Below, in pieces: positions 1 through 64,000 of a stretch of 64,000 nt of DNA (positions are counted from its first letter, which is position 1; every line of letters begins with the position of its first letter). The position numbers were made by a program, and so were the translations under genes. This DNA is from Acidovorax sp. (GTDB lineage: Bacteria; Pseudomonadota; Gammaproteobacteria; Burkholderiales; Burkholderiaceae_C): NCBI RefSeq assembly GCF_027492855.1, contig NZ_JAPUDY010000099.1, positions 342,876-406,875 of the forward strand, written 5' to 3'. Under the pieces are notes generated by a model, which had not been told where the DNA came from, did not search any database, and saw only the letters and a list, made by a program, of their open reading frames with translations.

Positions 1-402
1 ACCGACGCTGAAGTCATGGCCATGCCTGACAGCGAGTACATGAACGACAAGCAGATGGCGTTTTTCCGCCTGAAGCTCGTTCAGCTCAAACAAGAAATCC
101 ACAACAGCGCGGGCGAGACGACCGAACACCTGCGTGAAGACACCGTGGTGGTGCCCGACCCCGCAGACCGCGCCACGATCGAGGAAGAACACGCCCTGGA
201 GCTGCGCACGCGTGACCGCGAGCGCAAGCTGCTCAAGAAGATCGAGCAATCCATCGCACGCATCGATGCAGGCGACTACGGCTACTGCGACGAAACCGGC
301 GAGCCCATCGGCGTGGGCCGCCTGATTGCCCGCCCCACCGCCACGCTGTCGCTGGAAGCGCAGCAGCGCCGTGAACTCAAGCAGAAGATGTTCGGGGATT
401 GA
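1..402 (+). CDS. dksA: RNA polymerase-binding transcription factor DksA (5' end outside window)
   Basis: DksA enters the RNA polymerase secondary channel and, with ppGpp, represses stable RNA promoters and activates amino-acid promoters. The reading frame is open from base 1, and the residues before the first ATG (base 16) match the DksA N-terminus of other betaproteobacteria, so the gene starts upstream. Counting from that ATG, the coiled-coil tip motif DPADRA is at 48-53 and the conserved RDRERKLLKKIEQ helix at about 66-78. The C-terminal zinc-finger region keeps only one cysteine (Cys91, in GYCDETGEPIG); the other zinc ligands of E. coli DksA are replaced. This Cys-poor form is known in alpha- and betaproteobacteria, so it is expected rather than a defect. 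The STAS-like gene follows after 52 bp. Confidence 0.95.
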   Translation, partial: TDAEVMAMPDSEYMNDKQMAFFRLKLVQLKQEIHNSAGETTEHLREDTVVVPDPADRATIEEEHALELRTRDRERKLLKKIEQSIARIDAGDYGYCDETGEPIGVGRLIARPTATLSLEAQQRRELKQKMFGD

Positions 403-454
403 TCTGGCCACGGTCTTGCGATCACCACCACGCGCACCCCTCTGCACCTGAGCC

Positions 455-2212
455 ATGAGCAAGGAAGAAACCCCTCCCGCAGGCTTGTTGTCCAAGGTGG
501 TTCGGTTCGTGAAGAATCCCACGGTCAACTGGACGGAGCTCGACTCCCTCGGGGACGACCGGGAGAGCCAATACAGCAAGCAGATGCTCAAGGAGATGAT
601 CGAGCGCAAGCGCCGCAACGACTTCGTGCGGCGCCGCGAGTTCGATCAACTGCGCAAGCTGCGCCAGCGCGAGGTGCTGCAAGGCCATCGTGTGGAAGAC
701 GCGGCAGGGCGCCCTTCGTTCTTTCAAAGCAGCATGGCCTCGCCCGACGAGCGCGCCGTCACGCTCAAAAAGATCGACGAGATCGAAGCGCAGATGTCGC
801 AGCAGTGGTGGAAGAGCAAGCAGGCAGGGGGCGACGCGCCCACCCAGCCCGGCGTGCTGCCCGAATCGAAGGCAGAGCCGTCAGAGTCGGCCCATGCCAG
901 GGCCTATGCCCCCACGGCACCCGGCAGCCTGCCTACGCCGCTGGACAATAAAGCTCCAGTTCAGCCGCTGTTTGCCGATGACAGTATGGCCATTGGCAAA
1001 TTTGGTGGCACTGATGCGCAGATGCTCCCAGGCACCACCCCCCACGTGGAAGCATCCTTCAGCCCTGAGGCCGCCGCGGCACAGCCCGCGCCCGCATTCG
1101 AACCGGAGGAATTTGTGCACGAACCCGATCTAGAAGAGGCCGCCATCCGGTTCGCCAATGGAGACCAAGCGGGCGCGGAGTCTGGTCTGCTGGACGTGCT
1201 GGCCCAGCACCAGCAGGATGAGCCCGAGCAACAGCTCGAAATCTGGATGACGCTGTTCGACTTGTACCGCGCCACCGGACAGCACGACCGATTCGATGCG
1301 CTGGCCATTGATTTCGCGGCCCAGTTCAGCCGTTCGGCACCCCTGTGGTTCTCGATGCCCGAACTATTGGGCCTGGCCGTTGCCGCGCCGGCAGCCAGTG
1401 GTGGTGCCCAGGCAGCGCCCGAGGCGCCCATGCGCCGCGATTTCAGCTGGAACGCACCCCCAACCCTGGCCGTGTCGTCCGTGGCGGCGCTGCAGGCATC
1501 ACTGGCGCGTGCAGCCGCGCCCTGGACGCTGTCCTGGTCGCGCCTGACAGCGATCGAAGATGCGGCCGTGCCCTTGCTTGCAGACCAGATCACCCATTGG
1601 GCCGACCTGGACGGCCAAATCGTGTTTTCCGGGGTGGAAAAGCTCAACGTTCTGCTTGAAGCCAAAACCCAGTCCGGCGACCGCTCCAGCAGCCCCGAAT
1701 GGTGGCGCCTGCGCATGGCTGCGATGCGGCTCATGGGCAAGCCCGACGAATTTGAGCTGGTGGCGCTGGATTACTGCGTGACTTACGAGGTGTCGCCCCC
1801 CTCCTGGGTGTCGCCGCGTTGCGGGTATTCCGACAACGAGGGCGTGTCCTCCGGTACTGCCCCTCTGGCGGCCGACAGCGACTTCATGGCCTCCGATCTG
1901 GGCGAGCTTTCGGCCCCCGCACCGCTGGATGCGGGGCCGGTGGCGGAACTGAGCGGCCATGTCGATGGCGATGCCACACCGCTGCTGCAGCCGTTTGAGG
2001 CCTTCCTGCGCCCTGGGGTGCCCTTGACCATTGCCTGCGACAAGCTCATCCGCGTGGATTTTGCTGCAGCGGGATCGGTGCTCAACTGGGCAGCCGAACA
2101 GCAGGGCCATGGCCATGTGATCCAGTTCCACAACCTGCAGCGGTTGGTGGCGATTTTCTTCAACGTGATCGGCATCAACGAGCACGCCTGGGTCGCCCCC
2201 CGCAAGAACTAG
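455..2212 (+). CDS. STAS-like domain protein of unknown function
   Basis: A 585-residue protein. The N-terminal ~75 residues are basic and helical (many K/R/E, as in [16 protein letters not shown]). Residues ~100-300 are Ala/Pro-rich and acidic, probably flexible. Two stretches look like STAS folds: ~330-440 ([19 protein letters not shown]) and ~500-585 ([20 protein letters not shown], then [20 protein letters not shown]). The second resembles MlaB/anti-sigma-antagonist STAS domains. No membrane segment or signal peptide is visible. The gene sits between dksA and hslV; I recall the same order in other Comamonadaceae but could not check it. Function is not known; a role in protein-protein signalling is only an inference from the STAS-like folds. 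Confidence 0.75.
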
Positions 2213-2280
2213 CCGGGCGGTGGTGCTGCGATGCAGGGAGGTGCTTGCAAAACGCATTGCCGCCCCCACATGCCGCAGCT

Positions 2281-2847
2281 ATGGACTCCTCATCTCAAGA
2301 CACCCCGGTGTTTCACGGCACCACCATCCTCAGCGTGCGCCGCCAGACGCCTGAAGGCATCCAGGTCGCCATTGGCGGCGACGGCCAGGTCACCCTGGGC
2401 CACATTGTGGTCAAGGGCACGGCGCGCAAGGTGCGCAAGCTCTACCACGGCAAGGTGCTGGCGGGCTTTGCGGGCGCCACGGCCGATGCGTTCACGCTGT
2501 TCGAACGCTTTGAGGCCAAGCTGGAAAAGCACCAGGGCCACCTGACCCGCGCCGCCATCGAGCTCACCAAAGACTGGCGTACAGACCGCGTGCTGCGCCG
2601 CCTCGAAGCCATGCTGGCCGTGGCCGACGCGAGCGCCTCGCTCATCATCACGGGCAACGGCGACGTGCTGGAGCCCGAGCAGGGCATCGTGGCCATTGGG
2701 TCGGGCGGTGCCTATGCGCACTCGGCCGCCAAGGCGCTGCTGGTGAACACCGACCTCTCCGCGCAGGAGATCGTCAAAAAGTCGCTCGAGATCGCGGGCG
2801 AGCTGTGCATCTACACCAACATGAACCACACCATCGAGACGCTGTGA
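2281..2847 (+). CDS. hslV: ATP-dependent protease peptidase subunit HslV (ClpQ)
   Basis: HslV forms the two hexameric proteolytic rings of the HslUV (ClpYQ) protease, which degrades unfolded and regulatory proteins in the cytosol. The catalytic N-terminal threonine is exposed by processing at [10 protein letters not shown], about residues 13/14 from the chosen ATG. The family body follows ([35 protein letters not shown]) to the usual C-terminus. The ATG at 2281 gives 188 residues. An in-frame TTG at 2245, preceded by a GGGAGG, would add 12 residues to the propeptide; either is possible because the propeptide is removed. hslU follows 113 bp downstream. Confidence 0.95.
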
Positions 2848-2895
2848 GCGTGGCGGCGGGTGCGGGCTGCGCGTTTTGATGCTGTTTTGCTTCGT

Positions 2896-2948
2896 TTTTT
2901 ATAGCTGCTAGCGCTTTATGAATAAGCGCTAGAGCCATTTTTGATGCC
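2896..2948. repeat. Palindromic repeat family 1, copy a (hslV-hslU spacer)
   Basis: The segment reads ATAGCTGCTAGCGCTTTATG then AATAAGCGCTAGAGCCATTT. The inverted arms are TAGCGCTT and AAGCGCTA around a short loop. It fills most of the spacer between hslV and hslU and ends just before the hslU ribosome-binding site. It could form a hairpin in the hslVU mRNA. Confidence 0.8.
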
Positions 2949-2960
2949 AAAGGGACTGCT

Positions 2961-4262
2961 ATGTCGTCCATGACCCCCCAGGAAATCGTCTCCGAACTCG
3001 ACCACCACATCGTGGGCCAGGCCAGCGCCAAGCGCGCCGTGGCCATTGCGCTGCGCAACCGCTGGCGCCGCCAGCAGGTCGAAGGCAGCCTGCGTCAGGA
3101 GATCACGCCCAAAAACATCCTCATGATCGGTCCCACGGGCGTGGGCAAGACCGAGATCGCGCGGCGCCTGGCGCGCCTGGCCGATGCACCCTTCATCAAG
3201 GTCGAGGCCACCAAGTTCACCGAGGTGGGCTATGTGGGCAAGGATGTGGACGCCATCATCCGCGACCTGGCCGAGATGGCCGTCAAGCAGACGCGCGAGG
3301 CCGAAACAAAAAAGGTGCGCACCCGCGCCGAGGACGCCGCCGAGGAGCGCATCCTGACCGTGCTGGTGGGCAATGCGGTCCCCGACAGCTCCGCACGCCA
3401 GGTGTTCCGCAAGAAGCTGCGCGAAGGCGAGCTGAACGACAAAGAGATCGAGATCGACGTGGCCGAAGCCCGTGCCCCGCTGGAGATCATGGGTCCGCAG
3501 GGCATGGAGGAAATGACCGAGCAGCTGCGCGGCATGTTCAGCCAGATGGGCCAGGACAAGCGCCGCACGCGCAAGCTCAAGATCGCCGAAGCCATGAAGC
3601 TGCTCACCGACGAAGAGGCGGGCAAGCTGGTGAACGAGGAAGAGATCAAGACCCGCGCCATCGCCAATGCCGAGCAGAACGGCATCGTCTTCATCGACGA
3701 GATCGACAAGGTGGCCACGCGCCAGGAGAGCAGCGGCTCCGACGTGTCGCGCCAGGGCGTGCAGCGCGACCTGCTGCCGCTGGTGGAGGGCACCACCGTG
3801 TCCACCAAATACGGCATGATCAAGACGGACCACATCCTGTTCATCGCCTCGGGCGCGTTCCACCTGTCCAAGCCCAGCGACCTCATCCCCGAGCTGCAGG
3901 GGCGCTTTCCGATCCGGGTGGAGCTCGACTCCCTGTCGGTCCAGGATTTCGAGGCCATCCTCACGCAGACCCATGCCTCGCTGGTCAAGCAGTACCAGGC
4001 GCTGCTGGCCACCGAGGGGGTCACCCTGGACTTCCTGCCCGAAGGCATCACGCGCCTGGCGCACATCGCCTTCGAGGTGAATGAGCGCACGGAAAACATC
4101 GGCGCGCGCCGCTTGTCCACCGTCATGGAGCGCCTGCTGGACGAGGTGAGCTTTGATGCCGCACGCCTGTCGGGCCAGACCATCACCGTCGATGCCGCCT
4201 ATGTGAACGCCCGCCTGCAGACCTTGAGCCAGGACGAAGACCTGTCGCGCTACATCCTGTGA
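2961..4262 (+). CDS. hslU: ATP-dependent protease ATPase subunit HslU (ClpY)
   Basis: HslU is the AAA+ unfoldase that feeds substrates into HslV. The 433-residue protein has Walker A GPTGVGKT at 57-64, an intermediate domain (~110-230) and Walker B VFIDE at 243-247. It ends in DLSRYIL, the conserved tail that docks into HslV. The length is close to E. coli HslU (443). The ATG at 2961 follows an AGGGAC at 2949-2954; an in-frame ATG at 2970 is also possible. Co-transcription with hslV is likely despite the repeat in the spacer. Confidence 0.97.
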
Positions 4263-4399
4263 CCACTAGGCCAGGCCTTGAGAGGTCACTTTCATAGGCC
4301 CCTCTAAGTGCTTATTTTTTAACAGCTTTTGGCGCTTTGGCGTCTGCAAAGTCGCGCCTAAGTTGTTGATTTCATTGCAAAACTTTGTGAGACACCCCC

Positions 4400-4427
4400 T
4401 TGCTTGGTGTGCTTTTCCTGCTACAGT
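4400..4427 (+). promoter_or_regulatory. Candidate sigma-70 promoter of the dcw cluster
   Basis: A -35-like TTGCTT (4400-4405) and a -10-like TACAGT (4422-4427) are separated by 16 bp. They lie about 90 bp upstream of the mraZ start, in an AT-richer stretch. The MraZ boxes overlap the -10 and the likely transcription start. No start-site data are available. Confidence 0.45.
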
Positions 4428-4458
4428 GCAAAAAAGTGCAATTAAGTGGTGAAAAGTG
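4425..4458 (+). promoter_or_regulatory. MraZ operator: four AGTG boxes with 10-bp period
   Basis: AGTG occurs at 4425, 4435, 4445 and 4455, each preceded by A-rich sequence (AAAGTGC or TAAGTGG). The spacing is exactly 10 bp, one helical turn, on one face of the DNA. Known MraZ operators are direct repeats with the same 10-bp period: TGGGN in E. coli, AAAGTG-type in Mycoplasma. The array overlaps the proposed -10 element, which suits autorepression of the dcw operon by MraZ. Confidence 0.75.
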
Positions 4459-4515
4459 CCCTCAAGGTCCATTGCACGGATCCGCGAGGCGCAAAACCGA
4501 AGTGGGAATCTGTCC

Positions 4516-4944
4516 GTGTTTCAAGGTGCCTCGTCGCTGAGTCTGGATGCGAAGGGTCGGCTGTCCGTGCCGACCCGGCATCGTGACGTGCTCGCGGCCA
4601 CCGCATCGGGCCAGCTCACCATCACCAAACACCCGCACGGCTGTCTCATGGTGTTCCCCCGCCCCGAGTGGGAGAAGTTCCGCGAGCGCATCGCCCAGTT
4701 GCCCATGTCCGCCCAGTGGTGGAAGCGCATCTTTCTGGGCAACGCCATGGACGTGGAGATGGACGCCACGGGCCGCGTGCTGGTTTCGCCCGAGCTGCGC
4801 GCCGCAGCCGGTATTTCCAAGGACACCATGCTTTTGGGCATGGGCAACCATTTCGAACTCTGGGACAAGGCCACCTACGACGCGCAGGAAGCCGAAGCCA
4901 TGCAGGGCGAGATGCCGGATGTCTTCAAGGACTTCTCCTTCTAA
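4516..4944 (+). CDS. mraZ: Transcriptional regulator MraZ
   Basis: MraZ is a DNA-binding protein with two AbrB-like halves. It binds direct repeats upstream of its own gene and represses the dcw cluster. The two DxxGR signatures are visible: [13 protein letters not shown] near residue 11 and DATGRVLV in the second half. The GTG at 4516 gives 142 residues starting [15 protein letters not shown], matching the family N-terminus. An in-frame start at 4456 would lie inside the operator and add residues with no family counterpart. rsmH begins 8 bp after the stop, as in nearly all dcw clusters. Confidence 0.93.
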
Positions 4945-4952
4945 GGCCCACC

Positions 4953-5882
4953 GTGACATCTTCTCCTTCTTTGCAACACACCACCGTTCTTCTCGACGAA
5001 GCCGTGGACACCCTCCTCGGAGGCGCTGGCGCCGAGCCGGCGGGCACCTTCGTGGATGCGACCTTTGGGCGCGGAGGGCATTCGCGCCTCATCCTTCTGC
5101 GGCTGGGGCCAGAAGGGCGTCTGGTGGCCTTTGACAAGGACCCCGAAGCCATCGCCGAAGCAACGCGCATCACCGATGCGCGTTTTTCCATTCGGCACGA
5201 AGGTTTTCGCCACCTGGCCGACCTGCCTGCGGGCAGCGCTGCGGGCGTGCTGATGGACCTGGGCGTGAGCTCGCCCCAGATCGACAGCCCCGAACGGGGC
5301 TTCAGTTTTCGTTTTGACGGCCCGCTGGATATGCGCATGGACACCACGCGCGGGATCAGCGTGGCCGATTGGTTGGCCACGGCCGAAGTCGGTCAGATTG
5401 CGGAGGTGATACGTGACTACGGTGAAGAACGGTTTGCTGGCCCCATTGCAAAGGCGATTGTTGCGCGGCGCGAAGAACGGGGCGCTCTTGCAACCACCGC
5501 CGAACTGGCCGATCTCGTGGCTGGCGCGGTCAAAACCCGCGAGCCGGGCCAGAACCCTGCAACGCGCACATTTCAAGCTCTTCGGATTTTCATCAACGCC
5601 GAGCTTGAAGAGCTGCAACAGGCGCTAGAGGCCAGCCTCTCGGTGCTGCAGCCGGGTGGGCGGCTGGTGGTGATCAGCTTCCATTCGCTCGAAGATCGCA
5701 TCGTCAAGCAGTTCATCGCTAAGCACTCCAAAGAGGTGTTCGACCGCCGTGCGCCATTCGCCAAGCCACAGCCCATGAAGCTCGTGGCCCTGGACCGCAT
5801 CAAGCCGAGCGCTGCCGAGGTGGCGGCCAATCCCCGTTCGCGCAGTGCCATCATGCGCGTAGCCGAGCGGACAGAGGTCTGA
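4953..5882 (+). CDS. rsmH: 16S rRNA (cytosine1402-N4)-methyltransferase RsmH (MraW)
   Basis: RsmH methylates N4 of C1402 in 16S rRNA at the ribosomal P site, using S-adenosylmethionine. The protein has 309 residues from the GTG at 4953, preceded by AAGG, close to E. coli RsmH (313). The SAM-binding motif [11 protein letters not shown] is at 34-44; [12 protein letters not shown] and the C-terminal [14 protein letters not shown] are family signatures. The frame is open further upstream but only over mraZ, with no family-like sequence there. ftsL starts 4 bp after the stop. Confidence 0.96.
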
Positions 5883-5886
5883 AAGC

Positions 5887-6204
5887 ATGACCCGGTTGAA
5901 CCTCGTCCTGTTGGTGGCCGTGCTCGCCAGCGCCCTCTATCTGGTGCACACCCAGTACGAGTCGCGTCGCCTGTTCACCGAACTGGACCGAGCCACGGTG
6001 GAGGCCCGCCGCCTGGAAACCGAGCACCAGCGCCTGCAGGTCGAAAAGCGCGCGCAGGCCACGCCGCTGCGCGTGGAGAAGATCGCGCGCGACCAGTTGA
6101 AGATGCGCACGGCCACGCCCGCCATCACGCAGTACGTGTCCGACCCGCAAGGGGTGGTGGCAGCCGCCAGTGCGCCCGTGCAACCCGGGGGCACGCAACC
6201 ATGA
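5887..6204 (+). CDS. ftsL: Cell division protein FtsL
   Basis: FtsL is a small bitopic protein that forms the FtsQLB complex and helps activate FtsWI septal peptidoglycan synthesis. The 105-residue protein has a short cytoplasmic tip, one membrane helix (LNLVLLVAVLASALYLVHT, ~4-22) and a periplasmic leucine-zipper-like coiled coil (~27-75) rich in R/E/L. An Ala/Pro-rich tail follows. An AGAGG precedes the ATG. The stop overlaps the ftsI start (ATGA), which suggests coupled translation. Confidence 0.93.
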   Translation: MTRLNLVLLVAVLASALYLVHTQYESRRLFTELDRATVEARRLETEHQRLQVEKRAQATPLRVEKIARDQLKMRTATPAITQYVSDPQGVVAAASAPVQPGGTQP

Positions 6205-7946
6205 GCCGCAGCGTGGTTTACACCGCAAGCCCGCTGCTGGCCAGCAAGACGCCGGTCTGGCGCAGCAAGTTCATCGTGGCGATGATCGCGCTCGGGTTTG
6301 TGGGGTTGGGGGCACGCGCCGCCTACGTGCAGGTGTTCGGCAACGAGTTCTTCCAGCGCCAGGGCGAGGTGCGTTTTGCGCGCACGCTGGAGCTGCCCGC
6401 CAACCGCGGCAAGATCCTGGACCGCAATGGCCTGATCCTGGCCTCCAGCGTGCCCGCGGCCAGCATCTGGGCCATCCCCGAGGACGTGGACCAGGAAAAG
6501 CCCGAGGTGCGCGCCAAGCTCAAGCAACTGGCCAAGCTGATGGGCATGACCCAGGCGGAGTTGTCGAAGAAACTGGCCGACGAGGACAAAACCTTTGTCT
6601 GGATCAAGCGCCAGCTCGACTGGGACGTGGGCCAGCAGATCGCGGCGCTGGACATCAAAGGCATCTACCAGCGCAAGGAATACAAGCGCCAGTACCCCGA
6701 GGGCGAGGCCGCCGCGCACGTGGTGGGCTTCACCAACGTCGAAGACCATGGCCAGGAGGGCATGGAGCTGGCCTTCGACAAAGACCTGGCGGGCAAGCCA
6801 GGCTCGCGCCGCGTGATCAAGGACCGGCTGGGCCGCGTGGTGGAAGGCGTGGGCGAAACCGTGCCCCCGGTGGACGGCAAGGACATGCAACTGTCCATCG
6901 ACAGCAAGGTGCAGTTTTTTGCCTACCAGAAGCTGCGCGACCAGGTTGCGCTGCACAAAGCCAAGGCGGGCAGCGTGGTGGTGCTCGATGCGCACACGGG
7001 CGAGCTGCTGGCGTTGGCCAACTACCCCAGCTACGTGCCCGACAAGCGCCAGAACCTGACCGGCGAGCAGTTGCGCAACCGCGCGCTCACCGACGTGTTT
7101 GAGCCCGGCTCGACCATGAAGCCCTTCACCATTGGCCTCGCGCTGGAAACCGGCCGCGTGCGCCCCGAAACGCCGGTGGACACGAACCCCGGCCGCATCA
7201 CCATTACCGGCTCCACGATTTCAGACACGCACAACTACGGCCTGCTCACCGTGGAGGGCGTGATTCAAAAATCCAGCAACGTGGGCACCACCAAGCTCGC
7301 CATGCAGATGCCTGCGCGCGAGATGTGGGAGACCTTCTCGGCGGCGGGCTTTGGGCAAAAGCCGCAACTGCACTTTCCTGGCGTGGTGACGGGCCGCCTG
7401 CGGCCCTACAAGAGCTGGCGCCCGGTGGAGCAGGCCACCATGTCCTATGGCTACGGCCTGTCGGCCAGCCTGTTCCAGATGGCGCGCTCGTACACCGTGT
7501 TTGCCAATGGCGGGCGGGTGATCCCGGCCACCATGCTCAAGACCAACGAGATCGCGGTGGGCGTGCCCGTGTTTTCCGAGCGCACGGCCGACCAGGTGCG
7601 CAAAATGCTGCAGATGGCCGCAGGCCCCGGCGGCACGGGCCAGAAGGCGCAGACCGTGGGCTACTCGGTGGGCGGCAAGTCGGGCACGGCGCGCAAGCAG
7701 GTGGGCAAAAACTACGCATCGGGCAAATACCGCGCCTGGTTCACCGGCATGGCGCCCATCGACAAGCCCCGCATCATCGTGGCGGTCATGATCGACGAGC
7801 CCGGTGCCGGTGTGATCTACGGCGGCGCCGTGGCCGCGCCCGTGTTCAGCGAAGTCGTGCAGCAGACGCTGCGCATGATGGGCGTGCAGCCCGACATGGC
7901 TGTCAAGCCGCAGATCGTGGCCAACGCGGTGGAGGAGTCGCTGTGA
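6201..7946 (+). CDS. ftsI: Septal peptidoglycan transpeptidase FtsI (PBP3)
   Basis: A class B penicillin-binding protein that crosslinks septal peptidoglycan with FtsW. The 581-residue protein has an N-terminal membrane anchor (~22-44) and a pedestal domain starting at the RTLELPANRGKILDRNG motif. The transpeptidase domain has all three active-site motifs: STMK at 304-307 (acylated Ser304), SSN at 358-360 and KSGT at 493-496. The length equals E. coli FtsI without the processed tail. It overlaps ftsL and murE by 4 bp at each end. Confidence 0.97.
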   Translation: MSRSVVYTASPLLASKTPVWRSKFIVAMIALGFVGLGARAAYVQVFGNEFFQRQGEVRFARTLELPANRGKILDRNGLILASSVPAASIWAIPEDVDQEKPEVRAKLKQLAKLMGMTQAELSKKLADEDKTFVWIKRQLDWDVGQQIAALDIKGIYQRKEYKRQYPEGEAAAHVVGFTNVEDHGQEGMELAFDKDLAGKPGSRRVIKDRLGRVVEGVGETVPPVDGKDMQLSIDSKVQFFAYQKLRDQVALHKAKAGSVVVLDAHTGELLALANYPSYVPDKRQNLTGEQLRNRALTDVFEPGSTMKPFTIGLALETGRVRPETPVDTNPGRITITGSTISDTHNYGLLTVEGVIQKSSNVGTTKLAMQMPAREMWETFSAAGFGQKPQLHFPGVVTGRLRPYKSWRPVEQATMSYGYGLSASLFQMARSYTVFANGGRVIPATMLKTNEIAVGVPVFSERTADQVRKMLQMAAGPGGTGQKAQTVGYSVGGKSGTARKQVGKNYASGKYRAWFTGMAPIDKPRIIVAVMIDEPGAGVIYGGAVAAPVFSEVVQQTLRMMGVQPDMAVKPQIVANAVEESL

Positions 7947-9460
7947 CCCAGGCACCGCTCCACATCCTGCAGTCCGCCAACGAGGCCGTGCAATGGCTGC
8001 GCGCGCGTGTCACAGGCACCCTGCACACCGACAGCCGCCAGATCACCCCTGGCGACGGCTTCATCGCCTGGCCCGGCGCGGCCACCGACGGTCGCGCCCA
8101 TGTGGCCGATGCGCTGGTGCGCGGCGCCACCGCCTGCCTGGTGGAGCAGTCCGGCGTGGAGGCATTCGATTTTTCGGGCGAACACCTGGCCGCTTTGCAC
8201 GGCCTCAAAGCTGCCACGGGGCCCATTGCGGCGCAGTGGTTTGGGCAACCCAGCGCACAGCTCGATGTGCTGGCCGTGACCGGCACCAATGGCAAGACCA
8301 GCACCGCGTGGTGGCTGGCCGGCGCCTTGAATTTGCTATCAAATAATGAGCTGTCGGCGCTTGATCAGTGCGCGCTGGTAGGCACTTTGGGTATAGGAGT
8401 CCCCCCCGCGCTGGCATCCACCGGCATGACCACCCCCGACCCGGTGCGCCTGCAGCGCGCGTTCGGCCAGTTTGCCGAGCAGGGGCTCGGCGCCTGCGCC
8501 ATCGAGGCGTCCTCCATCGGCCTGGCCGAGGCGCGGCTCGATGGCACGCAGATCCGCGTGGCCGTCTTCACCAACTTCACGCAGGACCACCTCGACTACC
8601 ACGGCAGCATGGCCGACTACTGGCTGGCCAAGCGTGTGTTGTTCGACTGGCCCGGTTTGCGGGCTGCGGTCATCAATGTGGATGACCCGGTGGGCGCTCA
8701 ATTGCACGCCGAGCTCGCCGACGGGGCGCTGGACCTGTGGAGCGTTTCCGCCCAAGGCGTCGCGCGCCTGGCTGCGCAAGACATCGCTTTGGGCGAGCAG
8801 GGCCTGCGCTTCACGGTGATCGAAGGGGCCGAGCAGCAACTGCTGCAAACGCGCGTGATCGGCCACTACAACGTGCAGAACCTGCTGGGCGTGCTGGCCA
8901 CGCTGCGTAGCCTGGGCGTGCCGCTGGCCGATGCCGTCCGCGCCTGCGCCAGCCTGCAGCCCGTGCCGGGCCGCATGCAGCGGCTGGTAGCAGCGGGCCA
9001 GCCGCTGGTGGCGGTGGACTATGCCCACACCCCCGATGCATTGGAAAAAGCCCTGCAGGCCCTGCGCCCCCTGGCCGCCGAGCGCGGCGGCCAACTGTGG
9101 TGCGTGTTTGGCTGTGGCGGCGACCGCGATGCGGGCAAGCGCCCCCTGATGGGCGCCGTGGCGCAGCAGCAGGCCGACCAGGTGCTGGTGACCAGCGACA
9201 ACCCCCGCAGCGAAGACCCGGCCGCCATCCTGCACCAAATTTTGCAAGGCACGATTGCGGGCGGCACCGTGCGTGCCGAGCCCGACCGCGCTGCCGCCAT
9301 TGCGCAGGCCATTGCCGAGGCCGCACCCGCCGACGTGGTGCTGGTTGCCGGTAAAGGCCATGAAGACACCCAGGAAACGGCGGGCGTGCGCCTGCCGTTC
9401 TCCGACATGGCCCACGCGCGCAGCGCGCTGCAGGCCCGAGGAGCCCACACATGGGCATGA
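7943..9460 (+). CDS. murE: UDP-MurNAc-L-Ala-D-Glu:meso-diaminopimelate ligase MurE
   Basis: MurE adds the third stem-peptide residue to UDP-MurNAc-dipeptide in the cytosol. The 505-residue protein starts at a GTG overlapping the ftsI stop (GTGA). It has the ATP loop TGTNGKT at 113-119. The motif DNPR at 419-422 is the signature of meso-diaminopimelate rather than lysine specificity. Residues ~129-151 are encoded by a copy of palindromic repeat family 1. Where E. coli MurE has a compact strand-turn before MGTVGNG, this protein has NLLSNNELSALDQCALVGTL, about eight residues longer. The insertion lies behind the P-loop helix and leaves the catalytic motifs intact. Confidence 0.97.
   Translation: MTQAPLHILQSANEAVQWLRARVTGTLHTDSRQITPGDGFIAWPGAATDGRAHVADALVRGATACLVEQSGVEAFDFSGEHLAALHGLKAATGPIAAQWFGQPSAQLDVLAVTGTNGKTSTAWWLAGALNLLSNNELSALDQCALVGTLGIGVPPALASTGMTTPDPVRLQRAFGQFAEQGLGACAIEASSIGLAEARLDGTQIRVAVFTNFTQDHLDYHGSMADYWLAKRVLFDWPGLRAAVINVDDPVGAQLHAELADGALDLWSVSAQGVARLAAQDIALGEQGLRFTVIEGAEQQLLQTRVIGHYNVQNLLGVLATLRSLGVPLADAVRACASLQPVPGRMQRLVAAGQPLVAVDYAHTPDALEKALQALRPLAAERGGQLWCVFGCGGDRDAGKRPLMGAVAQQQADQVLVTSDNPRSEDPAAILHQILQGTIAGGTVRAEPDRAAAIAQAIAEAAPADVVLVAGKGHEDTQETAGVRLPFSDMAHARSALQARGAHTWA
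8328..8395. repeat. Palindromic repeat family 1, copy b (inside murE)
   Basis: The element starts with GAATTTGCTATCAAATAATG, followed by AGCTGTCGGCGCTTGATCAG and TGCGCGCTGGTAGGCACTTT. The TGCTATCAAATAA entry is shared with the cobS copy. It is translated in frame as MurE residues ~129-151. Confidence 0.75.
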
Positions 9461-10920
9461 CAAACAGTTCAAGCACTGCCATGACCTTGCAGCAGGCCTT
9501 TGCGCTGCTGCAGCCGCGCATTCCCACCGCCCGACTGGTGGGCGACGGCGCCACGTCGCTGGCGCGCGTGCATACCGACACACGCACGCTGCAGGCCGGT
9601 GATCTTTTCGTGGCCCTCAAGGGCGAGCGCTTCGATGCCAACGCCTTCCTGGCCGATGCCCGCGTGGGCGGCGCATCGGCAGCCATTGCCCATGGCGGCC
9701 TGGCGGCTGCTGGCCTGCCGGGCATCGAGGTGCCCGACAGCCTGGCAGCGCTCGGAGCGTTGGCAACGGGCTGGCGTGCGCAGTTCGCATTGCCACTGAT
9801 CGGCGTGACCGGCAGCAACGGCAAGACCACGGTGACGCAGATGATCGCGTCCATCCTGCGCGCCTGGCAGGGTGACGCCGCCTTTGCCACGCAGGGCAAT
9901 TTCAACAACGACATTGGCGTGCCCCTGATGCTGCTGCGCTTGCGCGCGGCCCACCGCGCGGCCGTGATCGAGATGGGAATGAACCATCCGGGCGAGATCG
10001 CCCAGTTGGCCGCCATGGCCCAGCCCACGGTGGCGCTGGTCAACAACGCGCAGCGCGAGCACCTGGAGTTCATGCACACCGTGGAGGCCGTGGCGCGCGA
10101 GAACGGCTCGGTGTTTGCCAGCCTGCCCGCCGATGGCGTGGCGGTGTTCCCGGCGGGCGATGCCTACACGGGCCTGTGGCAGTCGCTGGCCCAGGCTTTG
10201 CCGGGCCGCCGCGCGGTCACCTTTGGCGACGGCGGCGATGTCCGCTGCGAGCGGGCCGTCTGGGAGCACGGCGCCTGGGCTGTGGTCCTGTCCACGCCGC
10301 AGGGCGAAGTCGCCACCCGCCTGCACATCGCTGGCCGCCACAACGTGACCAATGCCCTGGCCGCAGCCGCCTGTGCGCTGGTTGCGGGCGCGCCGCTGGC
10401 CGCTATTGCACAGGGGCTCGACGATTTCACGCCGGTCAAGGGCCGCTCGCGCGCGTTCAGCGTGGCTGTCGCAGGCCGCGAGATCACCGTGGTGGACGAC
10501 ACCTACAACGCCAACCCCGACTCCATGCGCGCCGCCATTGATGTGTTGGCCGAATTGCCCGGCCCGCAGCTTCTGGTGATGGGCGATATGGGCGAGGTGG
10601 GTGACCAGGGGCCGCAGTTCCACGCCGAGGCTGGGGCGCATGCCCGCGAGGCGGGCATTCCCCTGCTGTTTGCGCTGGGTGCGCAATCGGTGCATGCCGT
10701 TTCTGCCTATGGCAGCGGCGCCAGGCATTTCAACGACATGGGCGTGTTGCTCGACGCCGTGCGCCAGGCCCTGCTCACCGTGGGCAGCGTGCTGGTCAAG
10801 GGCTCCCGGTTCATGAAGATGGAGCAAGTGGTCGAGGCCATCGTTGCTGCCACGCAGCCCCACGAACAACAACAAAAGCCGATGCAATCGCAGGAGGAAC
10901 GCCATGGCGCAACGCATTGA
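9451..10920 (+). CDS. murF: UDP-MurNAc-tripeptide:D-Ala-D-Ala ligase MurF
   Basis: MurF adds D-Ala-D-Ala to finish UDP-MurNAc-pentapeptide. The 489-residue protein has the ATP loop TGSNGKTT at 120-127, the Mur-ligase central motif EMGMNHPGEI, and the C-terminal-domain motif DDTYNANPDSM. It overlaps murE by 10 bp. ATGs at 9457 and 9481 are alternative starts; the first ATG is used here because it keeps the overlap. The Gln/Glu-rich tail past residue ~470 is not conserved in the family. Confidence 0.96.
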   Translation: MGMTNSSSTAMTLQQAFALLQPRIPTARLVGDGATSLARVHTDTRTLQAGDLFVALKGERFDANAFLADARVGGASAAIAHGGLAAAGLPGIEVPDSLAALGALATGWRAQFALPLIGVTGSNGKTTVTQMIASILRAWQGDAAFATQGNFNNDIGVPLMLLRLRAAHRAAVIEMGMNHPGEIAQLAAMAQPTVALVNNAQREHLEFMHTVEAVARENGSVFASLPADGVAVFPAGDAYTGLWQSLAQALPGRRAVTFGDGGDVRCERAVWEHGAWAVVLSTPQGEVATRLHIAGRHNVTNALAAAACALVAGAPLAAIAQGLDDFTPVKGRSRAFSVAVAGREITVVDDTYNANPDSMRAAIDVLAELPGPQLLVMGDMGEVGDQGPQFHAEAGAHAREAGIPLLFALGAQSVHAVSAYGSGARHFNDMGVLLDAVRQALLTVGSVLVKGSRFMKMEQVVEAIVAATQPHEQQQKPMQSQEERHGATH

Positions 10921-10965
10921 AATCACCCGCACGGCGTTCCTGCCTCTCCTTGCTGGAGGTGCCGC

Positions 10966-12144
10966 ATGCTGCTGATGCTGTCGCAATGGCTGCAGGGCCT
11001 GTCGCCCGAGTTCGGTTTCTTCCGGGTGTTTCAGTACCTCACCTTTCGCGCGGTGATGGCCGCCATGACGGCGCTGCTCATCGGCCTGGTGGCGGGCCCC
11101 AAGGTGATCCGTGTGCTCACCTCGCTCAAGATCGGCCAGCCCATCCGTGGCTACGCCATGCAGTCGCACCTGTCCAAAAGCGGCACGCCCACCATGGGGG
11201 GCGTGCTCATCCTGCTGTCGATCGCGATCTCCACCCTGTTGTGGTTCGACCTGTCCAACCGATTCGTGTGGATCGTGCTCATCGTCACGCTGGGTTTTGG
11301 CGCCATCGGCTGGGTGGATGACTGGCGCAAGGTGGTCAATAAAGACCCCGAAGGCATGCGTTCGCGCGAGAAGTATTTCTGGCAGTCGGTGATCGGCCTC
11401 ATGGCCGCTCTGTACCTTGTGTTCAGCATTTCCGAAAGCTCCAACGCCAAGGTGTGGGAGCTGTTCGTGGGCTGGGTGCAGTCGGGTTTCTCGCTCGATC
11501 TGCCGCCCAAGGCCGGGCTGCAACTGCCTTTCTTCAAGGAAGTGAGCTACCCGCTCGGGGTGCTGGGTTTCGTGATCCTGACCTACCTCGTGATCGTGGG
11601 CTCCAGCAATGCGGTGAACCTGACCGACGGCCTCGACGGCCTGGCCATCATGCCGGTGGTGATGGTGGGTTCGGCCCTGGGCGTGTTCGCTTACGTCACG
11701 GGCAGCTCGGTGTACTCCAAGTACCTGTTTTTTCCGCACATCCCTGGCTCGGGCGAGTTGCTGATTTTTTGCGCCGCCATGGCGGGCGCGGGGCTGGCGT
11801 TTCTGTGGTTCAACGCCCACCCGGCCCAGGTCTTCATGGGTGACGTGGGCGCGTTGGCGCTGGGCGCAGCCCTGGGCACCATCGCCATCATCGTGCGCCA
11901 GGAGATCGTGCTGGCCATCATGGGCGGCATCTTCGTGGTCGAAGCCCTGTCGGTGATGCTGCAGGTGACCTGGTTCAAGTACACCAAGCGCCGCTACGGC
12001 GAAGGTCGGCGCCTGCTCAAGATGGCACCTCTGCACCACCATTTTGAAAAGAGCGGCTGGAAGGAGACGCAGGTGGTCGTGCGCTTCTGGATCATCACCA
12101 TGCTGCTGTGCCTTGTTGGCCTGTCCACCCTGAAACTGCGATGA
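10966..12144 (+). CDS. mraY: Phospho-MurNAc-pentapeptide translocase MraY
   Basis: MraY transfers phospho-MurNAc-pentapeptide to undecaprenyl phosphate, making lipid I in the inner membrane. The 392-residue protein shows about ten hydrophobic helices. The catalytic signatures are the Asp pair in WVDDWRK (Asp118-119), NLTDGLDGL at 218-226, and the HHHFE segment near the C-terminus. A GGAGG lies at about 10955. The stop overlaps the murD start (ATGA). Confidence 0.97.
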
Positions 12145-14117
12145 ATCCGAACGATCCCTCCGTCCTCCCTGGCGCACCCGGTGCGCCCGACGCCGTGCCT
12201 GACGAGGCCAGCGCGGGTGTGGGCGTGCCCGAGGTGGCCGTGGATGCAGCGGGTGCCGCTGAGCAGCCATCCGAGTCCGCGCCGGTGGCTTCCCCCCCGC
12301 CTGCGGCCGCAGCTTCTGGCACAGCATGGAACCCCGAGGCCGTGCCCGCCGTCTCTGCCGCCAAGGCCGCTGCCGATTTTGTGGCGCAAATTTTTGCGGA
12401 GGTGTCGGCCCCCGAAACGGACGCGGAGCACAGTGCCGTGCAAGCGTCGGATACGGTCACTGACGATGAGCCTGCCGAACCCATCGGCAGCCCGCGCGAG
12501 GCCATGGCGCAACTGCTGCAGGGCCAGAACATCCTCATTCTGGGCCTGGGCGCATCGGGCCTGGCCATGGCGCGCTGGTGCGCACGCTGCGGGGCCGATG
12601 TCACCGTGGCCGACACGCGCACGGCACCGCCCCAACTGTCTGTGCTGCAGCAGGAGCTGCCCCAGGCCCGCTTCGTGGCGGGCGCCTTCGATGCCAGCCT
12701 GGTGGACGGGCAGAACCTGCACGCGGTGTACCGCTCGCCGGGGCTGAGTCCGCAGCAGGTTGCTCCTGTTTTGGACGCGGCTACCGCAAGCGGAATAAGC
12801 GCTGGGGGTGAATTAAGCTTGTATGCAGCGGCGCTGGCCGCGCTGCGCGCATCGCACGCCTATGCGCCTGCGGTGCTGGCCATCACGGGCACCAACGGCA
12901 AGACCACCGTGACCTCGCTCACCGGCCAGTTGGTCGAGCGCTCGGGCAAGCGGGTGGCCGTGGCGGGCAACATCGGCCCGACCCTGCTCGACACGCTGGC
13001 CGCGCACCTGGATGCCGACACCCTGCCCGATGTATGGGTGCTGGAGCTGTCGAGTTTTCAGCTCGACGGCGTGACCGGTTTCGAGCCCACCGCCGCCACG
13101 GTGCTCAACATCACGCAAGACCATCTGGACTGGCATGGCGACATCAACGCCTATGCCGCCGCCAAGGCCCGTATTTTTGGCCAGACGGGCCTGATGATCC
13201 TGAACCGCGAAGACGCGGCGGTGATGGCGATGCTGCCGCCGCCCGGCCGCCCGAAGGCGGCAGCGGCCCCCTCGGGGGGCAGCGCAGCACACGCAGTGGC
13301 AAGCGTGGGGGCTGCCCAGCCTGTGCCGCCGCCCGTCAAAGCCAAGCTGCAAAAGCCGCAGGTGCGCGCGCACCTCACCTTTGGCAGCGACATGCCCCGG
13401 CGCCCCGGTGACTTCGGTATCGAAGTCGTGAGCGGAATGCCCTGGCTGGTGCGCGCCATGGATGCCGACGAAACCCGCAAACGTGGCCGCAACGAGGTTG
13501 AGGAAGACCTGCACATTCAGCGGCTCATTCCGGCCGATGCGCTGCGCATCCGGGGGCGCCACAACGCATCCAACGCACTGGCCGCGCTGGCGCTGGCTGC
13601 CGCAGCGGGCTGCCCCTTGGCACCCATGTTGTACGGCCTGCGCGAATACCGGGGCGAGCCGCACCGTGTGGAGCCCGTGGCCATCATCAACGGCGTGGAG
13701 TATTTCGACGACAGCAAGGGCACCAACGTGGGTGCGACGGTGGCTGCCCTCACCGGACTGGGCGCTGAGCGCCGCCTGGTGGTCATTCTGGGTGGCGAGG
13801 GCAAGGGGCAGGACTTCGCTCCCCTGGCCGCACCGGTGGCGCGCCATGTCCGCGCGGCAGTGCTGATCGGCCGCGACGCGCCGTTGATTCGCGCCGCCCT
13901 GCAGGATGCTGGCGTGGCGCTGCTCGATGCGCCCACGCTGCCCGAGGCGGTGGCGCTGGCCACCGAGCGCGCGCATGCGGGCGATGCGGTGCTGATGTCC
14001 CCTGCCTGCGCCAGCTTCGACATGTTCAAGGACTACGAGCACCGTGCACAGGTGTTCCGTGACACCGTGCATGCGATGGCAGACGACGCGGGCCAACCAA
14101 TGGGGGGCATGGCATGA
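12141..14117 (+). CDS. murD: UDP-MurNAc-L-Ala:D-glutamate ligase MurD, with long N-terminal extension and repeat insertion
   Basis: MurD adds D-glutamate to UDP-MurNAc-L-Ala. The core is clear: [10 protein letters not shown] at ~134-142, ATP loop TGTNGKTT at 249-256, [20 protein letters not shown] and the C-terminal YFDDSKGTN. The protein is 658 residues; E. coli MurD is 438. Two parts explain the excess. Residues 1-125 form an Ala/Pro/Val/Glu-rich, low-complexity extension before the usual start. Residues ~365-391 are encoded by a GC-rich repeat (family 2) in a surface-loop position of the central domain. The ATG at 12141 overlaps the mraY stop, so the long form is the operon-consistent start; no in-frame ATG with a better ribosome site near codon 120 is obvious. 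Confidence 0.93.
13234..13312 (+). repeat. GC-rich repeat family 2, copy A (inside murD)
   Basis: It shares the order of blocks seen in the three gsp copies: CCGCCCGGCCGCCC, then CGGCCCCCTCGGGGGGCAG, then ACGCAGTG and AGCGTGGGGGC. The CCCCCTCGGGGGG centre is a near-perfect palindrome. It is translated in frame as MurD residues ~365-391 ([20 protein letters not shown]). Confidence 0.8.
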
Positions 14118-15382
14118 CGGCTCCCGCCAGCACCCTTTTGCAGCGCGTGACCGGCTGGTTCGGTGGCCTGCCCGGCAAGGCTGCCGACGTGCTGCCTGTG
14201 CGCGTGGGCGGCACCGAATACCGCCAGTCCTCCAGCACCCCCGCCAGCGTGCTGGGGTTCGACCAGGCGCTGCTGTGGGTGGTGGTGGCGTTGCTCGCCT
14301 GGGGGCTGGTGATGGTGTATTCGGCCTCCATCGCGATGCCGGACAACCCCCGTTTTTCCAACTACGCATCGACCCATTTCCTCACCCGCCACATGATGTA
14401 TCTCGTGGTGGGCTTCGTGGCGGCACTGCTGGCCTTTCAGGTGCCCATGCTGCTCTGGGAGCGCGTGGCGCCCTGGTTGTTTGTGGTGGCGCTGCTGCTG
14501 TTGGTGGCGGTGCTGATTCCGGGCGTGGGCAAGGTGGTCAACGGTGCGCGCCGCTGGCTGTCGTTCGGGCCCATCGGGTTCCAACCGTCCGAGGTGGCGA
14601 AATTTGCCGTGCTCATCTACGCGGCTGACTACATGGTGCGCAAGATGGACGTCAAGGAGCGTTTCTTCCGCGCCGTGCTGCCCATGGGGGCGGCCGTGGC
14701 CATCGTGGGCGTGTTGCTGCTGGCTGAGCCGGACATGGGCGCCTTCATGGTGGTGGCCGTGATCGCCATGGGCATTTTGTTCCTGGGCGGGGTGAACGCC
14801 CGCATGTTCTTTCTGATCGCCGGGGTGCTGGTGGGCGCCTTTGCGCTGATGATTGCCAGCTCGCCTTGGCGCCGCGAGCGCGTGTTTGCCTATCTCGACC
14901 CGTTCAGCGAGCAGCACGCGCTGGGCAAGGGCTACCAGCTTTCGCACTCGCTGATCGCCATCGGGCGGGGCGAGATTTTTGGCGTGGGCCTGGGCGGCAG
15001 TGTGGAAAAACTGCACTGGCTGCCCGAGGCGCACACCGACTTCCTGCTGGCCGTGATCGGCGAAGAGTTCGGCCTCGTGGGCGTGCTCGCGCTCATCGTG
15101 CTGTTCTTCTGGATGATCCGCCGCATCATGCACATCGGTCGCCAGGCCATTGCGCTCGACCGCGTGTTCTCGGGCCTGGTGGCGCAGGGCGTGGCGATCT
15201 GGATTGGATTTCAGGCTTTCATCAACATGGGCGTGAACCTGGGTGCGCTGCCGACCAAGGGGCTCACGCTCCCGTTGATGAGTTTTGGCGGGTCGGCGAT
15301 CCTGATGAATCTGGTGGCGTTGGCCGTGGTTCTGCGTGTTGATTACGAGAACAAACTCCTCATGAGAGGGGGGCGCGTATGA
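14114..15382 (+). CDS. ftsW: Septal peptidoglycan glycosyltransferase FtsW
   Basis: FtsW is the SEDS-family polymerase that makes septal glycan strands from lipid II with FtsI. The 422-residue protein has a ~50-residue cytoplasmic N-terminus, then ten predicted membrane helices. SEDS signatures are present: [28 protein letters not shown], the large periplasmic loop, and the C-terminal [17 protein letters not shown]. The ATG overlaps the murD stop (ATGA), and its own stop overlaps murG the same way. Confidence 0.96.
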
Positions 15383-16446
15383 CGCAGAAAACCGCATTGA
15401 TCATGGCGGGTGGCACTGGCGGCCATATTTTCCCGGGCCTCGCCGTGGCGCAGGAGTTGCGCGCACGCGGCTGGCGCGTGCATTGGCTGGGCGCGCCGGG
15501 CAGCATGGAGTCGCGCATCGTGCCCACACACGGTTTTGCGCTGGAGCTGATCGATTTTTCGGGCGTGCGCGGCAAGGGCCTGCTCACGCTGGCCCTGCTG
15601 CCGCTGCGCCTGTTGCGTGCCTTCTGGCAAGCCTTGCAGGTGGTGCGGCGCGTCAAGCCCGACGTGGTGGTGGGCCTGGGCGGCTACATCACCTTTCCGG
15701 GCGGCATGATGGGCGTGCTGGCGGGCAAACCGCTGGTGCTGCACGAACAGAACTCGGTGGCTGGCATGGCCAACAAGGTGCTGGCGGGTGTGGCTGACCG
15801 GGTGTTCACGGCCTTCCCCAACGTGCTCAAAAAGGGCCAGTGGGTGGGCAACCCGCTGCGCACCGCGTTCACGCAACAGGCCGGGCCCGCCGAGCGGTTT
15901 GCCGGGCGCACCGGCCCGCTGAACCTGCTGGTGGTGGGTGGCAGCCTGGGTGCACGTGCGCTCAACGAGATCGTGCCGCAGGCCGTTGCGCTGATGCCCG
16001 CCGGGCAACGGCCCACCGTGGTCCACCAAAGCGGCGCAGCGCAGATCGACGCCTTGCGCGCCAACTACGCGGCCGCCGGGGTCGATGCCGAGCTCACCCC
16101 TTTCATCGACGACACCGCCAGCGCGTTCGCAGCGGCCGACATCATCGTCTGCCGCGCGGGCGCCAGCACCGTGACCGAAATCGCCGCTGTGGGGGCCGCG
16201 TCCATCTTTGTTCCTTTCCCGTCGGCGGTGGACGACCACCAGACCACCAACGCCCAGTTCCTGGTGGATGCCGGGGGCGGTTGGCTGGTGCAGCAACGCG
16301 ACCTGACGCCCGAGGGGTTGTCACAAATGCTATTGAATATGGAGCGCTCCACGCTGGTGGATAAAGCGCTGAAGGCCAAAAACATGCAAAAAATCAACGC
16401 CACCCGCGAGGTGGTGACTGCCTGCGAGGAGTTGGCCCAGCCATGA
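15379..16446 (+). CDS. murG: UDP-GlcNAc:lipid I GlcNAc transferase MurG
   Basis: MurG adds GlcNAc to lipid I to make lipid II at the inner face of the membrane. The 355-residue GT28 protein has the N-terminal [14 protein letters not shown] loop, the second G-loop [13 protein letters not shown], and [22 protein letters not shown] binding UDP-GlcNAc (described here by its parts). Residues ~316-338 near the C-terminus are encoded by palindromic repeat family 1. That region is variable in the family, so activity need not be affected. It overlaps ftsW and murC by 4 bp each. Confidence 0.96.
16325..16390. repeat. Palindromic repeat family 1, copy c (inside murG)
   Basis: It reads AAATGCTATTGAATATGGAG, then CGCTCCACGCTGGTGGATAA and AGCGCTGAAGGCCAAAAACA. 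The TGCTATT entry, AAGCGCTGAAGGCC arm and A-rich exit match other family copies. It is more divergent than copies e, h or i. It encodes MurG residues ~316-338. Confidence 0.65.
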
Positions 16447-17876
16447 AACACGCCATTCGCCACATCCATTTCGTCGGCCTGGGCGGCGCTGGCATGAGCG
16501 GCATCGCCGAGGTGCTGTTCAACCTGGGCTACCGCATCTCGGGCTCCGATCTGTCCGACAGCGTCACGCTGCGCCGCCTGCAGGGCCTGGGCATCCACAC
16601 CTGTCTGGGCCATGCGGCAGCGCACATCGATGGCGCCGACGCCGTGGTCACCTCTACCGCCGTCACGGCCGACAACCCCGAGGTGCTGGCCGCCCGCGCC
16701 AAAAAAATCCCCGTGGTGCCGCGTGCGCTCATGCTGGCTGAGTTGATGCGCCTGAAGCAGGGCATTGCCATTGCGGGCACCCACGGCAAGACCACCACCA
16801 CCAGCCTGGTGACCAGCGTGCTGGCCGAGGCCGGGCTGGACCCGACCTTCGTGATCGGCGGCAAGCTCAACAGCGCGGGCGCCAATGCCAAGCTGGGCAG
16901 TGGCGACTACATCGTGGTCGAAGCCGACGAGTCCGATGCCTCGTTTTTGAACCTGCTGCCCGTGATGGCCGTGGTGACCAACATCGACGCCGACCACATG
17001 GAGACCTACGGCCACGACTTCGGCCGGCTCAAGGGCGCGTTTGTCGATTTCCTGCACCGCATGCCGTTCTACGGCACGGCCGTTTTGTGCGTGGACAGCC
17101 CAGCCGTGCGCGACATCCTGCAGAGCGTGACCTGTCCCATCACCAGCTACGGTTTTTCGGAAGACGCCCAAGTGCGCGCCGTGAACGTGCGCCCCGATGC
17201 AGGGCAGATGCGCTTTACGGTGCAGCGGCGCAACGGCGTCACCCTGCCCGACTTGGACATCGTGCTCAACCTCGCGGGCGAACACAACGTGCTCAACGCA
17301 CTGTCGGCGATTGCCGTGGCGGTGGAACTCAATATCCCTGACGAGGCCGTGCAGCGTGCGCTGGCGGGCTTCAAGGGCGTGGGCCGACGCTTCCAGCGCT
17401 ATGGCGACCTGCCCGCCAAAGGTGGCGGTACGTTCACCGTCATCGACGACTACGGCCACCACCCCGTGGAGATGGCCGCCACGCTGGCGGCCGCGCGCGG
17501 CGCCTTTCCGGGCCGCCGCCTGGTGCTGGCCTTCCAGCCCCACCGCTACAGCCGCACGCGCGATTGTTTCGAGGATTTCGTCAAGGTCATCGGCAACGCC
17601 GACGCGGTGCTGCTGACCGAGGTGTACGCAGCAGGCGAGGCGCCCGTGGTTGCAGCCGACGGCCGCTCGCTGGCCCGCGCCTTGCGTGTGGCGGGCCGGG
17701 TGGAGCCTGTGTTCGTCGATGCCGTGGCTGATTTGCCGCAGGTCATTGCCGACAACGCGCGCAACGGCGACGTGGTGATGTGCATGGGCGCGGGCTCCAT
17801 TGGCGCCGTGCCGGGCAAGGTGGTTGAAATGCTACAAAATAGTGAGCTTAAGGCGCTTGAAGGGAGCGCGCAATGA
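16443..17876 (+). CDS. murC: UDP-N-acetylmuramate:L-alanine ligase MurC
   Basis: MurC adds L-Ala to UDP-MurNAc, the first stem-peptide residue. The 477-residue protein has the Rossmann motif [12 protein letters not shown] near the start, the ATP loop [18 protein letters not shown] and [11 protein letters not shown], and the C-terminal-domain DDYGHHPVE and FQPHRYSRT motifs. The last 16 residues ([16 protein letters not shown]) are encoded by palindromic repeat family 1, which continues across the stop into ddl. Confidence 0.96.
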
Positions 17877-17893
17877 CCATTTTTGATTCAAAT
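17826..17893. repeat. Palindromic repeat family 1, copy d (spans murC-ddl junction)
   Basis: It reads AATGCTACAAAATAGTGAGC, TTAAGGCGCTTGAAGGGAGC, GCGCAATGACCATTTTTGAT. It starts 50 bp before the murC stop and ends within codon 7 of ddl. It therefore contains the murC stop, the ATGA overlap and the ddl start codon. Confidence 0.7.
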
Positions 17894-18862
17894 ATTGATG
17901 TGAAATCGCTGGGCAAGGTGGCCGTGCTCATGGGCGGCGCCTCGGCCGAGCGCGAGGTGTCGCTGATGTCTGGCAGCGGTGTGCTGCAGGCTCTGCGCGC
18001 GCGCGGCGTGGATGCACATGCATTCGACCCCGCCCAAAGCGACCTGAGTGATCTCAAGCGCGACGGCTACGCCCGCTGTTTTATCGCGCTGCATGGCCGC
18101 CATGGCGAAGACGGCACGGTGCAGGGCGCGCTGGAGTTGCTGGGCATCCCATACACCGGCCCCGGCGTGATGGCATCGAGCATCGCCATGGACAAGATCA
18201 TGACCAAGCGCATCTGGCGCTTCGAAGGCCTGTCCACCCCCGACTGGCGCCTGGTCTCCAGCGCGCAGGAGACTGTGCAGGCCCTGGAGGCGCTGGGTGC
18301 GCCCATGATCGTGAAGCCATCGCGCGAGGGCTCCACCATCGGCCTCACCAAGGTCACCTCGGCCGCGCAGTGCGAGCAGGCCTATCTGCTGGCGTCGAAG
18401 TACGACCCTGAAGTGTTGTGCGAGCAGTTCATCGAGGGCGACGAGACCACCTGCCCGGTGCTGGGCGAAGGCGCGGGCGCCCATGCGCTGCCCGTGATTC
18501 GCATCGTGGCGCCCGAGGGCAACTACGACTACCAGAACAAATACTTCACCGACGTGACGCAGTACCACTGCCCCAGTGGCCTGCCCGAAGCCGAGGAGCG
18601 CGAGATTCAGCGCCTGGTGGTGCAGGCGTTCCGCGCGCTGGGCTGCCGGGGCTGGGGGCGTGCCGACATCATGATCCGCGCGAGCGACCGCCAGCCTTTC
18701 CTGCTGGAGATCAACACCTCGCCGGGCATGACGGGCCACTCGCTCGTACCCATGTCGGCGCGGGCCTCGGGCATTAGCTACGAAGACCTGTGTGTGGGCG
18801 TGCTGGGCACGGCCACGCTGGACACGCCGCCAGGCGCCACCCTAGGAGCCGCCAGCGCATGA
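17873..18862 (+). CDS. ddlB: D-alanine:D-alanine ligase
   Basis: It makes the D-Ala-D-Ala dipeptide that MurF uses. The 329-residue ATP-grasp protein has the N-terminal [17 protein letters not shown], the [12 protein letters not shown] motif, [25 protein letters not shown] and the C-terminal [15 protein letters not shown] metal/substrate motif. The first seven residues (MTIFDSN) come from palindromic repeat family 1. The start overlaps the murC stop (ATGA), and the stop overlaps ftsQ. Confidence 0.96.
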
Positions 18863-19671
18863 CCGCCTCCCTGCCAGCACCTCTGGACGTCAAGCTCATG
18901 AACCTGACCGCAACGGTCCTGTTCGTGGGCTTTGTCGCGTTCGTGCTGGCGGCGGGCGCGTGGTGGGTACTGCGCTATCCGGGGTTTGCCATTGCCCGCA
19001 TCGTGGTGCAGGGCGAGTTGACCCACAACAACGCCGTGACCTTGCGGGCCAATGTGGCGCCCCACCTGGCGGGCAATTTTTTCTCGGTCGACCTGCGCGC
19101 CGCCCGCGAGGCTTTCGAGCAGGTGCCCTGGGTGCGCCGTGCGCAGGTGCAGCGGGTGTACCCCGGCAGCCTGCGTGTGGATCTGCAGGAGCACGACGCC
19201 GTGGCGTACTGGGGTGCTGAGTCTGGCTCGGCGCTGGTCAACAGCCAGGGCGAGGTGTTCGAGGCCAATGTGGACGATGTAGAGCAGGAAGGCCTGCCGC
19301 GCTTGCGTGGCCCAAAGGGCAGCTCGGCCGAGGTGCTGCAGATGTATGGCCTGCTGGCGCCCGTGTTCGAGCCGCTGGGGCTGGACGTGGCGGAGCTGGA
19401 GCTCTCCGGCCGTGGTGGCTGGCGCGCCACGCTCGACAGCGAGGCCGTGGTGGAGCTGGGCGGCGGAACGCCGGTGGAAGTGGTGCAGCGCACGCAGCGT
19501 TTTGTGCGCACGCTGACCCAGGTGGCAGGCCAGTACGGCCGCCGGGCGGATGCGCTGGAGTCGGCAGATTTGCGCCATGCCGGGGGCTATGCGCTGCGCC
19601 TGCGCGGCGTGACCACCACCGTGAACGCGGATGCGGCTGGCGGCGGCGCCAGCGGCGTGCGCAGGAGGTAA
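18859..19671 (+). CDS. ftsQ: Cell division protein FtsQ
   Basis: FtsQ is a bitopic division protein that recruits FtsL and FtsB to the septum. The 270-residue protein has a short cytoplasmic part, one membrane helix (~17-38) and a POTRA domain ([20 protein letters not shown] onward, ~43-115). The periplasmic beta domain follows, with [17 protein letters not shown]. The start at 18859 overlaps the ddl stop. An AGGAGG sits at its very 3' end (19663-19668), positioned for the small reading frame that follows. Confidence 0.94.
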
Positions 19672-19675
19672 TGGC

Positions 19676-19780
19676 ATGGGCTGGCTGATGAAACTGCGGC
19701 GGATGGCGGAGCGGGGCGTGACTGAGCGGGCGGGGCGGGCCGAGGGGCCGCGGGCAAGAACAGAGAAGGGCAGAGACTGA
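19676..19780 (+). CDS. Candidate 34-residue basic small protein between ftsQ and ftsA
   Basis: An ATG at 19676 lies 7 bp after a perfect AGGAGG, and the frame ends in TGA one base before the ftsA ATG. The peptide begins MGWLMKLRRMAERG and is strongly basic and Arg-rich, with an amphipathic look at the N-terminus. The tight fit to ribosome site and to both neighbours is what one expects of a translated operon gene. Alternatively the frame may only carry ribosomes to ftsA (translational coupling), or be chance in GC-rich DNA. No family is recognised. Confidence 0.35.
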   Translation: MGWLMKLRRMAERGVTERAGRAEGPRARTEKGRD

Positions 19781-19781
19781 T

Positions 19782-21011
19782 ATGGCAAGAGAATACAAAG
19801 ACGTTGTCGTGGGGCTGGACATTGGCACCGCCAAGGTCATGGCCGTGGTGGCCGAGGTCCTGCCCAATGGCGAGCTCAAGCTCGCAGGCCTGGGCGTGGC
19901 CCCGAGCAATGGCCTCAAGCGCGGCGTGGTGGTCAACATCGACGCCACGGTGCAGAGCATTCAGCAGGCACTGAAAGAGGCCGAGCTGATGGCCGACTGC
20001 AAGATCCAGCGCGTGTACACCGGTATCACCGGCAGCCACATCCGGGGCCTCAATTCGAGCGGCATGGTGGCCGTGAAGGACAAGGAAGTCACCTCGGCTG
20101 ACGTGGCGCGCGTGGTGGAGACCGCCAAGGCCATCAACATCAGCAGCGACCAGCGTCTGCTGCTGGTGGAGCCGCAGGAGTTCGTGATCGATGGGCAGGA
20201 TGTGAAAGAGCCCATCGGCATGAGCGGCATCCGCCTGGAGGCCAAGATCCACATCGTGACCGGTGCGCAGAGCGCGGCCGAAAACATCATCAAGTGCGTG
20301 CGCCGCTGTGGCCTGGAGGTCGAGCAGCTCATGCTCAACCCGCTGGCCAGCAGCCAGGCCGTGCTGACCGATGACGAGCGCGAACTGGGCGTGGTGGTGG
20401 TGGACATCGGCGCGGGCACGACCGACGTGGCCATCTTCACCGGCGGCGCGATCCGCCACACGGCGGTGATCCCGATCGCGGGTGACCTCATCACCAGCGA
20501 CATCGCCATGGCGCTGCGCACTCCGACGAAGGACGCCGAGGATATCAAGGTTGAGAGCGGCTACGCCAAGCAACTGCTGGCCGACCCCGAGGCGCAGGTG
20601 GAAGTGCCCGGCCTGGGCGACCGCAGCCCGCGCATGCTGAGCAAGCAGGCGCTGGCGGGTGTGATCGAGCCGCGTGTGGAGGAAATTTTCTCGCTCGTGC
20701 AGCAGGTGGTGCGCGAGTCGGGCTACGAAGAAGTGTTGTCCTCAGGGATCGTGCTCACGGGCGGCAGCTCGGTGATGCCCGGCATGATCGAACTGGGCGA
20801 AGACATCTTCTTGAAGCCCGTGCGGCGCGGCATTCCCAAATATTCCAGCGCCTTGGCCGACATGGTGGCCCAGCCCCGTGCTGCGACCGTGATGGGCCTT
20901 TTGGAAGAAGCGCGGCTGGCCAGGCTGCGCGGCTTCAAGGTGGCGCAAAAAAGTGGCTCCATGAAGACCGCGTTCGGGCGCTTCAAGGACTTCATTGTGG
21001 GGAATTTCTGA
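19782..21011 (+). CDS. ftsA: Cell division protein FtsA
   Basis: FtsA is the actin-like protein that tethers FtsZ filaments to the inner membrane and signals to the divisome. The 409-residue protein has phosphate loop 1 VGLDIGTAKVMAVV, the 1C domain, phosphate loop 2 VVVDIGAGTTDVAIF, and the adenosine motif VLTGGSSVMPGM. The C-terminal amphipathic membrane helix is FGRFKDFIVGNF. ftsZ follows after 151 bp. Confidence 0.97.
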   Translation: MAREYKDVVVGLDIGTAKVMAVVAEVLPNGELKLAGLGVAPSNGLKRGVVVNIDATVQSIQQALKEAELMADCKIQRVYTGITGSHIRGLNSSGMVAVKDKEVTSADVARVVETAKAINISSDQRLLLVEPQEFVIDGQDVKEPIGMSGIRLEAKIHIVTGAQSAAENIIKCVRRCGLEVEQLMLNPLASSQAVLTDDERELGVVVVDIGAGTTDVAIFTGGAIRHTAVIPIAGDLITSDIAMALRTPTKDAEDIKVESGYAKQLLADPEAQVEVPGLGDRSPRMLSKQALAGVIEPRVEEIFSLVQQVVRESGYEEVLSSGIVLTGGSSVMPGMIELGEDIFLKPVRRGIPKYSSALADMVAQPRAATVMGLLEEARLARLRGFKVAQKSGSMKTAFGRFKDFIVGNF

Positions 21012-21162
21012 CCATGAAATACCCACTGTGGTTAGCGCGAGGCAGCCCCCCAAAAACGTCGCGTGAGCGATGGCGATGTACAGGACCGCCAGGCACTCAA
21101 AGATCCAAGGACACTTTCACCATTTGGCAATTGCATACAGATTTAGAAACAGGAGCTCCAAG

Positions 21163-22407
21163 ATGACCATCGAAATGATCGAAGCCGAAGAATTCAACCA
21201 GGGCACCCAGATCAAGGTGATCGGTGTGGGCGGTGGCGGCAGCAATGCCGTTGAGCACATGATTGCCCGCAGCGTGCAGGGCGTGGAGTTTGTGAGCGCC
21301 AACACCGACGCGCAGGCGCTGACGCGCAGTTCGGCTCATCGCGTCATCCAGCTGGGCGGCAGCGGCCTGGGCGCGGGCGGCAAGCCTGAAAAGGCCCGTG
21401 ATGCGGCCGAAGCCGCCGTGGAAGATATCCGCGATGCCATTCAGGGCGCGCACATGCTGTTCATCACCGCCGGCATGGGCGGCGGCACGGGCACGGGGGC
21501 TGCGCCAGTGATCGCCCGCATTGCCAAGGAGATGGGCATCCTGACCGTGGGCGTGGTCACCAAGCCTTTCGACTGGGAAGGTGGCCGCCGCATGAAGAAC
21601 GCCGATGATGGCCTGACCGAGCTCGAAGCCAACGTGGACTCGCTGATCGTTGTGCTCAACGAGAAGCTGCTCGACGTGCTGGGCGACGACATCACCCAGG
21701 ATGAAGCGTTTGCGCATGCCAACGACGTGCTCAAGAACGCCGTGGGCGGCATTGCCGAAATCATCAACGAGTACGGCCAGGTGAACGTGGACTTCGAAGA
21801 CGTGCGCACCGTGATGGGCGAGCCCGGCAAGGCCATGATGGGCACGGCCACCGCCAGCGGCCCGGACCGCGCACGCATCGCCGCCGAGCAGGCCATCGCC
21901 TGCCCGCTGCTCGAAGGCATCGACCTGTCGGGCGCCAAGGGCGTGCTGGTGCTGGTCACGGCGAGCAAGGGCAGCCTCAAGCTGTCCGAGTCGCGCCAGG
22001 CCATGAACACCATCAATGCCTACGCCTCGACAGACGCGCACGTCATCTTCGGCGCTGCCTATGACGAAACCCTGGGCGATGAGATCCGCGTGACCGTGGT
22101 GGCCACGGGCCTGTCGCGCGCCAATGCGCGCCGCCAGCCTATCTCTGTGGTGCAGGGTGGCCTGCGCACGGGCACGGACAACATGGCCTACCAGATGCCA
22201 GTGACCGGCGTCGGCGCCATGGGTGCGGCAGCGGGCGGCGTGCAGGGCGGCCATGCAGGCAGCGCGCAGGCCGACTACGGCAGCATGTCGGTGCCTAGCG
22301 TCTGGCGCACCAACCGAACCCAGGCCGCAGCCCGCGTGGATGCGCTGTCGTCGGGCGGCATGGACGACCTGGAGATCCCGGCCTTCCTGCGCAAGCAAGC
22401 TGACTGA
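21163..22407 (+). CDS. ftsZ: Cell division protein FtsZ
   Basis: FtsZ is the tubulin-like GTPase that forms the Z ring. The protein has 414 residues from the ATG at 21163, with AGGAG at 21151. It carries VGGGGSNAV, the tubulin signature GGGTGTGAAPVIA, and the T7-loop synergy residues NVDFEDVRTVM. A Gly/Ala-rich linker (~320-395) leads to the conserved C-terminal peptide DDLEIPAFLRKQ, which binds FtsA/ZipA. The frame is open further upstream (from 21070), but that part has no family similarity. A terminator follows 17 bp after the stop. Confidence 0.98.
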   Translation: MTIEMIEAEEFNQGTQIKVIGVGGGGSNAVEHMIARSVQGVEFVSANTDAQALTRSSAHRVIQLGGSGLGAGGKPEKARDAAEAAVEDIRDAIQGAHMLFITAGMGGGTGTGAAPVIARIAKEMGILTVGVVTKPFDWEGGRRMKNADDGLTELEANVDSLIVVLNEKLLDVLGDDITQDEAFAHANDVLKNAVGGIAEIINEYGQVNVDFEDVRTVMGEPGKAMMGTATASGPDRARIAAEQAIACPLLEGIDLSGAKGVLVLVTASKGSLKLSESRQAMNTINAYASTDAHVIFGAAYDETLGDEIRVTVVATGLSRANARRQPISVVQGGLRTGTDNMAYQMPVTGVGAMGAAAGGVQGGHAGSAQADYGSMSVPSVWRTNRTQAAARVDALSSGGMDDLEIPAFLRKQAD

Positions 22408-22423
22408 GCGGACCGGTACTCAC

Positions 22424-22461
22424 AAAAAAGCCCTGCCAGCGAATGCTGGCAGGGCTTTTTT
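22424..22461. terminator. Bidirectional rho-independent terminator between ftsZ and the chemoreceptor gene
   Basis: A perfect 17-bp inverted repeat (AAAAAAGCCCTGCCAGC and its complement) closes on a GAAT loop. The T run on each side suits convergent ftsZ and the leftward chemoreceptor gene. Confidence 0.93.
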
Positions 22462-22513
22462 ACTTGGTAGAGGCGCGCCGACTTTACCCGTCAACGCATT
22501 ACCTCTCACCGCC

Positions 22514-24274
22514 TCAGAAGGACTCCCAATCGTCGTTGTTGTCGGCCGCAGGCTTGGGGCTGGCCTTAGAGGGCAGCGCTGCGGCGGGGCGGGGGGCTGG
22601 TGCGGCCTTGGCCAGGGCAGGGCGTGGCGCTGCAGCACGCGCTGGTGCCGCTGGCGCAGGGCGGGGGGGCGCAGCCAGGGGGCGGTTAGCGGGCGCGGGC
22701 ACCGAGGTGTTGCCGTTCACGCGGAACAGGGCCACTACCTCGGTGAGCTTCATGGCCTGCTCACGCAGGCTGTCGGCTGCGGCGGTGGACTCCTCCACCA
22801 GCGCCGAGTTCTGCTGGGTCATCTGGTCGAGCTGGTTCATGGCTGTGTTGACCTGCGCAATGCCCTGGCTTTGCTCGGAAGTGGCCGCGCGAATTTCGCC
22901 AATGATGTCGGTCACGCGCTGAACGCTGGCCACGATCTCGGTCATGGTGGCGCCTGCATTGCCCACGAGCTGGGTGCCGGACTCGACCTTCTCCACGGAC
23001 GCGCCGATCAGCGTCTTGATCTCCTTGGCGGCTTCTGCGCTGCGTTGGGCCAGGTTGCGCACTTCGCCCGCCACCACGGCAAAGCCCCGGCCTTGCTCGC
23101 CCGCGCGGGCGGCCTCTACGGCGGCATTGAGCGCGAGGATGTTGGTCTGGAAGGCAATGCCGTCGATCACGCCAATGATGTCGCTGATCTTTTTGCTGCT
23201 GGCGTTGATCTCCTGCATGGTGGAGACCACCTGCGACACCACCTCGCCGCCGCGTGCCGCCACTTTGGCGGCCGAAGTCGCCATCTGGTTCGCGGTCTGG
23301 GCCGAGTCCGAGGTCTGCTTGACGGTGCTGGTCAGCTCTTCCATGCTGCTGGCCGTGGTCTGCAGATTGCTGGCCGTGTCTTCGGTGCGGTGCGCCAGGT
23401 CGTTGTTGCCCTGGGCGATTTCGCTCGAAGCGGTGGCAATGCTGTCGGTGGCCGAGCGCACCTCGGTGACCAGCTTGCGCAGCGAGGTGACCATGTGGGC
23501 CAGCCCGTCGAGCATGGAGCCGGGGTGGGCGGTGGGAATCTGGGCGTCGAGGTTGCCCTCGGCGACCTCCTGCATGATGGCGATGGCGTCGGCGGGCTCA
23601 CCACCGATTTGGCGCAATACAGATCGCGACACGACCCAGCCGATGGCACCCACGACCAGAAACACGATCAGCACCACTGCCAGGCTGGACCAGAGCGCCT
23701 TGCGCAGCAGGGCGTCCACGTCGTCGGTGTACAGGCCGGAGCCGACCATCCAGTTCCAGCCATCCACCCTCACGATGTACTGCAGCTTAGGCACGGTTTC
23801 CTGCTGGCCGGGGCGCGCGAACATGGTGGATACAAACGCCTTGCCATCCTTGCTGGCGCGCAGGCCGTTCACCAGCAGACCGATGATGTCCACCCCTGAA
23901 CCGTCCTTGACCTTGCCCAGCATGTCCTGATCAGCCCACTCGGGCTTGAAGGGGTGCATGACACCCACGCCTTCGGTGGTCCAGATGTAAAAGTATTCGG
24001 TCTTGCCTTCGGCGCCGCCATAACGGGCGATGCGCAAGGCCTCCTTGGCGGCCTTCTGGGCTTCTTCTACCGGCATGGCGCCACTGGCGGCCTTGGCCTG
24101 GTAGGCGGCCACGATGCTGTGGGCAGACTGGACGGCCGTGGTCAGCATGTCCTTGCGCGACTCGATGATGAGCCGTCGTTCTTGCAGCAGGGACATGATG
24201 GCCATGATCAGCAGCGCAGCCAGTGCGGTGCCGATCATGAGCATGATTTTCATTTTGAAGCTGAGCTTGCTCAT
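22514..24274 (-). CDS. Methyl-accepting chemotaxis protein with sCache sensor and C-terminal CheR/CheB tether
   Basis: A transmembrane chemoreceptor of 586 residues. Membrane helices are at ~8-30 and ~194-215. The periplasmic part (~35-190) looks like a single Cache domain ([16 protein letters not shown], then the [13 protein letters not shown] end). A HAMP domain (~216-268) and a signalling domain follow, with the conserved tip [20 protein letters not shown]. The Pro/Ala-rich linker (~520-580) ends in DWESF, a pentapeptide of the NWETF/GWEEF type that recruits CheR and CheB. The gene is inverted between ftsZ and lpxC, genes usually adjacent in proteobacteria. The ligand is unknown; sCache domains often bind small organic acids. 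Confidence 0.94.
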
Positions 24275-24544
24275 GGTGTGCGTTCTCCAGTGGGGCGGCG
24301 TCTATATCTGTATCGCTGAAAGTCTATCTACATCTGCCTTGCGGCGTGCCGGGGTGCTGTCATACCCGAGACGGAGCAAGCCGATGCTGCCCCGGTAGTT
24401 CTAGCCGTTGGAGAATTGTGCGTAGAGGCTGGCCCGAGGGCAGTAGGTAAAAACACGGCGGTAGCACTACGTATGGACTGCCGCAGGCGGCACGGCAAGA
24501 CCTGCATGTGTGCGGGGCGGGACATCAGAAACTAAAATACAGAG

Positions 24545-25468
24545 ATGCTCCAGCAACGCACCCTCAAGACACTGACCCGCGCCGTAGGCGTCGGACTGCA
24601 CAGCGGCCAGCGGGTCGAGCTGACCTTGCGGCCTGCACAACCGGACACTGGTATCGTGTTTCGGCGGGTGGACCTGCCCCAGCCCGTGGATATTCCGATC
24701 CGGGCCGAGGCCGTCACCGACACGCGGCTCGCCTCCACCATCGCGGTGGGCAATGCCAAGGTGCACACGGTGGAGCACCTGATGTCGGCCTGCGCGGGCC
24801 TGGGGCTCGACAATCTCTATGTGGACATCACCGCCGAAGAAGTGCCCATCCTCGACGGGTCTTCGGCCTCTTTCGTGTTTTTGCTGCAAAGCGCCGGGGT
24901 GGAACTGCAGAACGCCCCCAAGCGCTTCATCCGTGTCACCCGGCCCGTGGAGGTGCGCGAGGGCGAGGGCGCCAACGCCAAGTGGGCGCGCCTCACGCCC
25001 TACCACGGTTACAAGCTCAGCTTTGAAATCGACTTTGACCACCCGGCCGTGGATTCCACCGGCCAGCGTGTGGAGTTCGACCTGGGGCAAGGCAACTACA
25101 GCCGCGACATCGCCCGCGCCCGCACCTTTGGCTTCACGCGCGATGTAGAAATGATGCGCTCCAACGGCCTGGCGCTGGGCGGCGGGCTGGACAACGCCAT
25201 CGTCATGGACGACTACAAGGTGCTCAACAGCGATGGGCTGCGCTACGACGACGAGTTCGTGAAGCACAAGATCCTCGACGCCATGGGCGACCTGTACCTG
25301 ATCGGCAAGCCCCTGCTCGCGGCCTACAGCGCGTTCCGCTCGGGCCACGCCATGAACAACCTGCTGCTGCGCGAGCTGCTGGCCCAGCGCGATGCCTGGG
25401 AGGTGGTTACCTTCGAGGACGAACGCCAAGCCCCTACGGGTTTTGCGCAGCCCGCTCGCGCCTGGTAA
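24545..25468 (+). CDS. lpxC: UDP-3-O-acyl-N-acetylglucosamine deacetylase LpxC
   Basis: LpxC is the zinc deacetylase of the committed step of lipid A synthesis. The 307-residue protein has the zinc ligands His78 (VEHLMSA), His241 and Asp245 (HKILDAMGD), and the catalytic His268 (SGHAMNN). The spacing matches E. coli His79, His238, Asp242 and His265. The 270-bp region before it holds no gene; a TAAAAT at 24533-24538 could be a -10 element, but no good -35 was seen. A small membrane protein gene follows after 18 bp. Confidence 0.97.
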
Positions 25469-25486
25469 CGCGGGCCCACCACCACC

Positions 25487-25663
25487 ATGCTGATCTTTCG
25501 CTGGCTGGCCATGCTGCTGCTTCTGGCTGCGGCTGTGTCGTTTGCGTTTTATGCGGGCACGGGGGAGGCGCGCTACAAGCGCCTGGGGCTGGTCATCCTC
25601 AAATGGACGGTGATCGCTGCCGTCTTCTTTTTCGCAGTGATCTTCATCGGGCGCCTGGCCTGA
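25487..25663 (+). CDS. Small two-helix membrane protein (58 residues)
   Basis: The ATG at 25487 opens a 58-residue frame ending in TGA at 25661. It starts MLIFRWLAMLLLLAAAVSFA and has two hydrophobic segments (~3-22 and ~34-55) joined by a short polar linker GTGEARYKRLG. It follows lpxC by 18 bp on the same strand, so it is probably co-transcribed. The clear membrane pattern and closeness support a real gene. No function can be assigned. Confidence 0.7.
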   Translation: MLIFRWLAMLLLLAAAVSFAFYAGTGEARYKRLGLVILKWTVIAAVFFFAVIFIGRLA

Positions 25664-25700
25664 GTGCACGAATCTCCCGCTGGCCTATACTCGCGCCTGC

Positions 25701-27836
<2,136 letters not shown>

Positions 27837-28021
27837 TTAGCGCAACTACTGGCCCTGCGGATTCGCTTCAAAAAATCCGTGGGGCCGTGCTTACCCTGTG
27901 CGGCGGCGGCGGCGGCCGGGCCTATAGTCCCGCCTAACTTCCGGTCCAGAAGGCCGGAGGATGGGTGCGGCACTAAATTTGCTGTGCTTGACGATCTCTC
28001 ACAAAAACCTAAGGAAGAGCC

Positions 28022-29671
28022 ATGAATGCTCTCGGCCGCTTCTCCATCCGTACACGACTCTACTTTGGTACCGTCTTTTCCCTGATTCTTTTGATCGTTA
28101 TCGGAGCCATGGGTTATGTGGCCCTGGACCGCACGCGCGGCACGCTGCAGGTGCTGTTTTCCGAGCGGGTGCAGACGCTGACCGACATGTCCGACCTGCG
28201 CACCACGCTGGGCGACCTGCGCCGGGTCGAAAAGGACATCATCATCAATTTCAACAACACGGTAGAGGTTTCCGCACTGCGCGAAACCTGGGCCAAAACC
28301 CTGGCGGCGCTGCGCAAGAGCCTGGCCGATGTGCGCCAGGTGCAGTCGGACGAGCCCGCTTTTGTCGATTCCATCGACAAGTCGCTGGCCGAGATCAAGC
28401 TGTATGAAACCGGTATCGTCCCCATCTTTGCGCAGATCGAGCAGGCGCAACTCGACGGCGCGGGCGGCGGCGCCTATGCCAACCGCCTCAAGGTCCACAT
28501 GGACGCCACCGACCAACTGTTCTCCAGCCTGGCTGCGTCGGCCCGTGCGCAGATGGACGAGGCTCGCGCGGGTGTGGAGCTGCGCACCTCCACCATGTCG
28601 GCGCTTATCGGCATCGGACTGGTGTTGGGGCTGGCGGTGCTGATTCCGCTCACCTTCTTCAGCGTGCGCTCCATCACCAAATCCCTGGGGCAGGCCCAGG
28701 AACTGGCCGAGCGCATTGCCAGCGGCGACCTGTCGCACGACGTGGCTCCCATGAACCAGGACGAGGTGGGCCAACTGGTGTCGGCCATGGGCCGCATGCA
28801 GGACTCGTTGCGTGGCCTGGTGCGCCAGGTGCAGGACGCGGCGGGCAACATCTCCACCGCCAGCTCCGAGATCGCCAGCGGCAACCATGACCTGAGCCAC
28901 CGCACCGAGCAGACGGCGGCCAACCTCGAAGAAACTGCCTCATCGATGGAGGTGCTGACCAGCACGGTGCAGCAAAGCGCACAGTCCTCGCGCCAGGCCA
29001 GCGACTTCGCTTCGTCGGCCGCCGAAGTGGCGGCGCGCGGCGGCGCCGTGGTGTCGCAGGTGGTGACCACCATGGACCAGATCACCACCAGCTCACGCAA
29101 GATCGCCGACATCACGGGTGTGATCGACTCCATCGCCTTCCAGACCAACATCCTCGCGCTCAACGCCGCTGTGGAGGCCGCGCGGGCCGGTGAGCAGGGC
29201 CGGGGTTTTGCCGTGGTGGCCAGCGAGGTGCGCAACCTCGCGCAGCGCAGCGCCGAGGCCGCCAAAGAGATCAAGGGCTTGATCGGTTCGTCGGTGGAGC
29301 GGGTGGAAGACGGCTCGCGCCTGGTGAGCCAGGCGGGCCAGACCATGACCGAGATCGTGAGCAGCGTGCGCCGCGTGTCCGACATCATTGGCGAAATCAC
29401 CGCCTCGTCGGCCGAGCAGAGTGACAACATTGGCCAGATCAGCCAGTCGGTGTCGCAACTCGACCAGATGACACAGCAGAACGCCGCGTTGGTGGAGCAG
29501 TCCACCGCCGCGTCCGAATCGCTCAGGGAGCAGGCGCACCAACTGACCGGCGCTGTCAGCCAGTTCAAGCTGCAGGAGGGCGCATTCTCGGCCGCTGGTG
29601 TGTCAGCGCCTGCTGCGCCAGCCGTGGTCTCTGCGGCACGCCGGCCTGCGTTGCAGATTCCGGTAGGTTGA
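28022..29671 (+). CDS. Methyl-accepting chemotaxis protein with four-helix-bundle sensor
   Basis: A 549-residue chemoreceptor. Membrane helices are at ~11-34 and ~191-213. The periplasmic part between them is all-helical, as in Tar-type four-helix-bundle sensors. A HAMP domain (~214-266) and a signalling domain follow, with the tip [20 protein letters not shown]. It lacks the CheR/CheB pentapeptide seen in the other receptor of this window and ends PALQIPVG. The 185-bp region upstream holds a short GGC tract (27902-27918) and no convincing flagellar sigma promoter. Confidence 0.94.
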
Positions 29672-29680
29672 TGGTGTTTT

Positions 29681-29717
29681 TAGCTGCTAGCGCTTATTGA
29701 ATAAGCGCTAGCAGCTA
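29681..29717. repeat. Palindromic repeat family 1, copy e (also likely bidirectional terminator)
   Basis: Perfect 17-bp arms TAGCTGCTAGCGCTTAT and ATAAGCGCTAGCAGCTA flank a 3-nt loop. T-rich sequence precedes it and A-rich sequence follows, so it can end transcription from both the chemoreceptor gene (rightward) and gspE (leftward). This is the most symmetric copy in the window. Confidence 0.85.
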
Positions 29718-29734
29718 TTAAAAATATAGCGACT

Positions 29735-31123
29735 TCAATCCCGCGTCACACGCAACACCTCTTCGCGGCTGGTGATGCCCGCGGCGATCAGGCGCTCGGC
29801 GTCCTCGCGCATCAGGGCCATGCCGTCGGCCATGGCGGCGGTGCGGATGTCGGCCTCGGAGGTCTGGTTGTGGATCTGCGCGCGGATGGCGTCGGTGGTC
29901 ACCAGCAGCTCGAACACACCGGTGCGGCCGGTGTAGCCCGTGTGGCCGCAGGCATCGCAACCCGCGCCGTGGCAATGGCTGCAGTATTTGCGCACCAGGC
30001 GCTGGGCCAGCACGCCCAGCAGGGATGACGACAGCAGGAAGGGCTCCACGCCCATGTCGGTCAGGCGCGTCACGGCGCTGGCGGCGTCGTTGGTGTGCAG
30101 GGTGGCCAACACCAGGTGACCGGTGAGCGAGGCCTGGATGGCGATCTGCGCGGTCTCGAAGTCGCGGATTTCGCCGATCATGATGATGTCCGGGTCTTGC
30201 CGCAGGATGGCGCGCAGGGCCTTGGCAAAGGTCAGCTCGATCTTGCTGTTGACCTGGGTCTGGCCCACGCCCGGCAGCTCGTATTCGATGGGGTCTTCCA
30301 CCGTCATGATGTTGTTGCGCGTGGCATCAAGCCGCCCCAGGCCTGCATACAGCGTGGTGGTCTTGCCCGAGCCCGTGGGGCCGGTCACCAGGATGATGCC
30401 GTGCGGCTGGTTGATCAGGCCTTCAAAGCGCCGCAGCGTTTCGCCCTGCATGCCCACGGCTTCCAGGCTGAGCTTGCTCTCGCTCTTGTCCAACAGGCGC
30501 AGCACGGCGCGCTCGCCATGGGCGCTGGGCAGGGTGGACACGCGCACGTCGATGGCGCGGGTGCCCAGGCGCAGGCTGATGCGGCCGTCTTGCGGCAGGC
30601 GTTTTTCCGAAATATCGAGGTCGGCCATGATCTTCAAGCGCGAGATCAGCGCGGCGTGCAGCGCGCGGTTGGGCTGCACCACCTCGCGCAGCGTGCCGTC
30701 CACCCGAAAACGTACGCTGCTGTGGCGCTCGTAGGGCTCGATGTGGATGTCGCTCGCGCCGTCGCGCGCGGCCTGCGTGAGCAGGGCGTTGAGCATGCGG
30801 ATGATGGGCGCGTCGCCCGCCGACTCCAGCAGGTCTTCCACCGCAGGCAGCTCCTGCATCATGCGCGAGAGGTCGGCGTCGCTTTCGACCTCGCTCACCA
30901 CGGTGGCCGCACTCGATTCGCTGTGCGAATAGGCCGCGCTGATGCGCTGGGCCAGGCCGGGCGCGTCGAGCGGCAACAACTGCTGCACGGGGTGCTTGCG
31001 CAGCACCTCGGACAGCGCGCCCGCATCGGGGCTGGGGCCGTGCCACAGCACCAACTGGTGGCCGTCGTCCTCCAGCAGCAGTTGGGCGGTGCGCGCAAAG
31101 GCGTAGGGCAGGGGGTGGCGCAT
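29735..31123 (-). CDS. gspE: Type II secretion ATPase GspE
   Basis: GspE is the cytoplasmic ATPase that powers pseudopilus assembly in type II secretion. The 462-residue protein has an N1E-like region, then ASDIHIEP, the arginine-finger region, Walker A GPTGSGKT at 248-255, the Asp box (TVEDPIEYELPGVGQTQVN in part) and Walker B IIMIGEIRD. The zinc-binding CSHCHGAGCDAC follows. It is the last gene of the leftward gsp operon, 14 bp after gspD. No gspF follows it. Confidence 0.96.
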   Translation of the reverse strand: MRHPLPYAFARTAQLLLEDDGHQLVLWHGPSPDAGALSEVLRKHPVQQLLPLDAPGLAQRISAAYSHSESSAATVVSEVESDADLSRMMQELPAVEDLLESAGDAPIIRMLNALLTQAARDGASDIHIEPYERHSSVRFRVDGTLREVVQPNRALHAALISRLKIMADLDISEKRLPQDGRISLRLGTRAIDVRVSTLPSAHGERAVLRLLDKSESKLSLEAVGMQGETLRRFEGLINQPHGIILVTGPTGSGKTTTLYAGLGRLDATRNNIMTVEDPIEYELPGVGQTQVNSKIELTFAKALRAILRQDPDIIMIGEIRDFETAQIAIQASLTGHLVLATLHTNDAASAVTRLTDMGVEPFLLSSSLLGVLAQRLVRKYCSHCHGAGCDACGHTGYTGRTGVFELLVTTDAIRAQIHNQTSEADIRTAAMADGMALMREDAERLIAAGITSREEVLRVTRD

Positions 31124-31137
31124 GCGTCGTGGGCCCT

Positions 31138-33411
31138 TCAGCGTGGCGTGGTGGCGGGCTCTGGGGCCAGCAGGGGCTGCGCGGGCACGGCAGCGCTGGC
31201 CGCAGGCTCGGCGCGGGCGGGCAGCGGGGGCAGCACCGGCGCACCCGACACCGACCGCAGCATGGTGCTCGGTGCGGGCTGCGTGGCTTGCTGCAGCGCC
31301 CGGATGGCCTCGTAGCGGTCCACCATCAGCGCGTCGCTGGTGGCGGTGTCGCGCACCACGATGGGGCGCAGGAACACCATCAGGTTGGTTTTGTTGCGTT
31401 TGCGGTTTTCGCTGCGGAACAGGCCGCCCACCACGGGCAGGTCGCCCATCACCGGCACCTTGTCTTCGCCCTGCGAGTAGCTGTCTTCCAGCAGGCCGCC
31501 GATCACGATGATGCTGCCGTCGTCCACCACCACGTTCGACTCGATGGAGCGTTTGCTGGTGGTGGGGCCGTTCACGGCGCTCAGGGTGTTGCCGTCGATC
31601 TTGGAGACCTCCTGGTAGATCGCCATCTTCACCGTGCCGTTTTCGCTGATCTGCGGGCGCACCTTGAGCATCAGGCCCACGTCCTTGCGCTCTACGGTAG
31701 TGAACGGGTTCACTGCACCGCTATTGCCCCCGGTGTTGGCATAGGAGCCGGTGACGAAGGGCACGTTGTTACCGATGATGATGCGCGCCTCTTCGTTGTC
31801 CAGCGTCATCAGGTTGGGGGTGGAGAGCACGTTGGCATCACCGCTGTTTTGCAAAAAGTTGGCCAGCGCGCCCAGGTAGTACTGGCCGTTGATGCGCGGT
31901 GCCAGGCCGAAATTCAAACCGTTGCTCAGACCACTCGATCCTGTTAGGCCCGAGACATTGCCTGTGGCCAGAGCGGCCGCAGCGGTCAGGATGTTGGCGC
32001 CAGAGACGCTGGAGTTGGTGCCGATCACGCCAACCGTGCCGTCGCCCTGCTTGCCCAGGATGCCCTGCCACTGGATGCCGAATTCGGCCACCTTGTTGGC
32101 CGAGACCTCGACGATCAGGCTTTCCACCAGCACCTGCGCGCGGCGGCCGTCGAGTTTGTCGATCACGCTGCGCAACTGGCGGTACAGCGGCTCGGGCGCG
32201 GTGATGATGAGCGAGTTGGTGGTGGGGTCGGCCTGGATCAGGCCGCCGGTGGACGGCTGGTTGTTGTTGGTGCTGCTGGTGCCCATGCTGCCCGCGCCAA
32301 AGCCCAGGCCGGAGTTGCTGCCACCGGAGTTGGCAGCGCCGCTGGTGTTCAGTATGCCGCCCGCGCTCAGCCCGGTGCTGGGCGCCGGTGCGCTGCCGCC
32401 GCCGCTGGCACCGGCACCGCCGCTGGCGCCGCCCATGGCCGCCATGGCGGCGCGCAGCGTGGTGGCCAGCTTGGTGGCGTCGGCGTTCTTCAAATAGACC
32501 ACGTGGATGTTGCCGTTGGCCGCGCTGCTGCCGGGGGCGGGCGGCTGGTCGAGCCGCTCCACCAGCGCACGCACCTGGGCCACGCGGGCCGGGTTGGCTG
32601 CGCGCAGGATGAGGGAGTTGCTGCGCGGCTCGGCGATCAGCGCGGTTTTGAACGAGGTGTCGGCCTGGCCGGGCACCGCTGCGGGGGCGCCGGCGCCGCT
32701 GCCGCCGTCGATGAGGCGGGCCACCAGGGGCGCCAGGTCGGAGGCGATGGCGTTGCGCAGCGGAATCACCTCCACGTCGCTGGCGTTGGAGACGTCCATC
32801 GCTGCCACGATGCGTGCCAGGCGCTGTAGGTTGTCTGCGTAGTCGGTGATCACCAGCGAGTTGTTGCCGGGGTTCACGTTGATGGTGTTGTTAGGGCTGA
32901 TCAGGGGGCGCAGCACCGGCACCAGGTTGGCGGCGTTCTCGAAGTTGAGCTTGAAGATCTGGGTGACGATCTGCCCGCCGCTCGGTGCACTGCCCGCGCT
33001 GCCTTGCACCACGCTCACGCTGCCGCCCTGCAGCTTGGCGTCTGCCTCGGGCACCACCTTGTACAGGCCCGCGGCCTCCACCACCGTGAAACCTTGCAGC
33101 CGCAGCGCCGCCAGGAACTGCTGGAAGGCTGCGGCGGGCGTGACGGCGCGCTCGGTCACCAGGTTGAGCTGGCCTTTCACGCGCGGGTCCACCACCACGT
33201 TGCGGCCGGTGATGGTGGCCATGGTGCGGGCCACGGCCTCGATCTCGGCGTTGGCGAAGTTCAGCGTGACGGGTTCGCTGGGGCGCACGCTGCCCGTGCG
33301 GGTGTCGATGGCGGTTTGTGCGCCAATTTGGCCGCTGGCGCTCGCTAATAAAGCGCTGGCAGCTATTGTTTTAATAGTAAAACGCAGGCGTGGTGAAAGC
33401 AGGAAAGTCAT
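31138..33411 (-). CDS. gspD: Type II secretion secretin GspD
   Basis: GspD forms the outer-membrane channel. The 757-residue protein has a signal peptide (~1-31, cleavage near QIGAQT), an N0 domain (VTLNFANAEIEAVARTMA), N1-N3 domains, a long Gly/Ser/Asn-rich insertion in N3 (~325-390), and the secretin domain ending with DLPVVGGLFRSENRKRNKTN and LMVFLRPIVV. A Pro/Ala-rich tail ends it. Residues ~11-28, the hydrophobic core of the signal peptide, are encoded by palindromic repeat family 1. Confidence 0.96.
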   Translation of the reverse strand: MTFLLSPRLRFTIKTIAASALLASASGQIGAQTAIDTRTGSVRPSEPVTLNFANAEIEAVARTMATITGRNVVVDPRVKGQLNLVTERAVTPAAAFQQFLAALRLQGFTVVEAAGLYKVVPEADAKLQGGSVSVVQGSAGSAPSGGQIVTQIFKLNFENAANLVPVLRPLISPNNTINVNPGNNSLVITDYADNLQRLARIVAAMDVSNASDVEVIPLRNAIASDLAPLVARLIDGGSGAGAPAAVPGQADTSFKTALIAEPRSNSLILRAANPARVAQVRALVERLDQPPAPGSSAANGNIHVVYLKNADATKLATTLRAAMAAMGGASGGAGASGGGSAPAPSTGLSAGGILNTSGAANSGGSNSGLGFGAGSMGTSSTNNNQPSTGGLIQADPTTNSLIITAPEPLYRQLRSVIDKLDGRRAQVLVESLIVEVSANKVAEFGIQWQGILGKQGDGTVGVIGTNSSVSGANILTAAAALATGNVSGLTGSSGLSNGLNFGLAPRINGQYYLGALANFLQNSGDANVLSTPNLMTLDNEEARIIIGNNVPFVTGSYANTGGNSGAVNPFTTVERKDVGLMLKVRPQISENGTVKMAIYQEVSKIDGNTLSAVNGPTTSKRSIESNVVVDDGSIIVIGGLLEDSYSQGEDKVPVMGDLPVVGGLFRSENRKRNKTNLMVFLRPIVVRDTATSDALMVDRYEAIRALQQATQPAPSTMLRSVSGAPVLPPLPARAEPAASAAVPAQPLLAPEPATTPR
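33330..33381. repeat. Palindromic repeat family 1, copy f (in gspD signal peptide)
   Basis: Read on the minus strand it is TTTACTATTAAAACAATAGC, then TGCCAGCGCTTTATTAGCGA, then GCGCCAGCGGCC. It matches the intergenic copies closely and encodes GspD residues ~11-28 in frame. Confidence 0.8.
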
Positions 33412-33415
33412 AGGT

Positions 33416-34228
33416 TCAACCCACGGTGATGATGGAGCGCGCGCCGTTGCGCCGTCCGATGATGTTCAGAAGATTCGACAGCGCCGCTTCGCGCTCGGGG
33501 GCGGCGCTGGCTTCGCCCGCGAAACGCAGGCGCTGGCCCACCCATTGGCCGGTGCCGCTGAGCTGCAGCGCGCCGTCCAGCGTGCTGAGCGTGAGCGTGG
33601 GCACCTCGCCGCCCTGCAGGGCCAGCCGGTAGCTGCCCATGGGCCGCAGAGTGGACAGGCGCGAGGACATGGCCCGCGCATCCAGTTGTACCTGGCCGCC
33701 CAGCACCATGCGCCCGGCGGTCCAGCGCATCGTGAGGGCGCGGGTCTGCAGCGCCAGTTGGCCCTGGGGCTGCAAGGTGTTCCAGGGTGTGCCCAGGCCT
33801 GCGAGCAGTGCAGCGGGCCACTGGCTCTGGCCGTCGGCCACGTTCACTGCCATGCCGGCCCAACGGGCCTGCACCTGGGCGCGCAGGGGTTCGGGGGTGC
33901 AGCAACTGGCCCGCAGTTGCGCGCTCAGGCCAGTGAGCGCGGGGCGCAGCCGCCAGTCCACGCGGCCGGGCAATGCGGCACTGTCTTTGCTGGCGTTGCC
34001 ACCCGTGAGCACCAGTTGGGCCGAGCCGGTCCAGACCGTGCCCCGCGCCTGCAGCAGTTGCACTTGGCCCTGGGTGGCGCGGGCCACGCCCTGGGCCAAC
34101 CAGTGGGCAGGGGCAAAGGCGACCATGGCGGGCAGCCCCCCGGCCAGGGCGCCCGCCAGTGCCCAGCCCCATGCGGGGCGCGGGGCAGAGCCAGGGGCGG
34201 AGCGTGTACGGTGGTGGGTGCGGGTCAC
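33416..34228 (-). CDS. gspN: Type II secretion protein GspN
   Basis: GspN is an accessory inner-membrane protein of some type II systems. The protein has 270 residues from a GTG at 34228, 20 bp after the gspM stop. It has a basic N-terminus, one membrane helix (~20-45, ALAGALAGGLPAMVAFAPAH) and a periplasmic beta-rich domain with GRVDWRLRP and RFAGEASAAPEREAALSNLL. The frame is open well upstream of this start, but that part overlaps gspM and has no family character. The start codon is uncertain. Confidence 0.85.
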   Translation of the reverse strand: MTRTHHRTRSAPGSAPRPAWGWALAGALAGGLPAMVAFAPAHWLAQGVARATQGQVQLLQARGTVWTGSAQLVLTGGNASKDSAALPGRVDWRLRPALTGLSAQLRASCCTPEPLRAQVQARWAGMAVNVADGQSQWPAALLAGLGTPWNTLQPQGQLALQTRALTMRWTAGRMVLGGQVQLDARAMSSRLSTLRPMGSYRLALQGGEVPTLTLSTLDGALQLSGTGQWVGQRLRFAGEASAAPEREAALSNLLNIIGRRNGARSIITVG

Positions 34229-34248
34229 AGGCGGTTGGGCTCGGCGAT

Positions 34249-34803
34249 TCAGCGGGCAGCAGCGGCGGTTGGCAGGGCCAGCACCAGGGTGCCGTCCCAG
34301 CGGGGCATGGCGATGGGTGCGCTGCCCAGGGTGGCGGGAGCGGCGGGGGCTGCCGCAGCGGCGCTGCGGGTCAGGCGCGCTTCGAGCGGGGTGGCGCGTG
34401 CATTGCTGCGCGCCTGGGCCAGCCACTGGGCCAGCGCATCGGCCGATGCGCCCTTGAGGGTGATGGTGGCACGGTCGCCCGCCACATTGAGCTGCGCCGT
34501 GTTGCCCAGGCGCTGCGTCAGGGCGCTGCGCAGCGCGCCGGTGGTGTCGCCAGGGGGGCTGGCGGGCGCGGCCTGCAGTTGTTGTGCCTCGGCCTGCAGG
34601 CTGTGCATGCGCTGCAGTTGGGCGTCGAGCGCGGCGTGGCGTGCGGGGGCGGCGCGCAGCGTGGCCAGGGCGGGGGCAATGGCTACCCACCACAGCAGGG
34701 CCAGCGCCACCAGGGCACCGGCGGCCAGCACCAGGTTTTGCTCGCGCGGGGCCAGGGCTTTCCAGCGCTCCTGCAGCGGGGAGGATGCGGGTTTTGTCGT
34801 CAT
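34249..34803 (-). CDS. gspM: Type II secretion protein GspM
   Basis: GspM is a bitopic component of the inner-membrane platform and pairs with GspL. The 184-residue protein starts with the short cytoplasmic motif LQERWKALAPREQNLVLAAG, typical of the family. One membrane helix (~25-45) and a periplasmic ferredoxin-like domain follow. Its ATG overlaps the gspL stop (ATGA). Confidence 0.92.
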   Translation of the reverse strand: MTTKPASSPLQERWKALAPREQNLVLAAGALVALALLWWVAIAPALATLRAAPARHAALDAQLQRMHSLQAEAQQLQAAPASPPGDTTGALRSALTQRLGNTAQLNVAGDRATITLKGASADALAQWLAQARSNARATPLEARLTRSAAAAAPAAPATLGSAPIAMPRWDGTLVLALPTAAAAR

Positions 34804-36071
34804 GGGCTCACCTCGGGGCGCAGCAACAGGCTGCCATCGTCCATGCGTGCCCGGTAGCCTGCGGCCTGCAGGCGGGCCGACAGAGCGGTTTCTTCATCGG
34901 GCGCCAGTGCCACGCCGCGCAGGCGCAGCTCGCCAGGGGTGTATTCGATGCCGCTGGGCAGGCGGCCGTCGGGCAGCGCGGCACCTGCGGCGGCCAGCAG
35001 GGGCTCCAGGTCGCGGGCCGAGACGCTGCCTGCGGCCTGCCGCAGTTGGGCCAGTTCACGCTCCATCTGCACGGGCGCATCGACCACCACCTGCACCTTG
35101 GGGAAGGTCTGGGTGAGCGCGGCGCGCACCCCGGCCTGCTTGGCCGCCAGCGCCTGGCGCTCTTGCCAGGCCCAGGCGTTGAGTCCTACCAGGTGCGCCA
35201 GCACCAGCAGCGCGGCGCCCCAGCGCGCGGCGCGCCATTGCGGGGCGTTCAGCAAGGTGCTGACCAGGCTGCCTGCCTTGCGCAGGGCGCGGGAGCGGCT
35301 GGAGCTGGCCAGATCGAACTGGGCCAGGTCCCAGTCGCCGCGTGCGGCGTCCAGGGCGCGCTGGCTGGTGGTGTACAGAGTCGCGCGCTGCCCCAGTATC
35401 TGCTCGGTCAGCGCCGCCACGGCGGGTTCGGCCCGCACGGCCAGGGCGTCGTCGTCAGGGTGGGCCGCATCGGCGGCGGGCATGCCAGCGCGCGCCAGCG
35501 CCAGGGCCATGGGCGCCAGGGGCAACACGGCCACGCCCTGGTCTGCGCCTTGGCCGGTGAGCACCACGAAGGCTTCTTCAGGGGTGCCCAGCGCACACAG
35601 TTCGGGGCTGCCACTGGCGGTGGGGCCGGGGGCGAATTCGGGCACCACGCGGGCCACGCGGCGGCCTGCGGCCTCCAGTGCCTGCAGGTGCTCGCGCAGC
35701 CAGGCGCGGTCGCACACGGCCACCCACACGGGCGCGCCGCTGTGTGCACCGGGCTGCAGGGCGAAGTGCAGTTGGGCGGCATCGTCGAGCACGCGGTCTT
35801 CGAGCAGGCCTTCAAGCACCGAGCGCAGGCGCGGCGTTTGCTGGCCCGCGCCCAGGGGCACGCCTGCGGGCATCTGCACGCGCTGCCACGACAGCGCGCG
35901 TGCGGGCACCACGGCCACCACTTCGCCGCCGGGGCGTGTGGGCTCGGGCAACAGGGTGGCCGGTGCGGTGGCATGGCGCAGGGCGGAGTGGCCGTCTGCC
36001 GTCAGCGTGTAGCTGTATTCGGTGGCGGTCCCCGGCCGGGCGGGCGGCAGGAAAAGGATGAGGGTGCTCAT
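34800..36071 (-). CDS. gspL: Type II secretion protein GspL
   Basis: GspL binds GspE on the cytoplasmic side and GspM in the periplasm. The 423-residue protein has an actin-like cytoplasmic domain (~1-250), one membrane helix (~268-290, WRAARWGAALLVLAHLVGLN) and a small periplasmic domain with the helix ELAQLRQAAGSVSARDLEPL. It overlaps gspM by 4 bp and lies 40 bp after gspK. Confidence 0.92.
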   Translation of the reverse strand: MSTLILFLPPARPGTATEYSYTLTADGHSALRHATAPATLLPEPTRPGGEVVAVVPARALSWQRVQMPAGVPLGAGQQTPRLRSVLEGLLEDRVLDDAAQLHFALQPGAHSGAPVWVAVCDRAWLREHLQALEAAGRRVARVVPEFAPGPTASGSPELCALGTPEEAFVVLTGQGADQGVAVLPLAPMALALARAGMPAADAAHPDDDALAVRAEPAVAALTEQILGQRATLYTTSQRALDAARGDWDLAQFDLASSSRSRALRKAGSLVSTLLNAPQWRAARWGAALLVLAHLVGLNAWAWQERQALAAKQAGVRAALTQTFPKVQVVVDAPVQMERELAQLRQAAGSVSARDLEPLLAAAGAALPDGRLPSGIEYTPGELRLRGVALAPDEETALSARLQAAGYRARMDDGSLLLRPEVSP

Positions 36072-36111
36072 GAACAGGTTTTGCGGGCCATTTTAGGGGG
36101 CGGGCGGCGCG

Positions 36112-37101
36112 TCAGCGCTGAGGCTCGGGGCCTGTGTCCCGGTCGAAGGCGCCGCGCTCGCGCCACAGCGTGACGACATCGATGCCCTGCTTGCGGACCA
36201 GCGAGCGCTCGTCCACCATGGCATCGCCCAGGCGCAGGCGGCCCCGCACTTCAAAGTAAGAGGACGCAACGGTCAGTGCCACGTCGGGGATGTCAATGCT
36301 GGCGCCCACCAGGTCGCGCACCTCGCTGAGCGTGCGAAAGTGCCGTGCCTCGCGGGCCTGCACGATTTTTTGGGCGCTGGCGGCGTCCAGCCCGTCGATG
36401 GCGGCCATCACCACCTCGATGTCGGCGGTGTTGATATTGACGCGCGTGCGCACCGGCAGCAGGGCCACGTGGGGTGCGAGGGCGGCCACGGTGTCTGGGG
36501 TCAGGCCCAGCCATCCCAGTTGGGAGATGGTGGGGGGCATCAGCGGGGCGGCGCTGCTCTCGCTGCCCGCACCGGCCTGGGCCCTGCGCATGCCATCCAC
36601 CAGCAGGCTCAACTGCTGGGCGGGCAGGTTCAGGCGCTCGAACAGGCGGGAGAACTGGCGCAGGGGCAGCTCCTGCACCTGCCCGCCTTCCACCAGGTTG
36701 GCGATGTTCAGGCGGCCCTGCATGTCGGTGATCTGGCCCGAAAGGAAGGCCTCTGTGGTGTCGGTGCTGGCGTCGTCCACCTGTGCCACGTTGCGGTCTG
36801 CCGCCAGAAAGGTGGACAGGCGCGCCTCTTGCAGCGGCACGGCCCAGGGCTCGGCCAGGTGGTCGGCGCCGCCCGATCGGCCGTCTTCGCGCAGGATCAG
36901 CCGCGACCAGTCGAGCGCGCCGATCAGGATCCAGGTGGACTGCACATGGCCGCGCTCGGCGGTTTCGACCTCCACCGCTCGCCACTGCTGCCACATGGCG
37001 GCAGCAGCGAAGGTGGCGACCAGCGTGACGGTGAGCATGGCGGCGAGCAGGGCGGCGCCCGCCTGGGCGACATGCAGTGTGCGACCGTTGGGGCTGATCA
37101 T
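36112..37101 (-). CDS. gspK: Type II secretion minor pseudopilin GspK
   Basis: GspK caps the pseudopilus tip. The 329-residue protein has a class III leader and hydrophobic helix (QAGAALLAAMLTVTLVATFA, ~13-33) and no Glu at +5, as is normal for GspK. The large alpha-domain contains GRLNIANLVEGG, and the helix-hairpin-helix-like VNINTADIEVVMAAIDGLDA closes it. Its ATG overlaps the gspJ stop. Confidence 0.93.
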   Translation of the reverse strand: MISPNGRTLHVAQAGAALLAAMLTVTLVATFAAAAMWQQWRAVEVETAERGHVQSTWILIGALDWSRLILREDGRSGGADHLAEPWAVPLQEARLSTFLAADRNVAQVDDASTDTTEAFLSGQITDMQGRLNIANLVEGGQVQELPLRQFSRLFERLNLPAQQLSLLVDGMRRAQAGAGSESSAAPLMPPTISQLGWLGLTPDTVAALAPHVALLPVRTRVNINTADIEVVMAAIDGLDAASAQKIVQAREARHFRTLSEVRDLVGASIDIPDVALTVASSYFEVRGRLRLGDAMVDERSLVRKQGIDVVTLWRERGAFDRDTGPEPQR

Positions 37102-37850
37102 GACCTGCCTCCACCCAAAACCGGATTGACCCAGTCGCGGGTGAGTTGGCCGGCCAGCGCCTGGCCCGGCGGCAGCGTGATCTGCAGGCGCACGCCGTCA
37201 GGGATGGCTGCCGTGCTGTCGCCCGGCGTGGTGCCTGTGCTGGACAGCGGGTTGGACCAGGCGCCGCCCCGGTAATAGAAGATCTGCCAGTTCTCGAGCG
37301 GCAGCAGCGTGATCTCGCGGCGCCGTTCGGCGTCGCCCGGCGTGCGCGCCCACTGGGCGGCCTGCTGCCAGGCCTGTTGCCATTCGGCGCGCGTGCGCAC
37401 CGGGGGCGATTGCCAGCGCAGCCACTGGCCTGTGCCGCTGGCATTACGGCGCGTCCAGGCCACCACCAGCGCACCCTCGTCGGGCACCGCGCTGCTGCGG
37501 CGCGTGAGGCGCAGCACCTGGCCGTCCCAGTCGAGCGGCGTGGTGTTGGCAATGGGCATCAGCGCGTCCAGGTCGGTGCCCCATTGGCCGAGCGCGGCCT
37601 GCAGCACCAGCATTTCATCGGCGCGCTGGCGTGTGGATTCCTGCGCCCGCACCATGCCATCCAGCCCGCGCCAGCTCAGGATGGCGATCAGCGCCATCAC
37701 GCCGATGGCCACCAGCAGTTCGATGAGGGTGAACCCGTGTTGCTGGTGAGCCGATGGGGTGGCCCTGTTTCGCCGCCGGGCTGCCCCAAGGCGAAACGCG
37801 GCCCCCTCGGGGGGCAGCGACGGCACGCAGTGCGGGAGCGTGGGGGCCAT
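37098..37850 (-). CDS. gspJ: Type II secretion minor pseudopilin GspJ with repeat-derived leader
   Basis: GspJ is part of the GspI-J-K tip complex. The mature part starts at FTLIELLVAIGVMALIAILS after a QQHG cleavage motif. The only in-frame starts between the gspI stop and this motif are an ATG at 37850 and a GTG at codon 9. Both lie in a copy of GC-rich repeat family 2, so the leader is 39 (or 31) residues with many Pro, Ala and Arg. Typical GspJ leaders are about 6-10 residues. The mature protein continues with GLDGMVRAQESTRQRADEML and ends at RDWVNPVLGGGRS, 250 residues in all. It overlaps gspK by 4 bp. Confidence 0.88.
   Translation of the reverse strand: MAPTLPHCVPSLPPEGAAFRLGAARRRNRATPSAHQQHGFTLIELLVAIGVMALIAILSWRGLDGMVRAQESTRQRADEMLVLQAALGQWGTDLDALMPIANTTPLDWDGQVLRLTRRSSAVPDEGALVVAWTRRNASGTGQWLRWQSPPVRTRAEWQQAWQQAAQWARTPGDAERRREITLLPLENWQIFYYRGGAWSNPLSSTGTTPGDSTAAIPDGVRLQITLPPGQALAGQLTRDWVNPVLGGGRS
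37769..37848 (+). repeat. GC-rich repeat family 2, copy B (5' end of gspJ)
   Basis: Blocks in order: TTCGCCGCCGGGCTGCCCCA, AGGCGAAACGCGGCCCCCTC, GGGGGGCAGCGACGGCACGC, AGTGCGGGAGCGTGGGGGCC. On the minus strand the element opens with the ATG of gspJ. Confidence 0.85.
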
Positions 37851-37851
37851 T

Positions 37852-38229
37852 TCAATACCGCCCGATGATGGTGGAAATGCGCAGGATGGAGTTCTCTCCA
37901 TCCAGCACCTGCGCGTCGATGCGCCGAAAACTCGGGTTGGGCGTGGGGCGCACGATGGTCAGCACCTGCAACTGGCGTCCGGCCTGCTCGCAGGTCTGGC
38001 TGCTGTCGCCCACGCTGGGCATCTGGCGCGAGAGCCGGGCTTTGACCAGCTCGTTTTCTGCGCAGAGCTGGGCCAGCACGATGTCGGATTGCCGCAGGGC
38101 GTTGCGGGTGAGCGCCGTGGTGGCCTGCAGCCCCGCCATGAGCGCAATGGCCACGATGGCCAGCGCCACGAGCACTTCCACCAGGGTAAAACCGCGCTGC
38201 CTGCCGCGTATGGTGGTGTTGGCGGTCAC
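37852..38229 (-). CDS. gspI: Type II secretion minor pseudopilin GspI
   Basis: A 125-residue minor pseudopilin. The leader MTANTTIRGRQRG is followed by the class III motif FTLVEVLVALAIVAIALMAG with Glu at +5. The GTG start overlaps the gspH stop (GTGA). The frame is open upstream over gspH but carries no leader-like sequence there. It ends at ILRISTIIGRY, one base before the gspJ start. Confidence 0.92.
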   Translation of the reverse strand: MTANTTIRGRQRGFTLVEVLVALAIVAIALMAGLQATTALTRNALRQSDIVLAQLCAENELVKARLSRQMPSVGDSSQTCEQAGRQLQVLTIVRPTPNPSFRRIDAQVLDGENSILRISTIIGRY

Positions 38230-38657
38230 TGCGCCGCGTCCACAGAAAACGGCCGCACGCCGTCGGTGGCAATGCGCAAGCTTCGTTCGGGGTGGGACTG
38301 GTGGGTGATCAGCACCTGCTGCGGGCCGATCAGGGGCTCGGGGCCCAGTTGCAGCACGGCGGGCCCGCGCACGGTGGTGCCTGCGTCCAGCCACTGGTTG
38401 GGCAAGGCCGCCTGCGCGCTGGGTGGCAGGCCGTCGAACCGGAAACCCTGCGGCACCGCGCGCCAGCGCACCGGGATGCCCCCGGCGCGCGACTGCGCAC
38501 GGGCGGATTCGAGCAGCGCGGCCAGCCGGGCGGCTTCGCGTTCGAGCTGCGTCTGCCCGCTGTCGCGCAAAGCCAGCCCCACGCCCGCCGTGGCCAGGGC
38601 CATGATGCTGATGACCACCAGCAACTCAAGCAGGGTGAAGCCGCGTGGGCGGTTCAT
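38226..38657 (-). CDS. gspH: Type II secretion minor pseudopilin GspH
   Basis: A 143-residue minor pseudopilin. The short leader MNRPRG and the helix FTLLELLVVISIMALATAGV (Glu at +5) are clear. The ATG at 38657 fits the family; a longer open frame runs back through a repeat to 38879 but would put ~75 unrelated residues before the leader. The stop overlaps gspI. Confidence 0.9.
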   Translation of the reverse strand: MNRPRGFTLLELLVVISIMALATAGVGLALRDSGQTQLEREAARLAALLESARAQSRAGGIPVRWRAVPQGFRFDGLPPSAQAALPNQWLDAGTTVRGPAVLQLGPEPLIGPQQVLITHQSHPERSLRIATDGVRPFSVDAAQ

Positions 38658-38710
38658 GAGATGGGGTGCAGCGGGGCTGCCGCAGTCACGGCGCCTGCAG
38701 AGGGCGTGCG

Positions 38711-38790
38711 GTCGCAGCGCCGGGCCGCCCCAAGCAAGGCCCGGCCCCCTTGGGGGGCAGGGAGCGACACGCAGTGCGCGACCGTGGGGG
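38711..38790 (+). repeat. GC-rich repeat family 2, copy C (gspG-gspH spacer)
   Basis: It contains GCGCCGGGCCGCCCCAAGCA, CGGCCCCCTTGGGGGGCAGG and GAGCGACACGCAGTGCGCGA, ending ACCGTGGGGG. It is the first of two tandem copies in the 228-bp spacer. Confidence 0.85.
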
Positions 38791-38795
38791 CACGG

Positions 38796-38877
38796 TTTCG
38801 CCGCCGGGCCGCCCCAAGGCGAAACGCGGCCCCCTCGGGGGGCAGGGAGCGACACGCAGTGCGCGACCGTGGGGGCC
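38796..38877 (+). repeat. GC-rich repeat family 2, copy D (gspG-gspH spacer)
   Basis: It repeats copy C almost exactly: CGCCGCCGGGCCGCCCCAAG, GCGAAACGCGGCCCCCTCGG, GGGGCAGGGAGCGACACGCA, GTGCGCGACCGTGGGGGC. Its 3' half (GGGGGGCAGGGAGCGACACG onward) is identical to copy C. Confidence 0.88.
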
Positions 38878-38885
38878 ACATTTCT

Positions 38886-39350
38886 TTACTGCCAGCTGCC
38901 AATGTCGGCGTCCTTGCCCTCGCCGCCCGAGACCCCGTCGGCGCCGAACGACATCACGTCGATCTCGCCCTTGATGCCGGGGTTCAGGTATTGGTAGGGA
39001 CGGCCCCAGGGGTCGTTGGGCAGTTTTTCGAGGTACAGCTTCCAGTTGCCCGGCACCGGGCCCGAGGTGGGCTTGATGATCAGCGCCTGCAGGCCCTGCT
39101 CGGCCGTGGGGTAGCGCTGGTTGTCCAGGCGGTAGAGCTTGAGCGCCTGCATCACGTTGGTGATGTCGGTGCGGGCGGCCGTCACGCGGGCGTCGTCGGC
39201 GCGCTCCAGCACGTTGGGCACGATGAGCGCGGCCAGCACCCCAATGATCACGAGGACCACCATCAGCTCGATGAGGGTGAAACCACGGGCCGCCTTCTTG
39301 GCAAGGCGGCGGCTGGCGGAGCGCACGAAGAGGGGAAAAGATGTGTTCAC
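38886..39350 (-). CDS. gspG: Type II secretion major pseudopilin GspG
   Basis: GspG builds the pseudopilus shaft. The 154-residue protein has a leader of ~23 residues (basic, ...RLAKKAARG), then FTLIELMVVLVIIGVLAALI with Glu at +5. The GspG C-terminal motif KLPNDPWGRPYQYLNPG and the calcium-loop region SFGADGVSGGEGKDADIGSW follow. It is the first gene of the leftward gsp operon and is divergent from gspC, 49 bp away. Confidence 0.96.
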   Translation of the reverse strand: MNTSFPLFVRSASRRLAKKAARGFTLIELMVVLVIIGVLAALIVPNVLERADDARVTAARTDITNVMQALKLYRLDNQRYPTAEQGLQALIIKPTSGPVPGNWKLYLEKLPNDPWGRPYQYLNPGIKGEIDVMSFGADGVSGGEGKDADIGSWQ

Positions 39351-39399
39351 TGCAGGCGGTCTCTCGGGATGGTCGAATCGCGTGAATCATAATCGCCGC

Positions 39400-39855
39400 A
39401 TGGTGACCAATTCGTACAGCAAATGGGGCGTCCGCCTGGGAACCCTGGCGCTCTGGGCCGCGGCCGGTGCCAGCCTGGTTTTCTGGGGGCTGCGCCTGTC
39501 TGCGCCCTCGGCGTCGGCCATGGCGCCCGTGGTGGCGCCCGCCGCCGTGGCGCTCGACGCCCAGGCCCTGTCGCGCCTGCTGGGGGCGCAGCCCTCGGCG
39601 CCCGGTGCCTCTCCCCTGGCGCCGGTGGCATCGCTGGCGAGCCGGTTCACGCTGATCGGAGTGTTGTCGGGCCGCAGCAGCGGTGGCGGCGCGGCGCTGA
39701 TTGCGGTGGACGGCAAGCCCGCCAAGCCGTTTCGTGTGGGTGCGGCCGTGGACGATGGGCTGGTGCTGCAGGCCTTGGGGCCGCGCCAGGCCCAGTTGGG
39801 CGGCCAGGTCGGCGGGCCCGCTGCGGTGACGCTGGACATGCCGCTCAAGCGATAG
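39400..39855 (+). CDS. gspC: Type II secretion protein GspC (short form)
   Basis: GspC links the inner-membrane platform to the secretin. The 151-residue protein has one membrane helix (~12-32) and the periplasmic homology region (SRFTLIGVLSGRSSGGGAAL, GKPAKPFRVG). It ends at TLDMPLKR without the C-terminal PDZ or coiled-coil domain of E. coli or Vibrio GspC. The start at 39400 is taken because the region upstream overlaps divergent gspG. A CATAAT at 39388 lies too close to be a usual -10. Confidence 0.85.
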   Translation: MVTNSYSKWGVRLGTLALWAAAGASLVFWGLRLSAPSASAMAPVVAPAAVALDAQALSRLLGAQPSAPGASPLAPVASLASRFTLIGVLSGRSSGGGAALIAVDGKPAKPFRVGAAVDDGLVLQALGPRQAQLGGQVGGPAAVTLDMPLKR

Positions 39856-39888
39856 ATCGCCTTGCGGCGGTGGCCCGTCAGGGCCTTC

Positions 39889-40467
39889 TCAGCCCAGATC
39901 CCGAATTTCCCATTCCCCCCAGCCCGGCGCCGCCACGGGCCAGTCTTCCGAGCGGGGCATCACGCCCTCGCCATGCAATTGCAGCCAGGCCACACAGCGC
40001 GCCACGCCTGCATGGGTGATCCACACCACGTCTTGGCCGCCGCTGTCCACTTGGCGAGCGGCCGCCAGCGCCGATGCAACGCGCGCCAGCATCGCCGCCA
40101 GGCTTTCGCCTCCGCCGGGCGCGTGGGTGGCAAAGGCGGCCGTCCAGGCGTCGATGTCGCGTTTTGCGATGGTGCTCCAGACCCGGCCTTCCCACGCGCC
40201 GAAATCCATTTCGCGCAGGCGAGGGTCAGGGTTTGGTGCCAAATCAGGCCTTAGCGCTTGCAGGGATTGCGCTAACTGCTCACATCTTTGTAGCGTTGAG
40301 GTGTGCAGCGACGCGCCATGTGGCAAGGCATCGGCCAGTGCGCGGGCGGCCAGCGCAGTTGCCGTGGGGTCGGCGGGCATGTCCAGCGACCCGTAGCAGG
40401 TGCCCGGTGCCACTTGGGGGGCGGCGTGGCGCACCAGCCACAGGCGGGTGCCGAGGTGGGAGGTCAT
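39889..40467 (-). CDS. Histidine phosphatase family protein, probable alpha-ribazole phosphatase
   Basis: A phosphoglycerate-mutase-like phosphatase of 192 residues. It has the catalytic-histidine motif LVRHA (11-15; RHA instead of RHG), EMDFGAWEGR, and the second histidine in VWITHAGVAR. The ATG overlaps the cobS stop (ATGA). This suggests a CobC-type role: removing the phosphate from adenosylcobalamin-5'-phosphate or alpha-ribazole phosphate. Residues ~58-77 are encoded by palindromic repeat family 1. The larger open frame upstream of this start overlaps cobS and is not used. Confidence 0.82.
   Translation of the reverse strand: MTSHLGTRLWLVRHAAPQVAPGTCYGSLDMPADPTATALAARALADALPHGASLHTSTLQRCEQLAQSLQALRPDLAPNPDPRLREMDFGAWEGRVWSTIAKRDIDAWTAAFATHAPGGGESLAAMLARVASALAAARQVDSGGQDVVWITHAGVARCVAWLQLHGEGVMPRSEDWPVAAPGWGEWEIRDLG
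40239..40296. repeat. Palindromic repeat family 1, copy g (inside the phosphatase gene)
   Basis: On the minus strand it reads AACGCTACAAAGATGTGAGC, AGTTAGCGCAATCCCTGCAA, GCGCTAAGGCCTGATTTGG. The GCTACAAA entry, paired TAGCGC/GCGCTA arms and AAGGCC exit are those of the family. It encodes residues ~58-77 of the phosphatase. Confidence 0.75.
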
Positions 40468-41273
40468 GTTGCCCAGCGCAGGCTCAGCGCGGCCCCCAGG
40501 TAAAAACCGATCTCGCTGACCTGCTGCGTGGCGCCCAGGCAGTCGCCCGTGAAGCCCTGCAATCGGCGTGCAAACCAGCGCGCCATCCAGGCAGCGGCGA
40601 GTCCACTCACAGTGATGGATGCTATCAAATAAATAGCTGATAGCGCATATCCAACAAGCGCTAGCGGCAAAAAACACCATAAACCTGCTGCCACCAGGGC
40701 GTGGCCGGCAATCTGGTCGGCCAGTGGCTTGCTTTTGGAGCGCGCCGTGTCGCCCACATGCGGCAGGCTGCGCACGATAAGGAGGGGCCAAAAACGCGAC
40801 AGCACATGCGCGCCCACCAGGGCCGCAAGAGCGGCCTGCAGGCTGTGCGTGCCCAGCAGCGCCAGCAGGCTCAGCTTGGCAAGCAGGGCCAGCACCAGCG
40901 CCATGGCGCCATAGGCGCCGATGCGCGAGTCCTTCATGATGTCGAGCGCGCGCTCGCGGTCGGCGCTGCCGCCCAGGCCATCGGCCACGTCGGCCAGGCC
41001 GTCTTCGTGAAAGCCACCCGTCATCAACACGGTGGCGATGGTGCTCAACACGGCCGCGACGGCGGGTGCCAGCGGGTTGGGCGCCAGCGCCAGGGATAGC
41101 CCCGCATAGACACCCACAGCCAGCAGGCCTGCCAGCCAGCCGATGCCGGGGAAATGCGCGGCGCTGGCGCGCAGCATGGCCGGACTGAAACCCACCCAGG
41201 CCGCCAGCCGCCCGGTGACGGGGATGCGGGTGAAGAACTGCACGGCCAGCAGGTAGTGGCGCAGGGCTTGCAT
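40464..41273 (-). CDS. cobS: Adenosylcobinamide-GDP ribazoletransferase CobS
   Basis: CobS joins adenosylcobinamide-GDP to alpha-ribazole (phosphate) in the last steps of cobalamin synthesis, in the inner membrane. The 269-residue protein has about seven hydrophobic segments and the signatures FHEDGLADVADGLGG (88-102) and MKDSRIGAYG (113-122). Residues ~199-219 (WCFLPLALVGYALSAIYLIA), which look like a membrane helix, are encoded by a nearly intact copy of palindromic repeat family 1. No other cob genes are in the window. Confidence 0.94.
   Translation of the reverse strand: MQALRHYLLAVQFFTRIPVTGRLAAWVGFSPAMLRASAAHFPGIGWLAGLLAVGVYAGLSLALAPNPLAPAVAAVLSTIATVLMTGGFHEDGLADVADGLGGSADRERALDIMKDSRIGAYGAMALVLALLAKLSLLALLGTHSLQAALAALVGAHVLSRFWPLLIVRSLPHVGDTARSKSKPLADQIAGHALVAAGLWCFLPLALVGYALSAIYLIASITVSGLAAAWMARWFARRLQGFTGDCLGATQQVSEIGFYLGAALSLRWAT
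40618..40680. repeat. Palindromic repeat family 1, copy h (inside cobS)
   Basis: It reads GATGCTATCAAATAAATAGC, TGATAGCGCATATCCAACAA, GCGCTAGCGGCAAAAAACAC. It is an almost complete family member read on the strand opposite to cobS coding sense. It supplies CobS residues ~199-219. Confidence 0.85.
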
Positions 41274-41288
41274 GGCGCGTGGTGTCAG

Positions 41289-41352
41289 TTTGCTTCTAAT
41301 TTGATAGCTGCTTGCGCTTATTGATCAAGCGCTAGCGGCCATTTTTGTCATG
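41289..41352. repeat. Palindromic repeat family 1, copy i (cobS-ilvA spacer)
   Basis: It reads TTTGCTTCTAATTTGATAGC, TGCTTGCGCTTATTGATCAA, GCGCTAGCGGCCATTTTTGT. The inverted arms are GCGCTT and AAGCGC. The ilvA stop codon (41348-41350) lies in its outer end. It fills the 74-bp spacer between ilvA and cobS. Confidence 0.88.
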
Positions 41353-42919
41353 AAGATTGCTTGGCGCGCAGAAACAGCCGGTAGGCCGGGTTCTGCGTTT
41401 CTTCTACGCAGGGGTAGCCCAGCGTGGACAGGAAGGTGTCGAAGGCGGCCGTGTCGCCGGGCGGCACTTGCATGCCCACGAGAATGCGGCCGTAGTCCGC
41501 ACCCTGGTTGCGGTAGTGAAAGAGCGAAATGTTCCAGTTGGGCTGCATCAGGCTCAAAAACTTGAGCAGCGCGCCGGGGCGCTCGGGGAAGGTGAAGCGC
41601 ATCAGGCGCTCGTCCTGTGCCAGGGCCGAGTGGCCGCCCACCAGGTGGCGCAGGTGCTCCTTGGCCATCTCGTCGTGGGTGAGGTCCAGTGTCTCGAAGC
41701 CATGGCGGCCGAAGTTCTTGGCGATTTTTTCCGATTCGCCCCGGCCATTGGTCGTGAGGCCTACGAACACGTGGGCCTGGGTGGAGTCGCTGATGCGGTA
41801 GTTGAACTCGGTCACGTTGCGCGCGCCGCCGGGCAGGCTGCCCACTACCTCGCAAAAACGGCGGAAGCTGCCGCGCTCCTCGGGGATGGTGACGGCGAAC
41901 AGGGCTTCGCGCTCCTCGCCCACCTCGGCGCGCTCGGCCACGAAGCGCAGGCGGTCGAAGTTCATGTTGGCGCCGCACAGAATGGCGGCGTAGGTCTCGC
42001 CCTTGGTCTTCTTCGCGGCCACGTACTGCTTGATGGCGGCCACGGCCAGCGCGCCTGCGGGCTCGACGATGCTGCGCGTGTCCACGAATATGTCTTTGAT
42101 GGCGGCGCAGACGGCGTCGGTATCGACGGTGATGAATTCATCCACCAGGCCCTGGGCCACGCGGAAGGTTTCCTCGCCCACGAGCTTCACGGCCGTGCCG
42201 TCGGAGAACAGGCCCACGTCGGGCAGCGTGACGCGCTGGTGCGCGTTGACGGACTGGATCATGGCGTCCGAGTCATTCATCTGCACACCAATCACCTTGA
42301 TCTCGGGCCGCACGGCCTTGATGTAGTTGGCCACGCCCGACACCAGGCCACCGCCGCCAATCGCCACGAACACCGCATCGAGCTGGTTGCTGCCCAGGCT
42401 TTGCAACTGGCGCAGGATCTCCATGGCGATGGTGCCCTGGCCCGCGATGACCAGGGGGTCGTCGAAGGGGTGTACGAAGGTCAGGCCCTGCTCTTTTTCG
42501 AGCGTCACCGAGTGGCCGTAGGCGTCGGAATAGCTATCGCCAAACAGCACCACCTCGCCGCCCAGCGTCTTGACCGCGTCAATTTTGAGCTGTGGCGTGG
42601 TGGTCGGCATGACGATGACGGCGCGCGTGCCCAGCTTGTGGGCGCTCATCGCCACGCCCTGGGCGTGGTTGCCGGCCGAGGCGCAGATCACGCCGCGCGC
42701 AAGCTGCTCAGGCGTGAGGTGCGCCATCTTGTTGTAGGCGCCGCGCAACTTGAAGCTGAACACGGGCTGCTGGTCCTCGCGCTTCAGGAGCACCTTGTTG
42801 TGCAGGCGGCGGCTGAGGTTCTTGGCAGGCTCCAGCGCCGACTCGACGGCCACGTCGTAGACGCGGGCGGTCAGGATTTTCTTCAGGTAGTCGGCGGGGG
42901 TGAGGAGGTGCTGGGTCAT
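41348..42919 (-). CDS. ilvA: Threonine ammonia-lyase, biosynthetic (IlvA)
   Basis: IlvA converts threonine to 2-oxobutanoate, the first step to isoleucine, and is normally inhibited by isoleucine. The 523-residue protein has the PLP lysine at Lys57 (FSFKLRGAYN), the SAGNHAQGVA loop and the GGGGLVSG phosphate-binding loop. Two C-terminal ACT-like regulatory domains (~340-515) start at LFAVTIPEERGSFRRF and LMRFTFPERPGALLKF. The ATG at 42919 gives the family N-terminus MTQHLLTPADYL. An upstream GTG (42961) is possible but adds unrelated residues. The 363 bp upstream hold a hairpin terminator and a candidate leader, listed separately. Confidence 0.96.
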   Translation of the reverse strand: MTQHLLTPADYLKKILTARVYDVAVESALEPAKNLSRRLHNKVLLKREDQQPVFSFKLRGAYNKMAHLTPEQLARGVICASAGNHAQGVAMSAHKLGTRAVIVMPTTTPQLKIDAVKTLGGEVVLFGDSYSDAYGHSVTLEKEQGLTFVHPFDDPLVIAGQGTIAMEILRQLQSLGSNQLDAVFVAIGGGGLVSGVANYIKAVRPEIKVIGVQMNDSDAMIQSVNAHQRVTLPDVGLFSDGTAVKLVGEETFRVAQGLVDEFITVDTDAVCAAIKDIFVDTRSIVEPAGALAVAAIKQYVAAKKTKGETYAAILCGANMNFDRLRFVAERAEVGEEREALFAVTIPEERGSFRRFCEVVGSLPGGARNVTEFNYRISDSTQAHVFVGLTTNGRGESEKIAKNFGRHGFETLDLTHDEMAKEHLRHLVGGHSALAQDERLMRFTFPERPGALLKFLSLMQPNWNISLFHYRNQGADYGRILVGMQVPPGDTAAFDTFLSTLGYPCVEETQNPAYRLFLRAKQSS

Positions 42920-43029
42920 GGCAGAGGCTGGGGAGTGCCCGCTCGGGCGCTGGGGGTCCACATCATAGGGGGTTGCCCTTGCGCGGCCGTGGATGCAGGT
43001 GGGGCAGGGGTGTCCGGGGCGGCACAGGC

Positions 43030-43062
43030 AAAAAAAAGCCCCGGGCCGTGAGGCCTGGGGCT
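43030..43062 (-). terminator. Rho-independent terminator upstream of ilvA (leftward)
   Basis: On the minus strand, AGCCCCAGGCC and GGCCCGGGGCT pair around a TCAC loop, followed by a run of eight T. It lies about 110 bp before the ilvA start and points at it. No annotated gene to its right ends here, so it is either an attenuator in the ilvA leader or the end of a small RNA. Confidence 0.85.
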
Positions 43063-43180
43063 AATCCATCCTTTGAGGAGATGGAGGAGACAATCGGTGC
43101 GGGGCAGGAGGCCAGGACAATGGGTCGGGGCTTTCTGCCATCTGCTTGTCATTCACTGAAAAGCAGCGCTTGTCGAGAAG
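43030..43180 (-). ncRNA. Candidate ilvA leader or small RNA with CU-rich anti-Shine-Dalgarno stretch
   Basis: The leftward transcript ending at the terminator would carry TGTCTCCTCCATCTCCTC just before the hairpin, complementary to GGAGGA-type ribosome sites. It also contains a 26-codon frame (ATG GCA GAA..., minus strand from about 43142) that is Pro/Ser-rich and stops in the TAG next to the hairpin. Another frame contains LLHLLKGWI. These could be an attenuation peptide or chance. The promoter is not clear (TAAACT around 43178-43183 has no good -35), so the 5' end is a guess. Confidence 0.3.
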
Positions 43181-43193
43181 TTTAGCGCGAGTC

Positions 43194-43222
43194 TTGCTGC
43201 AATGCAGCAAAATTCTTATCAA
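43194..43222 (+). promoter_or_regulatory. Candidate promoter of the OsmC-like gene
   Basis: TTGCTG (43194-43199) and TATCAA (43217-43222) are separated by 17 bp, about 60 bp upstream of the start codon. It lies in the AT-richest part of the intergenic region. Confidence 0.35.
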
Positions 43223-43282
43223 ATTGATTTCGCCGAACCATTTCGTGCGAAAAAAGCCACGGGTCACAAAGGAGAAACACAC

Positions 43283-43732
43283 ATGGAATGCACAGTCAGT
43301 TGGACGGGCGGGGCCGGAACCCGGTCCGGCATGGGTTTTGTGGCCGAAACCGGCAGCGGCCATGTTTTGGCCATGGATGGCGCTCCGGATGCCGCCAACC
43401 CCGCCAACGGCGGCCAGAACCTGGCCCCTCGCCCCATGGAAACTGTGCTGGCGGGCACCGGTGGCTGCACGGCCTATGACGTGGTGCTGATACTCAAACG
43501 CGGCCGCCATGACGTGCGCGGCTGCAGCGTGAAGCTGACCACGGAGCGCGCCGAGATCGACCCCAAGGTTTTCATCAAAATCCACATGCACTTCACCGTC
43601 ACCGGCAAGGGAATCCCCATCGCCGCCGTGGAGCGGGCCATTGCCATGAGCCATGAGAAATACTGTTCGGCCAGCATCATGCTGGGGAAAACAGCAGACA
43701 TCACCACCGGGTTTGAGGTGCTGGAGGCCTGA
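43283..43732 (+). CDS. OsmC family protein
   Basis: OsmC/Ohr-like proteins reduce organic hydroperoxides with two cysteines. The 149-residue protein has the OsmC pattern with Cys62 (LAGTGGCTAYDV) and Cys128 (MSHEKYCSASIML). It resembles the YhfA-type branch (MECTVSWTGG start, GGQNLAPRPMETVLAG) more than Ohr. A good AGGAG precedes the ATG. Function within the branch is uncertain. It faces coq7 tail to tail. Confidence 0.88.
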   Translation: MECTVSWTGGAGTRSGMGFVAETGSGHVLAMDGAPDAANPANGGQNLAPRPMETVLAGTGGCTAYDVVLILKRGRHDVRGCSVKLTTERAEIDPKVFIKIHMHFTVTGKGIPIAAVERAIAMSHEKYCSASIMLGKTADITTGFEVLEA

Positions 43733-43766
43733 TCCAGGGGGGGCGGAGCGCCCGGGCCCTTTGGAT

Positions 43767-44384
43767 TTAGAGATAGTGCGCTGTCGTGGTCATCACCTTG
43801 GCCGCGGCCTTCATGGCCAGGCGCGCAGGTGCGGGCAACTCCAAAGCGCCGGATGCTCGGGCTTGCGCGGCATGCCGCTCTTCATCGTCTTTCATGCGGG
43901 CCACCACCGCCCGCGAGGCCAGGTCCTCTTGCGGCAGCCGCTCCAGATGGCTTTGCAGGTGGGCCGCCACCTGGTTTTCCGTCTCCACCACAAACCCCAG
44001 GCTGGCGCGGTCGCTCACCTTGGCCGCCACCAGGCCCAGGGCAAATGCCCCTGCAAACCACAAGGGGTTGAGCAGGCTGGGGCGGGCACCCAGTGCATCG
44101 AGCCGCTGTTGTGTCCAGGCGAGGTGATCGGTTTCCTCCCTTGCCGCCTCTTGCAGATGGGCACGCAGATGCGGGTCGCGCGTCACGGCGGCCTGGGCGG
44201 TGTACAGCGCCTGCGCACACACTTCGCCCACGTGGTTGACGCGCATCAGAGCGCCCGCCAACTTCTTCTGCGCGGGGTCCAGCGCCGCCTCTGCCACACC
44301 ATGGGCAGGGGTTCTCTCGGTGGCGCGGGGTTGGGCAAAAAGCGTGCGCAGTGCGCTGTCTGCGGCGGTCAGGAGGGAATCCAT
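43767..44384 (-). CDS. coq7: 3-demethoxyubiquinol 3-hydroxylase Coq7
   Basis: Coq7 is a di-iron monooxygenase that adds the last hydroxyl group in ubiquinone synthesis. The 205-residue protein has the carboxylate/histidine iron ligands in two repeats: [15 protein letters not shown] with EETDHL, and [12 protein letters not shown] with DDEERHA. The start [16 protein letters not shown] follows a region that carries no family similarity, so the ATG at 44384 is preferred over the more distal open frame. The 315 bp to the porin hold only a palindrome, listed below. Confidence 0.93.
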
Positions 44385-44503
44385 GGAAGCCTCTGGGTGT
44401 GGCAAGGGCGTCGAAACAAAAATTGCACTTTGATACAAAAAATCAAAAACAGGAAACAAGGACCAGATGGTCCAAAAGCGATTCTGCCAGCCCGCACTGG
44501 AAT

Positions 44504-44519
44504 GTTGCAACGTTGCAAC
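44504..44519. promoter_or_regulatory. Palindrome GTTGCAACGTTGCAAC upstream of coq7 and the porin gene
   Basis: TTGCAACGTTGCAA is a perfect 14-bp palindrome, and GTTGCAAC is also a tandem direct repeat. It lies in the divergent coq7-porin region (120 bp from coq7, 180 bp from the porin start). It may be an operator; no regulator is known for it here. The rest of this 315-bp region has no recognisable gene. Confidence 0.4.
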
Positions 44520-44699
44520 GAATTTTCCCTTTCGGGGGCTTTGTGGGTGAATTCCTTTGCGAAACCTGGCCGGGTCTGGTGCAATAAGAGCAACTTCCCC
44601 ACCAGGAGGTTGGCCCGGGAAACCGGCGGGACTGTGCAGGTGCTTTCACCATAGACCCCCCGTACCGGAGCCCGATGTTTAACCTTGGAGTAACTCGCA

Positions 44700-45746
44700 A
44701 TGAAAAAATCCCTGATTGCCCTGGCTGTGCTGGCTGCTTCCGGCGCTGCAATGGCTCAATCCTCCGTGACCCTGTTCGGCGTGGTTGACGCAACCTATGC
44801 CTACGGTTCCGGCAGCGTCGCTAACAAGTCGCAACTGACGAACTCCGGCTACAACAGCAGCCGTCTGGGTTTCCGCGGCGTTGAAGACCTGGGTGGCGGT
44901 CTGTCCGCTTCGTTCTGGCTCGAAGCTGGCGTGAACAACGACAACGGCACCGGCGGCGTTACCAACAGCAACAACCAAGCAGCTGCCAGCACCGGCGGCG
45001 GCCTGACTTTCAACCGTCGTTCGACGGTTAGCCTGAATGGCGGCTTCGGTGAAGTCCGTCTGGGCCGTGACTACACTCCCCAATTCTGGAACCTGACCGT
45101 GTTCGATCCGTTCGGCACGAACGGCGTGGGCACGACCCAAACCCTGAGCTCCAGCCTGGGTGGCCCAACCACCGTGCGCGCTTCGAACTCCATCGGTTAC
45201 TTCCTGCCCGGCAAGCTGGGCGGCTTCTACGGCCAAGCCCAGTACTACATGGGTGAAAACCTGAGCAACGCAGCCAACAAGAAGGACGGCAACGGCCTGG
45301 CAGCTCGCTTTGGTTACGCCAATGGCCCTATCAACGCTGCTATCGCATTCTCCGAAACCAAGTTCCTGGCTGGCAACATCAAGTCCTGGAACCTGGGCGG
45401 CCAGTATGACCTGGGCGTGGCCAAGATCATGGCTCACTACAACCAAGACAAGATCAGCGGCGGCAACGACGGTAAGGGCTTCCTGATCGGTGGTCTGGTG
45501 CCCGTGGGCGCTGGCGAAATCCGTCTGGCTTACTCCACCTACAAGATCGACACCGTCGGTGCTGATCCCCGTTCGAACAAGCTGGCTCTGGGCTACGTGC
45601 ACAACCTGTCCAAGCGCACGGCTCTGTACGCAACGTACGCTCACGTGAACAACAAGAACGGTGCCGCTTCTTCGCTGAACGGTTCCGTGACTGCTGCAAA
45701 CGACAACTCCAACGGCTACGACTTCGGTATCCGTCACAGCTTCTAA
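44700..45746 (+). CDS. Major outer-membrane porin (Omp32-type, Gram-negative porin family)
   Basis: A general diffusion porin, anion-selective in its best-studied relative Omp32 of Delftia/Comamonas. The 348-residue precursor has a signal peptide (MKKSLIALAVLAASGAAMAQ, cleaved near residue 19/20). The start SSVTLFGVVDATYAYGSG is typical, followed by beta-strand repeats, the RLGRDYTPQFWN constriction-side motif and the C-terminal YDFGIRHSF ending in aromatic Phe, the BamA recognition signal. Codon use is richer in GCT, GGT and AAC than the neighbours, which fits high expression. GGAG precedes the ATG; a strong terminator follows. Confidence 0.95.
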   Translation: MKKSLIALAVLAASGAAMAQSSVTLFGVVDATYAYGSGSVANKSQLTNSGYNSSRLGFRGVEDLGGGLSASFWLEAGVNNDNGTGGVTNSNNQAAASTGGGLTFNRRSTVSLNGGFGEVRLGRDYTPQFWNLTVFDPFGTNGVGTTQTLSSSLGGPTTVRASNSIGYFLPGKLGGFYGQAQYYMGENLSNAANKKDGNGLAARFGYANGPINAAIAFSETKFLAGNIKSWNLGGQYDLGVAKIMAHYNQDKISGGNDGKGFLIGGLVPVGAGEIRLAYSTYKIDTVGADPRSNKLALGYVHNLSKRTALYATYAHVNNKNGAASSLNGSVTAANDNSNGYDFGIRHSF

Positions 45747-45786
45747 TATCGAAGACTGGCTTTTGGCCAGTTGTCGATATCAAAGC

Positions 45787-45817
45787 AAAAAAAGCCGCCT
45801 TCGGGCGGCTTTTTTTT
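45787..45817 (+). terminator. Rho-independent terminator after the porin gene
   Basis: AAAAAAAGCCGCC and GGCGGCTTTTTTT pair around a TTCG tetraloop. It is a strong, symmetric terminator about 40 bp after the stop. Confidence 0.93.
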
Positions 45818-46170
45818 GTGCGGCTTTTTGGGAGTTAAAGGGCATACCCGGTAATTCTTTCCGCGAAGACGCTTTCACTGTCTGAAACCGAAGTGTTGTG
45901 ATGAGGGGGGCTGACCTGGGGTCATGCACTGGAAATGATGTAACCGAAGGCACATGAATGGTGGGGAAGGCGGCAAGGGGTGCCTTTATGGCCTCGCATT
46001 CCGCCCAATGCATGCAGGCCGCGAGGCTGAATTGCCTGGCACCGTCCTTGCATGAGAATCGAGCCAAAACAGCAGTAATAGGCCCTTCAACGCACCTGGG
46101 ATTCAGGGATTTCCCGTTGGCTATAGAGCAACCTTTACTGCATAGTAAAACTTTTATTCAAGAGGGTTCC
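45818..46170. other. Gene-free region upstream of the peptide ABC operon
   Basis: The 353 bp hold no convincing gene. A frame in phase with the next gene is open from 45958 but has no signal or family character. A possible promoter is TTGGCT (46117-46122) with CATAGT (46141-46146) at 18-bp spacing. AGAGGG just before the ATG is the ribosome site of the next gene. Confidence 0.5.
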
Positions 46171-47751
46171 ATGAAACTCAAATACAGTCTTTTGTCGGTG
46201 GCTGCGGCTGCCGCGCTGTTGTTTGCGCCTGCGTTGCAAGCCAAGCCTTTCAAGTGGGCAAGCCAGGGAGAAATCGCGACTTGGGATATTCATTCCCAAA
46301 ACAATGCGCTTCAAAATGGCATTCATGCCAATGTGTATGAGAGCCTGGTTTACTACAACAGCAAGACGTTTGATGTGGAGCCCGTGCTGGCCACCTCCTG
46401 GAAGGAAATCAGCCCCACGCAGGTGCGTTTCACGCTGCGCCAGGGCGTCAAGTTCCAGGACGGATCGCCGCTGACGACTGATGACGCGGTGTACTCGATC
46501 CAGCGCGCCATGGCCAAGACATCGAACTTCACGCCCTATGTCCAAGGCATCAGCAAGGTCGCCAAGGTGGATGGGCAAACCCTGGACGTGTTCCTGTCGG
46601 CGCCCAACCCCGTGCTGCTGCGCCAGATGACCGAACTGCGCATCATGAGCAAGGCATGGGCAGAGAAGAACAAGTCGGTTGAGCCCAAGGACATCAAGGG
46701 CACGGACGAGAATTTTGCCCACCGCAATGCCATGGGCACGGGCCCCTACACGCTGGAATCGTGGCAGCCCGATGTGAAGATGGTCTTCAAGCGCAATCCC
46801 AACTGGTGGGGCAAGATGGACGGCAACGTGACCGAAATCGTCTACACCCCCATCAAGTCGGCGGCCACGCGCATTGCCGCGCTGTTGTCGGGCGAAGTGG
46901 ACATGGTGCTCGACCCTACGCCGCAAGACTTGGGCCGCCTGCGTGCCAATGGCGACCTGAAGGTGATCGACGGCCTCGAAAACCGCACCATCTTCCTGGG
47001 CATGGACCAGTTCCGCGAGGAATTGCCCGGCTCCAACATCAAGGGCAAAAATCCGCTCAAGGATGTGCGTGTGCGCAAGGCCCTGTACCAGGCCATCGAT
47101 GCAGAGACGATCTCGCGCAACATCATGCGTGGCTTGGGCAAGCCCACCGGCACCATCGTGGCGCCCCAGGTGGCGGGCTACACCGAAGCCGTGGGTAAGC
47201 GTTTCCCCTACAGCGTCGAGGCTTCCAAGAAGCTGCTGGCCGAAGCGGGCTATGCCGACGGCTTTGAGGTGGACTTTGCCTGCCCGAACAACCGCTACAT
47301 CAACGATGAAGCCATCTGCCAGGCCGTGACCGCCATGTGGTCCCGCGTGGGGGTGAAGGCCAAGCTGCGCACGCTGCCGCTGGTGAACTACTTCCCGATG
47401 ATCCAGCGCAACGAAGCCAGCATCTACATGCTGGGCTGGGGCGTGCCCACCTTTGATGCGCTGTACAGCCTGCAATCGCTGGTGCGCACCGTGGGCCAGG
47501 GTGGCGACGGCAACTACAACGTGGGCCGCTACAGCAACCAGCGCATGGACTACCTGGTGGATCGCATCAAGGCTGAAACCGATGCCCCCGTGCGCACCCG
47601 CATGCTGACCGAGGCACTGCAACTGTCCAACGACACCGTGTCACACATTCCGCTGCATGACCAGGTGATTCCATGGGCCGTGAAGAAGAACGTGGAGCTG
47701 GTCCATCGCGCTGACAATCGCGTGGATATGCGTACGGTCAAGGTGAACTGA
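46171..47751 (+). CDS. Dipeptide-type ABC transporter substrate-binding protein (first copy)
   Basis: A periplasmic binding protein of the DppA/OppA family (SBP_bac_5), 526 residues. The signal peptide is ~1-24 (MKLKYSLLSVAAAAALLFAP, cleaved near ALQA). Family signatures include VYESLVYYNSKTFDVEPVLA, GVKFQDGSPLTTDDAVYSI and GTGPYTLESW. A Cys pair in FACPNNRYINDEAIC probably forms a disulfide. The start at 46171 with AGAGGG is preferred over upstream in-frame starts. It is followed by a hairpin that may separate it from the permease, raising its level over the membrane parts. Confidence 0.93.
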   Translation: MKLKYSLLSVAAAAALLFAPALQAKPFKWASQGEIATWDIHSQNNALQNGIHANVYESLVYYNSKTFDVEPVLATSWKEISPTQVRFTLRQGVKFQDGSPLTTDDAVYSIQRAMAKTSNFTPYVQGISKVAKVDGQTLDVFLSAPNPVLLRQMTELRIMSKAWAEKNKSVEPKDIKGTDENFAHRNAMGTGPYTLESWQPDVKMVFKRNPNWWGKMDGNVTEIVYTPIKSAATRIAALLSGEVDMVLDPTPQDLGRLRANGDLKVIDGLENRTIFLGMDQFREELPGSNIKGKNPLKDVRVRKALYQAIDAETISRNIMRGLGKPTGTIVAPQVAGYTEAVGKRFPYSVEASKKLLAEAGYADGFEVDFACPNNRYINDEAICQAVTAMWSRVGVKAKLRTLPLVNYFPMIQRNEASIYMLGWGVPTFDALYSLQSLVRTVGQGGDGNYNVGRYSNQRMDYLVDRIKAETDAPVRTRMLTEALQLSNDTVSHIPLHDQVIPWAVKKNVELVHRADNRVDMRTVKVN

Positions 47752-47768
47752 TTTATTCTCTGCACATG

Positions 47769-47803
47769 GAGAACAAGGGCCCTGAGGCCCTTGTTCTCTT
47801 TGG
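47769..47803 (+). terminator. Intercistronic terminator-like hairpin after the first binding protein
   Basis: GAGAACAAGGGCC and GGCCCTTGTTCTC pair perfectly around CTGA, followed by TTTGGTTT. The T run is interrupted, so partial read-through into the permease gene is likely. This pattern is common after binding-protein genes. Confidence 0.75.
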
Positions 47804-47889
47804 TTTAGTTTGACGACGTATTGCCAAACGGCGCCCGTGCCATCAAAAGTGGCTGTGGCGCCTCTATCGAACATTCACTCGACTTTCCG

Positions 47890-48870
47890 ATGCTTGCCTT
47901 TATATTGCGCCGCCTGATCCAGGCTGTGATTGTCATGGTCACGGTGGCCTTCATCTCCTTCATGCTGTTCCAGTACGTGGGAGATCCCGTGGTGTTCCTG
48001 CTGGGCCAGGATGCCACCCCTGAACAAATTCGCGACCTGCGCGCTTCCCTGGGTCTCGACAAACCCTTCTTCGTACAGTTCTGGCACTTTCTGGTGAATG
48101 CGGCACAAGGCGAATTCGGCCTGAGCCTGCGCCAGGGGGCCAAGGTGTCCCGACTCATCGCCGAGCGTTTCCCCGCCACGTTGGAGCTGGCCCTGGTAGC
48201 CGCCTTCCTGGCCCTGGTCATCGGTGTGCCGATGGGTGTGTATGCAGCGCTCAAGCGCGGCACGTTCACCAGCCAGATGTTCATGACGCTTTCTCTGCTG
48301 GGTGTGTCGCTGCCCACGTTCCTCATCGGCATCTTGCTGATTCTGGTGTTTGCCGTGCACCTGGGCTGGTTCCCGAGCTTCGGGCGTGGCGAGGTGGTGC
48401 AGATGGGCTGGTGGAGCACCGGCCTGCTCAAGGCCAAGGGCTGGCACCACATCATCCTGCCGGCTGTAACGCTGGCCATCTTCCAGCTCACGCTGATCAT
48501 GCGGCTGGTGCGTGCCGAAATGCTGGAAGTGCTGCGCACCGACTACATCAAGTTCGCACGTGCCCGTGGCTTGTCCAATCGGGCCATTCACTTTGGCCAT
48601 GCGCTCAAGAACACGCTGGTGCCCGTGATGACTATCACCGGCTTGCAACTCGGCGGCCTGATTGCCTTTGCCATCATCACTGAAACGGTGTTCCAGTGGC
48701 CGGGTATGGGCCTGCTGTTCATCCAGGCTGTGACCTTTGCCGACATCCCCGTGATGGCCGCTTATCTGTGCCTGATCGCCCTGATCTTCGTGGTGATCAA
48801 CCTGGTGGTCGATCTGTTGTATTTCGCAGTGGACCCCCGCCTGCGCGTTGGCAAGGCAGGAGGCCACTGA
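47890..48870 (+). CDS. Dipeptide-type ABC transporter permease (DppB-like)
   Basis: The 326-residue inner-membrane permease has the DppB/OppB N-terminus MLAFILRRLIQAVIVMVTVA, about six membrane helices, and the EAA-type loop EMLEVLRTDYIKFARARGL that contacts the ATPase. The ATG at 47890 gives the family start; a longer frame from 47821 adds 23 unrelated residues. Its TGA overlaps the next ATG (TGATG). Confidence 0.95.
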   Translation: MLAFILRRLIQAVIVMVTVAFISFMLFQYVGDPVVFLLGQDATPEQIRDLRASLGLDKPFFVQFWHFLVNAAQGEFGLSLRQGAKVSRLIAERFPATLELALVAAFLALVIGVPMGVYAALKRGTFTSQMFMTLSLLGVSLPTFLIGILLILVFAVHLGWFPSFGRGEVVQMGWWSTGLLKAKGWHHIILPAVTLAIFQLTLIMRLVRAEMLEVLRTDYIKFARARGLSNRAIHFGHALKNTLVPVMTITGLQLGGLIAFAIITETVFQWPGMGLLFIQAVTFADIPVMAAYLCLIALIFVVINLVVDLLYFAVDPRLRVGKAGGH

Positions 48871-50087
48871 TGCAAGGCCCCCGCCTGAAAGCTGGCGGCC
48901 GGGCATTTGCCCACATTGCGCAGTTCCACCCTGAACTGACGGCGTTGCGGCGCGACCTGCATGCCCACCCGGAGTTGGGCTTTGAAGAGATCTATACCGG
49001 TAACCGGGTGAAAGAGGCTCTCAAAGTTTGTGGCGTGGACGAGATCCATGACGGCATTGGCCGCACAGGCGTCGTTGCGGTGATTCGCGGGCGCAGCACC
49101 TCCAGCGGCAGCATGATAGGTCTGAGGGCCGACATGGATGCGCTGCCATTGGCCGAGCACAACGACTTCTCCTGGAAGTCGTGCAAGCCCGGCCTCATGC
49201 ACGGCTGCGGCCATGACGGCCACACCGCCATGCTGGTGGGTGCGGCACGCTATCTGGCCGAAACCCGTAACTTCGACGGCACGGCCGTGTTGGTGTTTCA
49301 GCCGGGCGAAGAAGGTTTTGCCGGGGCTCGCGTGATGATGGAAGACGGTTTGTTCGACCGCTTTCCGGTACAAGCCATCTACGCCATGCACAACTGGCCG
49401 GCCATGGCGCCCGGTATGGTGGGCCTGAACTCCGGCGCCATGATGGCGGCGGCAGACCGCATCACCATCGAAATCACCGGCCGGGGAGGGCATGGCGCCC
49501 ACGCCTACCAGACGGTGGATGTGGTGCTGGTGGCTGCGCACATCATCACCGCCGCGCAGAGCATCGTGTCGCGCAACGTACGTCCGCTGGATGGCGCCGT
49601 GGTCAGCCTGTGTGCGGTGCAGGCGGGCGATCTGGGCGCCTTCAGCGTGCTGCCGGGCTCGGCCACTCTGGTGGGGACCGTGCGCACGTTCAATCCTGTC
49701 GTGCAGGAGATGGTCGAGAAGCGGCTCAAAGAGCTGTGCAGCGCCATCGCCCTGGGCTTTGGCGCAACGGCCACGGTGAACTACGAGCGCATCTACCCGG
49801 CCACCATCAACAGCGAGGCCGAGGCGCTGTTCGCTGGCGACGTGGCCGAAGCCCTGTTGGGTGCAGACCATGTGGTGCGCGACCTGGAGCCCAGTATGGG
49901 CGCCGAGGACTTCTCATTCATGCTGCAGACCCGGCCAGGCGCCTACCTGCGCCTCGGCCAGGGCACAGGCGCCAGTGGTAGTGCCTTGCACAACAGCCGC
50001 TACGACTTCAACGACGACATCCTGCCGCTGGGCTCTGCGTTGCACGCGAGCCTGATCGAGCAATCGATGCCGTTGGCCATGCCCTGA
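48870..50087 (+). CDS. M20 family amidohydrolase (aminoacylase/hippurate hydrolase-like)
   Basis: A zinc-dependent amidohydrolase of 405 residues that removes acyl groups from N-acyl amino acids or cleaves related amides in the cytosol. Metal and catalytic motifs are visible: LHAHPELGFEE, GLRADMDALPL, MHGCGHDGHTAML, QPGEEGFAGA and the GRGGHGAHAYQTVD dimerisation-lid region. It lies inside the peptide ABC operon, overlapping the permease by one base. It therefore probably acts on what that transporter brings in. The exact substrate cannot be told from sequence. Confidence 0.92.
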   Translation: MQGPRLKAGGRAFAHIAQFHPELTALRRDLHAHPELGFEEIYTGNRVKEALKVCGVDEIHDGIGRTGVVAVIRGRSTSSGSMIGLRADMDALPLAEHNDFSWKSCKPGLMHGCGHDGHTAMLVGAARYLAETRNFDGTAVLVFQPGEEGFAGARVMMEDGLFDRFPVQAIYAMHNWPAMAPGMVGLNSGAMMAAADRITIEITGRGGHGAHAYQTVDVVLVAAHIITAAQSIVSRNVRPLDGAVVSLCAVQAGDLGAFSVLPGSATLVGTVRTFNPVVQEMVEKRLKELCSAIALGFGATATVNYERIYPATINSEAEALFAGDVAEALLGADHVVRDLEPSMGAEDFSFMLQTRPGAYLRLGQGTGASGSALHNSRYDFNDDILPLGSALHASLIEQSMPLAMP

Positions 50088-50168
50088 AGGCATTTTTCGC
50101 ACAACGCCAAACCCATCCCCCTGGATGACCATCCATTTCGCCCCCCTTTTCACTACGAGGAGATTTCC

Positions 50169-51749
50169 ATGAAGCTTCAGAAAAAATTCGCCCTTGCCAC
50201 GTTGTTTGCAGCCATGGCAACGGCCAGCCTGGCCGCCAATGCGCAGACCATCCGGGTCGCCAACCAGGGTGATGCACTTTCCATGGATCCGCACTCGCTC
50301 AACGAATCGCTGCAACTGAGCGTGACCGGCAACGTGTACGAACCTCTGGTGGGCCGCAACAAGGACCTGAGCCTGGCACCGGCCCTGGCCACCGCGTGGA
50401 AGCAGACCTCGCCCACCGTGTGGCGCTTCGAGCTGCGCAAGGGCGTGCAATTCCATGACGGCACTCCCTTCACCGCCGACGACGTGTTGTTCAGCTTCGC
50501 GCGCACCCAGGTGGATGGCTCGGACATGAAGAGCTACACCAACGACTTCAAGGAAGTGCGCAAGATCGACGATCACACCGTGGAGATCGAGACCAAGACG
50601 GCCTTCCCTATCCTGCCTGACGTGATTTCGCAAGTTTTCATGATGAGCAAGAAGTGGTGCGAGACCAACCAGGCCATGGGCCCCGTGGACCGCCGCAAGG
50701 GCATCGAGAACGCCGCATCGTTCCGTGCCAACGGCACTGGCCCCTTCCGCCTGCGCGAGCGCCAGCCCAACGTGCGTTCGGTGTTCACGCGCAACGGCAA
50801 CTACTGGGGCAAGATCGAAGGCAACGTGACGGAGGTGGTCTTCACCCCCATCGCCAACGACGCCACCCGCGTCGCTGCTTTGTTGTCGGGCGAAGTCGAC
50901 GTGATGGAGCCTATCCCGGTGCAGGACATCGACCGCGTCAACAGCAGCGCCAACACCCGTGCCATCACCGGCCCCGAGCTGCGCACGATCTTCCTGGGCA
51001 TGGACCAAAAGCGCGATGAGCTGCTGTACTCCAGCGTCAAGGGCAAGAACCCCTTCAAGGACAAGCGCGTGCGCCAGGCCTTCTACCAGGCCATCGACAT
51101 CGATGGCATCAAGAAGACCGTGATGCGCGGCGCCTCCAACCCGTCCGCGTTGATGGTCGGCCCTGGCATCAATGGCTTCCAGCCCGATGCCAAGCGTCTG
51201 CCTTACGACGTGGAAGCCGCCAAGAAGCTCATGGCCGAAGCGGGCTACCCCAACGGCTTTGAAGTGACCATGAACTGTCCGAACGACCGCTATGTGAACG
51301 ACGGGCGCATCTGCCAGACCGTGGCCGCCAACCTCTCGCGCATCAACGTCAAGATCAACCTGCAGGCGGAAACCAAGGGCACCTACTTCCCCAAGGTGCT
51401 GCGCCGCGACACCAGCTTCTACATGCTGGGCTGGACGCCTTCCACCTACGACGCGCACAACGCCCTCAATGCCTTGATGGCCTGCGTGGACGACAAGGGT
51501 ACCGGCCAGTTCAACCTGGGCTCTTATTGCAACCCCAAGGTGGACGAGCTGACCAAGAAGATCCAGGCCGAAACCGACAAGACCAAGCGCAACGCGATGA
51601 TCAAGGAAGCTTTCGACCTGCATTCGGCCGACATCGGCCACCTGCCTCTGCACCAGCAGGCCCTGGCGTGGGGCGTCAACAAGAACGTCAAGCTGGTGCA
51701 ACTGGCCGACAACTACATGCCCTTCAAATGGATGAGCATCAACAAGTAA
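50169..51749 (+). CDS. Dipeptide-type ABC transporter substrate-binding protein (second copy)
   Basis: A second DppA-family binding protein in the same operon, also 526 residues. The signal peptide is ~1-25 (MKLQKKFALATLFAAMATAS). It is a clear paralogue of the first copy, sharing the layout GVQFHDGTPFTADDVLFSF, GTGPFRLRERQPN, LLSGEVDVM, and the Cys pair in MNCPNDRYVNDGRIC. It starts 81 bp after the amidohydrolase, with GAGGAG before the ATG. The two proteins may give the one permease two ligand ranges. Confidence 0.93.
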   Translation: MKLQKKFALATLFAAMATASLAANAQTIRVANQGDALSMDPHSLNESLQLSVTGNVYEPLVGRNKDLSLAPALATAWKQTSPTVWRFELRKGVQFHDGTPFTADDVLFSFARTQVDGSDMKSYTNDFKEVRKIDDHTVEIETKTAFPILPDVISQVFMMSKKWCETNQAMGPVDRRKGIENAASFRANGTGPFRLRERQPNVRSVFTRNGNYWGKIEGNVTEVVFTPIANDATRVAALLSGEVDVMEPIPVQDIDRVNSSANTRAITGPELRTIFLGMDQKRDELLYSSVKGKNPFKDKRVRQAFYQAIDIDGIKKTVMRGASNPSALMVGPGINGFQPDAKRLPYDVEAAKKLMAEAGYPNGFEVTMNCPNDRYVNDGRICQTVAANLSRINVKINLQAETKGTYFPKVLRRDTSFYMLGWTPSTYDAHNALNALMACVDDKGTGQFNLGSYCNPKVDELTKKIQAETDKTKRNAMIKEAFDLHSADIGHLPLHQQALAWGVNKNVKLVQLADNYMPFKWMSINK

Positions 51750-51815
51750 GCAAGAAAGTCCGTACGTAGATTGCAGAGAAAAAAAGAGAACGACCGGTTC
51801 TTTTGAAAGTTCGCG

Positions 51816-51849
51816 CCACCGCTGGGCCGCTATCCGGGCCTTGCGGTGG
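51816..51849 (+). promoter_or_regulatory. Intercistronic hairpin between second binding protein and permease
   Basis: CCACCGC-TG-GGCC and GGGCC-TT-GCGGTGG form a stable stem with a small internal bulge. No clean T run follows, so it is more likely an mRNA-stability hairpin protecting the binding-protein message than a full terminator. Confidence 0.5.
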
Positions 51850-51872
51850 TGTTTGTTTACTGGTTTCCCACA

Positions 51873-52784
51873 ATGAAAACAACCCTTGCCCGCTGGTTAG
51901 ACAGCGACGTTGGCTACAGCTTCCGTACTTCGCCCATGGCGATGATCGCGGCGGCGATTGCCCTGATCTGTGTGTTCTGTTCGCTTTTTGCCGGATGGGT
52001 CGCACCCCACAACCCGTTCGACCTGGCGACGCTGGAGCTGAGCGACGCCCGCCTGCCCCCCGCCTGGAGCGAGATGGGCTCCATGAAATACCCCCTGGGC
52101 ACCGATGACCAGGGCCGCGACATCCTGTCTGCGCTGATCTACGGCGCGCGCATTTCCCTGGTGGTGGGCCTTGCCTCTGTGGTGCTCTCCGTGGTGGTGG
52201 GCGTGGCGTTTGGCCTGTTGGCAGGCTTTCGCGGTGGCTGGATCGACGCCGTGCTCATGCGCCTGTGCGACGTGATGCTGTCGTTCCCCGCCATTCTGGT
52301 GGCGCTGCTGATTGCAGGCGTAGGCCGGGCGCTGTTCCCCAACGCGCACGAGTCGCTGGCTTTTGGCGTGCTCATCATCTCCATCTCGCTCACCGGCTGG
52401 GTGCAGTACGCACGCACGGTGCGCGGCTCCACCCTGGTCGAGCGCAACAAGGAATACGTGCAGGCCGCCCGTGTGACGGGCGTCTCGCCCCTGCGCATCA
52501 TGCGCAAGCATGTGCTGCCCAACGTGATGGGCCCCGTCATGGTGCTCGCCACCATCCAGGTGGCCACGGCCATCATCACTGAGGCCACGCTGTCCTTCCT
52601 GGGGGTGGGCGCGCCGCCCACATCGCCCTCGCTGGGCACGCTGATCCGCATCGGCAACGACTATCTGTTCTCGGGCGAATGGTGGATCACCGTGTTCCCC
52701 GGCGCCATGCTGGTGCTGATTGCCCTGTCGGTGAACCTGCTGGGCGACTGGCTGCGTGACGCCCTCAACCCACGCCTGCGTTGA
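51873..52784 (+). CDS. Dipeptide-type ABC transporter permease (DppC-like)
   Basis: The 303-residue second permease half has the DppC pattern: N-terminal helix, the periplasmic YPLGTDDQGRDILSALIYGA motif, five to six helices, and the EAA loop NKEYVQAARVTGVSPLRIM. The ATG at 51873 is chosen over an open upstream extension that lacks family residues. The ATPase genes follow after 21 bp. Confidence 0.95.
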   Translation: MKTTLARWLDSDVGYSFRTSPMAMIAAAIALICVFCSLFAGWVAPHNPFDLATLELSDARLPPAWSEMGSMKYPLGTDDQGRDILSALIYGARISLVVGLASVVLSVVVGVAFGLLAGFRGGWIDAVLMRLCDVMLSFPAILVALLIAGVGRALFPNAHESLAFGVLIISISLTGWVQYARTVRGSTLVERNKEYVQAARVTGVSPLRIMRKHVLPNVMGPVMVLATIQVATAIITEATLSFLGVGAPPTSPSLGTLIRIGNDYLFSGEWWITVFPGAMLVLIALSVNLLGDWLRDALNPRLR

Positions 52785-52805
52785 ATCCGAAGAAGTGACG
52801 ACCCC

Positions 52806-53804
52806 ATGAGCCTCCTAGAAGTCAAAAACCTCGTTGTCGAATTTCCGGGCCGCCGCGGCACCCTGCGCGCCCTGGACGACATTTCCTTTTCTATTGCACC
52901 CGGCGAGATCCTGGGCGTGGTGGGAGAGTCCGGCGCCGGTAAATCGCTCACCGGCGCGGCCATCATTGGCCTGCTGGAGCCACCGGGCCGCGTCGCCTCG
53001 GGCCAGATCCTGCTGGAAGGCCAGCGCATCGACAACCTCGGCAACGAGGAAATGCGCCACATCCGCGGCCGCCGCATCGGTGCGATTTTTCAAGACCCGC
53101 TGACCTCGCTGAACCCGCTGTACACCGTGGGTCGCCAACTCACCGAGACCATCCTGGCCCACTTGCCGGTCAACGCCGCAGAGGCGCGCCAGCGCGCCAT
53201 CCAACTCCTCAAGGACACCGGTATCCCGGCGGCCGAGGAGCGCATCGACCACTACCCGCACCAGTTCTCCGGCGGCATGCGCCAGCGTGTGGTGATCGCC
53301 CTGGCCCTGGCGGCTGAGCCCAAGCTCATCGTGGCCGATGAGCCCACCACGGCGCTCGATGTGTCCATCCAGGCGCAGATCATCACGCTGCTCAAAAACA
53401 TCTGCAAATCGCGCGGCGCCGCCGTGATGCTGATCACCCATGACATGGGCGTGATCGCCGAAACCTGTGACCGCGTGGCCGTGTTGTACGCCGGGCGCGT
53501 GGCCGAGATCGGCCCTGTGCACGACGTGATCAACAAGCCGTCGCACCCCTACACCAGCGGCCTCATGGCCTCCATCCCCGACATGGAGCAGGACAGAGAG
53601 CGCCTGAACCAGATCGACGGAGCCATGCCCCGCCTGAACGCCATTCCCAAGGGCTGCGCCTACAACCCGCGCTGCCCCAAAACCTTTGACCGTTGCATGA
53701 CCGACCGCCCTGAACTGATGCCCGCAGGCTCCACCCGTGCCGCCTGCTGGCTGCATGCCGGTGCATCGGCTGCCTCCTCCACAAAAGCCGGGGTGGCCGC
53801 ATGA
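52806..53804 (+). CDS. Dipeptide-type ABC transporter ATPase (DppD-like)
   Basis: A 332-residue ABC ATPase. Walker A GESGAGKS is at 40-47, then the signature FSGGMRQRV and Walker [13 protein letters not shown]. The oligopeptide-transporter C-terminal extension is present, with [15 protein letters not shown] and a later Cys; in relatives these bind an Fe-S cluster. It overlaps the next ATPase gene (ATGA). Confidence 0.96.
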
Positions 53805-54829
53805 GCACCGCAGCCACTACCTCCGCACCCGTGAAGAGCAAAGCCCTGGTGCAGGCGCACGACCTGGCCAAGACCTTCGACGTCTCTGCCCCCTGGCTCA
53901 ACCGCGTGATCGAACGCAAGCCCCGCACCCTGCTGCACGCGGTGGACGGTGTGAGTTTTGAGATCGAAAAAGGCAAGACCCTGGCCCTGGTGGGCGAATC
54001 CGGCTGTGGCAAAAGCACCGTGGCTCGTTTGCTGGTGGGCCTGTACGAGCCCACGCGCGGCGGCCTCACGTTTGATAACCAGGATGCGCATGCCGCCTTC
54101 AAGGGCAATGATGCGCAGGCCATGCGCCGCCGCATCCAGATGATTTTTCAGGACCCATACGCCAGCCTGAACCCACGCTGGCTGGTCGAGGACATCATTG
54201 GCGAGCCGCTCAAGGAGCATGGCCTCATCACCGACAAGGCTGAGCTCAAGCAACGCGTGGGCGAACTGCTCCAGTCCGTGGGCCTGTCCCCGCTCGACAT
54301 GGTGAAGTACCCGCACCAGTTCTCCGGCGGCCAGCGCCAGCGCATCTCCATCGCCCGCGCCCTGGCCACTGAGCCCGAGTTCCTGGTCTGCGACGAGCCC
54401 ACCTCGGCACTCGACGTGTCGGTGCAGGCCCAGGTGCTCAACATCATGAAGGACCTGCAGCGCGAGCGCCAGCTCACCTACCTGTTCATCAGCCACAACC
54501 TCGCCGTGGTGCGCCACGTGAGCGACCAGGTCGGCGTGATGTACCTGGGCCGCCTGGTGGAACTGGCCGACAAACACACGCTGTTCGACACCCCGCGCCA
54601 CCCCTACACGCGCATGCTGCTCGATGCCATCCCCAAGATGCACGACACCGGCAAGGCGCGCACCCCCGTGCAGGGCGAGGTGCCCAACCCGCTGAACCCG
54701 CCGCCCGGCTGCGCCTTCAACCCCCGCTGCCCGCATGTGAACGACCGCTGCCGCACCGAGCGGCCCCAGCTCAAGAGCATCGGCGGCATCCGCATTGCGT
54801 GCCATGCGGTGGAAGAGGGCCGGATTTGA
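53801..54829 (+). CDS. Dipeptide-type ABC transporter ATPase (DppF-like)
   Basis: The 342-residue partner ATPase. Walker A GESGCGKS is at 65-72, the signature is FSGGQRQRI and Walker B is [12 protein letters not shown]. The C-terminal Cys-rich segment [15 protein letters not shown] is also present. It ends the operon, and a strong terminator follows within 25 bp. Confidence 0.96.
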
Positions 54830-54854
54830 GCCTGCGCGGGTTGTGACCCACGAG

Positions 54855-54888
54855 CAATGGGCGCCAGACAGGGCGCCCATTGTTTTTT
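54855..54888 (+). terminator. Rho-independent terminator of the peptide ABC operon
   Basis: CAATGGGCGC and GCGCCCATTG pair around an 8-nt loop and are followed by six T. Confidence 0.93.
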
Positions 54889-54890
54889 AT

Positions 54891-54949
54891 ACTCCTGAAT
54901 TGATAGCGGATTGCGCTTGTCCAGTAAGCGCTCAAGGCCAAAAACGATT
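54891..54949. repeat. Palindromic repeat family 1, copy j (intergenic)
   Basis: It reads ACTCCTGAATTGATAGCGGA, TTGCGCTTGTCCAGTAAGCG, CTCAAGGCCAAAAACGATT. It lies directly after the terminator of the peptide ABC operon and abuts the MITE-like element. Confidence 0.8.
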
Positions 54950-55112
54950 GATTATGTATATGCCTCAGACACTTCTCCCCCATCCGTTCGGGCTGAGCCT
55001 GTCGAAGCCTTGCACGCGCACGGCAAGCCCTGGTTTCGACAGGCCTGTCCTGAGCCCGTCGAAGGGCTCAGCCCGAACGGGTAGGTCGGTCTCTGAGGTA
55101 GGTACATAGTCA
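54949..55112. mobile_element. MITE-like element with long inverted termini
   Basis: The 164-bp segment begins TGATTATGTATATGCCTCAG and ends with the imperfect reverse complement (TGACTATGTACCTACCTCAG on the other strand). Inner arms CCGTTCGGGCTGAGCC match perfectly on both sides. The outer and inner arms together cover nearly 50 bp. CAAAAACGATT before it and CAAAAACGCTT after it look like an 11-bp near-direct repeat, perhaps a target duplication. The core GTTCGGGCTGAGCCTGTCGA is, to my knowledge, widespread in betaproteobacterial spacers. It encodes no protein. Confidence 0.65.
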
Positions 55113-55130
55113 GGCAAAAACGCTTAAAAC

Positions 55131-55976
55131 TCACGCGTACCGCTTCGCCCGCAGGTTGTCCTTCATCTGCTGCAGGATGGGCTGCAGTGGGCTGCCGATG
55201 CGCAGCGCCACGCAGGTGGCCAGCACGTCGATGATGAGCAGGTGCATGAGGCGCGACACCATGGGGCTGTAGCGGTCGTAGCCCTCGGGGTGGTCGGCCG
55301 CCAGGTGGATGTTGCAGGTGCTGGCCAGGGGGGAGCCGCTGGCGGTGATGACGATGGTGGTGGCGCCGTTGCGGCGGGCGATGTCGGCGGCGTCCATCAG
55401 GTCGCGGGTGCGGCCCGAGTTGGAGATGATCACCGCGCAGTCGCCAGGCCCCAGCAGGGTGGCGCTCATCACCTGCATGTGGCCGTCGCTGGTGGCGATG
55501 GAAGTGACGCCCAGGCGAAAGAACTTGTGCTGCGCGTCCTGCGCCACGATGCCTGAGTTGCCCACGCCATAGAACTCGATGCGCTTGCCCATCTTCCAGG
55601 TGGCGGTGATGGCGTCGGCCGCGCGTTCGATGGCCACGGTGCTGGCGGCGTTGCGGTATTGCAAAAAGGCGGCCACGGCGTTGTCCACCACCTTCACGAG
55701 CACGTCGCCGGTTTTGTCGTCGGCGTCCACGCTGCGGTGGATGAATGGCACGCCCTCGCTCACGCTGCCCGCGAGCTTGAGTTTGAAGTCGGCTAGGCCG
55801 TCATAGCCCATGCTGCGGCAAAAGCGCACCACCGTGGGTTTGCTGACATGCGCACGCTCGGCCAGCTCGCGCACGGGCAGGCGGGCAAAAGCGCGGGGGT
55901 CGGCCAGCACCAGCTTGGCCACGCGCTGCTCGGCAGGGGCCAGGGACGAGAGCGAGGCGGTGATGCGGTCGAGCAT
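55131..55976 (-). CDS. hexR: RpiR/HexR-family transcriptional regulator
   Basis: RpiR-family regulators pair an N-terminal helix-turn-helix (~20-75, ERAHVSKPTVVRFCRSMGYD) with a SIS domain (~115-250) that binds sugar phosphates. The 281-residue protein tracks E. coli HexR over its length: FRLGVTSIATSDGHMQVM, ISNSGRTRDLMDAA, and PMVSRLMHLLIIDVLATCVA. HexR senses KDPG and controls Entner-Doudoroff and central sugar genes. It is divergent from the AfuABC-like transporter. Assignment as HexR rather than another RpiR member is likely but not proven. Confidence 0.85.
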   Translation of the reverse strand: MLDRITASLSSLAPAEQRVAKLVLADPRAFARLPVRELAERAHVSKPTVVRFCRSMGYDGLADFKLKLAGSVSEGVPFIHRSVDADDKTGDVLVKVVDNAVAAFLQYRNAASTVAIERAADAITATWKMGKRIEFYGVGNSGIVAQDAQHKFFRLGVTSIATSDGHMQVMSATLLGPGDCAVIISNSGRTRDLMDAADIARRNGATTIVITASGSPLASTCNIHLAADHPEGYDRYSPMVSRLMHLLIIDVLATCVALRIGSPLQPILQQMKDNLRAKRYA

Positions 55977-56018
55977 GGGGTGGTGTTTCCTGGGGGGATG
56001 TGGCGGCAGAGAAAGAAA

Positions 56019-56058
56019 TGGTAACTGCGTTTCATCATCAGCGGTACATGAGTTACCA
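56019..56058. promoter_or_regulatory. Inverted repeat in the hexR-transporter divergent region
   Basis: Perfect 8-bp arms TGGTAACT and AGTTACCA are separated by 24 bp, about three helical turns centre to centre. It sits 43 bp from the regulator start and could be its operator. It does not match the E. coli HexR box. Confidence 0.4.
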
Positions 56059-56070
56059 CGAGAGCGTCGC

Positions 56071-56089
56071 GCCGCGCCGCGCCGCGCCG
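56071..56089. repeat. Short 5-bp tandem repeat (GCCGC)
   Basis: GCCGC repeats about four times, the last copy imperfect, about 85 bp upstream of the binding-protein gene. Length change here could alter promoter spacing, but there is no evidence of variation. Confidence 0.6.
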
Positions 56090-56174
56090 TGCGTGTTATC
56101 CCGGTGGCCGGGGCCGTGGGCCAGCTCTAGGATGGCTCGTAACTTCACTGTCATCTTTCAACGGAAGCATCCTG

Positions 56175-57200
56175 ATGCGCAAGCTCACCAAAAACACCCT
56201 GGCGGCTACCACCCTGGCCTTGCTGGCCTCCAGCGCCTTGGCCCAAGGCCAGGTCAATATCATCTGTTCGGTGCAGGCCGAGTGGTGCAACCTGATGTCC
56301 ACCGTCTATGCCAAGACCACCGGCACCAAGGTCAACATGACGGCCAAGGGCTCGGGCGAGGCGCTGGCGCAGCTCAATGCCGAAAAGGCCAACCCCAAAA
56401 CCGACATCTGGTTTGGCGGCACGGGCGACCCGCACCTGCAGGCGGCCGAGCAGGGCCTCACGCTCGAATACAAATCGCCGCAGCTCGCGCAGCTTTACCC
56501 CTGGGCGCAAAAGCAGGCGGTTGACTCCAAGTACCGCACCGTGGGTGTATACCTGGGCCCGCTGGGCTTTGGCTACAACAAGGAGCTGCTGGCCAAGCGC
56601 AAGCTCAACCCGCCGCAATCCTGGGCCGACCTGCTCAAGCCCGAGTTCAAGGGTGAGGTGCAGATGGCCAACCCCGCATCGAGCGGCACGGCCTACACCA
56701 TGATCGCCACGCTGGTGCAATTGATGGGCGAAGAAAAAGCGTTTGAGTACCTCAAGGCGCTGCACCCCAATGTGAGCACCTACACACGGTCTGGCACTGC
56801 ACCGGTCAAGGCAGCGGCGCGCGGCGAGACCACGGTATCGGTGAGCTTTGTGCATGACGTGACCACTGAGGCCGTTAACGGCTTTCCCGTGGGCTCGGCC
56901 ACGCCCAAGGAGGGCACGGGCGCCGAGGTGGGCTCGATGAGCATCGTCAAGAACGGCCCCAACACCGAGGCCGCCAAAAAGTTCTATGAATGGGCGCTCA
57001 CGCCCGGCGGCCAGCAGTTTGGCCTGGCGGCCAAGCAGTTCCAGTTGCCCAGCAACACGCAGGTGCCCAAAGACCCGCGCATGACCGACCCCGCCAAGAT
57101 GAAGCTCATCAACTATGACTACGCCAAGTACGGCGCCAGCGCCGAGCGCCGACGCCTGATTGCGCGTTGGGAGAAGGAAGTCCAGAACGCGGCACGCTGA
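56175..57200 (+). CDS. ABC transporter substrate-binding protein, AfuA-like (sugar-phosphate candidate)
   Basis: A periplasmic binding protein of 341 residues. The signal peptide is ~1-23 (MRKLTKNTLAATTLALLASS, cleaved near ALA-QG). Such proteins are often labelled Fe(3+)-binding, but the paired tyrosines of FbpA are not seen. Instead it has His227-Asp228 (SFVHDV) and Glu251, the same spacing as the sugar-binding residues I recall for AfuA (His205, Asp206, Glu229), which binds hexose-6-phosphates and sedoheptulose-7-phosphate. A Cys31/Cys38 pair is present. The context (HexR-like regulator, transaldolase) supports sugar-phosphate uptake. The permease overlaps the stop (TGATG). Confidence 0.85.
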   Translation: MRKLTKNTLAATTLALLASSALAQGQVNIICSVQAEWCNLMSTVYAKTTGTKVNMTAKGSGEALAQLNAEKANPKTDIWFGGTGDPHLQAAEQGLTLEYKSPQLAQLYPWAQKQAVDSKYRTVGVYLGPLGFGYNKELLAKRKLNPPQSWADLLKPEFKGEVQMANPASSGTAYTMIATLVQLMGEEKAFEYLKALHPNVSTYTRSGTAPVKAAARGETTVSVSFVHDVTTEAVNGFPVGSATPKEGTGAEVGSMSIVKNGPNTEAAKKFYEWALTPGGQQFGLAAKQFQLPSNTQVPKDPRMTDPAKMKLINYDYAKYGASAERRRLIARWEKEVQNAAR

Positions 57201-59431
57201 TGGCCGCAGCGTCTTTGGCGATAGGGCCCGGGCCCCAGCGGGCGAGCGCGGCCAACCGGCCCCTCTGGGCCTGGGTGCTGATCGGCGTACTGGGTTATCT
57301 GCTGCTGCCCTGGTATGCGCAGCAGGATGCCAACGGCCTGTTGGCCGTGGGCCAGGTGTGGGGCGATGCGCAGGCCGCCAATGGCTTGCTGCAGGCCGCG
57401 CAGTTCGGGCGGCCCTGGCTGTGGCTGGGCCTGGCGGGGCTGGCCGTGGCGGGCGTGGGCGCTGCCTTGCCTGCGGGCCGCAGGCAGGGCGCCGTGCTGG
57501 TGGCGGGCGGCGCGCTGGGGTTGGCCGCGCTGCTGCTCAGCGGCTTTGCGATCGGCGCGCGCGGCTGGGCGTTTGAATGGCTGAACGCGAGCCTGGGTGA
57601 GCTGGGCGCGCGCCAGCCGGGCATAGGCTGGGGCGGCTTCGTGGTGCTGTCTGCTCTGCTGGTGCTGCTGTCTTTTGGCATTGCGCGGCGTGGCTTCTTC
57701 AAGGGCGATTTGTTTGTGGCCGCCGCCGTGCTGGGCTGCGGCAGCCTGCTGGCGCTGTTCATCGTGTTCCCGGTGCTCAAGGCGCTATCGGCGGCGTTCT
57801 TTTTGGAAGACGGCCCGTTCTCGCTGGCCGCGCTGTGGGAGCGTATTGCACACGAGCGCAACTTCAGCCTGGCGTGCCTGGGTGGCGGCCAGCGCTGCGG
57901 CGTGGCGTGGAACACGCTGTTCCTGGGCCTGATGACGGCCACCAGCACCACGCTCTTGGGCACCTTCATGGCGCTGATGGCCGAGCGTGCCTCGCGCCGC
58001 TACGCGCGGCCGCTCAACATCGTGGCGCTGCTGCCTATCATTACGCCGCCGTTTGTGGTGGGGCTGGGGCTTATTCTGCTGTTTGGCCGCGCGGGCGTGT
58101 TCAACCAGTTTCTTGAATACGCGTTCGGCATCACGCCCACCCGCTGGTTCTATGGCTGGCTGGGTGTGTGGGTGGCGCAGACCTTTGCGTTCACGCCCAT
58201 CGCCTTCATGATCATGCGCGGCGTGGTGCAGGGCGTGGCGCCCAGCTTGGAAGAAGCCGCGCAGACGCTGCGTGCCAGCCCGCACCAGACCTTCATGACG
58301 GTGACCTTGCCGCTGCTCAAGCCCGGTTTGGCCAATGCCTTCCTGGTGGGTTTCATCGAAAGCATGGCCGACTTCGGCAACCCCATCGTGGTGGGCGGGC
58401 AGTTCTCGGTGTTGTCCACCGAAATCTTCTTCGCCATCGTGGGCGCGCAGTACGACCAGGGCCGCGCCGCGTCGCTGGCCTGGATCCTCACACTCTTTGC
58501 GCTCACCGTGTTCGCCATCCAGCGGGGGCTGCTGGGCAGGCAGAACTTCACCACCGTGTCGGGCAAGGGCGATGCGGGCATCGCGATGCCGCTGCCGGCA
58601 GGCGTGCGCCGCGTGGTGCATTCGGTGGCGCTGCCCTGGATGGCGTTCACGCTCATCGTCTACCTGTTCGCGCTGGCAGGGGGCTTTGTGCAGACCTGGG
58701 GGCGCGACTACACCATCACGCTGGCGCACTTTCGCACCGCGTTCAATGTGGAATGGGGCCAGTTTGGTGTGGTGTGGGCGGGCACGGCCTGGAACTCGTT
58801 TTTCACCACCATCAAGCTCGCGGCCATCTCGGCGCCGCTCACGGCGACGCTGGGCATTGGCATTGCGTGGCTGCTGGCGCGCACCGAGTTCCGGGGGCAG
58901 GGCGCGTTTGAGTTTGCGGCCCTGCTGGCCTTCGCCATCCCCGGCACCGTGCTGGGCGTGAGCTACATCCTGGCCTTCAACGTACCGCCGTTCGAGTTGA
59001 CGGGAACGGCGCTGATCATTGTGTTGTGCTTTGTGTTCCGCAACCTGCCGGTGGGCGTGCGGGCGGGCACGGCGGCGTTCAAGCAGCTCGACCGTTCGCT
59101 CGACGAGGCGTCCGTCATGCTGCGCGCGGGCAGCGTGCAGACACTGCGCCATGTGGTGCTGCCGCTGCTCAAGCCCGCGCTGGTGGCAGCGCTGGTCTAC
59201 AGCTTCGTACGCGCCATCACCACCGTGAGCGCGGTGATCTTCCTCGTCACGGCCGAGAACGAGCTGGCCACCACCTACATCATCGGCCGCGTGGGCAATG
59301 GCGACTATGGCGTGGCGCTGGCGTATTGCACGGTGCTCATCATTCTCATGTCAGCTTCCATCGGCCTCATTCAATTGCTGGTTGGCGAGCGCAAGCTCGG
59401 TCGCCGCGGGGCTGCCCCCGCTGCGCACTGA
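57200..59431 (+). CDS. ABC transporter permease, fused two-domain, AfuB-like
   Basis: The 743-residue protein contains two permease domains in one chain (~240-480 and ~520-735). Each has an EAA-type loop (APSLEEAAQTLRASPHQTFM and LDRSLDEASVMLRAGSVQTL). The N-terminal ~200 residues add about five hydrophobic helices, longer than FbpB-type permeases (~500-570) but in line with AfuB-type proteins. It starts at the ATG overlapping the binding-protein stop. It imports the ligand of the AfuA-like protein, using the ATPase encoded next. Confidence 0.9.
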   Translation: MAAASLAIGPGPQRASAANRPLWAWVLIGVLGYLLLPWYAQQDANGLLAVGQVWGDAQAANGLLQAAQFGRPWLWLGLAGLAVAGVGAALPAGRRQGAVLVAGGALGLAALLLSGFAIGARGWAFEWLNASLGELGARQPGIGWGGFVVLSALLVLLSFGIARRGFFKGDLFVAAAVLGCGSLLALFIVFPVLKALSAAFFLEDGPFSLAALWERIAHERNFSLACLGGGQRCGVAWNTLFLGLMTATSTTLLGTFMALMAERASRRYARPLNIVALLPIITPPFVVGLGLILLFGRAGVFNQFLEYAFGITPTRWFYGWLGVWVAQTFAFTPIAFMIMRGVVQGVAPSLEEAAQTLRASPHQTFMTVTLPLLKPGLANAFLVGFIESMADFGNPIVVGGQFSVLSTEIFFAIVGAQYDQGRAASLAWILTLFALTVFAIQRGLLGRQNFTTVSGKGDAGIAMPLPAGVRRVVHSVALPWMAFTLIVYLFALAGGFVQTWGRDYTITLAHFRTAFNVEWGQFGVVWAGTAWNSFFTTIKLAAISAPLTATLGIGIAWLLARTEFRGQGAFEFAALLAFAIPGTVLGVSYILAFNVPPFELTGTALIIVLCFVFRNLPVGVRAGTAAFKQLDRSLDEASVMLRAGSVQTLRHVVLPLLKPALVAALVYSFVRAITTVSAVIFLVTAENELATTYIIGRVGNGDYGVALAYCTVLIILMSASIGLIQLLVGERKLGRRGAAPAAH

Positions 59432-59458
59432 CCCCGTTTCAGAAAAAGAAGACACGCC

Positions 59459-60541
59459 ATGAACAACAACGGTGCGGGCATTGTGTTTCGCAACATCACC
59501 AAGCGCTACGGCACGGACAACAGCGCGGCGCTGGCCGTCAAGGGCATCAGCTTTGAGGTGCCACGCGGCACGCTCACCACCATTCTCGGCCCCTCGGGCT
59601 GCGGCAAGACGACCACGCTGCGCATGATCGCGGGGCTGGAGTCGCCCACGGCGGGCGAGATCTTCATCGGCGGCAAGGACGTGACCACGCTCGGGCCCGC
59701 GCAGCGCAACGTGAGCATGATGTTCCAGAGCTATGCGCTGTTTCCGCACATGAACGTGGTGGAGAACGTGATGTACGGCCTGCGCATGTCGGGCCAGGCC
59801 AAGGACGCGGCGCGCGCCAAGGCGGTGGAGGCCTTGCGCGGCGTGGGCCTGGTGGGGTTTGACGACCGGCTGCCCAGCGAGCTGTCGGGCGGCCAGCAGC
59901 AGCGTGTGGCCCTTGCGCGCGCGCTGGTGCTGGAGCCCGAGGTGCTGCTGTTCGATGAGCCGCTGTCCAACCTCGACGCGCGCCTGCGCCGCGAGATGCG
60001 CGAGGAGATCCGCGCGCTGCAGCAGCGCCTGTCGCTCACGGTGGCCTATGTCACGCACGACCAGGCCGAAGCCATGGCCGTGAGCGACCAGATCATCGTG
60101 ATGAACCAGGGCCTGATTGCACAGAAAGGCTCGCCGCGCGATCTGTATGAAACACCGCGCAGCGAGTTCGTGGCGGGCTTCATGGGCGAGGCCATGCTGT
60201 TCCCGGCCGATTCGGAGGCCGACGGCTCGGTGCGCCTGGGGCCGCTGGTTCTGCGCCCGCGCACGGCGGTGCGCAGCGGCCCGGTGAAGGTGGCGGTGCG
60301 GCCTGAAGCCTGGCGAATTCACCGCCATGGTGACGGTTTGCTGCCCGCGCGTCTGGCCAAGGCGGCCTACCTGGGCGCGGTGCATGAATACACCTTCGAG
60401 ACGGCACTGGGCAGCATCTTTGTGGTGTCTGCAGACCTTGATGACGTGCTGGCCGTAGGCGATGAAGTGCTGCTCGGCCTGGGTGTGCATGGCGTGTCGG
60501 TGGTGGGCCGTAGCGAGGGCTCTGCGGCCAATGCGGAATAA
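59459..60541 (+). CDS. ABC transporter ATPase, AfuC-like
   Basis: A 360-residue ATPase of the CUT/FbpC type. Walker A GPSGCGKT is at 44-51, the Q-loop [12 protein letters not shown], the signature [15 protein letters not shown], and Walker [15 protein letters not shown]-terminal TOBE domain (~275-350, [14 protein letters not shown]) follows. It is 27 bp after the permease, and transaldolase begins 7 bp after its stop, so they are probably one operon. Confidence 0.94.
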
Positions 60542-60548
60542 TGGCGGC

Positions 60549-61496
60549 ATGAACCAACTCGACGCCCTCAAACAGTTCACCACCGTGGTTGCCGACACCG
60601 GCGACTTCAAGCAACTGGCGCAGTTCCAGCCCCAGGATGCCACCACCAACCCGTCGCTGATCCTCAAGGCCGTGCAAAAGCCCGAGTACGCGCCCCTGCT
60701 GCAAGACACCGTGGCGCAGTTCAAGGGCCGCCCGATGGACGAGATCATCGACCGTCTGCTGGTGCGCTTTGGCCGCGAGATTTTGGCCACCATTCCGGGC
60801 CGTGTCTCCACCGAAGTGGACGCCCGCCTGAGCTTTGACACCAGCGCCACCGTTACCCGCGCCGAACGCATCATCGAGCTGTACCAGGCCGAGGGCATCC
60901 ACATCGACCGCGTGCTCATCAAGATCGCCTCGACCTGGGAGGGCATCCAGGCCGCTGAGCAACTGGAGCGCAAGGGCATCCACACCAACCTCACGCTGCT
61001 GTTCTCGTTTGCGCAGGCCGTGGCCTGCGGCCAGGCCAAGGTGCAACTGATCTCGCCCTTTGTGGGCCGCATCTACGACTGGTACAAGAAGCAGGCAGGC
61101 GCCACCTGGGACGAAGCCGCTCGCGCGGGCGCCAACGACCCCGGCGTGCAATCGGTCACGCAGATCTACAACCATTACAAACGCTTCGGCATTGCCACCG
61201 AGGTGATGGGAGCGAGCTTTCGCAACGTGGGCCAGATCACCGCGCTGGCGGGCTGCGACCTGCTGACCATCGCCCCCGACCTGCTGGCGCAACTGGCCGC
61301 GAGCGACGCGCCGCTGCAGCCCGCGCTCAACGCCGATGCCGCGCGCCAAATGGACCAGCCTGCCGTCAACTATGACGAAGCCGGGTTCCGCTACGCGCTC
61401 AATGAGGACGCCATGGCCACGGAGAAGCTGGCCGAAGGCATCCGCGCCTTTGCCGCCGATGCGATGAAGTTGGAAAAGCTGATCCTCGCGGCGTAA
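60549..61496 (+). CDS. tal: Transaldolase
   Basis: Transaldolase moves a dihydroxyacetone unit between sedoheptulose-7-phosphate and glyceraldehyde-3-phosphate in the pentose phosphate pathway. The 315-residue protein is of the TalB length. It has the Schiff-base Lys125 ([12 protein letters not shown]), [10 protein letters not shown], and GMNPL-class ends replaced by [15 protein letters not shown] and [10 protein letters not shown]. The ATG at 60549 is chosen because the upstream frame overlaps the ATPase gene. Its place after an AfuABC-like transporter is notable, since both could handle sedoheptulose-7-phosphate. Confidence 0.96.
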
Positions 61497-61534
61497 CGCT
61501 TACGCAGGGTCTTGGCCGGGAAGACCTGCCAAAG

Positions 61535-61558
61535 AAGCGCCTCTCGGGGCGCTTTTTT
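61535..61558. terminator. Rho-independent terminator after tal
   Basis: AAGCGCC and GGCGCTT pair around a 6-nt loop, followed by a T run. It lies between convergent tal and the sensor kinase gene. Confidence 0.85.
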
Positions 61559-62948
61559 ACTGCAGCGGGATCTTGAGTCCCACGCGCAGGCCGTGCGGCA
61601 CCAGGAGCTCGGCAAGGGCGTCACCGCCGTGCCGCTGTGCAATGCCTTTGACGATGGACAGGCCCAGGCCGCAGCCCCCGGCTTTGGCCGAGCCGCGCCA
61701 AAAGCGTGCAAACATGTCGGAGAGGTGTTCGGGGGGCACACCGGGGCCGTCATCTTCCACCACCAGCATGGCTTTGTGGTCTGGCGCGGAGGTTACTCGC
61801 ACGGTGATGGTAGCGCCCTCGCCCGCGTAGTGCAGTGCGTTGTCGATGAGATTGTTGAGTGCCTCGCGCAGCAGCAGGGGCTGACCTTGCACGGTGAGCT
61901 GTTCGTCGCCTTCGTAACCCAGGTCCATGCCCTGCGCCAGGGCACGGGCGGCCCATTCGCGGGCCACCTCGCGGGCCAGGGCGGCCAGGTCAATGGTCTG
62001 CAGGTCCACCGTGGACTCGGAGCGCGCCAGCTGCAGCAGCTGGTGCACCAGGTGGGCACTGCGCTGCGCGGCCGACAGCACCTTGTGCAAGCGTTCCTGC
62101 ACGGCGGGTTCGTGGCTTTCGTGCAGGGCCAGCTCGGTCTGGCCAATCAGCCCCGCCAGCGGCGTGCGCAGCTGGTGCGCGGCGTCGTTCAGAAAACGCT
62201 TTTCTTTCTGCTGGCCCCGGTCCACCGCGTCGAGCAGGCGGTTGATGGTGCTGGCCAGCGAATGCACCTCCTGGGGGGCCGAGGTCAGCTCGATCGGGGG
62301 CAGTGGGTTGCTGGTGTCGTGGGGGCGGGCTCCGGCTTGCTCGATCTGCGCTTCCAGGCGCTTCAGGGGCTGAAGCCCGCGCAGCACGCCCGCATACACC
62401 AGCGCGCTCAGCGCCAGCCCCATCAGGCCCATGGGGATCAGCATCCGCGCCAGCAGCTCCTGGGCAATGCGCTCGCGCACCGTGAGGCTTTGGGCCACCT
62501 GCACGCGCAGGCGCTGGCGCGTCTGGGCCGTGCCGTAGTCTACGTCCAGCAGGGCCACGCGCACGGGTTTGTCGTCCACCCGGGCGTGGTACAAAAACGC
62601 TTCGCCCACAGCCACTTCTACTGGTGGGGGAGGCGGCAGTTGGGCGTTGCCCAGCAGGAAGCGGCCAGGGGGCGACGACACCATGTAGGTGATGCGGTCG
62701 GCTGGGTCCTGTTCCAGGATGTCCTGCGCGGCCTTCGGAAAGTCCACCAGCAGTCCGTCGCCAATCGGTTTGATCTGCCGGGCCAGCGCGCGCACCGACT
62801 GGGTCAGCGTCTGGTCGATGCCTTTTTCGCCGTTCTGCAGTGCAATGCGCCAGGCCAGAAAACCGCCCGACAGCCACAGCACCAGTTGCGGCAGCAGCAG
62901 CCACAGCAGCAGCTTGCGCTGTAGGGAAACGCCGGGGACCTGGCGCAT
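61557..62948 (-). CDS. Two-component sensor histidine kinase
   Basis: A 463-residue inner-membrane kinase. Membrane helices are at ~13-34 and ~170-190, with a periplasmic sensor (TctE-like, ~35-168) between. The dimerisation box has the phospho-His at His258 (NDAAHQLRTPLAGL), then N-box LNNLIDNALHYA, and G-boxes VEDDGPGVP and GCGLGLSIVKGIA. The ATG at 62948 is preferred over a TTG at 62966. It lies 45 bp after its response regulator. Together with the glucose-type transporter that starts at 63.9 kb, the layout is like Pseudomonas GtrS/GltR next to gts genes. Confidence 0.93.
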   Translation of the reverse strand: MRQVPGVSLQRKLLLWLLLPQLVLWLSGGFLAWRIALQNGEKGIDQTLTQSVRALARQIKPIGDGLLVDFPKAAQDILEQDPADRITYMVSSPPGRFLLGNAQLPPPPPVEVAVGEAFLYHARVDDKPVRVALLDVDYGTAQTRQRLRVQVAQSLTVRERIAQELLARMLIPMGLMGLALSALVYAGVLRGLQPLKRLEAQIEQAGARPHDTSNPLPPIELTSAPQEVHSLASTINRLLDAVDRGQQKEKRFLNDAAHQLRTPLAGLIGQTELALHESHEPAVQERLHKVLSAAQRSAHLVHQLLQLARSESTVDLQTIDLAALAREVAREWAARALAQGMDLGYEGDEQLTVQGQPLLLREALNNLIDNALHYAGEGATITVRVTSAPDHKAMLVVEDDGPGVPPEHLSDMFARFWRGSAKAGGCGLGLSIVKGIAQRHGGDALAELLVPHGLRVGLKIPLQ

Positions 62949-62993
62949 GTCAGCCGCCCAGCGCAAAGCGCGTCAGAGGGGGGCTTTTTCGCA

Positions 62994-63710
62994 TCACGGC
63001 TTCTCCAGCATGTAGCCCAGGCCCCGGATGTTGCGGATGGCCAGGCTGGACTGGTCGAGCTTCTTGCGCAGCCGGTGCACATACACCTCCAGCGCGTTGG
63101 AGTTGAGCGGCGCCGCCGTCTGCCCAGGCTCGGGTGGGCTGGCGCGCCAGGCGGCGAGCACATCGTCGCGCGTGACCACTTCGCCGCTGCGGTGCACCAG
63201 CAGCTCCAGCAGCTCCCACTCGCGCTGCGTGAGGTCGAGCAGGTCGCCATTGAGCGCCGCCGCATGGCTGGCGTGGTCCAGCACCAACGGGCCGATGGTG
63301 GTGCTGACGCCGCCCGCTGCGCTGCTGGCCTGCGTGAAGGCGGGCTGCCGGGCGCGGCGCAGCATGGCCTGCAGGCGGGCCTGCAGCTCTTGCATGTTGA
63401 AGGGTTTGGTGAGGTAGTCGTCGGCCCCGGCATTGAGCCCGAGCACGCGGTCTTCCACGCCGTCGCGGGCCGTCAGGATCAGCACGGGCAGGCCCGCAAT
63501 GTGCGTGCGTGCCCAGGTGAGCAGCTCCATGCCATCGGCGCCGGGCAGCCCCAGGTCCAGGATGATGCCGTCCACCGCCTGGGCCTGTAAAAGGGCCATG
63601 GCCTGCGGCACGCTGCTGGCCGTGCACACGCTGTAATCGAGTTGCTGGAGCTGGCCGGTGAGCGCGTCGAGCAAGAGGGCGTCGTCTTCGACAATAAGTA
63701 GCGTGGCCAT
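62994..63710 (-). CDS. OmpR-family response regulator
   Basis: The 238-residue regulator has a receiver domain with Asp52 (IILDLGLPGADG) as phospho-acceptor, acidic pair Glu8-Asp9 and Lys102 (YLTKPF). A winged-helix DNA-binding domain follows (~145-238, LTQREWELLELLVHRSGEVV, VYVHRLRKKLDQ). A variable Gln/Ala-rich linker of ~15 residues joins them. It is divergent from the sugar ABC transporter gene. Confidence 0.95.
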   Translation of the reverse strand: MATLLIVEDDALLLDALTGQLQQLDYSVCTASSVPQAMALLQAQAVDGIILDLGLPGADGMELLTWARTHIAGLPVLILTARDGVEDRVLGLNAGADDYLTKPFNMQELQARLQAMLRRARQPAFTQASSAAGGVSTTIGPLVLDHASHAAALNGDLLDLTQREWELLELLVHRSGEVVTRDDVLAAWRASPPEPGQTAAPLNSNALEVYVHRLRKKLDQSSLAIRNIRGLGYMLEKP

Positions 63711-63766
63711 GGATTGAGCATATCAAAGCCCCTAGCTGCGGGGCTCCTGTGTGGGCCTTCTGCGAC

Positions 63767-63786
63767 TCTCAGGGAAAGTCCTGAGA
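63767..63786. promoter_or_regulatory. Inverted repeat TCTCAGG-N6-CCTGAGA, candidate operator
   Basis: Perfect 7-bp arms in the divergent region between the response regulator and the sugar-binding protein gene. A candidate regulator site; also able to form a hairpin. Confidence 0.4.
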
Positions 63787-63800
63787 ATTAAATTAATTAT

Positions 63801-63815
63801 TGTAATTAAAGTACC
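63801..63815 (+). promoter_or_regulatory. HexR-like box upstream of the sugar ABC transporter
   Basis: TGTAATTAAAGTACC matches the HexR consensus as I recall it (TGTAATTAAATTACA) at 13 of 15 positions. The wider AT-rich tract (63785-63813) also holds the palindrome TTAATTA-TTG-TAATTAA. It lies about 70 bp upstream of the transporter start. A HexR-like regulator is encoded 8 kb away. Confidence 0.5.
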
Positions 63816-63884
63816 GACTGCGCTGGATGCCACGGGGTTCGCGGCGCAGCAACGGATTCAAAACAACGTCGAGGAGACAAGGGT

Positions 63885-64000
63885 ATGTGGAAGATGACAA
63901 AGACCGCCGCGCTGGCGGTGGGCCTGGCGGCTGCGATGTCCGCCAGCGCGGGGGAGGTCGAGGTCCTGCATTACTGGACTTCGGGCGGCGAGGCCAAGTC
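63885..64000 (+). CDS. Sugar ABC transporter substrate-binding protein (3' end outside window)
   Basis: Only the first 38 residues are present. They contain a signal peptide (KTAALAVGLAAAMSASAGEV, cleaved near SASAG) and the mature start EVEVLHYWTSGGEAKS. This resembles the N-terminus of glucose/mannose-type binding proteins of the GtsA/GltB group. GAGGAG at 63871 is the ribosome site. The neighbouring two-component system and HexR-like box agree with a sugar uptake operon. Confidence 0.85.
   Translation, partial: MWKMTKTAALAVGLAAAMSASAGEVEVLHYWTSGGEAK

Follow-up and report, generated by a model that had tools for sequence, protein, structure and literature searches.

A palindromic DNA signal of about 65 letters is present in many copies between and inside the genes of Acidovorax. 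Most of its coding copies appear to have been shaped letter by letter on existing protein code and not inserted, and its consensus shifts in concert into dialects that go with species groups. The family might represent a long recognition signal of the uptake type, read by the DNA-uptake machinery, and not a mobile insert. This reading, built on analogy with known uptake sequences, is put forward tentatively, at somewhat less than an even chance.

Copies of the signal

In the window, the whole 64-kb stretch of DNA analysed, eleven copies were located, scoring 20 to 87 on a 67-position matrix. The genes concerned (murE, murD, murG, murC, ddl, hslU, hslV, gspD, cobS and the histidine-phosphatase gene) were identified by profile.

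2887..2953, plus strand: intergenic copy between hslV and hslU (score 81)
8333..8399, plus strand: weak copy in a loop of murE that varies in length (score 31; synonymous-shuffle z 6.1)
12760..12826, plus strand: weak copy in murD (score 20; synonymous-shuffle z 6.1)
16327..16393, plus strand: copy in the 3' part of murG (score 36; synonymous-shuffle z 4.5)
17829..17895, plus strand: copy spanning the murC-ddl junction (score 31; shuffle test void, the copy being cut at the gene end)
29666..29732, minus strand: near-symmetrical intergenic copy with convergent genes on either side (score 81)
33314..33380, minus strand: copy over residues 11-33 of GspD, in the N-terminal region, at the start of its gene (score 70; synonymous-shuffle z 6.2)
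40230..40296, minus strand: copy in the histidine-phosphatase gene (score 28; equal length in G529 and G521)
40619..40685, plus strand: copy in cobS, antisense (score 75; synonymous-shuffle z 9.6)
41290..41356, plus strand: intergenic copy upstream of cobS and downstream of the next gene (score 87)
54889..54955, plus strand: intergenic copy (score 61)

Four copies (murE, murD, murC/ddl and phosphatase) are weak, and the gspD copy probably falls in the signal peptide. An earlier note on this DNA had listed ten copies of one element. All ten are real and score above 20 shuffled controls, but the list was incomplete, murD holding the eleventh, and the consensus has been corrected to TTGCTATnAAATTnATAGCTGCTAGCGCTTnTTnAACAAGCGCTAGnGGCCATTTTnATTnAAAA (67-position matrix).

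A first matrix was built from five copies of the window (41291, 2888, 40620 in cobS, 29676 and 54890), with the 29676 copy entered on both strands. On this matrix, the training copies score 74.6, 72.1, 69.7, 66.9 and 63.3, respectively, followed by those in gspD (33324, minus strand; 48.8), murG (16328; 29.0), murD (12761; 25.7) and murE (8334; 22.8). The phosphatase (40240, minus strand; 13.3) and murC/ddl (17830; 12.4) copies are barely above control, because the best random match per control, which ranges from -3.3 over 20 dinucleotide-Markov sequences, reaches 10.7. The second matrix, with 67 positions, was derived from 46 strict copies. It yields 61 matches scoring at least 0 on the 406,875-bp contig holding the window, and none at this threshold in six third-order Markov sequences or in the reversed sequence. 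The 58 matches scoring at least 14 comprise 22 within genes, 4 partly within genes and 32 intergenic ones, according to our own gene calls. The genome contains 141 matches to the strict core AGCGCTT-N7-AAGCGCT; read backwards, it contains none. Matrix scan and gene profiles bear out the earlier view of a single family whose copies lie both within genes, among them essential dcw genes, and between them, and whose host reading frames stay open.

Intergenic copies sit at 3' ends, while 14 of the copies in genes are in sense and 8 in antisense orientation. No regular spacing was found along the contig, where the copies are randomly spaced. In G502, same-orientation runs along the chromosome are visible among the matches listed (about the first 100 of 199). 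Two plasmid records partly match one copy, and another strong copy used as query had no match in phages. In viral contigs, 30 stretches fit a 16-base core pattern, a count without total bases that implies neither excess nor lack.

Coding copies, site conservation and dialects

When the host genes were aligned with relatives, no insertion of a whole element into a gene was seen. Five of the six window genes (MurD, MurG, GspD, phosphatase and CobS) have no gap at the site relative to Acidovorax species that are free or nearly free of the family, which gives no support to the earlier idea that the coding copies are inserted elements of the Rickettsia type. Out of 23 residues, these species share 14-15 in MurD and phosphatase, 11 in MurG, 7-8 in GspD (15 with G493) and 8 in CobS. 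It had been reasoned that the same residues in repeat-free orthologues would reduce the coding copies to chance likenesses. Such residues do exist in part, as in MurD and phosphatase, but chance likeness is wrong, since at 19 of 21 coding matches not one of 400 synonymous shuffles scored as high as the real sequence (the test was void for the other two). Third-position GC at the site is 0.70-1.00 in the (nearly) family-free species and 0.30-0.70 in the own genes, whose overall value is 0.68-0.88. Codons, together with some to many residues, are bent toward the repeat in the genome studied.

Across other Acidovorax species, 21 of the 22 coding sites are comparable. Length is equal in all relatives compared at 14 of them and differs in some relative at 7. 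The murE loop is two residues shorter at the site in G529 and six shorter in G521. In and beside the site, distant homologues have 8-11 residues fewer in DapF, 8 fewer in the acyl-CoA dehydrogenase and 4 or 0 fewer in the CCA enzyme; loops can therefore grow.

The sites stay in place across Acidovorax species and some of them across genera. On the contig, 55 matches lie in 332 kb of shared sequence versus 3 in 74 kb of other sequence. Orthologous copies are 72% identical, compared to 53% for non-orthologous ones, a retained likeness that is hard to reconcile with insertion, with decay or with gene conversion. The family is patchy between related species. The 2887 copy is element-like in all ten relatives and in G511 and G523, and is absent in G529 and G521, in which a different GC-rich hairpin sits at its place. 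The murD site is strong in other species (57 in G333, 49 in G498 and 46 in G502) and is not element-like in the copy-rich G511 and G523. The 29666 copy was not found in these two copy-rich genomes, nor in G529 and G521, and about 58 nt of the intergenic 41290 site are missing in the latter two. For the 54889 copy, most relatives compared have no comparable orthologous place.

Two dialects were tested, A (GCGCTT-7-AAGCGC) and B (GCGCAT-5-ACnAGCGC), which occupy the same orthologous sites, both coding and intergenic. With patterns that differ in stringency, the A/B counts are 141/2 in the own genome, 18/77 in G495, 5/73 in G530, 18/51 in G534 and 15/48 in G507, with mixed counts in G512 (50/19) and G506 (106/12). 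At orthologous sites, the change from T to A in column 29 outnumbers the reverse by 8:0 (coding) and 10:0 (intergenic) in G495, and by 9:0 in both classes in G507. The change from GCGCTT to GCGCAT is found in 7/30 and 7/28 cases within elements versus 1/174 and 1/171 outside. Simple decay was rejected as the reason why G495 and G507 have so few strict copies, as both carry the other dialect. Low counts for both patterns are seen in several other genomes (e.g., G499, G504, G509, G513, G519 and G533). A third variant is suggested in G501 and G505, with 11 copies each, too few for a firmer statement.

Possible readers and alternative origins

It is very probable that sequence-specific recognition maintains the sites and that substitution is their main mode of evolution. 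A reader acting on either orientation of a genome-wide signal of ~60 to 67 bp would keep pulling sites to its preferred sequence wherever the protein tolerates it. If such recognition is accepted, the chances are about even, by analogy, that the reader is DNA uptake, i.e., the machinery of natural transformation with its type IV pilus. Uptake and recombination would favour fragments that carry a good signal, and weaker alleles would thereby be displaced by molecular drive, as for the DUS of Neisseriaceae and the USS of Pasteurellaceae. Dialects would follow changes of the reader, and species in which it was lost or changed would be without the family. Drive of uptake sequences by uptake itself has been proposed in a passage of PMC1939737, USS are described as arising by substitution, not insertion (part of PMC1626085), and DUS are described as coming in dialects (part of PMC3630211).

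The part of PMC4212676 consulted reports selective DNA binding in V. eiseniae, and transformation of A. temperans by own-species DNA only, not by DNA of A. facilis, A. defluvii or A. delafieldii; this own-species transformation is reported there without a known signal. A signal of the present kind could explain it, but it could alternatively reflect too little sequence identity for recombination. ComEC is found in 44 of 47 Acidovorax genomes (absent in G494, G496 and G509); it does not explain the lack of the family, because five of the six genomes with 0-1 strict copies have it. Several observations count against the uptake reading. Known uptake signals, at 9-11 bp (part of PMC4212676), are much shorter than the motif, and the motif has a palindromic core. 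Its intergenic copies avoid divergent gaps. Length differences exist (MurE, DapF, acyl-CoA dehydrogenase, CCA enzyme and intergenic 41290), most residues at the GspD and CobS sites differ from those of family-free species, and in G511 and G523 neither the MurD site nor the 29666 site looks like the element.

It is possible, if on the unlikely side, that the signal is instead the binding site of an intracellular protein, such as a chromosome organiser or a replication, recombination or termination factor, with hundreds of sites under ordinary selection and dialects that track protein changes. Position conservation, codon bending, dialects, the use of both orientations, the 3'-end position of intergenic copies and the orientation runs of G502 (among the matches listed) would all fit. 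However, selection would need to be strong enough to shape the codons of hundreds of sites and to shift these sites together, spacing is random, presence is patchy between related species, and there is no candidate protein.

An improbable origin is from REP- or RPE-like insertions of old date, which became fixed in an ancestor and have since been decaying or serving as adapted protein segments. The palindromic and mostly intergenic nature of the copies, their inheritance in place, the gap of ~58 nt that two species have at 41290 and the small length gains in MurE, DapF, acyl-CoA dehydrogenase and CCA enzyme speak for it; the ungapped alignments of five of six window genes, the concerted change of dialect, the retention of AT-rich codons against the genome bias and the lack of a linked RAYT speak against it.

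The earlier note had also considered spread by a RAYT-like transposase. The genome has a single Y1/RAYT-like gene, whose 3.3-kb locus contains no element core within three mismatches, and the inverted repeats around the gene do not resemble the element. Y1 is present in 44 of the 47 Acidovorax genomes, including all five without a strict copy, and is missing from G515 (181 copies; 90% complete). It was found in 187 of 250 genomes of the wider taxonomic family (the listing leaves 43 of the match-free genomes unnamed), and among the matches listed for 23 of the 26 genomes with at least five strict copies (not for G341, G385 and G440). With an unlinked gene whose presence does not follow the copies, the transposase was rejected as the driver.

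Less probable still than old insertions is gene conversion, in which a single-stranded element copy would anneal to partly similar places, overwrite them and homogenise the family. It accounts for equal length, half copies and dialects, but orthologous copies remain more alike than non-orthologous ones although the dialect letters changed, and residues are largely kept in MurD and phosphatase.

Transcription terminators that share their sequence, with the coding copies as by-products, are very unlikely. None of 31 intergenic copies lies in a divergent gap, an avoidance that suits a terminator-like role, many copies have a hairpin followed by a T run, and another GC-rich hairpin replaces the 2887 copy in G529 and G521. 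Nevertheless, 22 of the 58 copies are in genes, 8 of them antisense, and the constraint on pairing is weak. In the big hairpin, 82.8% of cells are paired versus 81.1% in shuffles (3/500), and pairing in the small one is below the shuffles; as a conserved property, hairpin structure is weak in the big stem and nil in the small. Dialect B, moreover, disrupts two inner pairs of the stem. That the coding copies reflect chance likeness or codon bias, as the weak phosphatase, murC/ddl and murD sites might suggest, has next to no probability, being refuted at the tested sites by the absence of control matches and by the 0/400 shuffles at 19 sites.

Comparison with known systems

The fuller form of the uptake reading, again by analogy and with a slightly lower chance, is that Comamonadaceae would possess a third family of DNA-uptake signals, 60-67 bp long, with dialects that may genetically separate species and with cell-wall, secretion and metabolic codons rewritten through transmission drive and not for any advantage to the genes. 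Sequence-selective uptake is called well established in Neisseriaceae and Pasteurellaceae in PMC4212676 (consulted in part). If true, the third case would have a much longer signal and a dialect gradient within one genus, and would allow tests of the co-change of signal and reader, of species isolation by dialects and of the reshaping of essential proteins by a selfish preference. Even with another protein as reader, it would be surprising, and can be tested directly, that so many fixed coding sites change letters in concert.

In literature searches on the sequence itself, on repeats of Comamonadaceae or Acidovorax and on uptake signals of Comamonadaceae, Verminephrobacter or betaproteobacteria, none of the papers listed, of which a few were opened, was recognised as a description of the motif, and the queried genus names are absent from the main texts of two palindromic-repeat surveys (PMC3733652, PMC12306157). 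Judged by partial descriptions, BRE is a repeat family of the same class, Betaproteobacteria, with some copies within coding sequence, set apart by its ~90 bp, 69% GC, partly tandem arrangement and at most 29 copies per genome (PMC3110155). VeiPR1, from the same family, is set apart by its description, which calls it unique to Verminephrobacter eiseniae (part of PMC3975124). HIP1 of cyanobacteria shares the trait of an over-represented palindrome, but has 8 bp and a proposed methyltransferase tie (part of PMC4390886), whereas the Acidovorax motif is long and has dialects.

Like REP/REPIN, the Acidovorax motif is palindromic, short, of many copies and mostly intergenic. Unlike them, it has 22 of its 58 copies within genes, where the length of the protein is mostly unaltered, and a dialect without the two innermost stem pairs; the hallmarks of REP/REPIN-RAYT systems, a RAYT flanked by copies and an extragenic location, were not found in this family. 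Rickettsia palindromic elements lie within open frames, keep the frame and add residues. The Acidovorax motif shares the palindrome in an open frame, but most sites add no residues, and in place of RPE-type in-frame insertions only small gains were found, at MurE and three further hosts.

The closest comparison is with DUS and USS, although their core has 9-11 bp and is usually non-palindromic, the intergenic copies of the Acidovorax motif lie at 3' ends and an uptake preference is assumed here by analogy. As in those systems, the motif is over-represented genome-wide, in many copies in and between genes, with depletion in genes (parts of PMC1626085, PMC1939737 and PMC4212676). Its copies, too, seem to be formed mostly by substitution in existing codons, to judge from five of six window genes (with gaps of 2-6 residues in MurE and, in distant homologues, 0-11 in three further hosts), and related species use dialects (parts of PMC1626085 and PMC3630211).

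Detection and placement of the repeat family

The genome (4.64 Mb in 110 contigs, with the window on contig C99) belongs to Acidovorax, its MraY being 99% identical to the A. radicis and A. delafieldii loci. The ten copies listed by an earlier note are real, all outscoring the best random match of 20 dinucleotide-Markov sequences, with the phosphatase and murC/ddl copies barely exceeding these controls on the first matrix, trained on five of the eleven window copies. The eleventh, absent from that list, lies inside murD. A second matrix of 67 positions, built from 46 strict copies (contig and 15 loci), yields 61 matches scoring at least 0 on the 406,875-bp contig, and none in six third-order Markov sequences or in the reversed contig sequence. 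The strict core (AGCGCTT-N7-AAGCGCT) occurs 141 times genome-wide and never when the sequence is read backwards. Extrapolated from 58 matches (score at least 14) per 407 kb, the genome would hold ~660 copies.

These 58 matches are intragenic (22), partly genic (4) or intergenic (32), compared with a coding fraction of 86% (genes were called as simple ORFs; murE, murD and the phosphatase gene were entered manually). The intragenic copies are found in both orientations, 14 sense and 8 antisense, which speaks for DNA over RNA. The 31 intergenic copies scoring at least 25 occupy convergent (11) or codirectional gaps (20, 15 of them sense); none is in a divergent gap, though 27 of the 159 gaps of at least 60 bases are divergent. 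In another Acidovorax genome (G502, contig C1, 2407970-2973485), 20 consecutive copies among the matches listed share one orientation, and orientation runs extend along the chromosome.

Other elements are present in the window, including a further repeat family, rich in GC (about CCCCAAGGCG..GGCCCCCTCGGGGGGCAG), with four copies, one within murD:
13250-13313, GC-rich family copy
25693-25816 (+), TPP riboswitch RF00059, 59.4 bits
37784-37847, GC-rich family copy
38728-38791, GC-rich family copy
38813-38876, GC-rich family copy
43031-43092 (-), Rfam RF02278 match at 67.5 bits (Betaproteobacteria toxic small RNA)
54975-55100, inverted repeat around CCGTTCGGGCTGAGCCTGTCGAAG, with similar sequence beside the orthologous 41290 copy in Acidovorax G522

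Origin of the coding copies

Chance likeness, the alternative named in the earlier note, is contradicted by a synonymous-shuffle test of 21 coding matches, in which codons were redrawn 400 times by genome usage: at 19 sites, all 400 draws stayed below the observed score (z 4.5 to 9.6). The test is void at C99 307329 and the murC/ddl copy, where the gene end cut the tested stretch. Six of the 19 sites belong to the matrix training set; the remaining 13, including murE, murD, murG, gspD and cobS, also give z values of 4.5 to 9.6.

For the most part, the coding copies do not appear to be insertions. Ten other Acidovorax species were compared at orthologous sites, two across 408 kb and eight across 66-75 kb. 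Of the 22 coding sites, 21 were comparable; 14 have the same length in every compared relative and seven show some difference. The relatives' sequence there is mostly element-like yet different.

Length differences at orthologous coding sites
acyl-CoA dehydrogenase: two relatives shorter by 9 nt
C99 69463: 14 and 5 nt
C99 212657: 3 nt in two relatives
C99 308998: 4 nt in one relative
gspD: 6 nt in one relative
phosphatase: 1 nt in two relatives, probably an alignment edge
murG: 263 nt in one relative, probably mispaired flanks

Three species (G529, G521 and G493) are nearly or entirely family-free, with 0 or 1 strict copies each and no match scoring at least 20 in 72-73 kb, compared with 7 to 14 in 66-79 kb of ten others. 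The sites in MurD, MurG, GspD, histidine phosphatase and CobS align with them ungapped (G493 for GspD only), contrary to the proposal of inserted coding copies like Rickettsia palindromic elements. Third-position GC at the sites is 0.70-1.00 in these species versus 0.30-0.70 in our genes, whose overall value is 0.68-0.88. Other element-bearing species show 0.26-0.70, with three exceptions (0.74-0.83) at sites that are not element-like, MurD in G511 and G523 and MurE in G502. The same residues in repeat-free orthologues, taken beforehand as the mark of chance likeness, are found in part: compared with G529/G521, they are largely kept in MurD (15/23) and the phosphatase (14-15/23), half retained in MurG (11/23), and mostly different in CobS (8/23) and GspD (7-8/23; 15/23 with G493). 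At the phosphatase site, LQRCVQLAQAVQATRPD of G529 corresponds to LQRCEQLAQSLQALRPD in our gene, using CTA, AGA, TGT and TTA codons.

No whole-element insert was seen among the host genes compared. At some sites the loop may have lengthened, because G529 and G521 have 2 and 6 fewer residues in the MurE loop, and three further hosts show gaps of 0-11 residues against PDB sequences, versus 22 codons for the whole element. These gaps, in and adjoining the site, are of 8 and 11 residues in DapF and 8 in acyl-CoA dehydrogenase; that at the CCA-adding enzyme site is 4 or 0, depending on the homologue. The picture is less clear for intergenic sites; at copy 41290, ~58 nt are missing in G529 and G521. 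In these two genomes, the hslV-hslU gap (within L256-L263) carries another hairpin, GC-rich and of comparable length, in the position of copy 2887.

Age, dialects and maintenance

The sites are old, not all universal. G511 and G523 are distant but rich in copies; of the ten window sites that allow comparison there, seven have scores above 20. Their MurE site scores weakly, and their MurD and 29666 sites do not resemble the element. In a set of 80 Comamonadaceae loci surrounding MraY, synonymous-shuffle z reaches at least 3 at the MurG site in 32/68, the MurD site in 20/79 and the MurE site in 16/74, including loci named Polaromonas, Rhodoferax, Curvibacter, Ramlibacter, Simplicispira and Ottowia; absolute scores at the MurD and MurE sites are often low or negative. 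A more distant Burkholderiaceae MAG (L096) has a near-perfect core inside MurD, with no residue added. The copies are enriched in shared DNA: of the one-kilobase bins, the 332 that have a counterpart in a relative contain 55 matches and the 74 that have none contain 3.

The family occurs in two dialects, A (GCGCTT-7-AAGCGC) and B (GCGCAT-5-ACnAGCGC). At orthologous sites, G495 and G507 have ATAGCTnnnAGCGCATATTCCACTAGCGC where our contig has ATAGCTGCTAGCGCTTATTCATCAAGCGC.

Pattern counts (dialect B; strict dialect A)
G495: 77; 18
G530: 73; 5
G534: 51; 18
G507: 48; 15
G512: 19; 50
G506: 12; 106

The remaining 41 of 47 Acidovorax genomes have 0 to 5 dialect-B patterns each, and both patterns are scarce in several of the 47. 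Diagnostic columns separate our contig from G495 or G507 (Fisher p 8e-4 to 8e-10). At column 29, T is replaced by A in G495 at eight coding and ten intergenic orthologous sites, the reverse being found at none, and in G507 at nine of each; T is retained at 3 to 8 sites per class. GCGCTT to GCGCAT is no general mutation bias, as it is frequent inside elements (7/30 and 7/28) and seen outside at 1/174 and 1/171, counts that omit cases with GCGC itself altered. Judging by the column 29 changes and by the identity of copies (32 pairs; 72% when orthologous versus 53% when not), the copies are inherited in place, with single letters apparently pulled one way, in genic and intergenic copies alike. 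Insertion, decay or wholesale gene conversion do not readily yield this combination. Syntenic regions of G501 and G505 (L173-L176, L195-L198), with 11 copies each, hint at a third dialect, whose right arm reads CGCGCG.

The conserved property seems to be the sequence rather than the hairpin, since pairing of the big hairpin is slightly above shuffles, that of the small one is not, and dialect B disrupts the two innermost stem pairs. A RAYT-like transposase, suggested earlier as the driver, finds no support: no repeat copies lie at the locus of the single Y1/RAYT-like gene, and such a gene is present in all five Acidovorax genomes having no strict copy and missing from one with 181. In Acidovorax G536, 37 Y1_Tnp matches, most equal in score, indicate an IS200-like expansion.

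Comparison with DNA-uptake signals

In the dcw loci, the copy before hslU is of dialect A in A. facilis and dialect-B-like in A. delafieldii, presumably the same type strains as those of a published transformation study. That study reports A. temperans and A. facilis as naturally transformable, A. temperans by own-species DNA only, and selective DNA binding in Verminephrobacter eiseniae; its account of transformation and binding names no signal (PMC4212676). For uptake signal sequences (USS), a similar gap test settled the insertion question (PMC1626085). Molecular drive through uptake has been argued (PMC1939737), and dialects have been demonstrated for DNA uptake sequences, DUS (PMC3630211). 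Our family resembles such signals in its over-representation, its apparent formation in codons mainly by substitution, position conservation, dialects and bias towards shared DNA. Unlike them, it is long, has a palindromic core and shows small length gains at some sites. These three differences speak against membership: the family would work like an uptake signal, and the chances that it is one are about evenly balanced.
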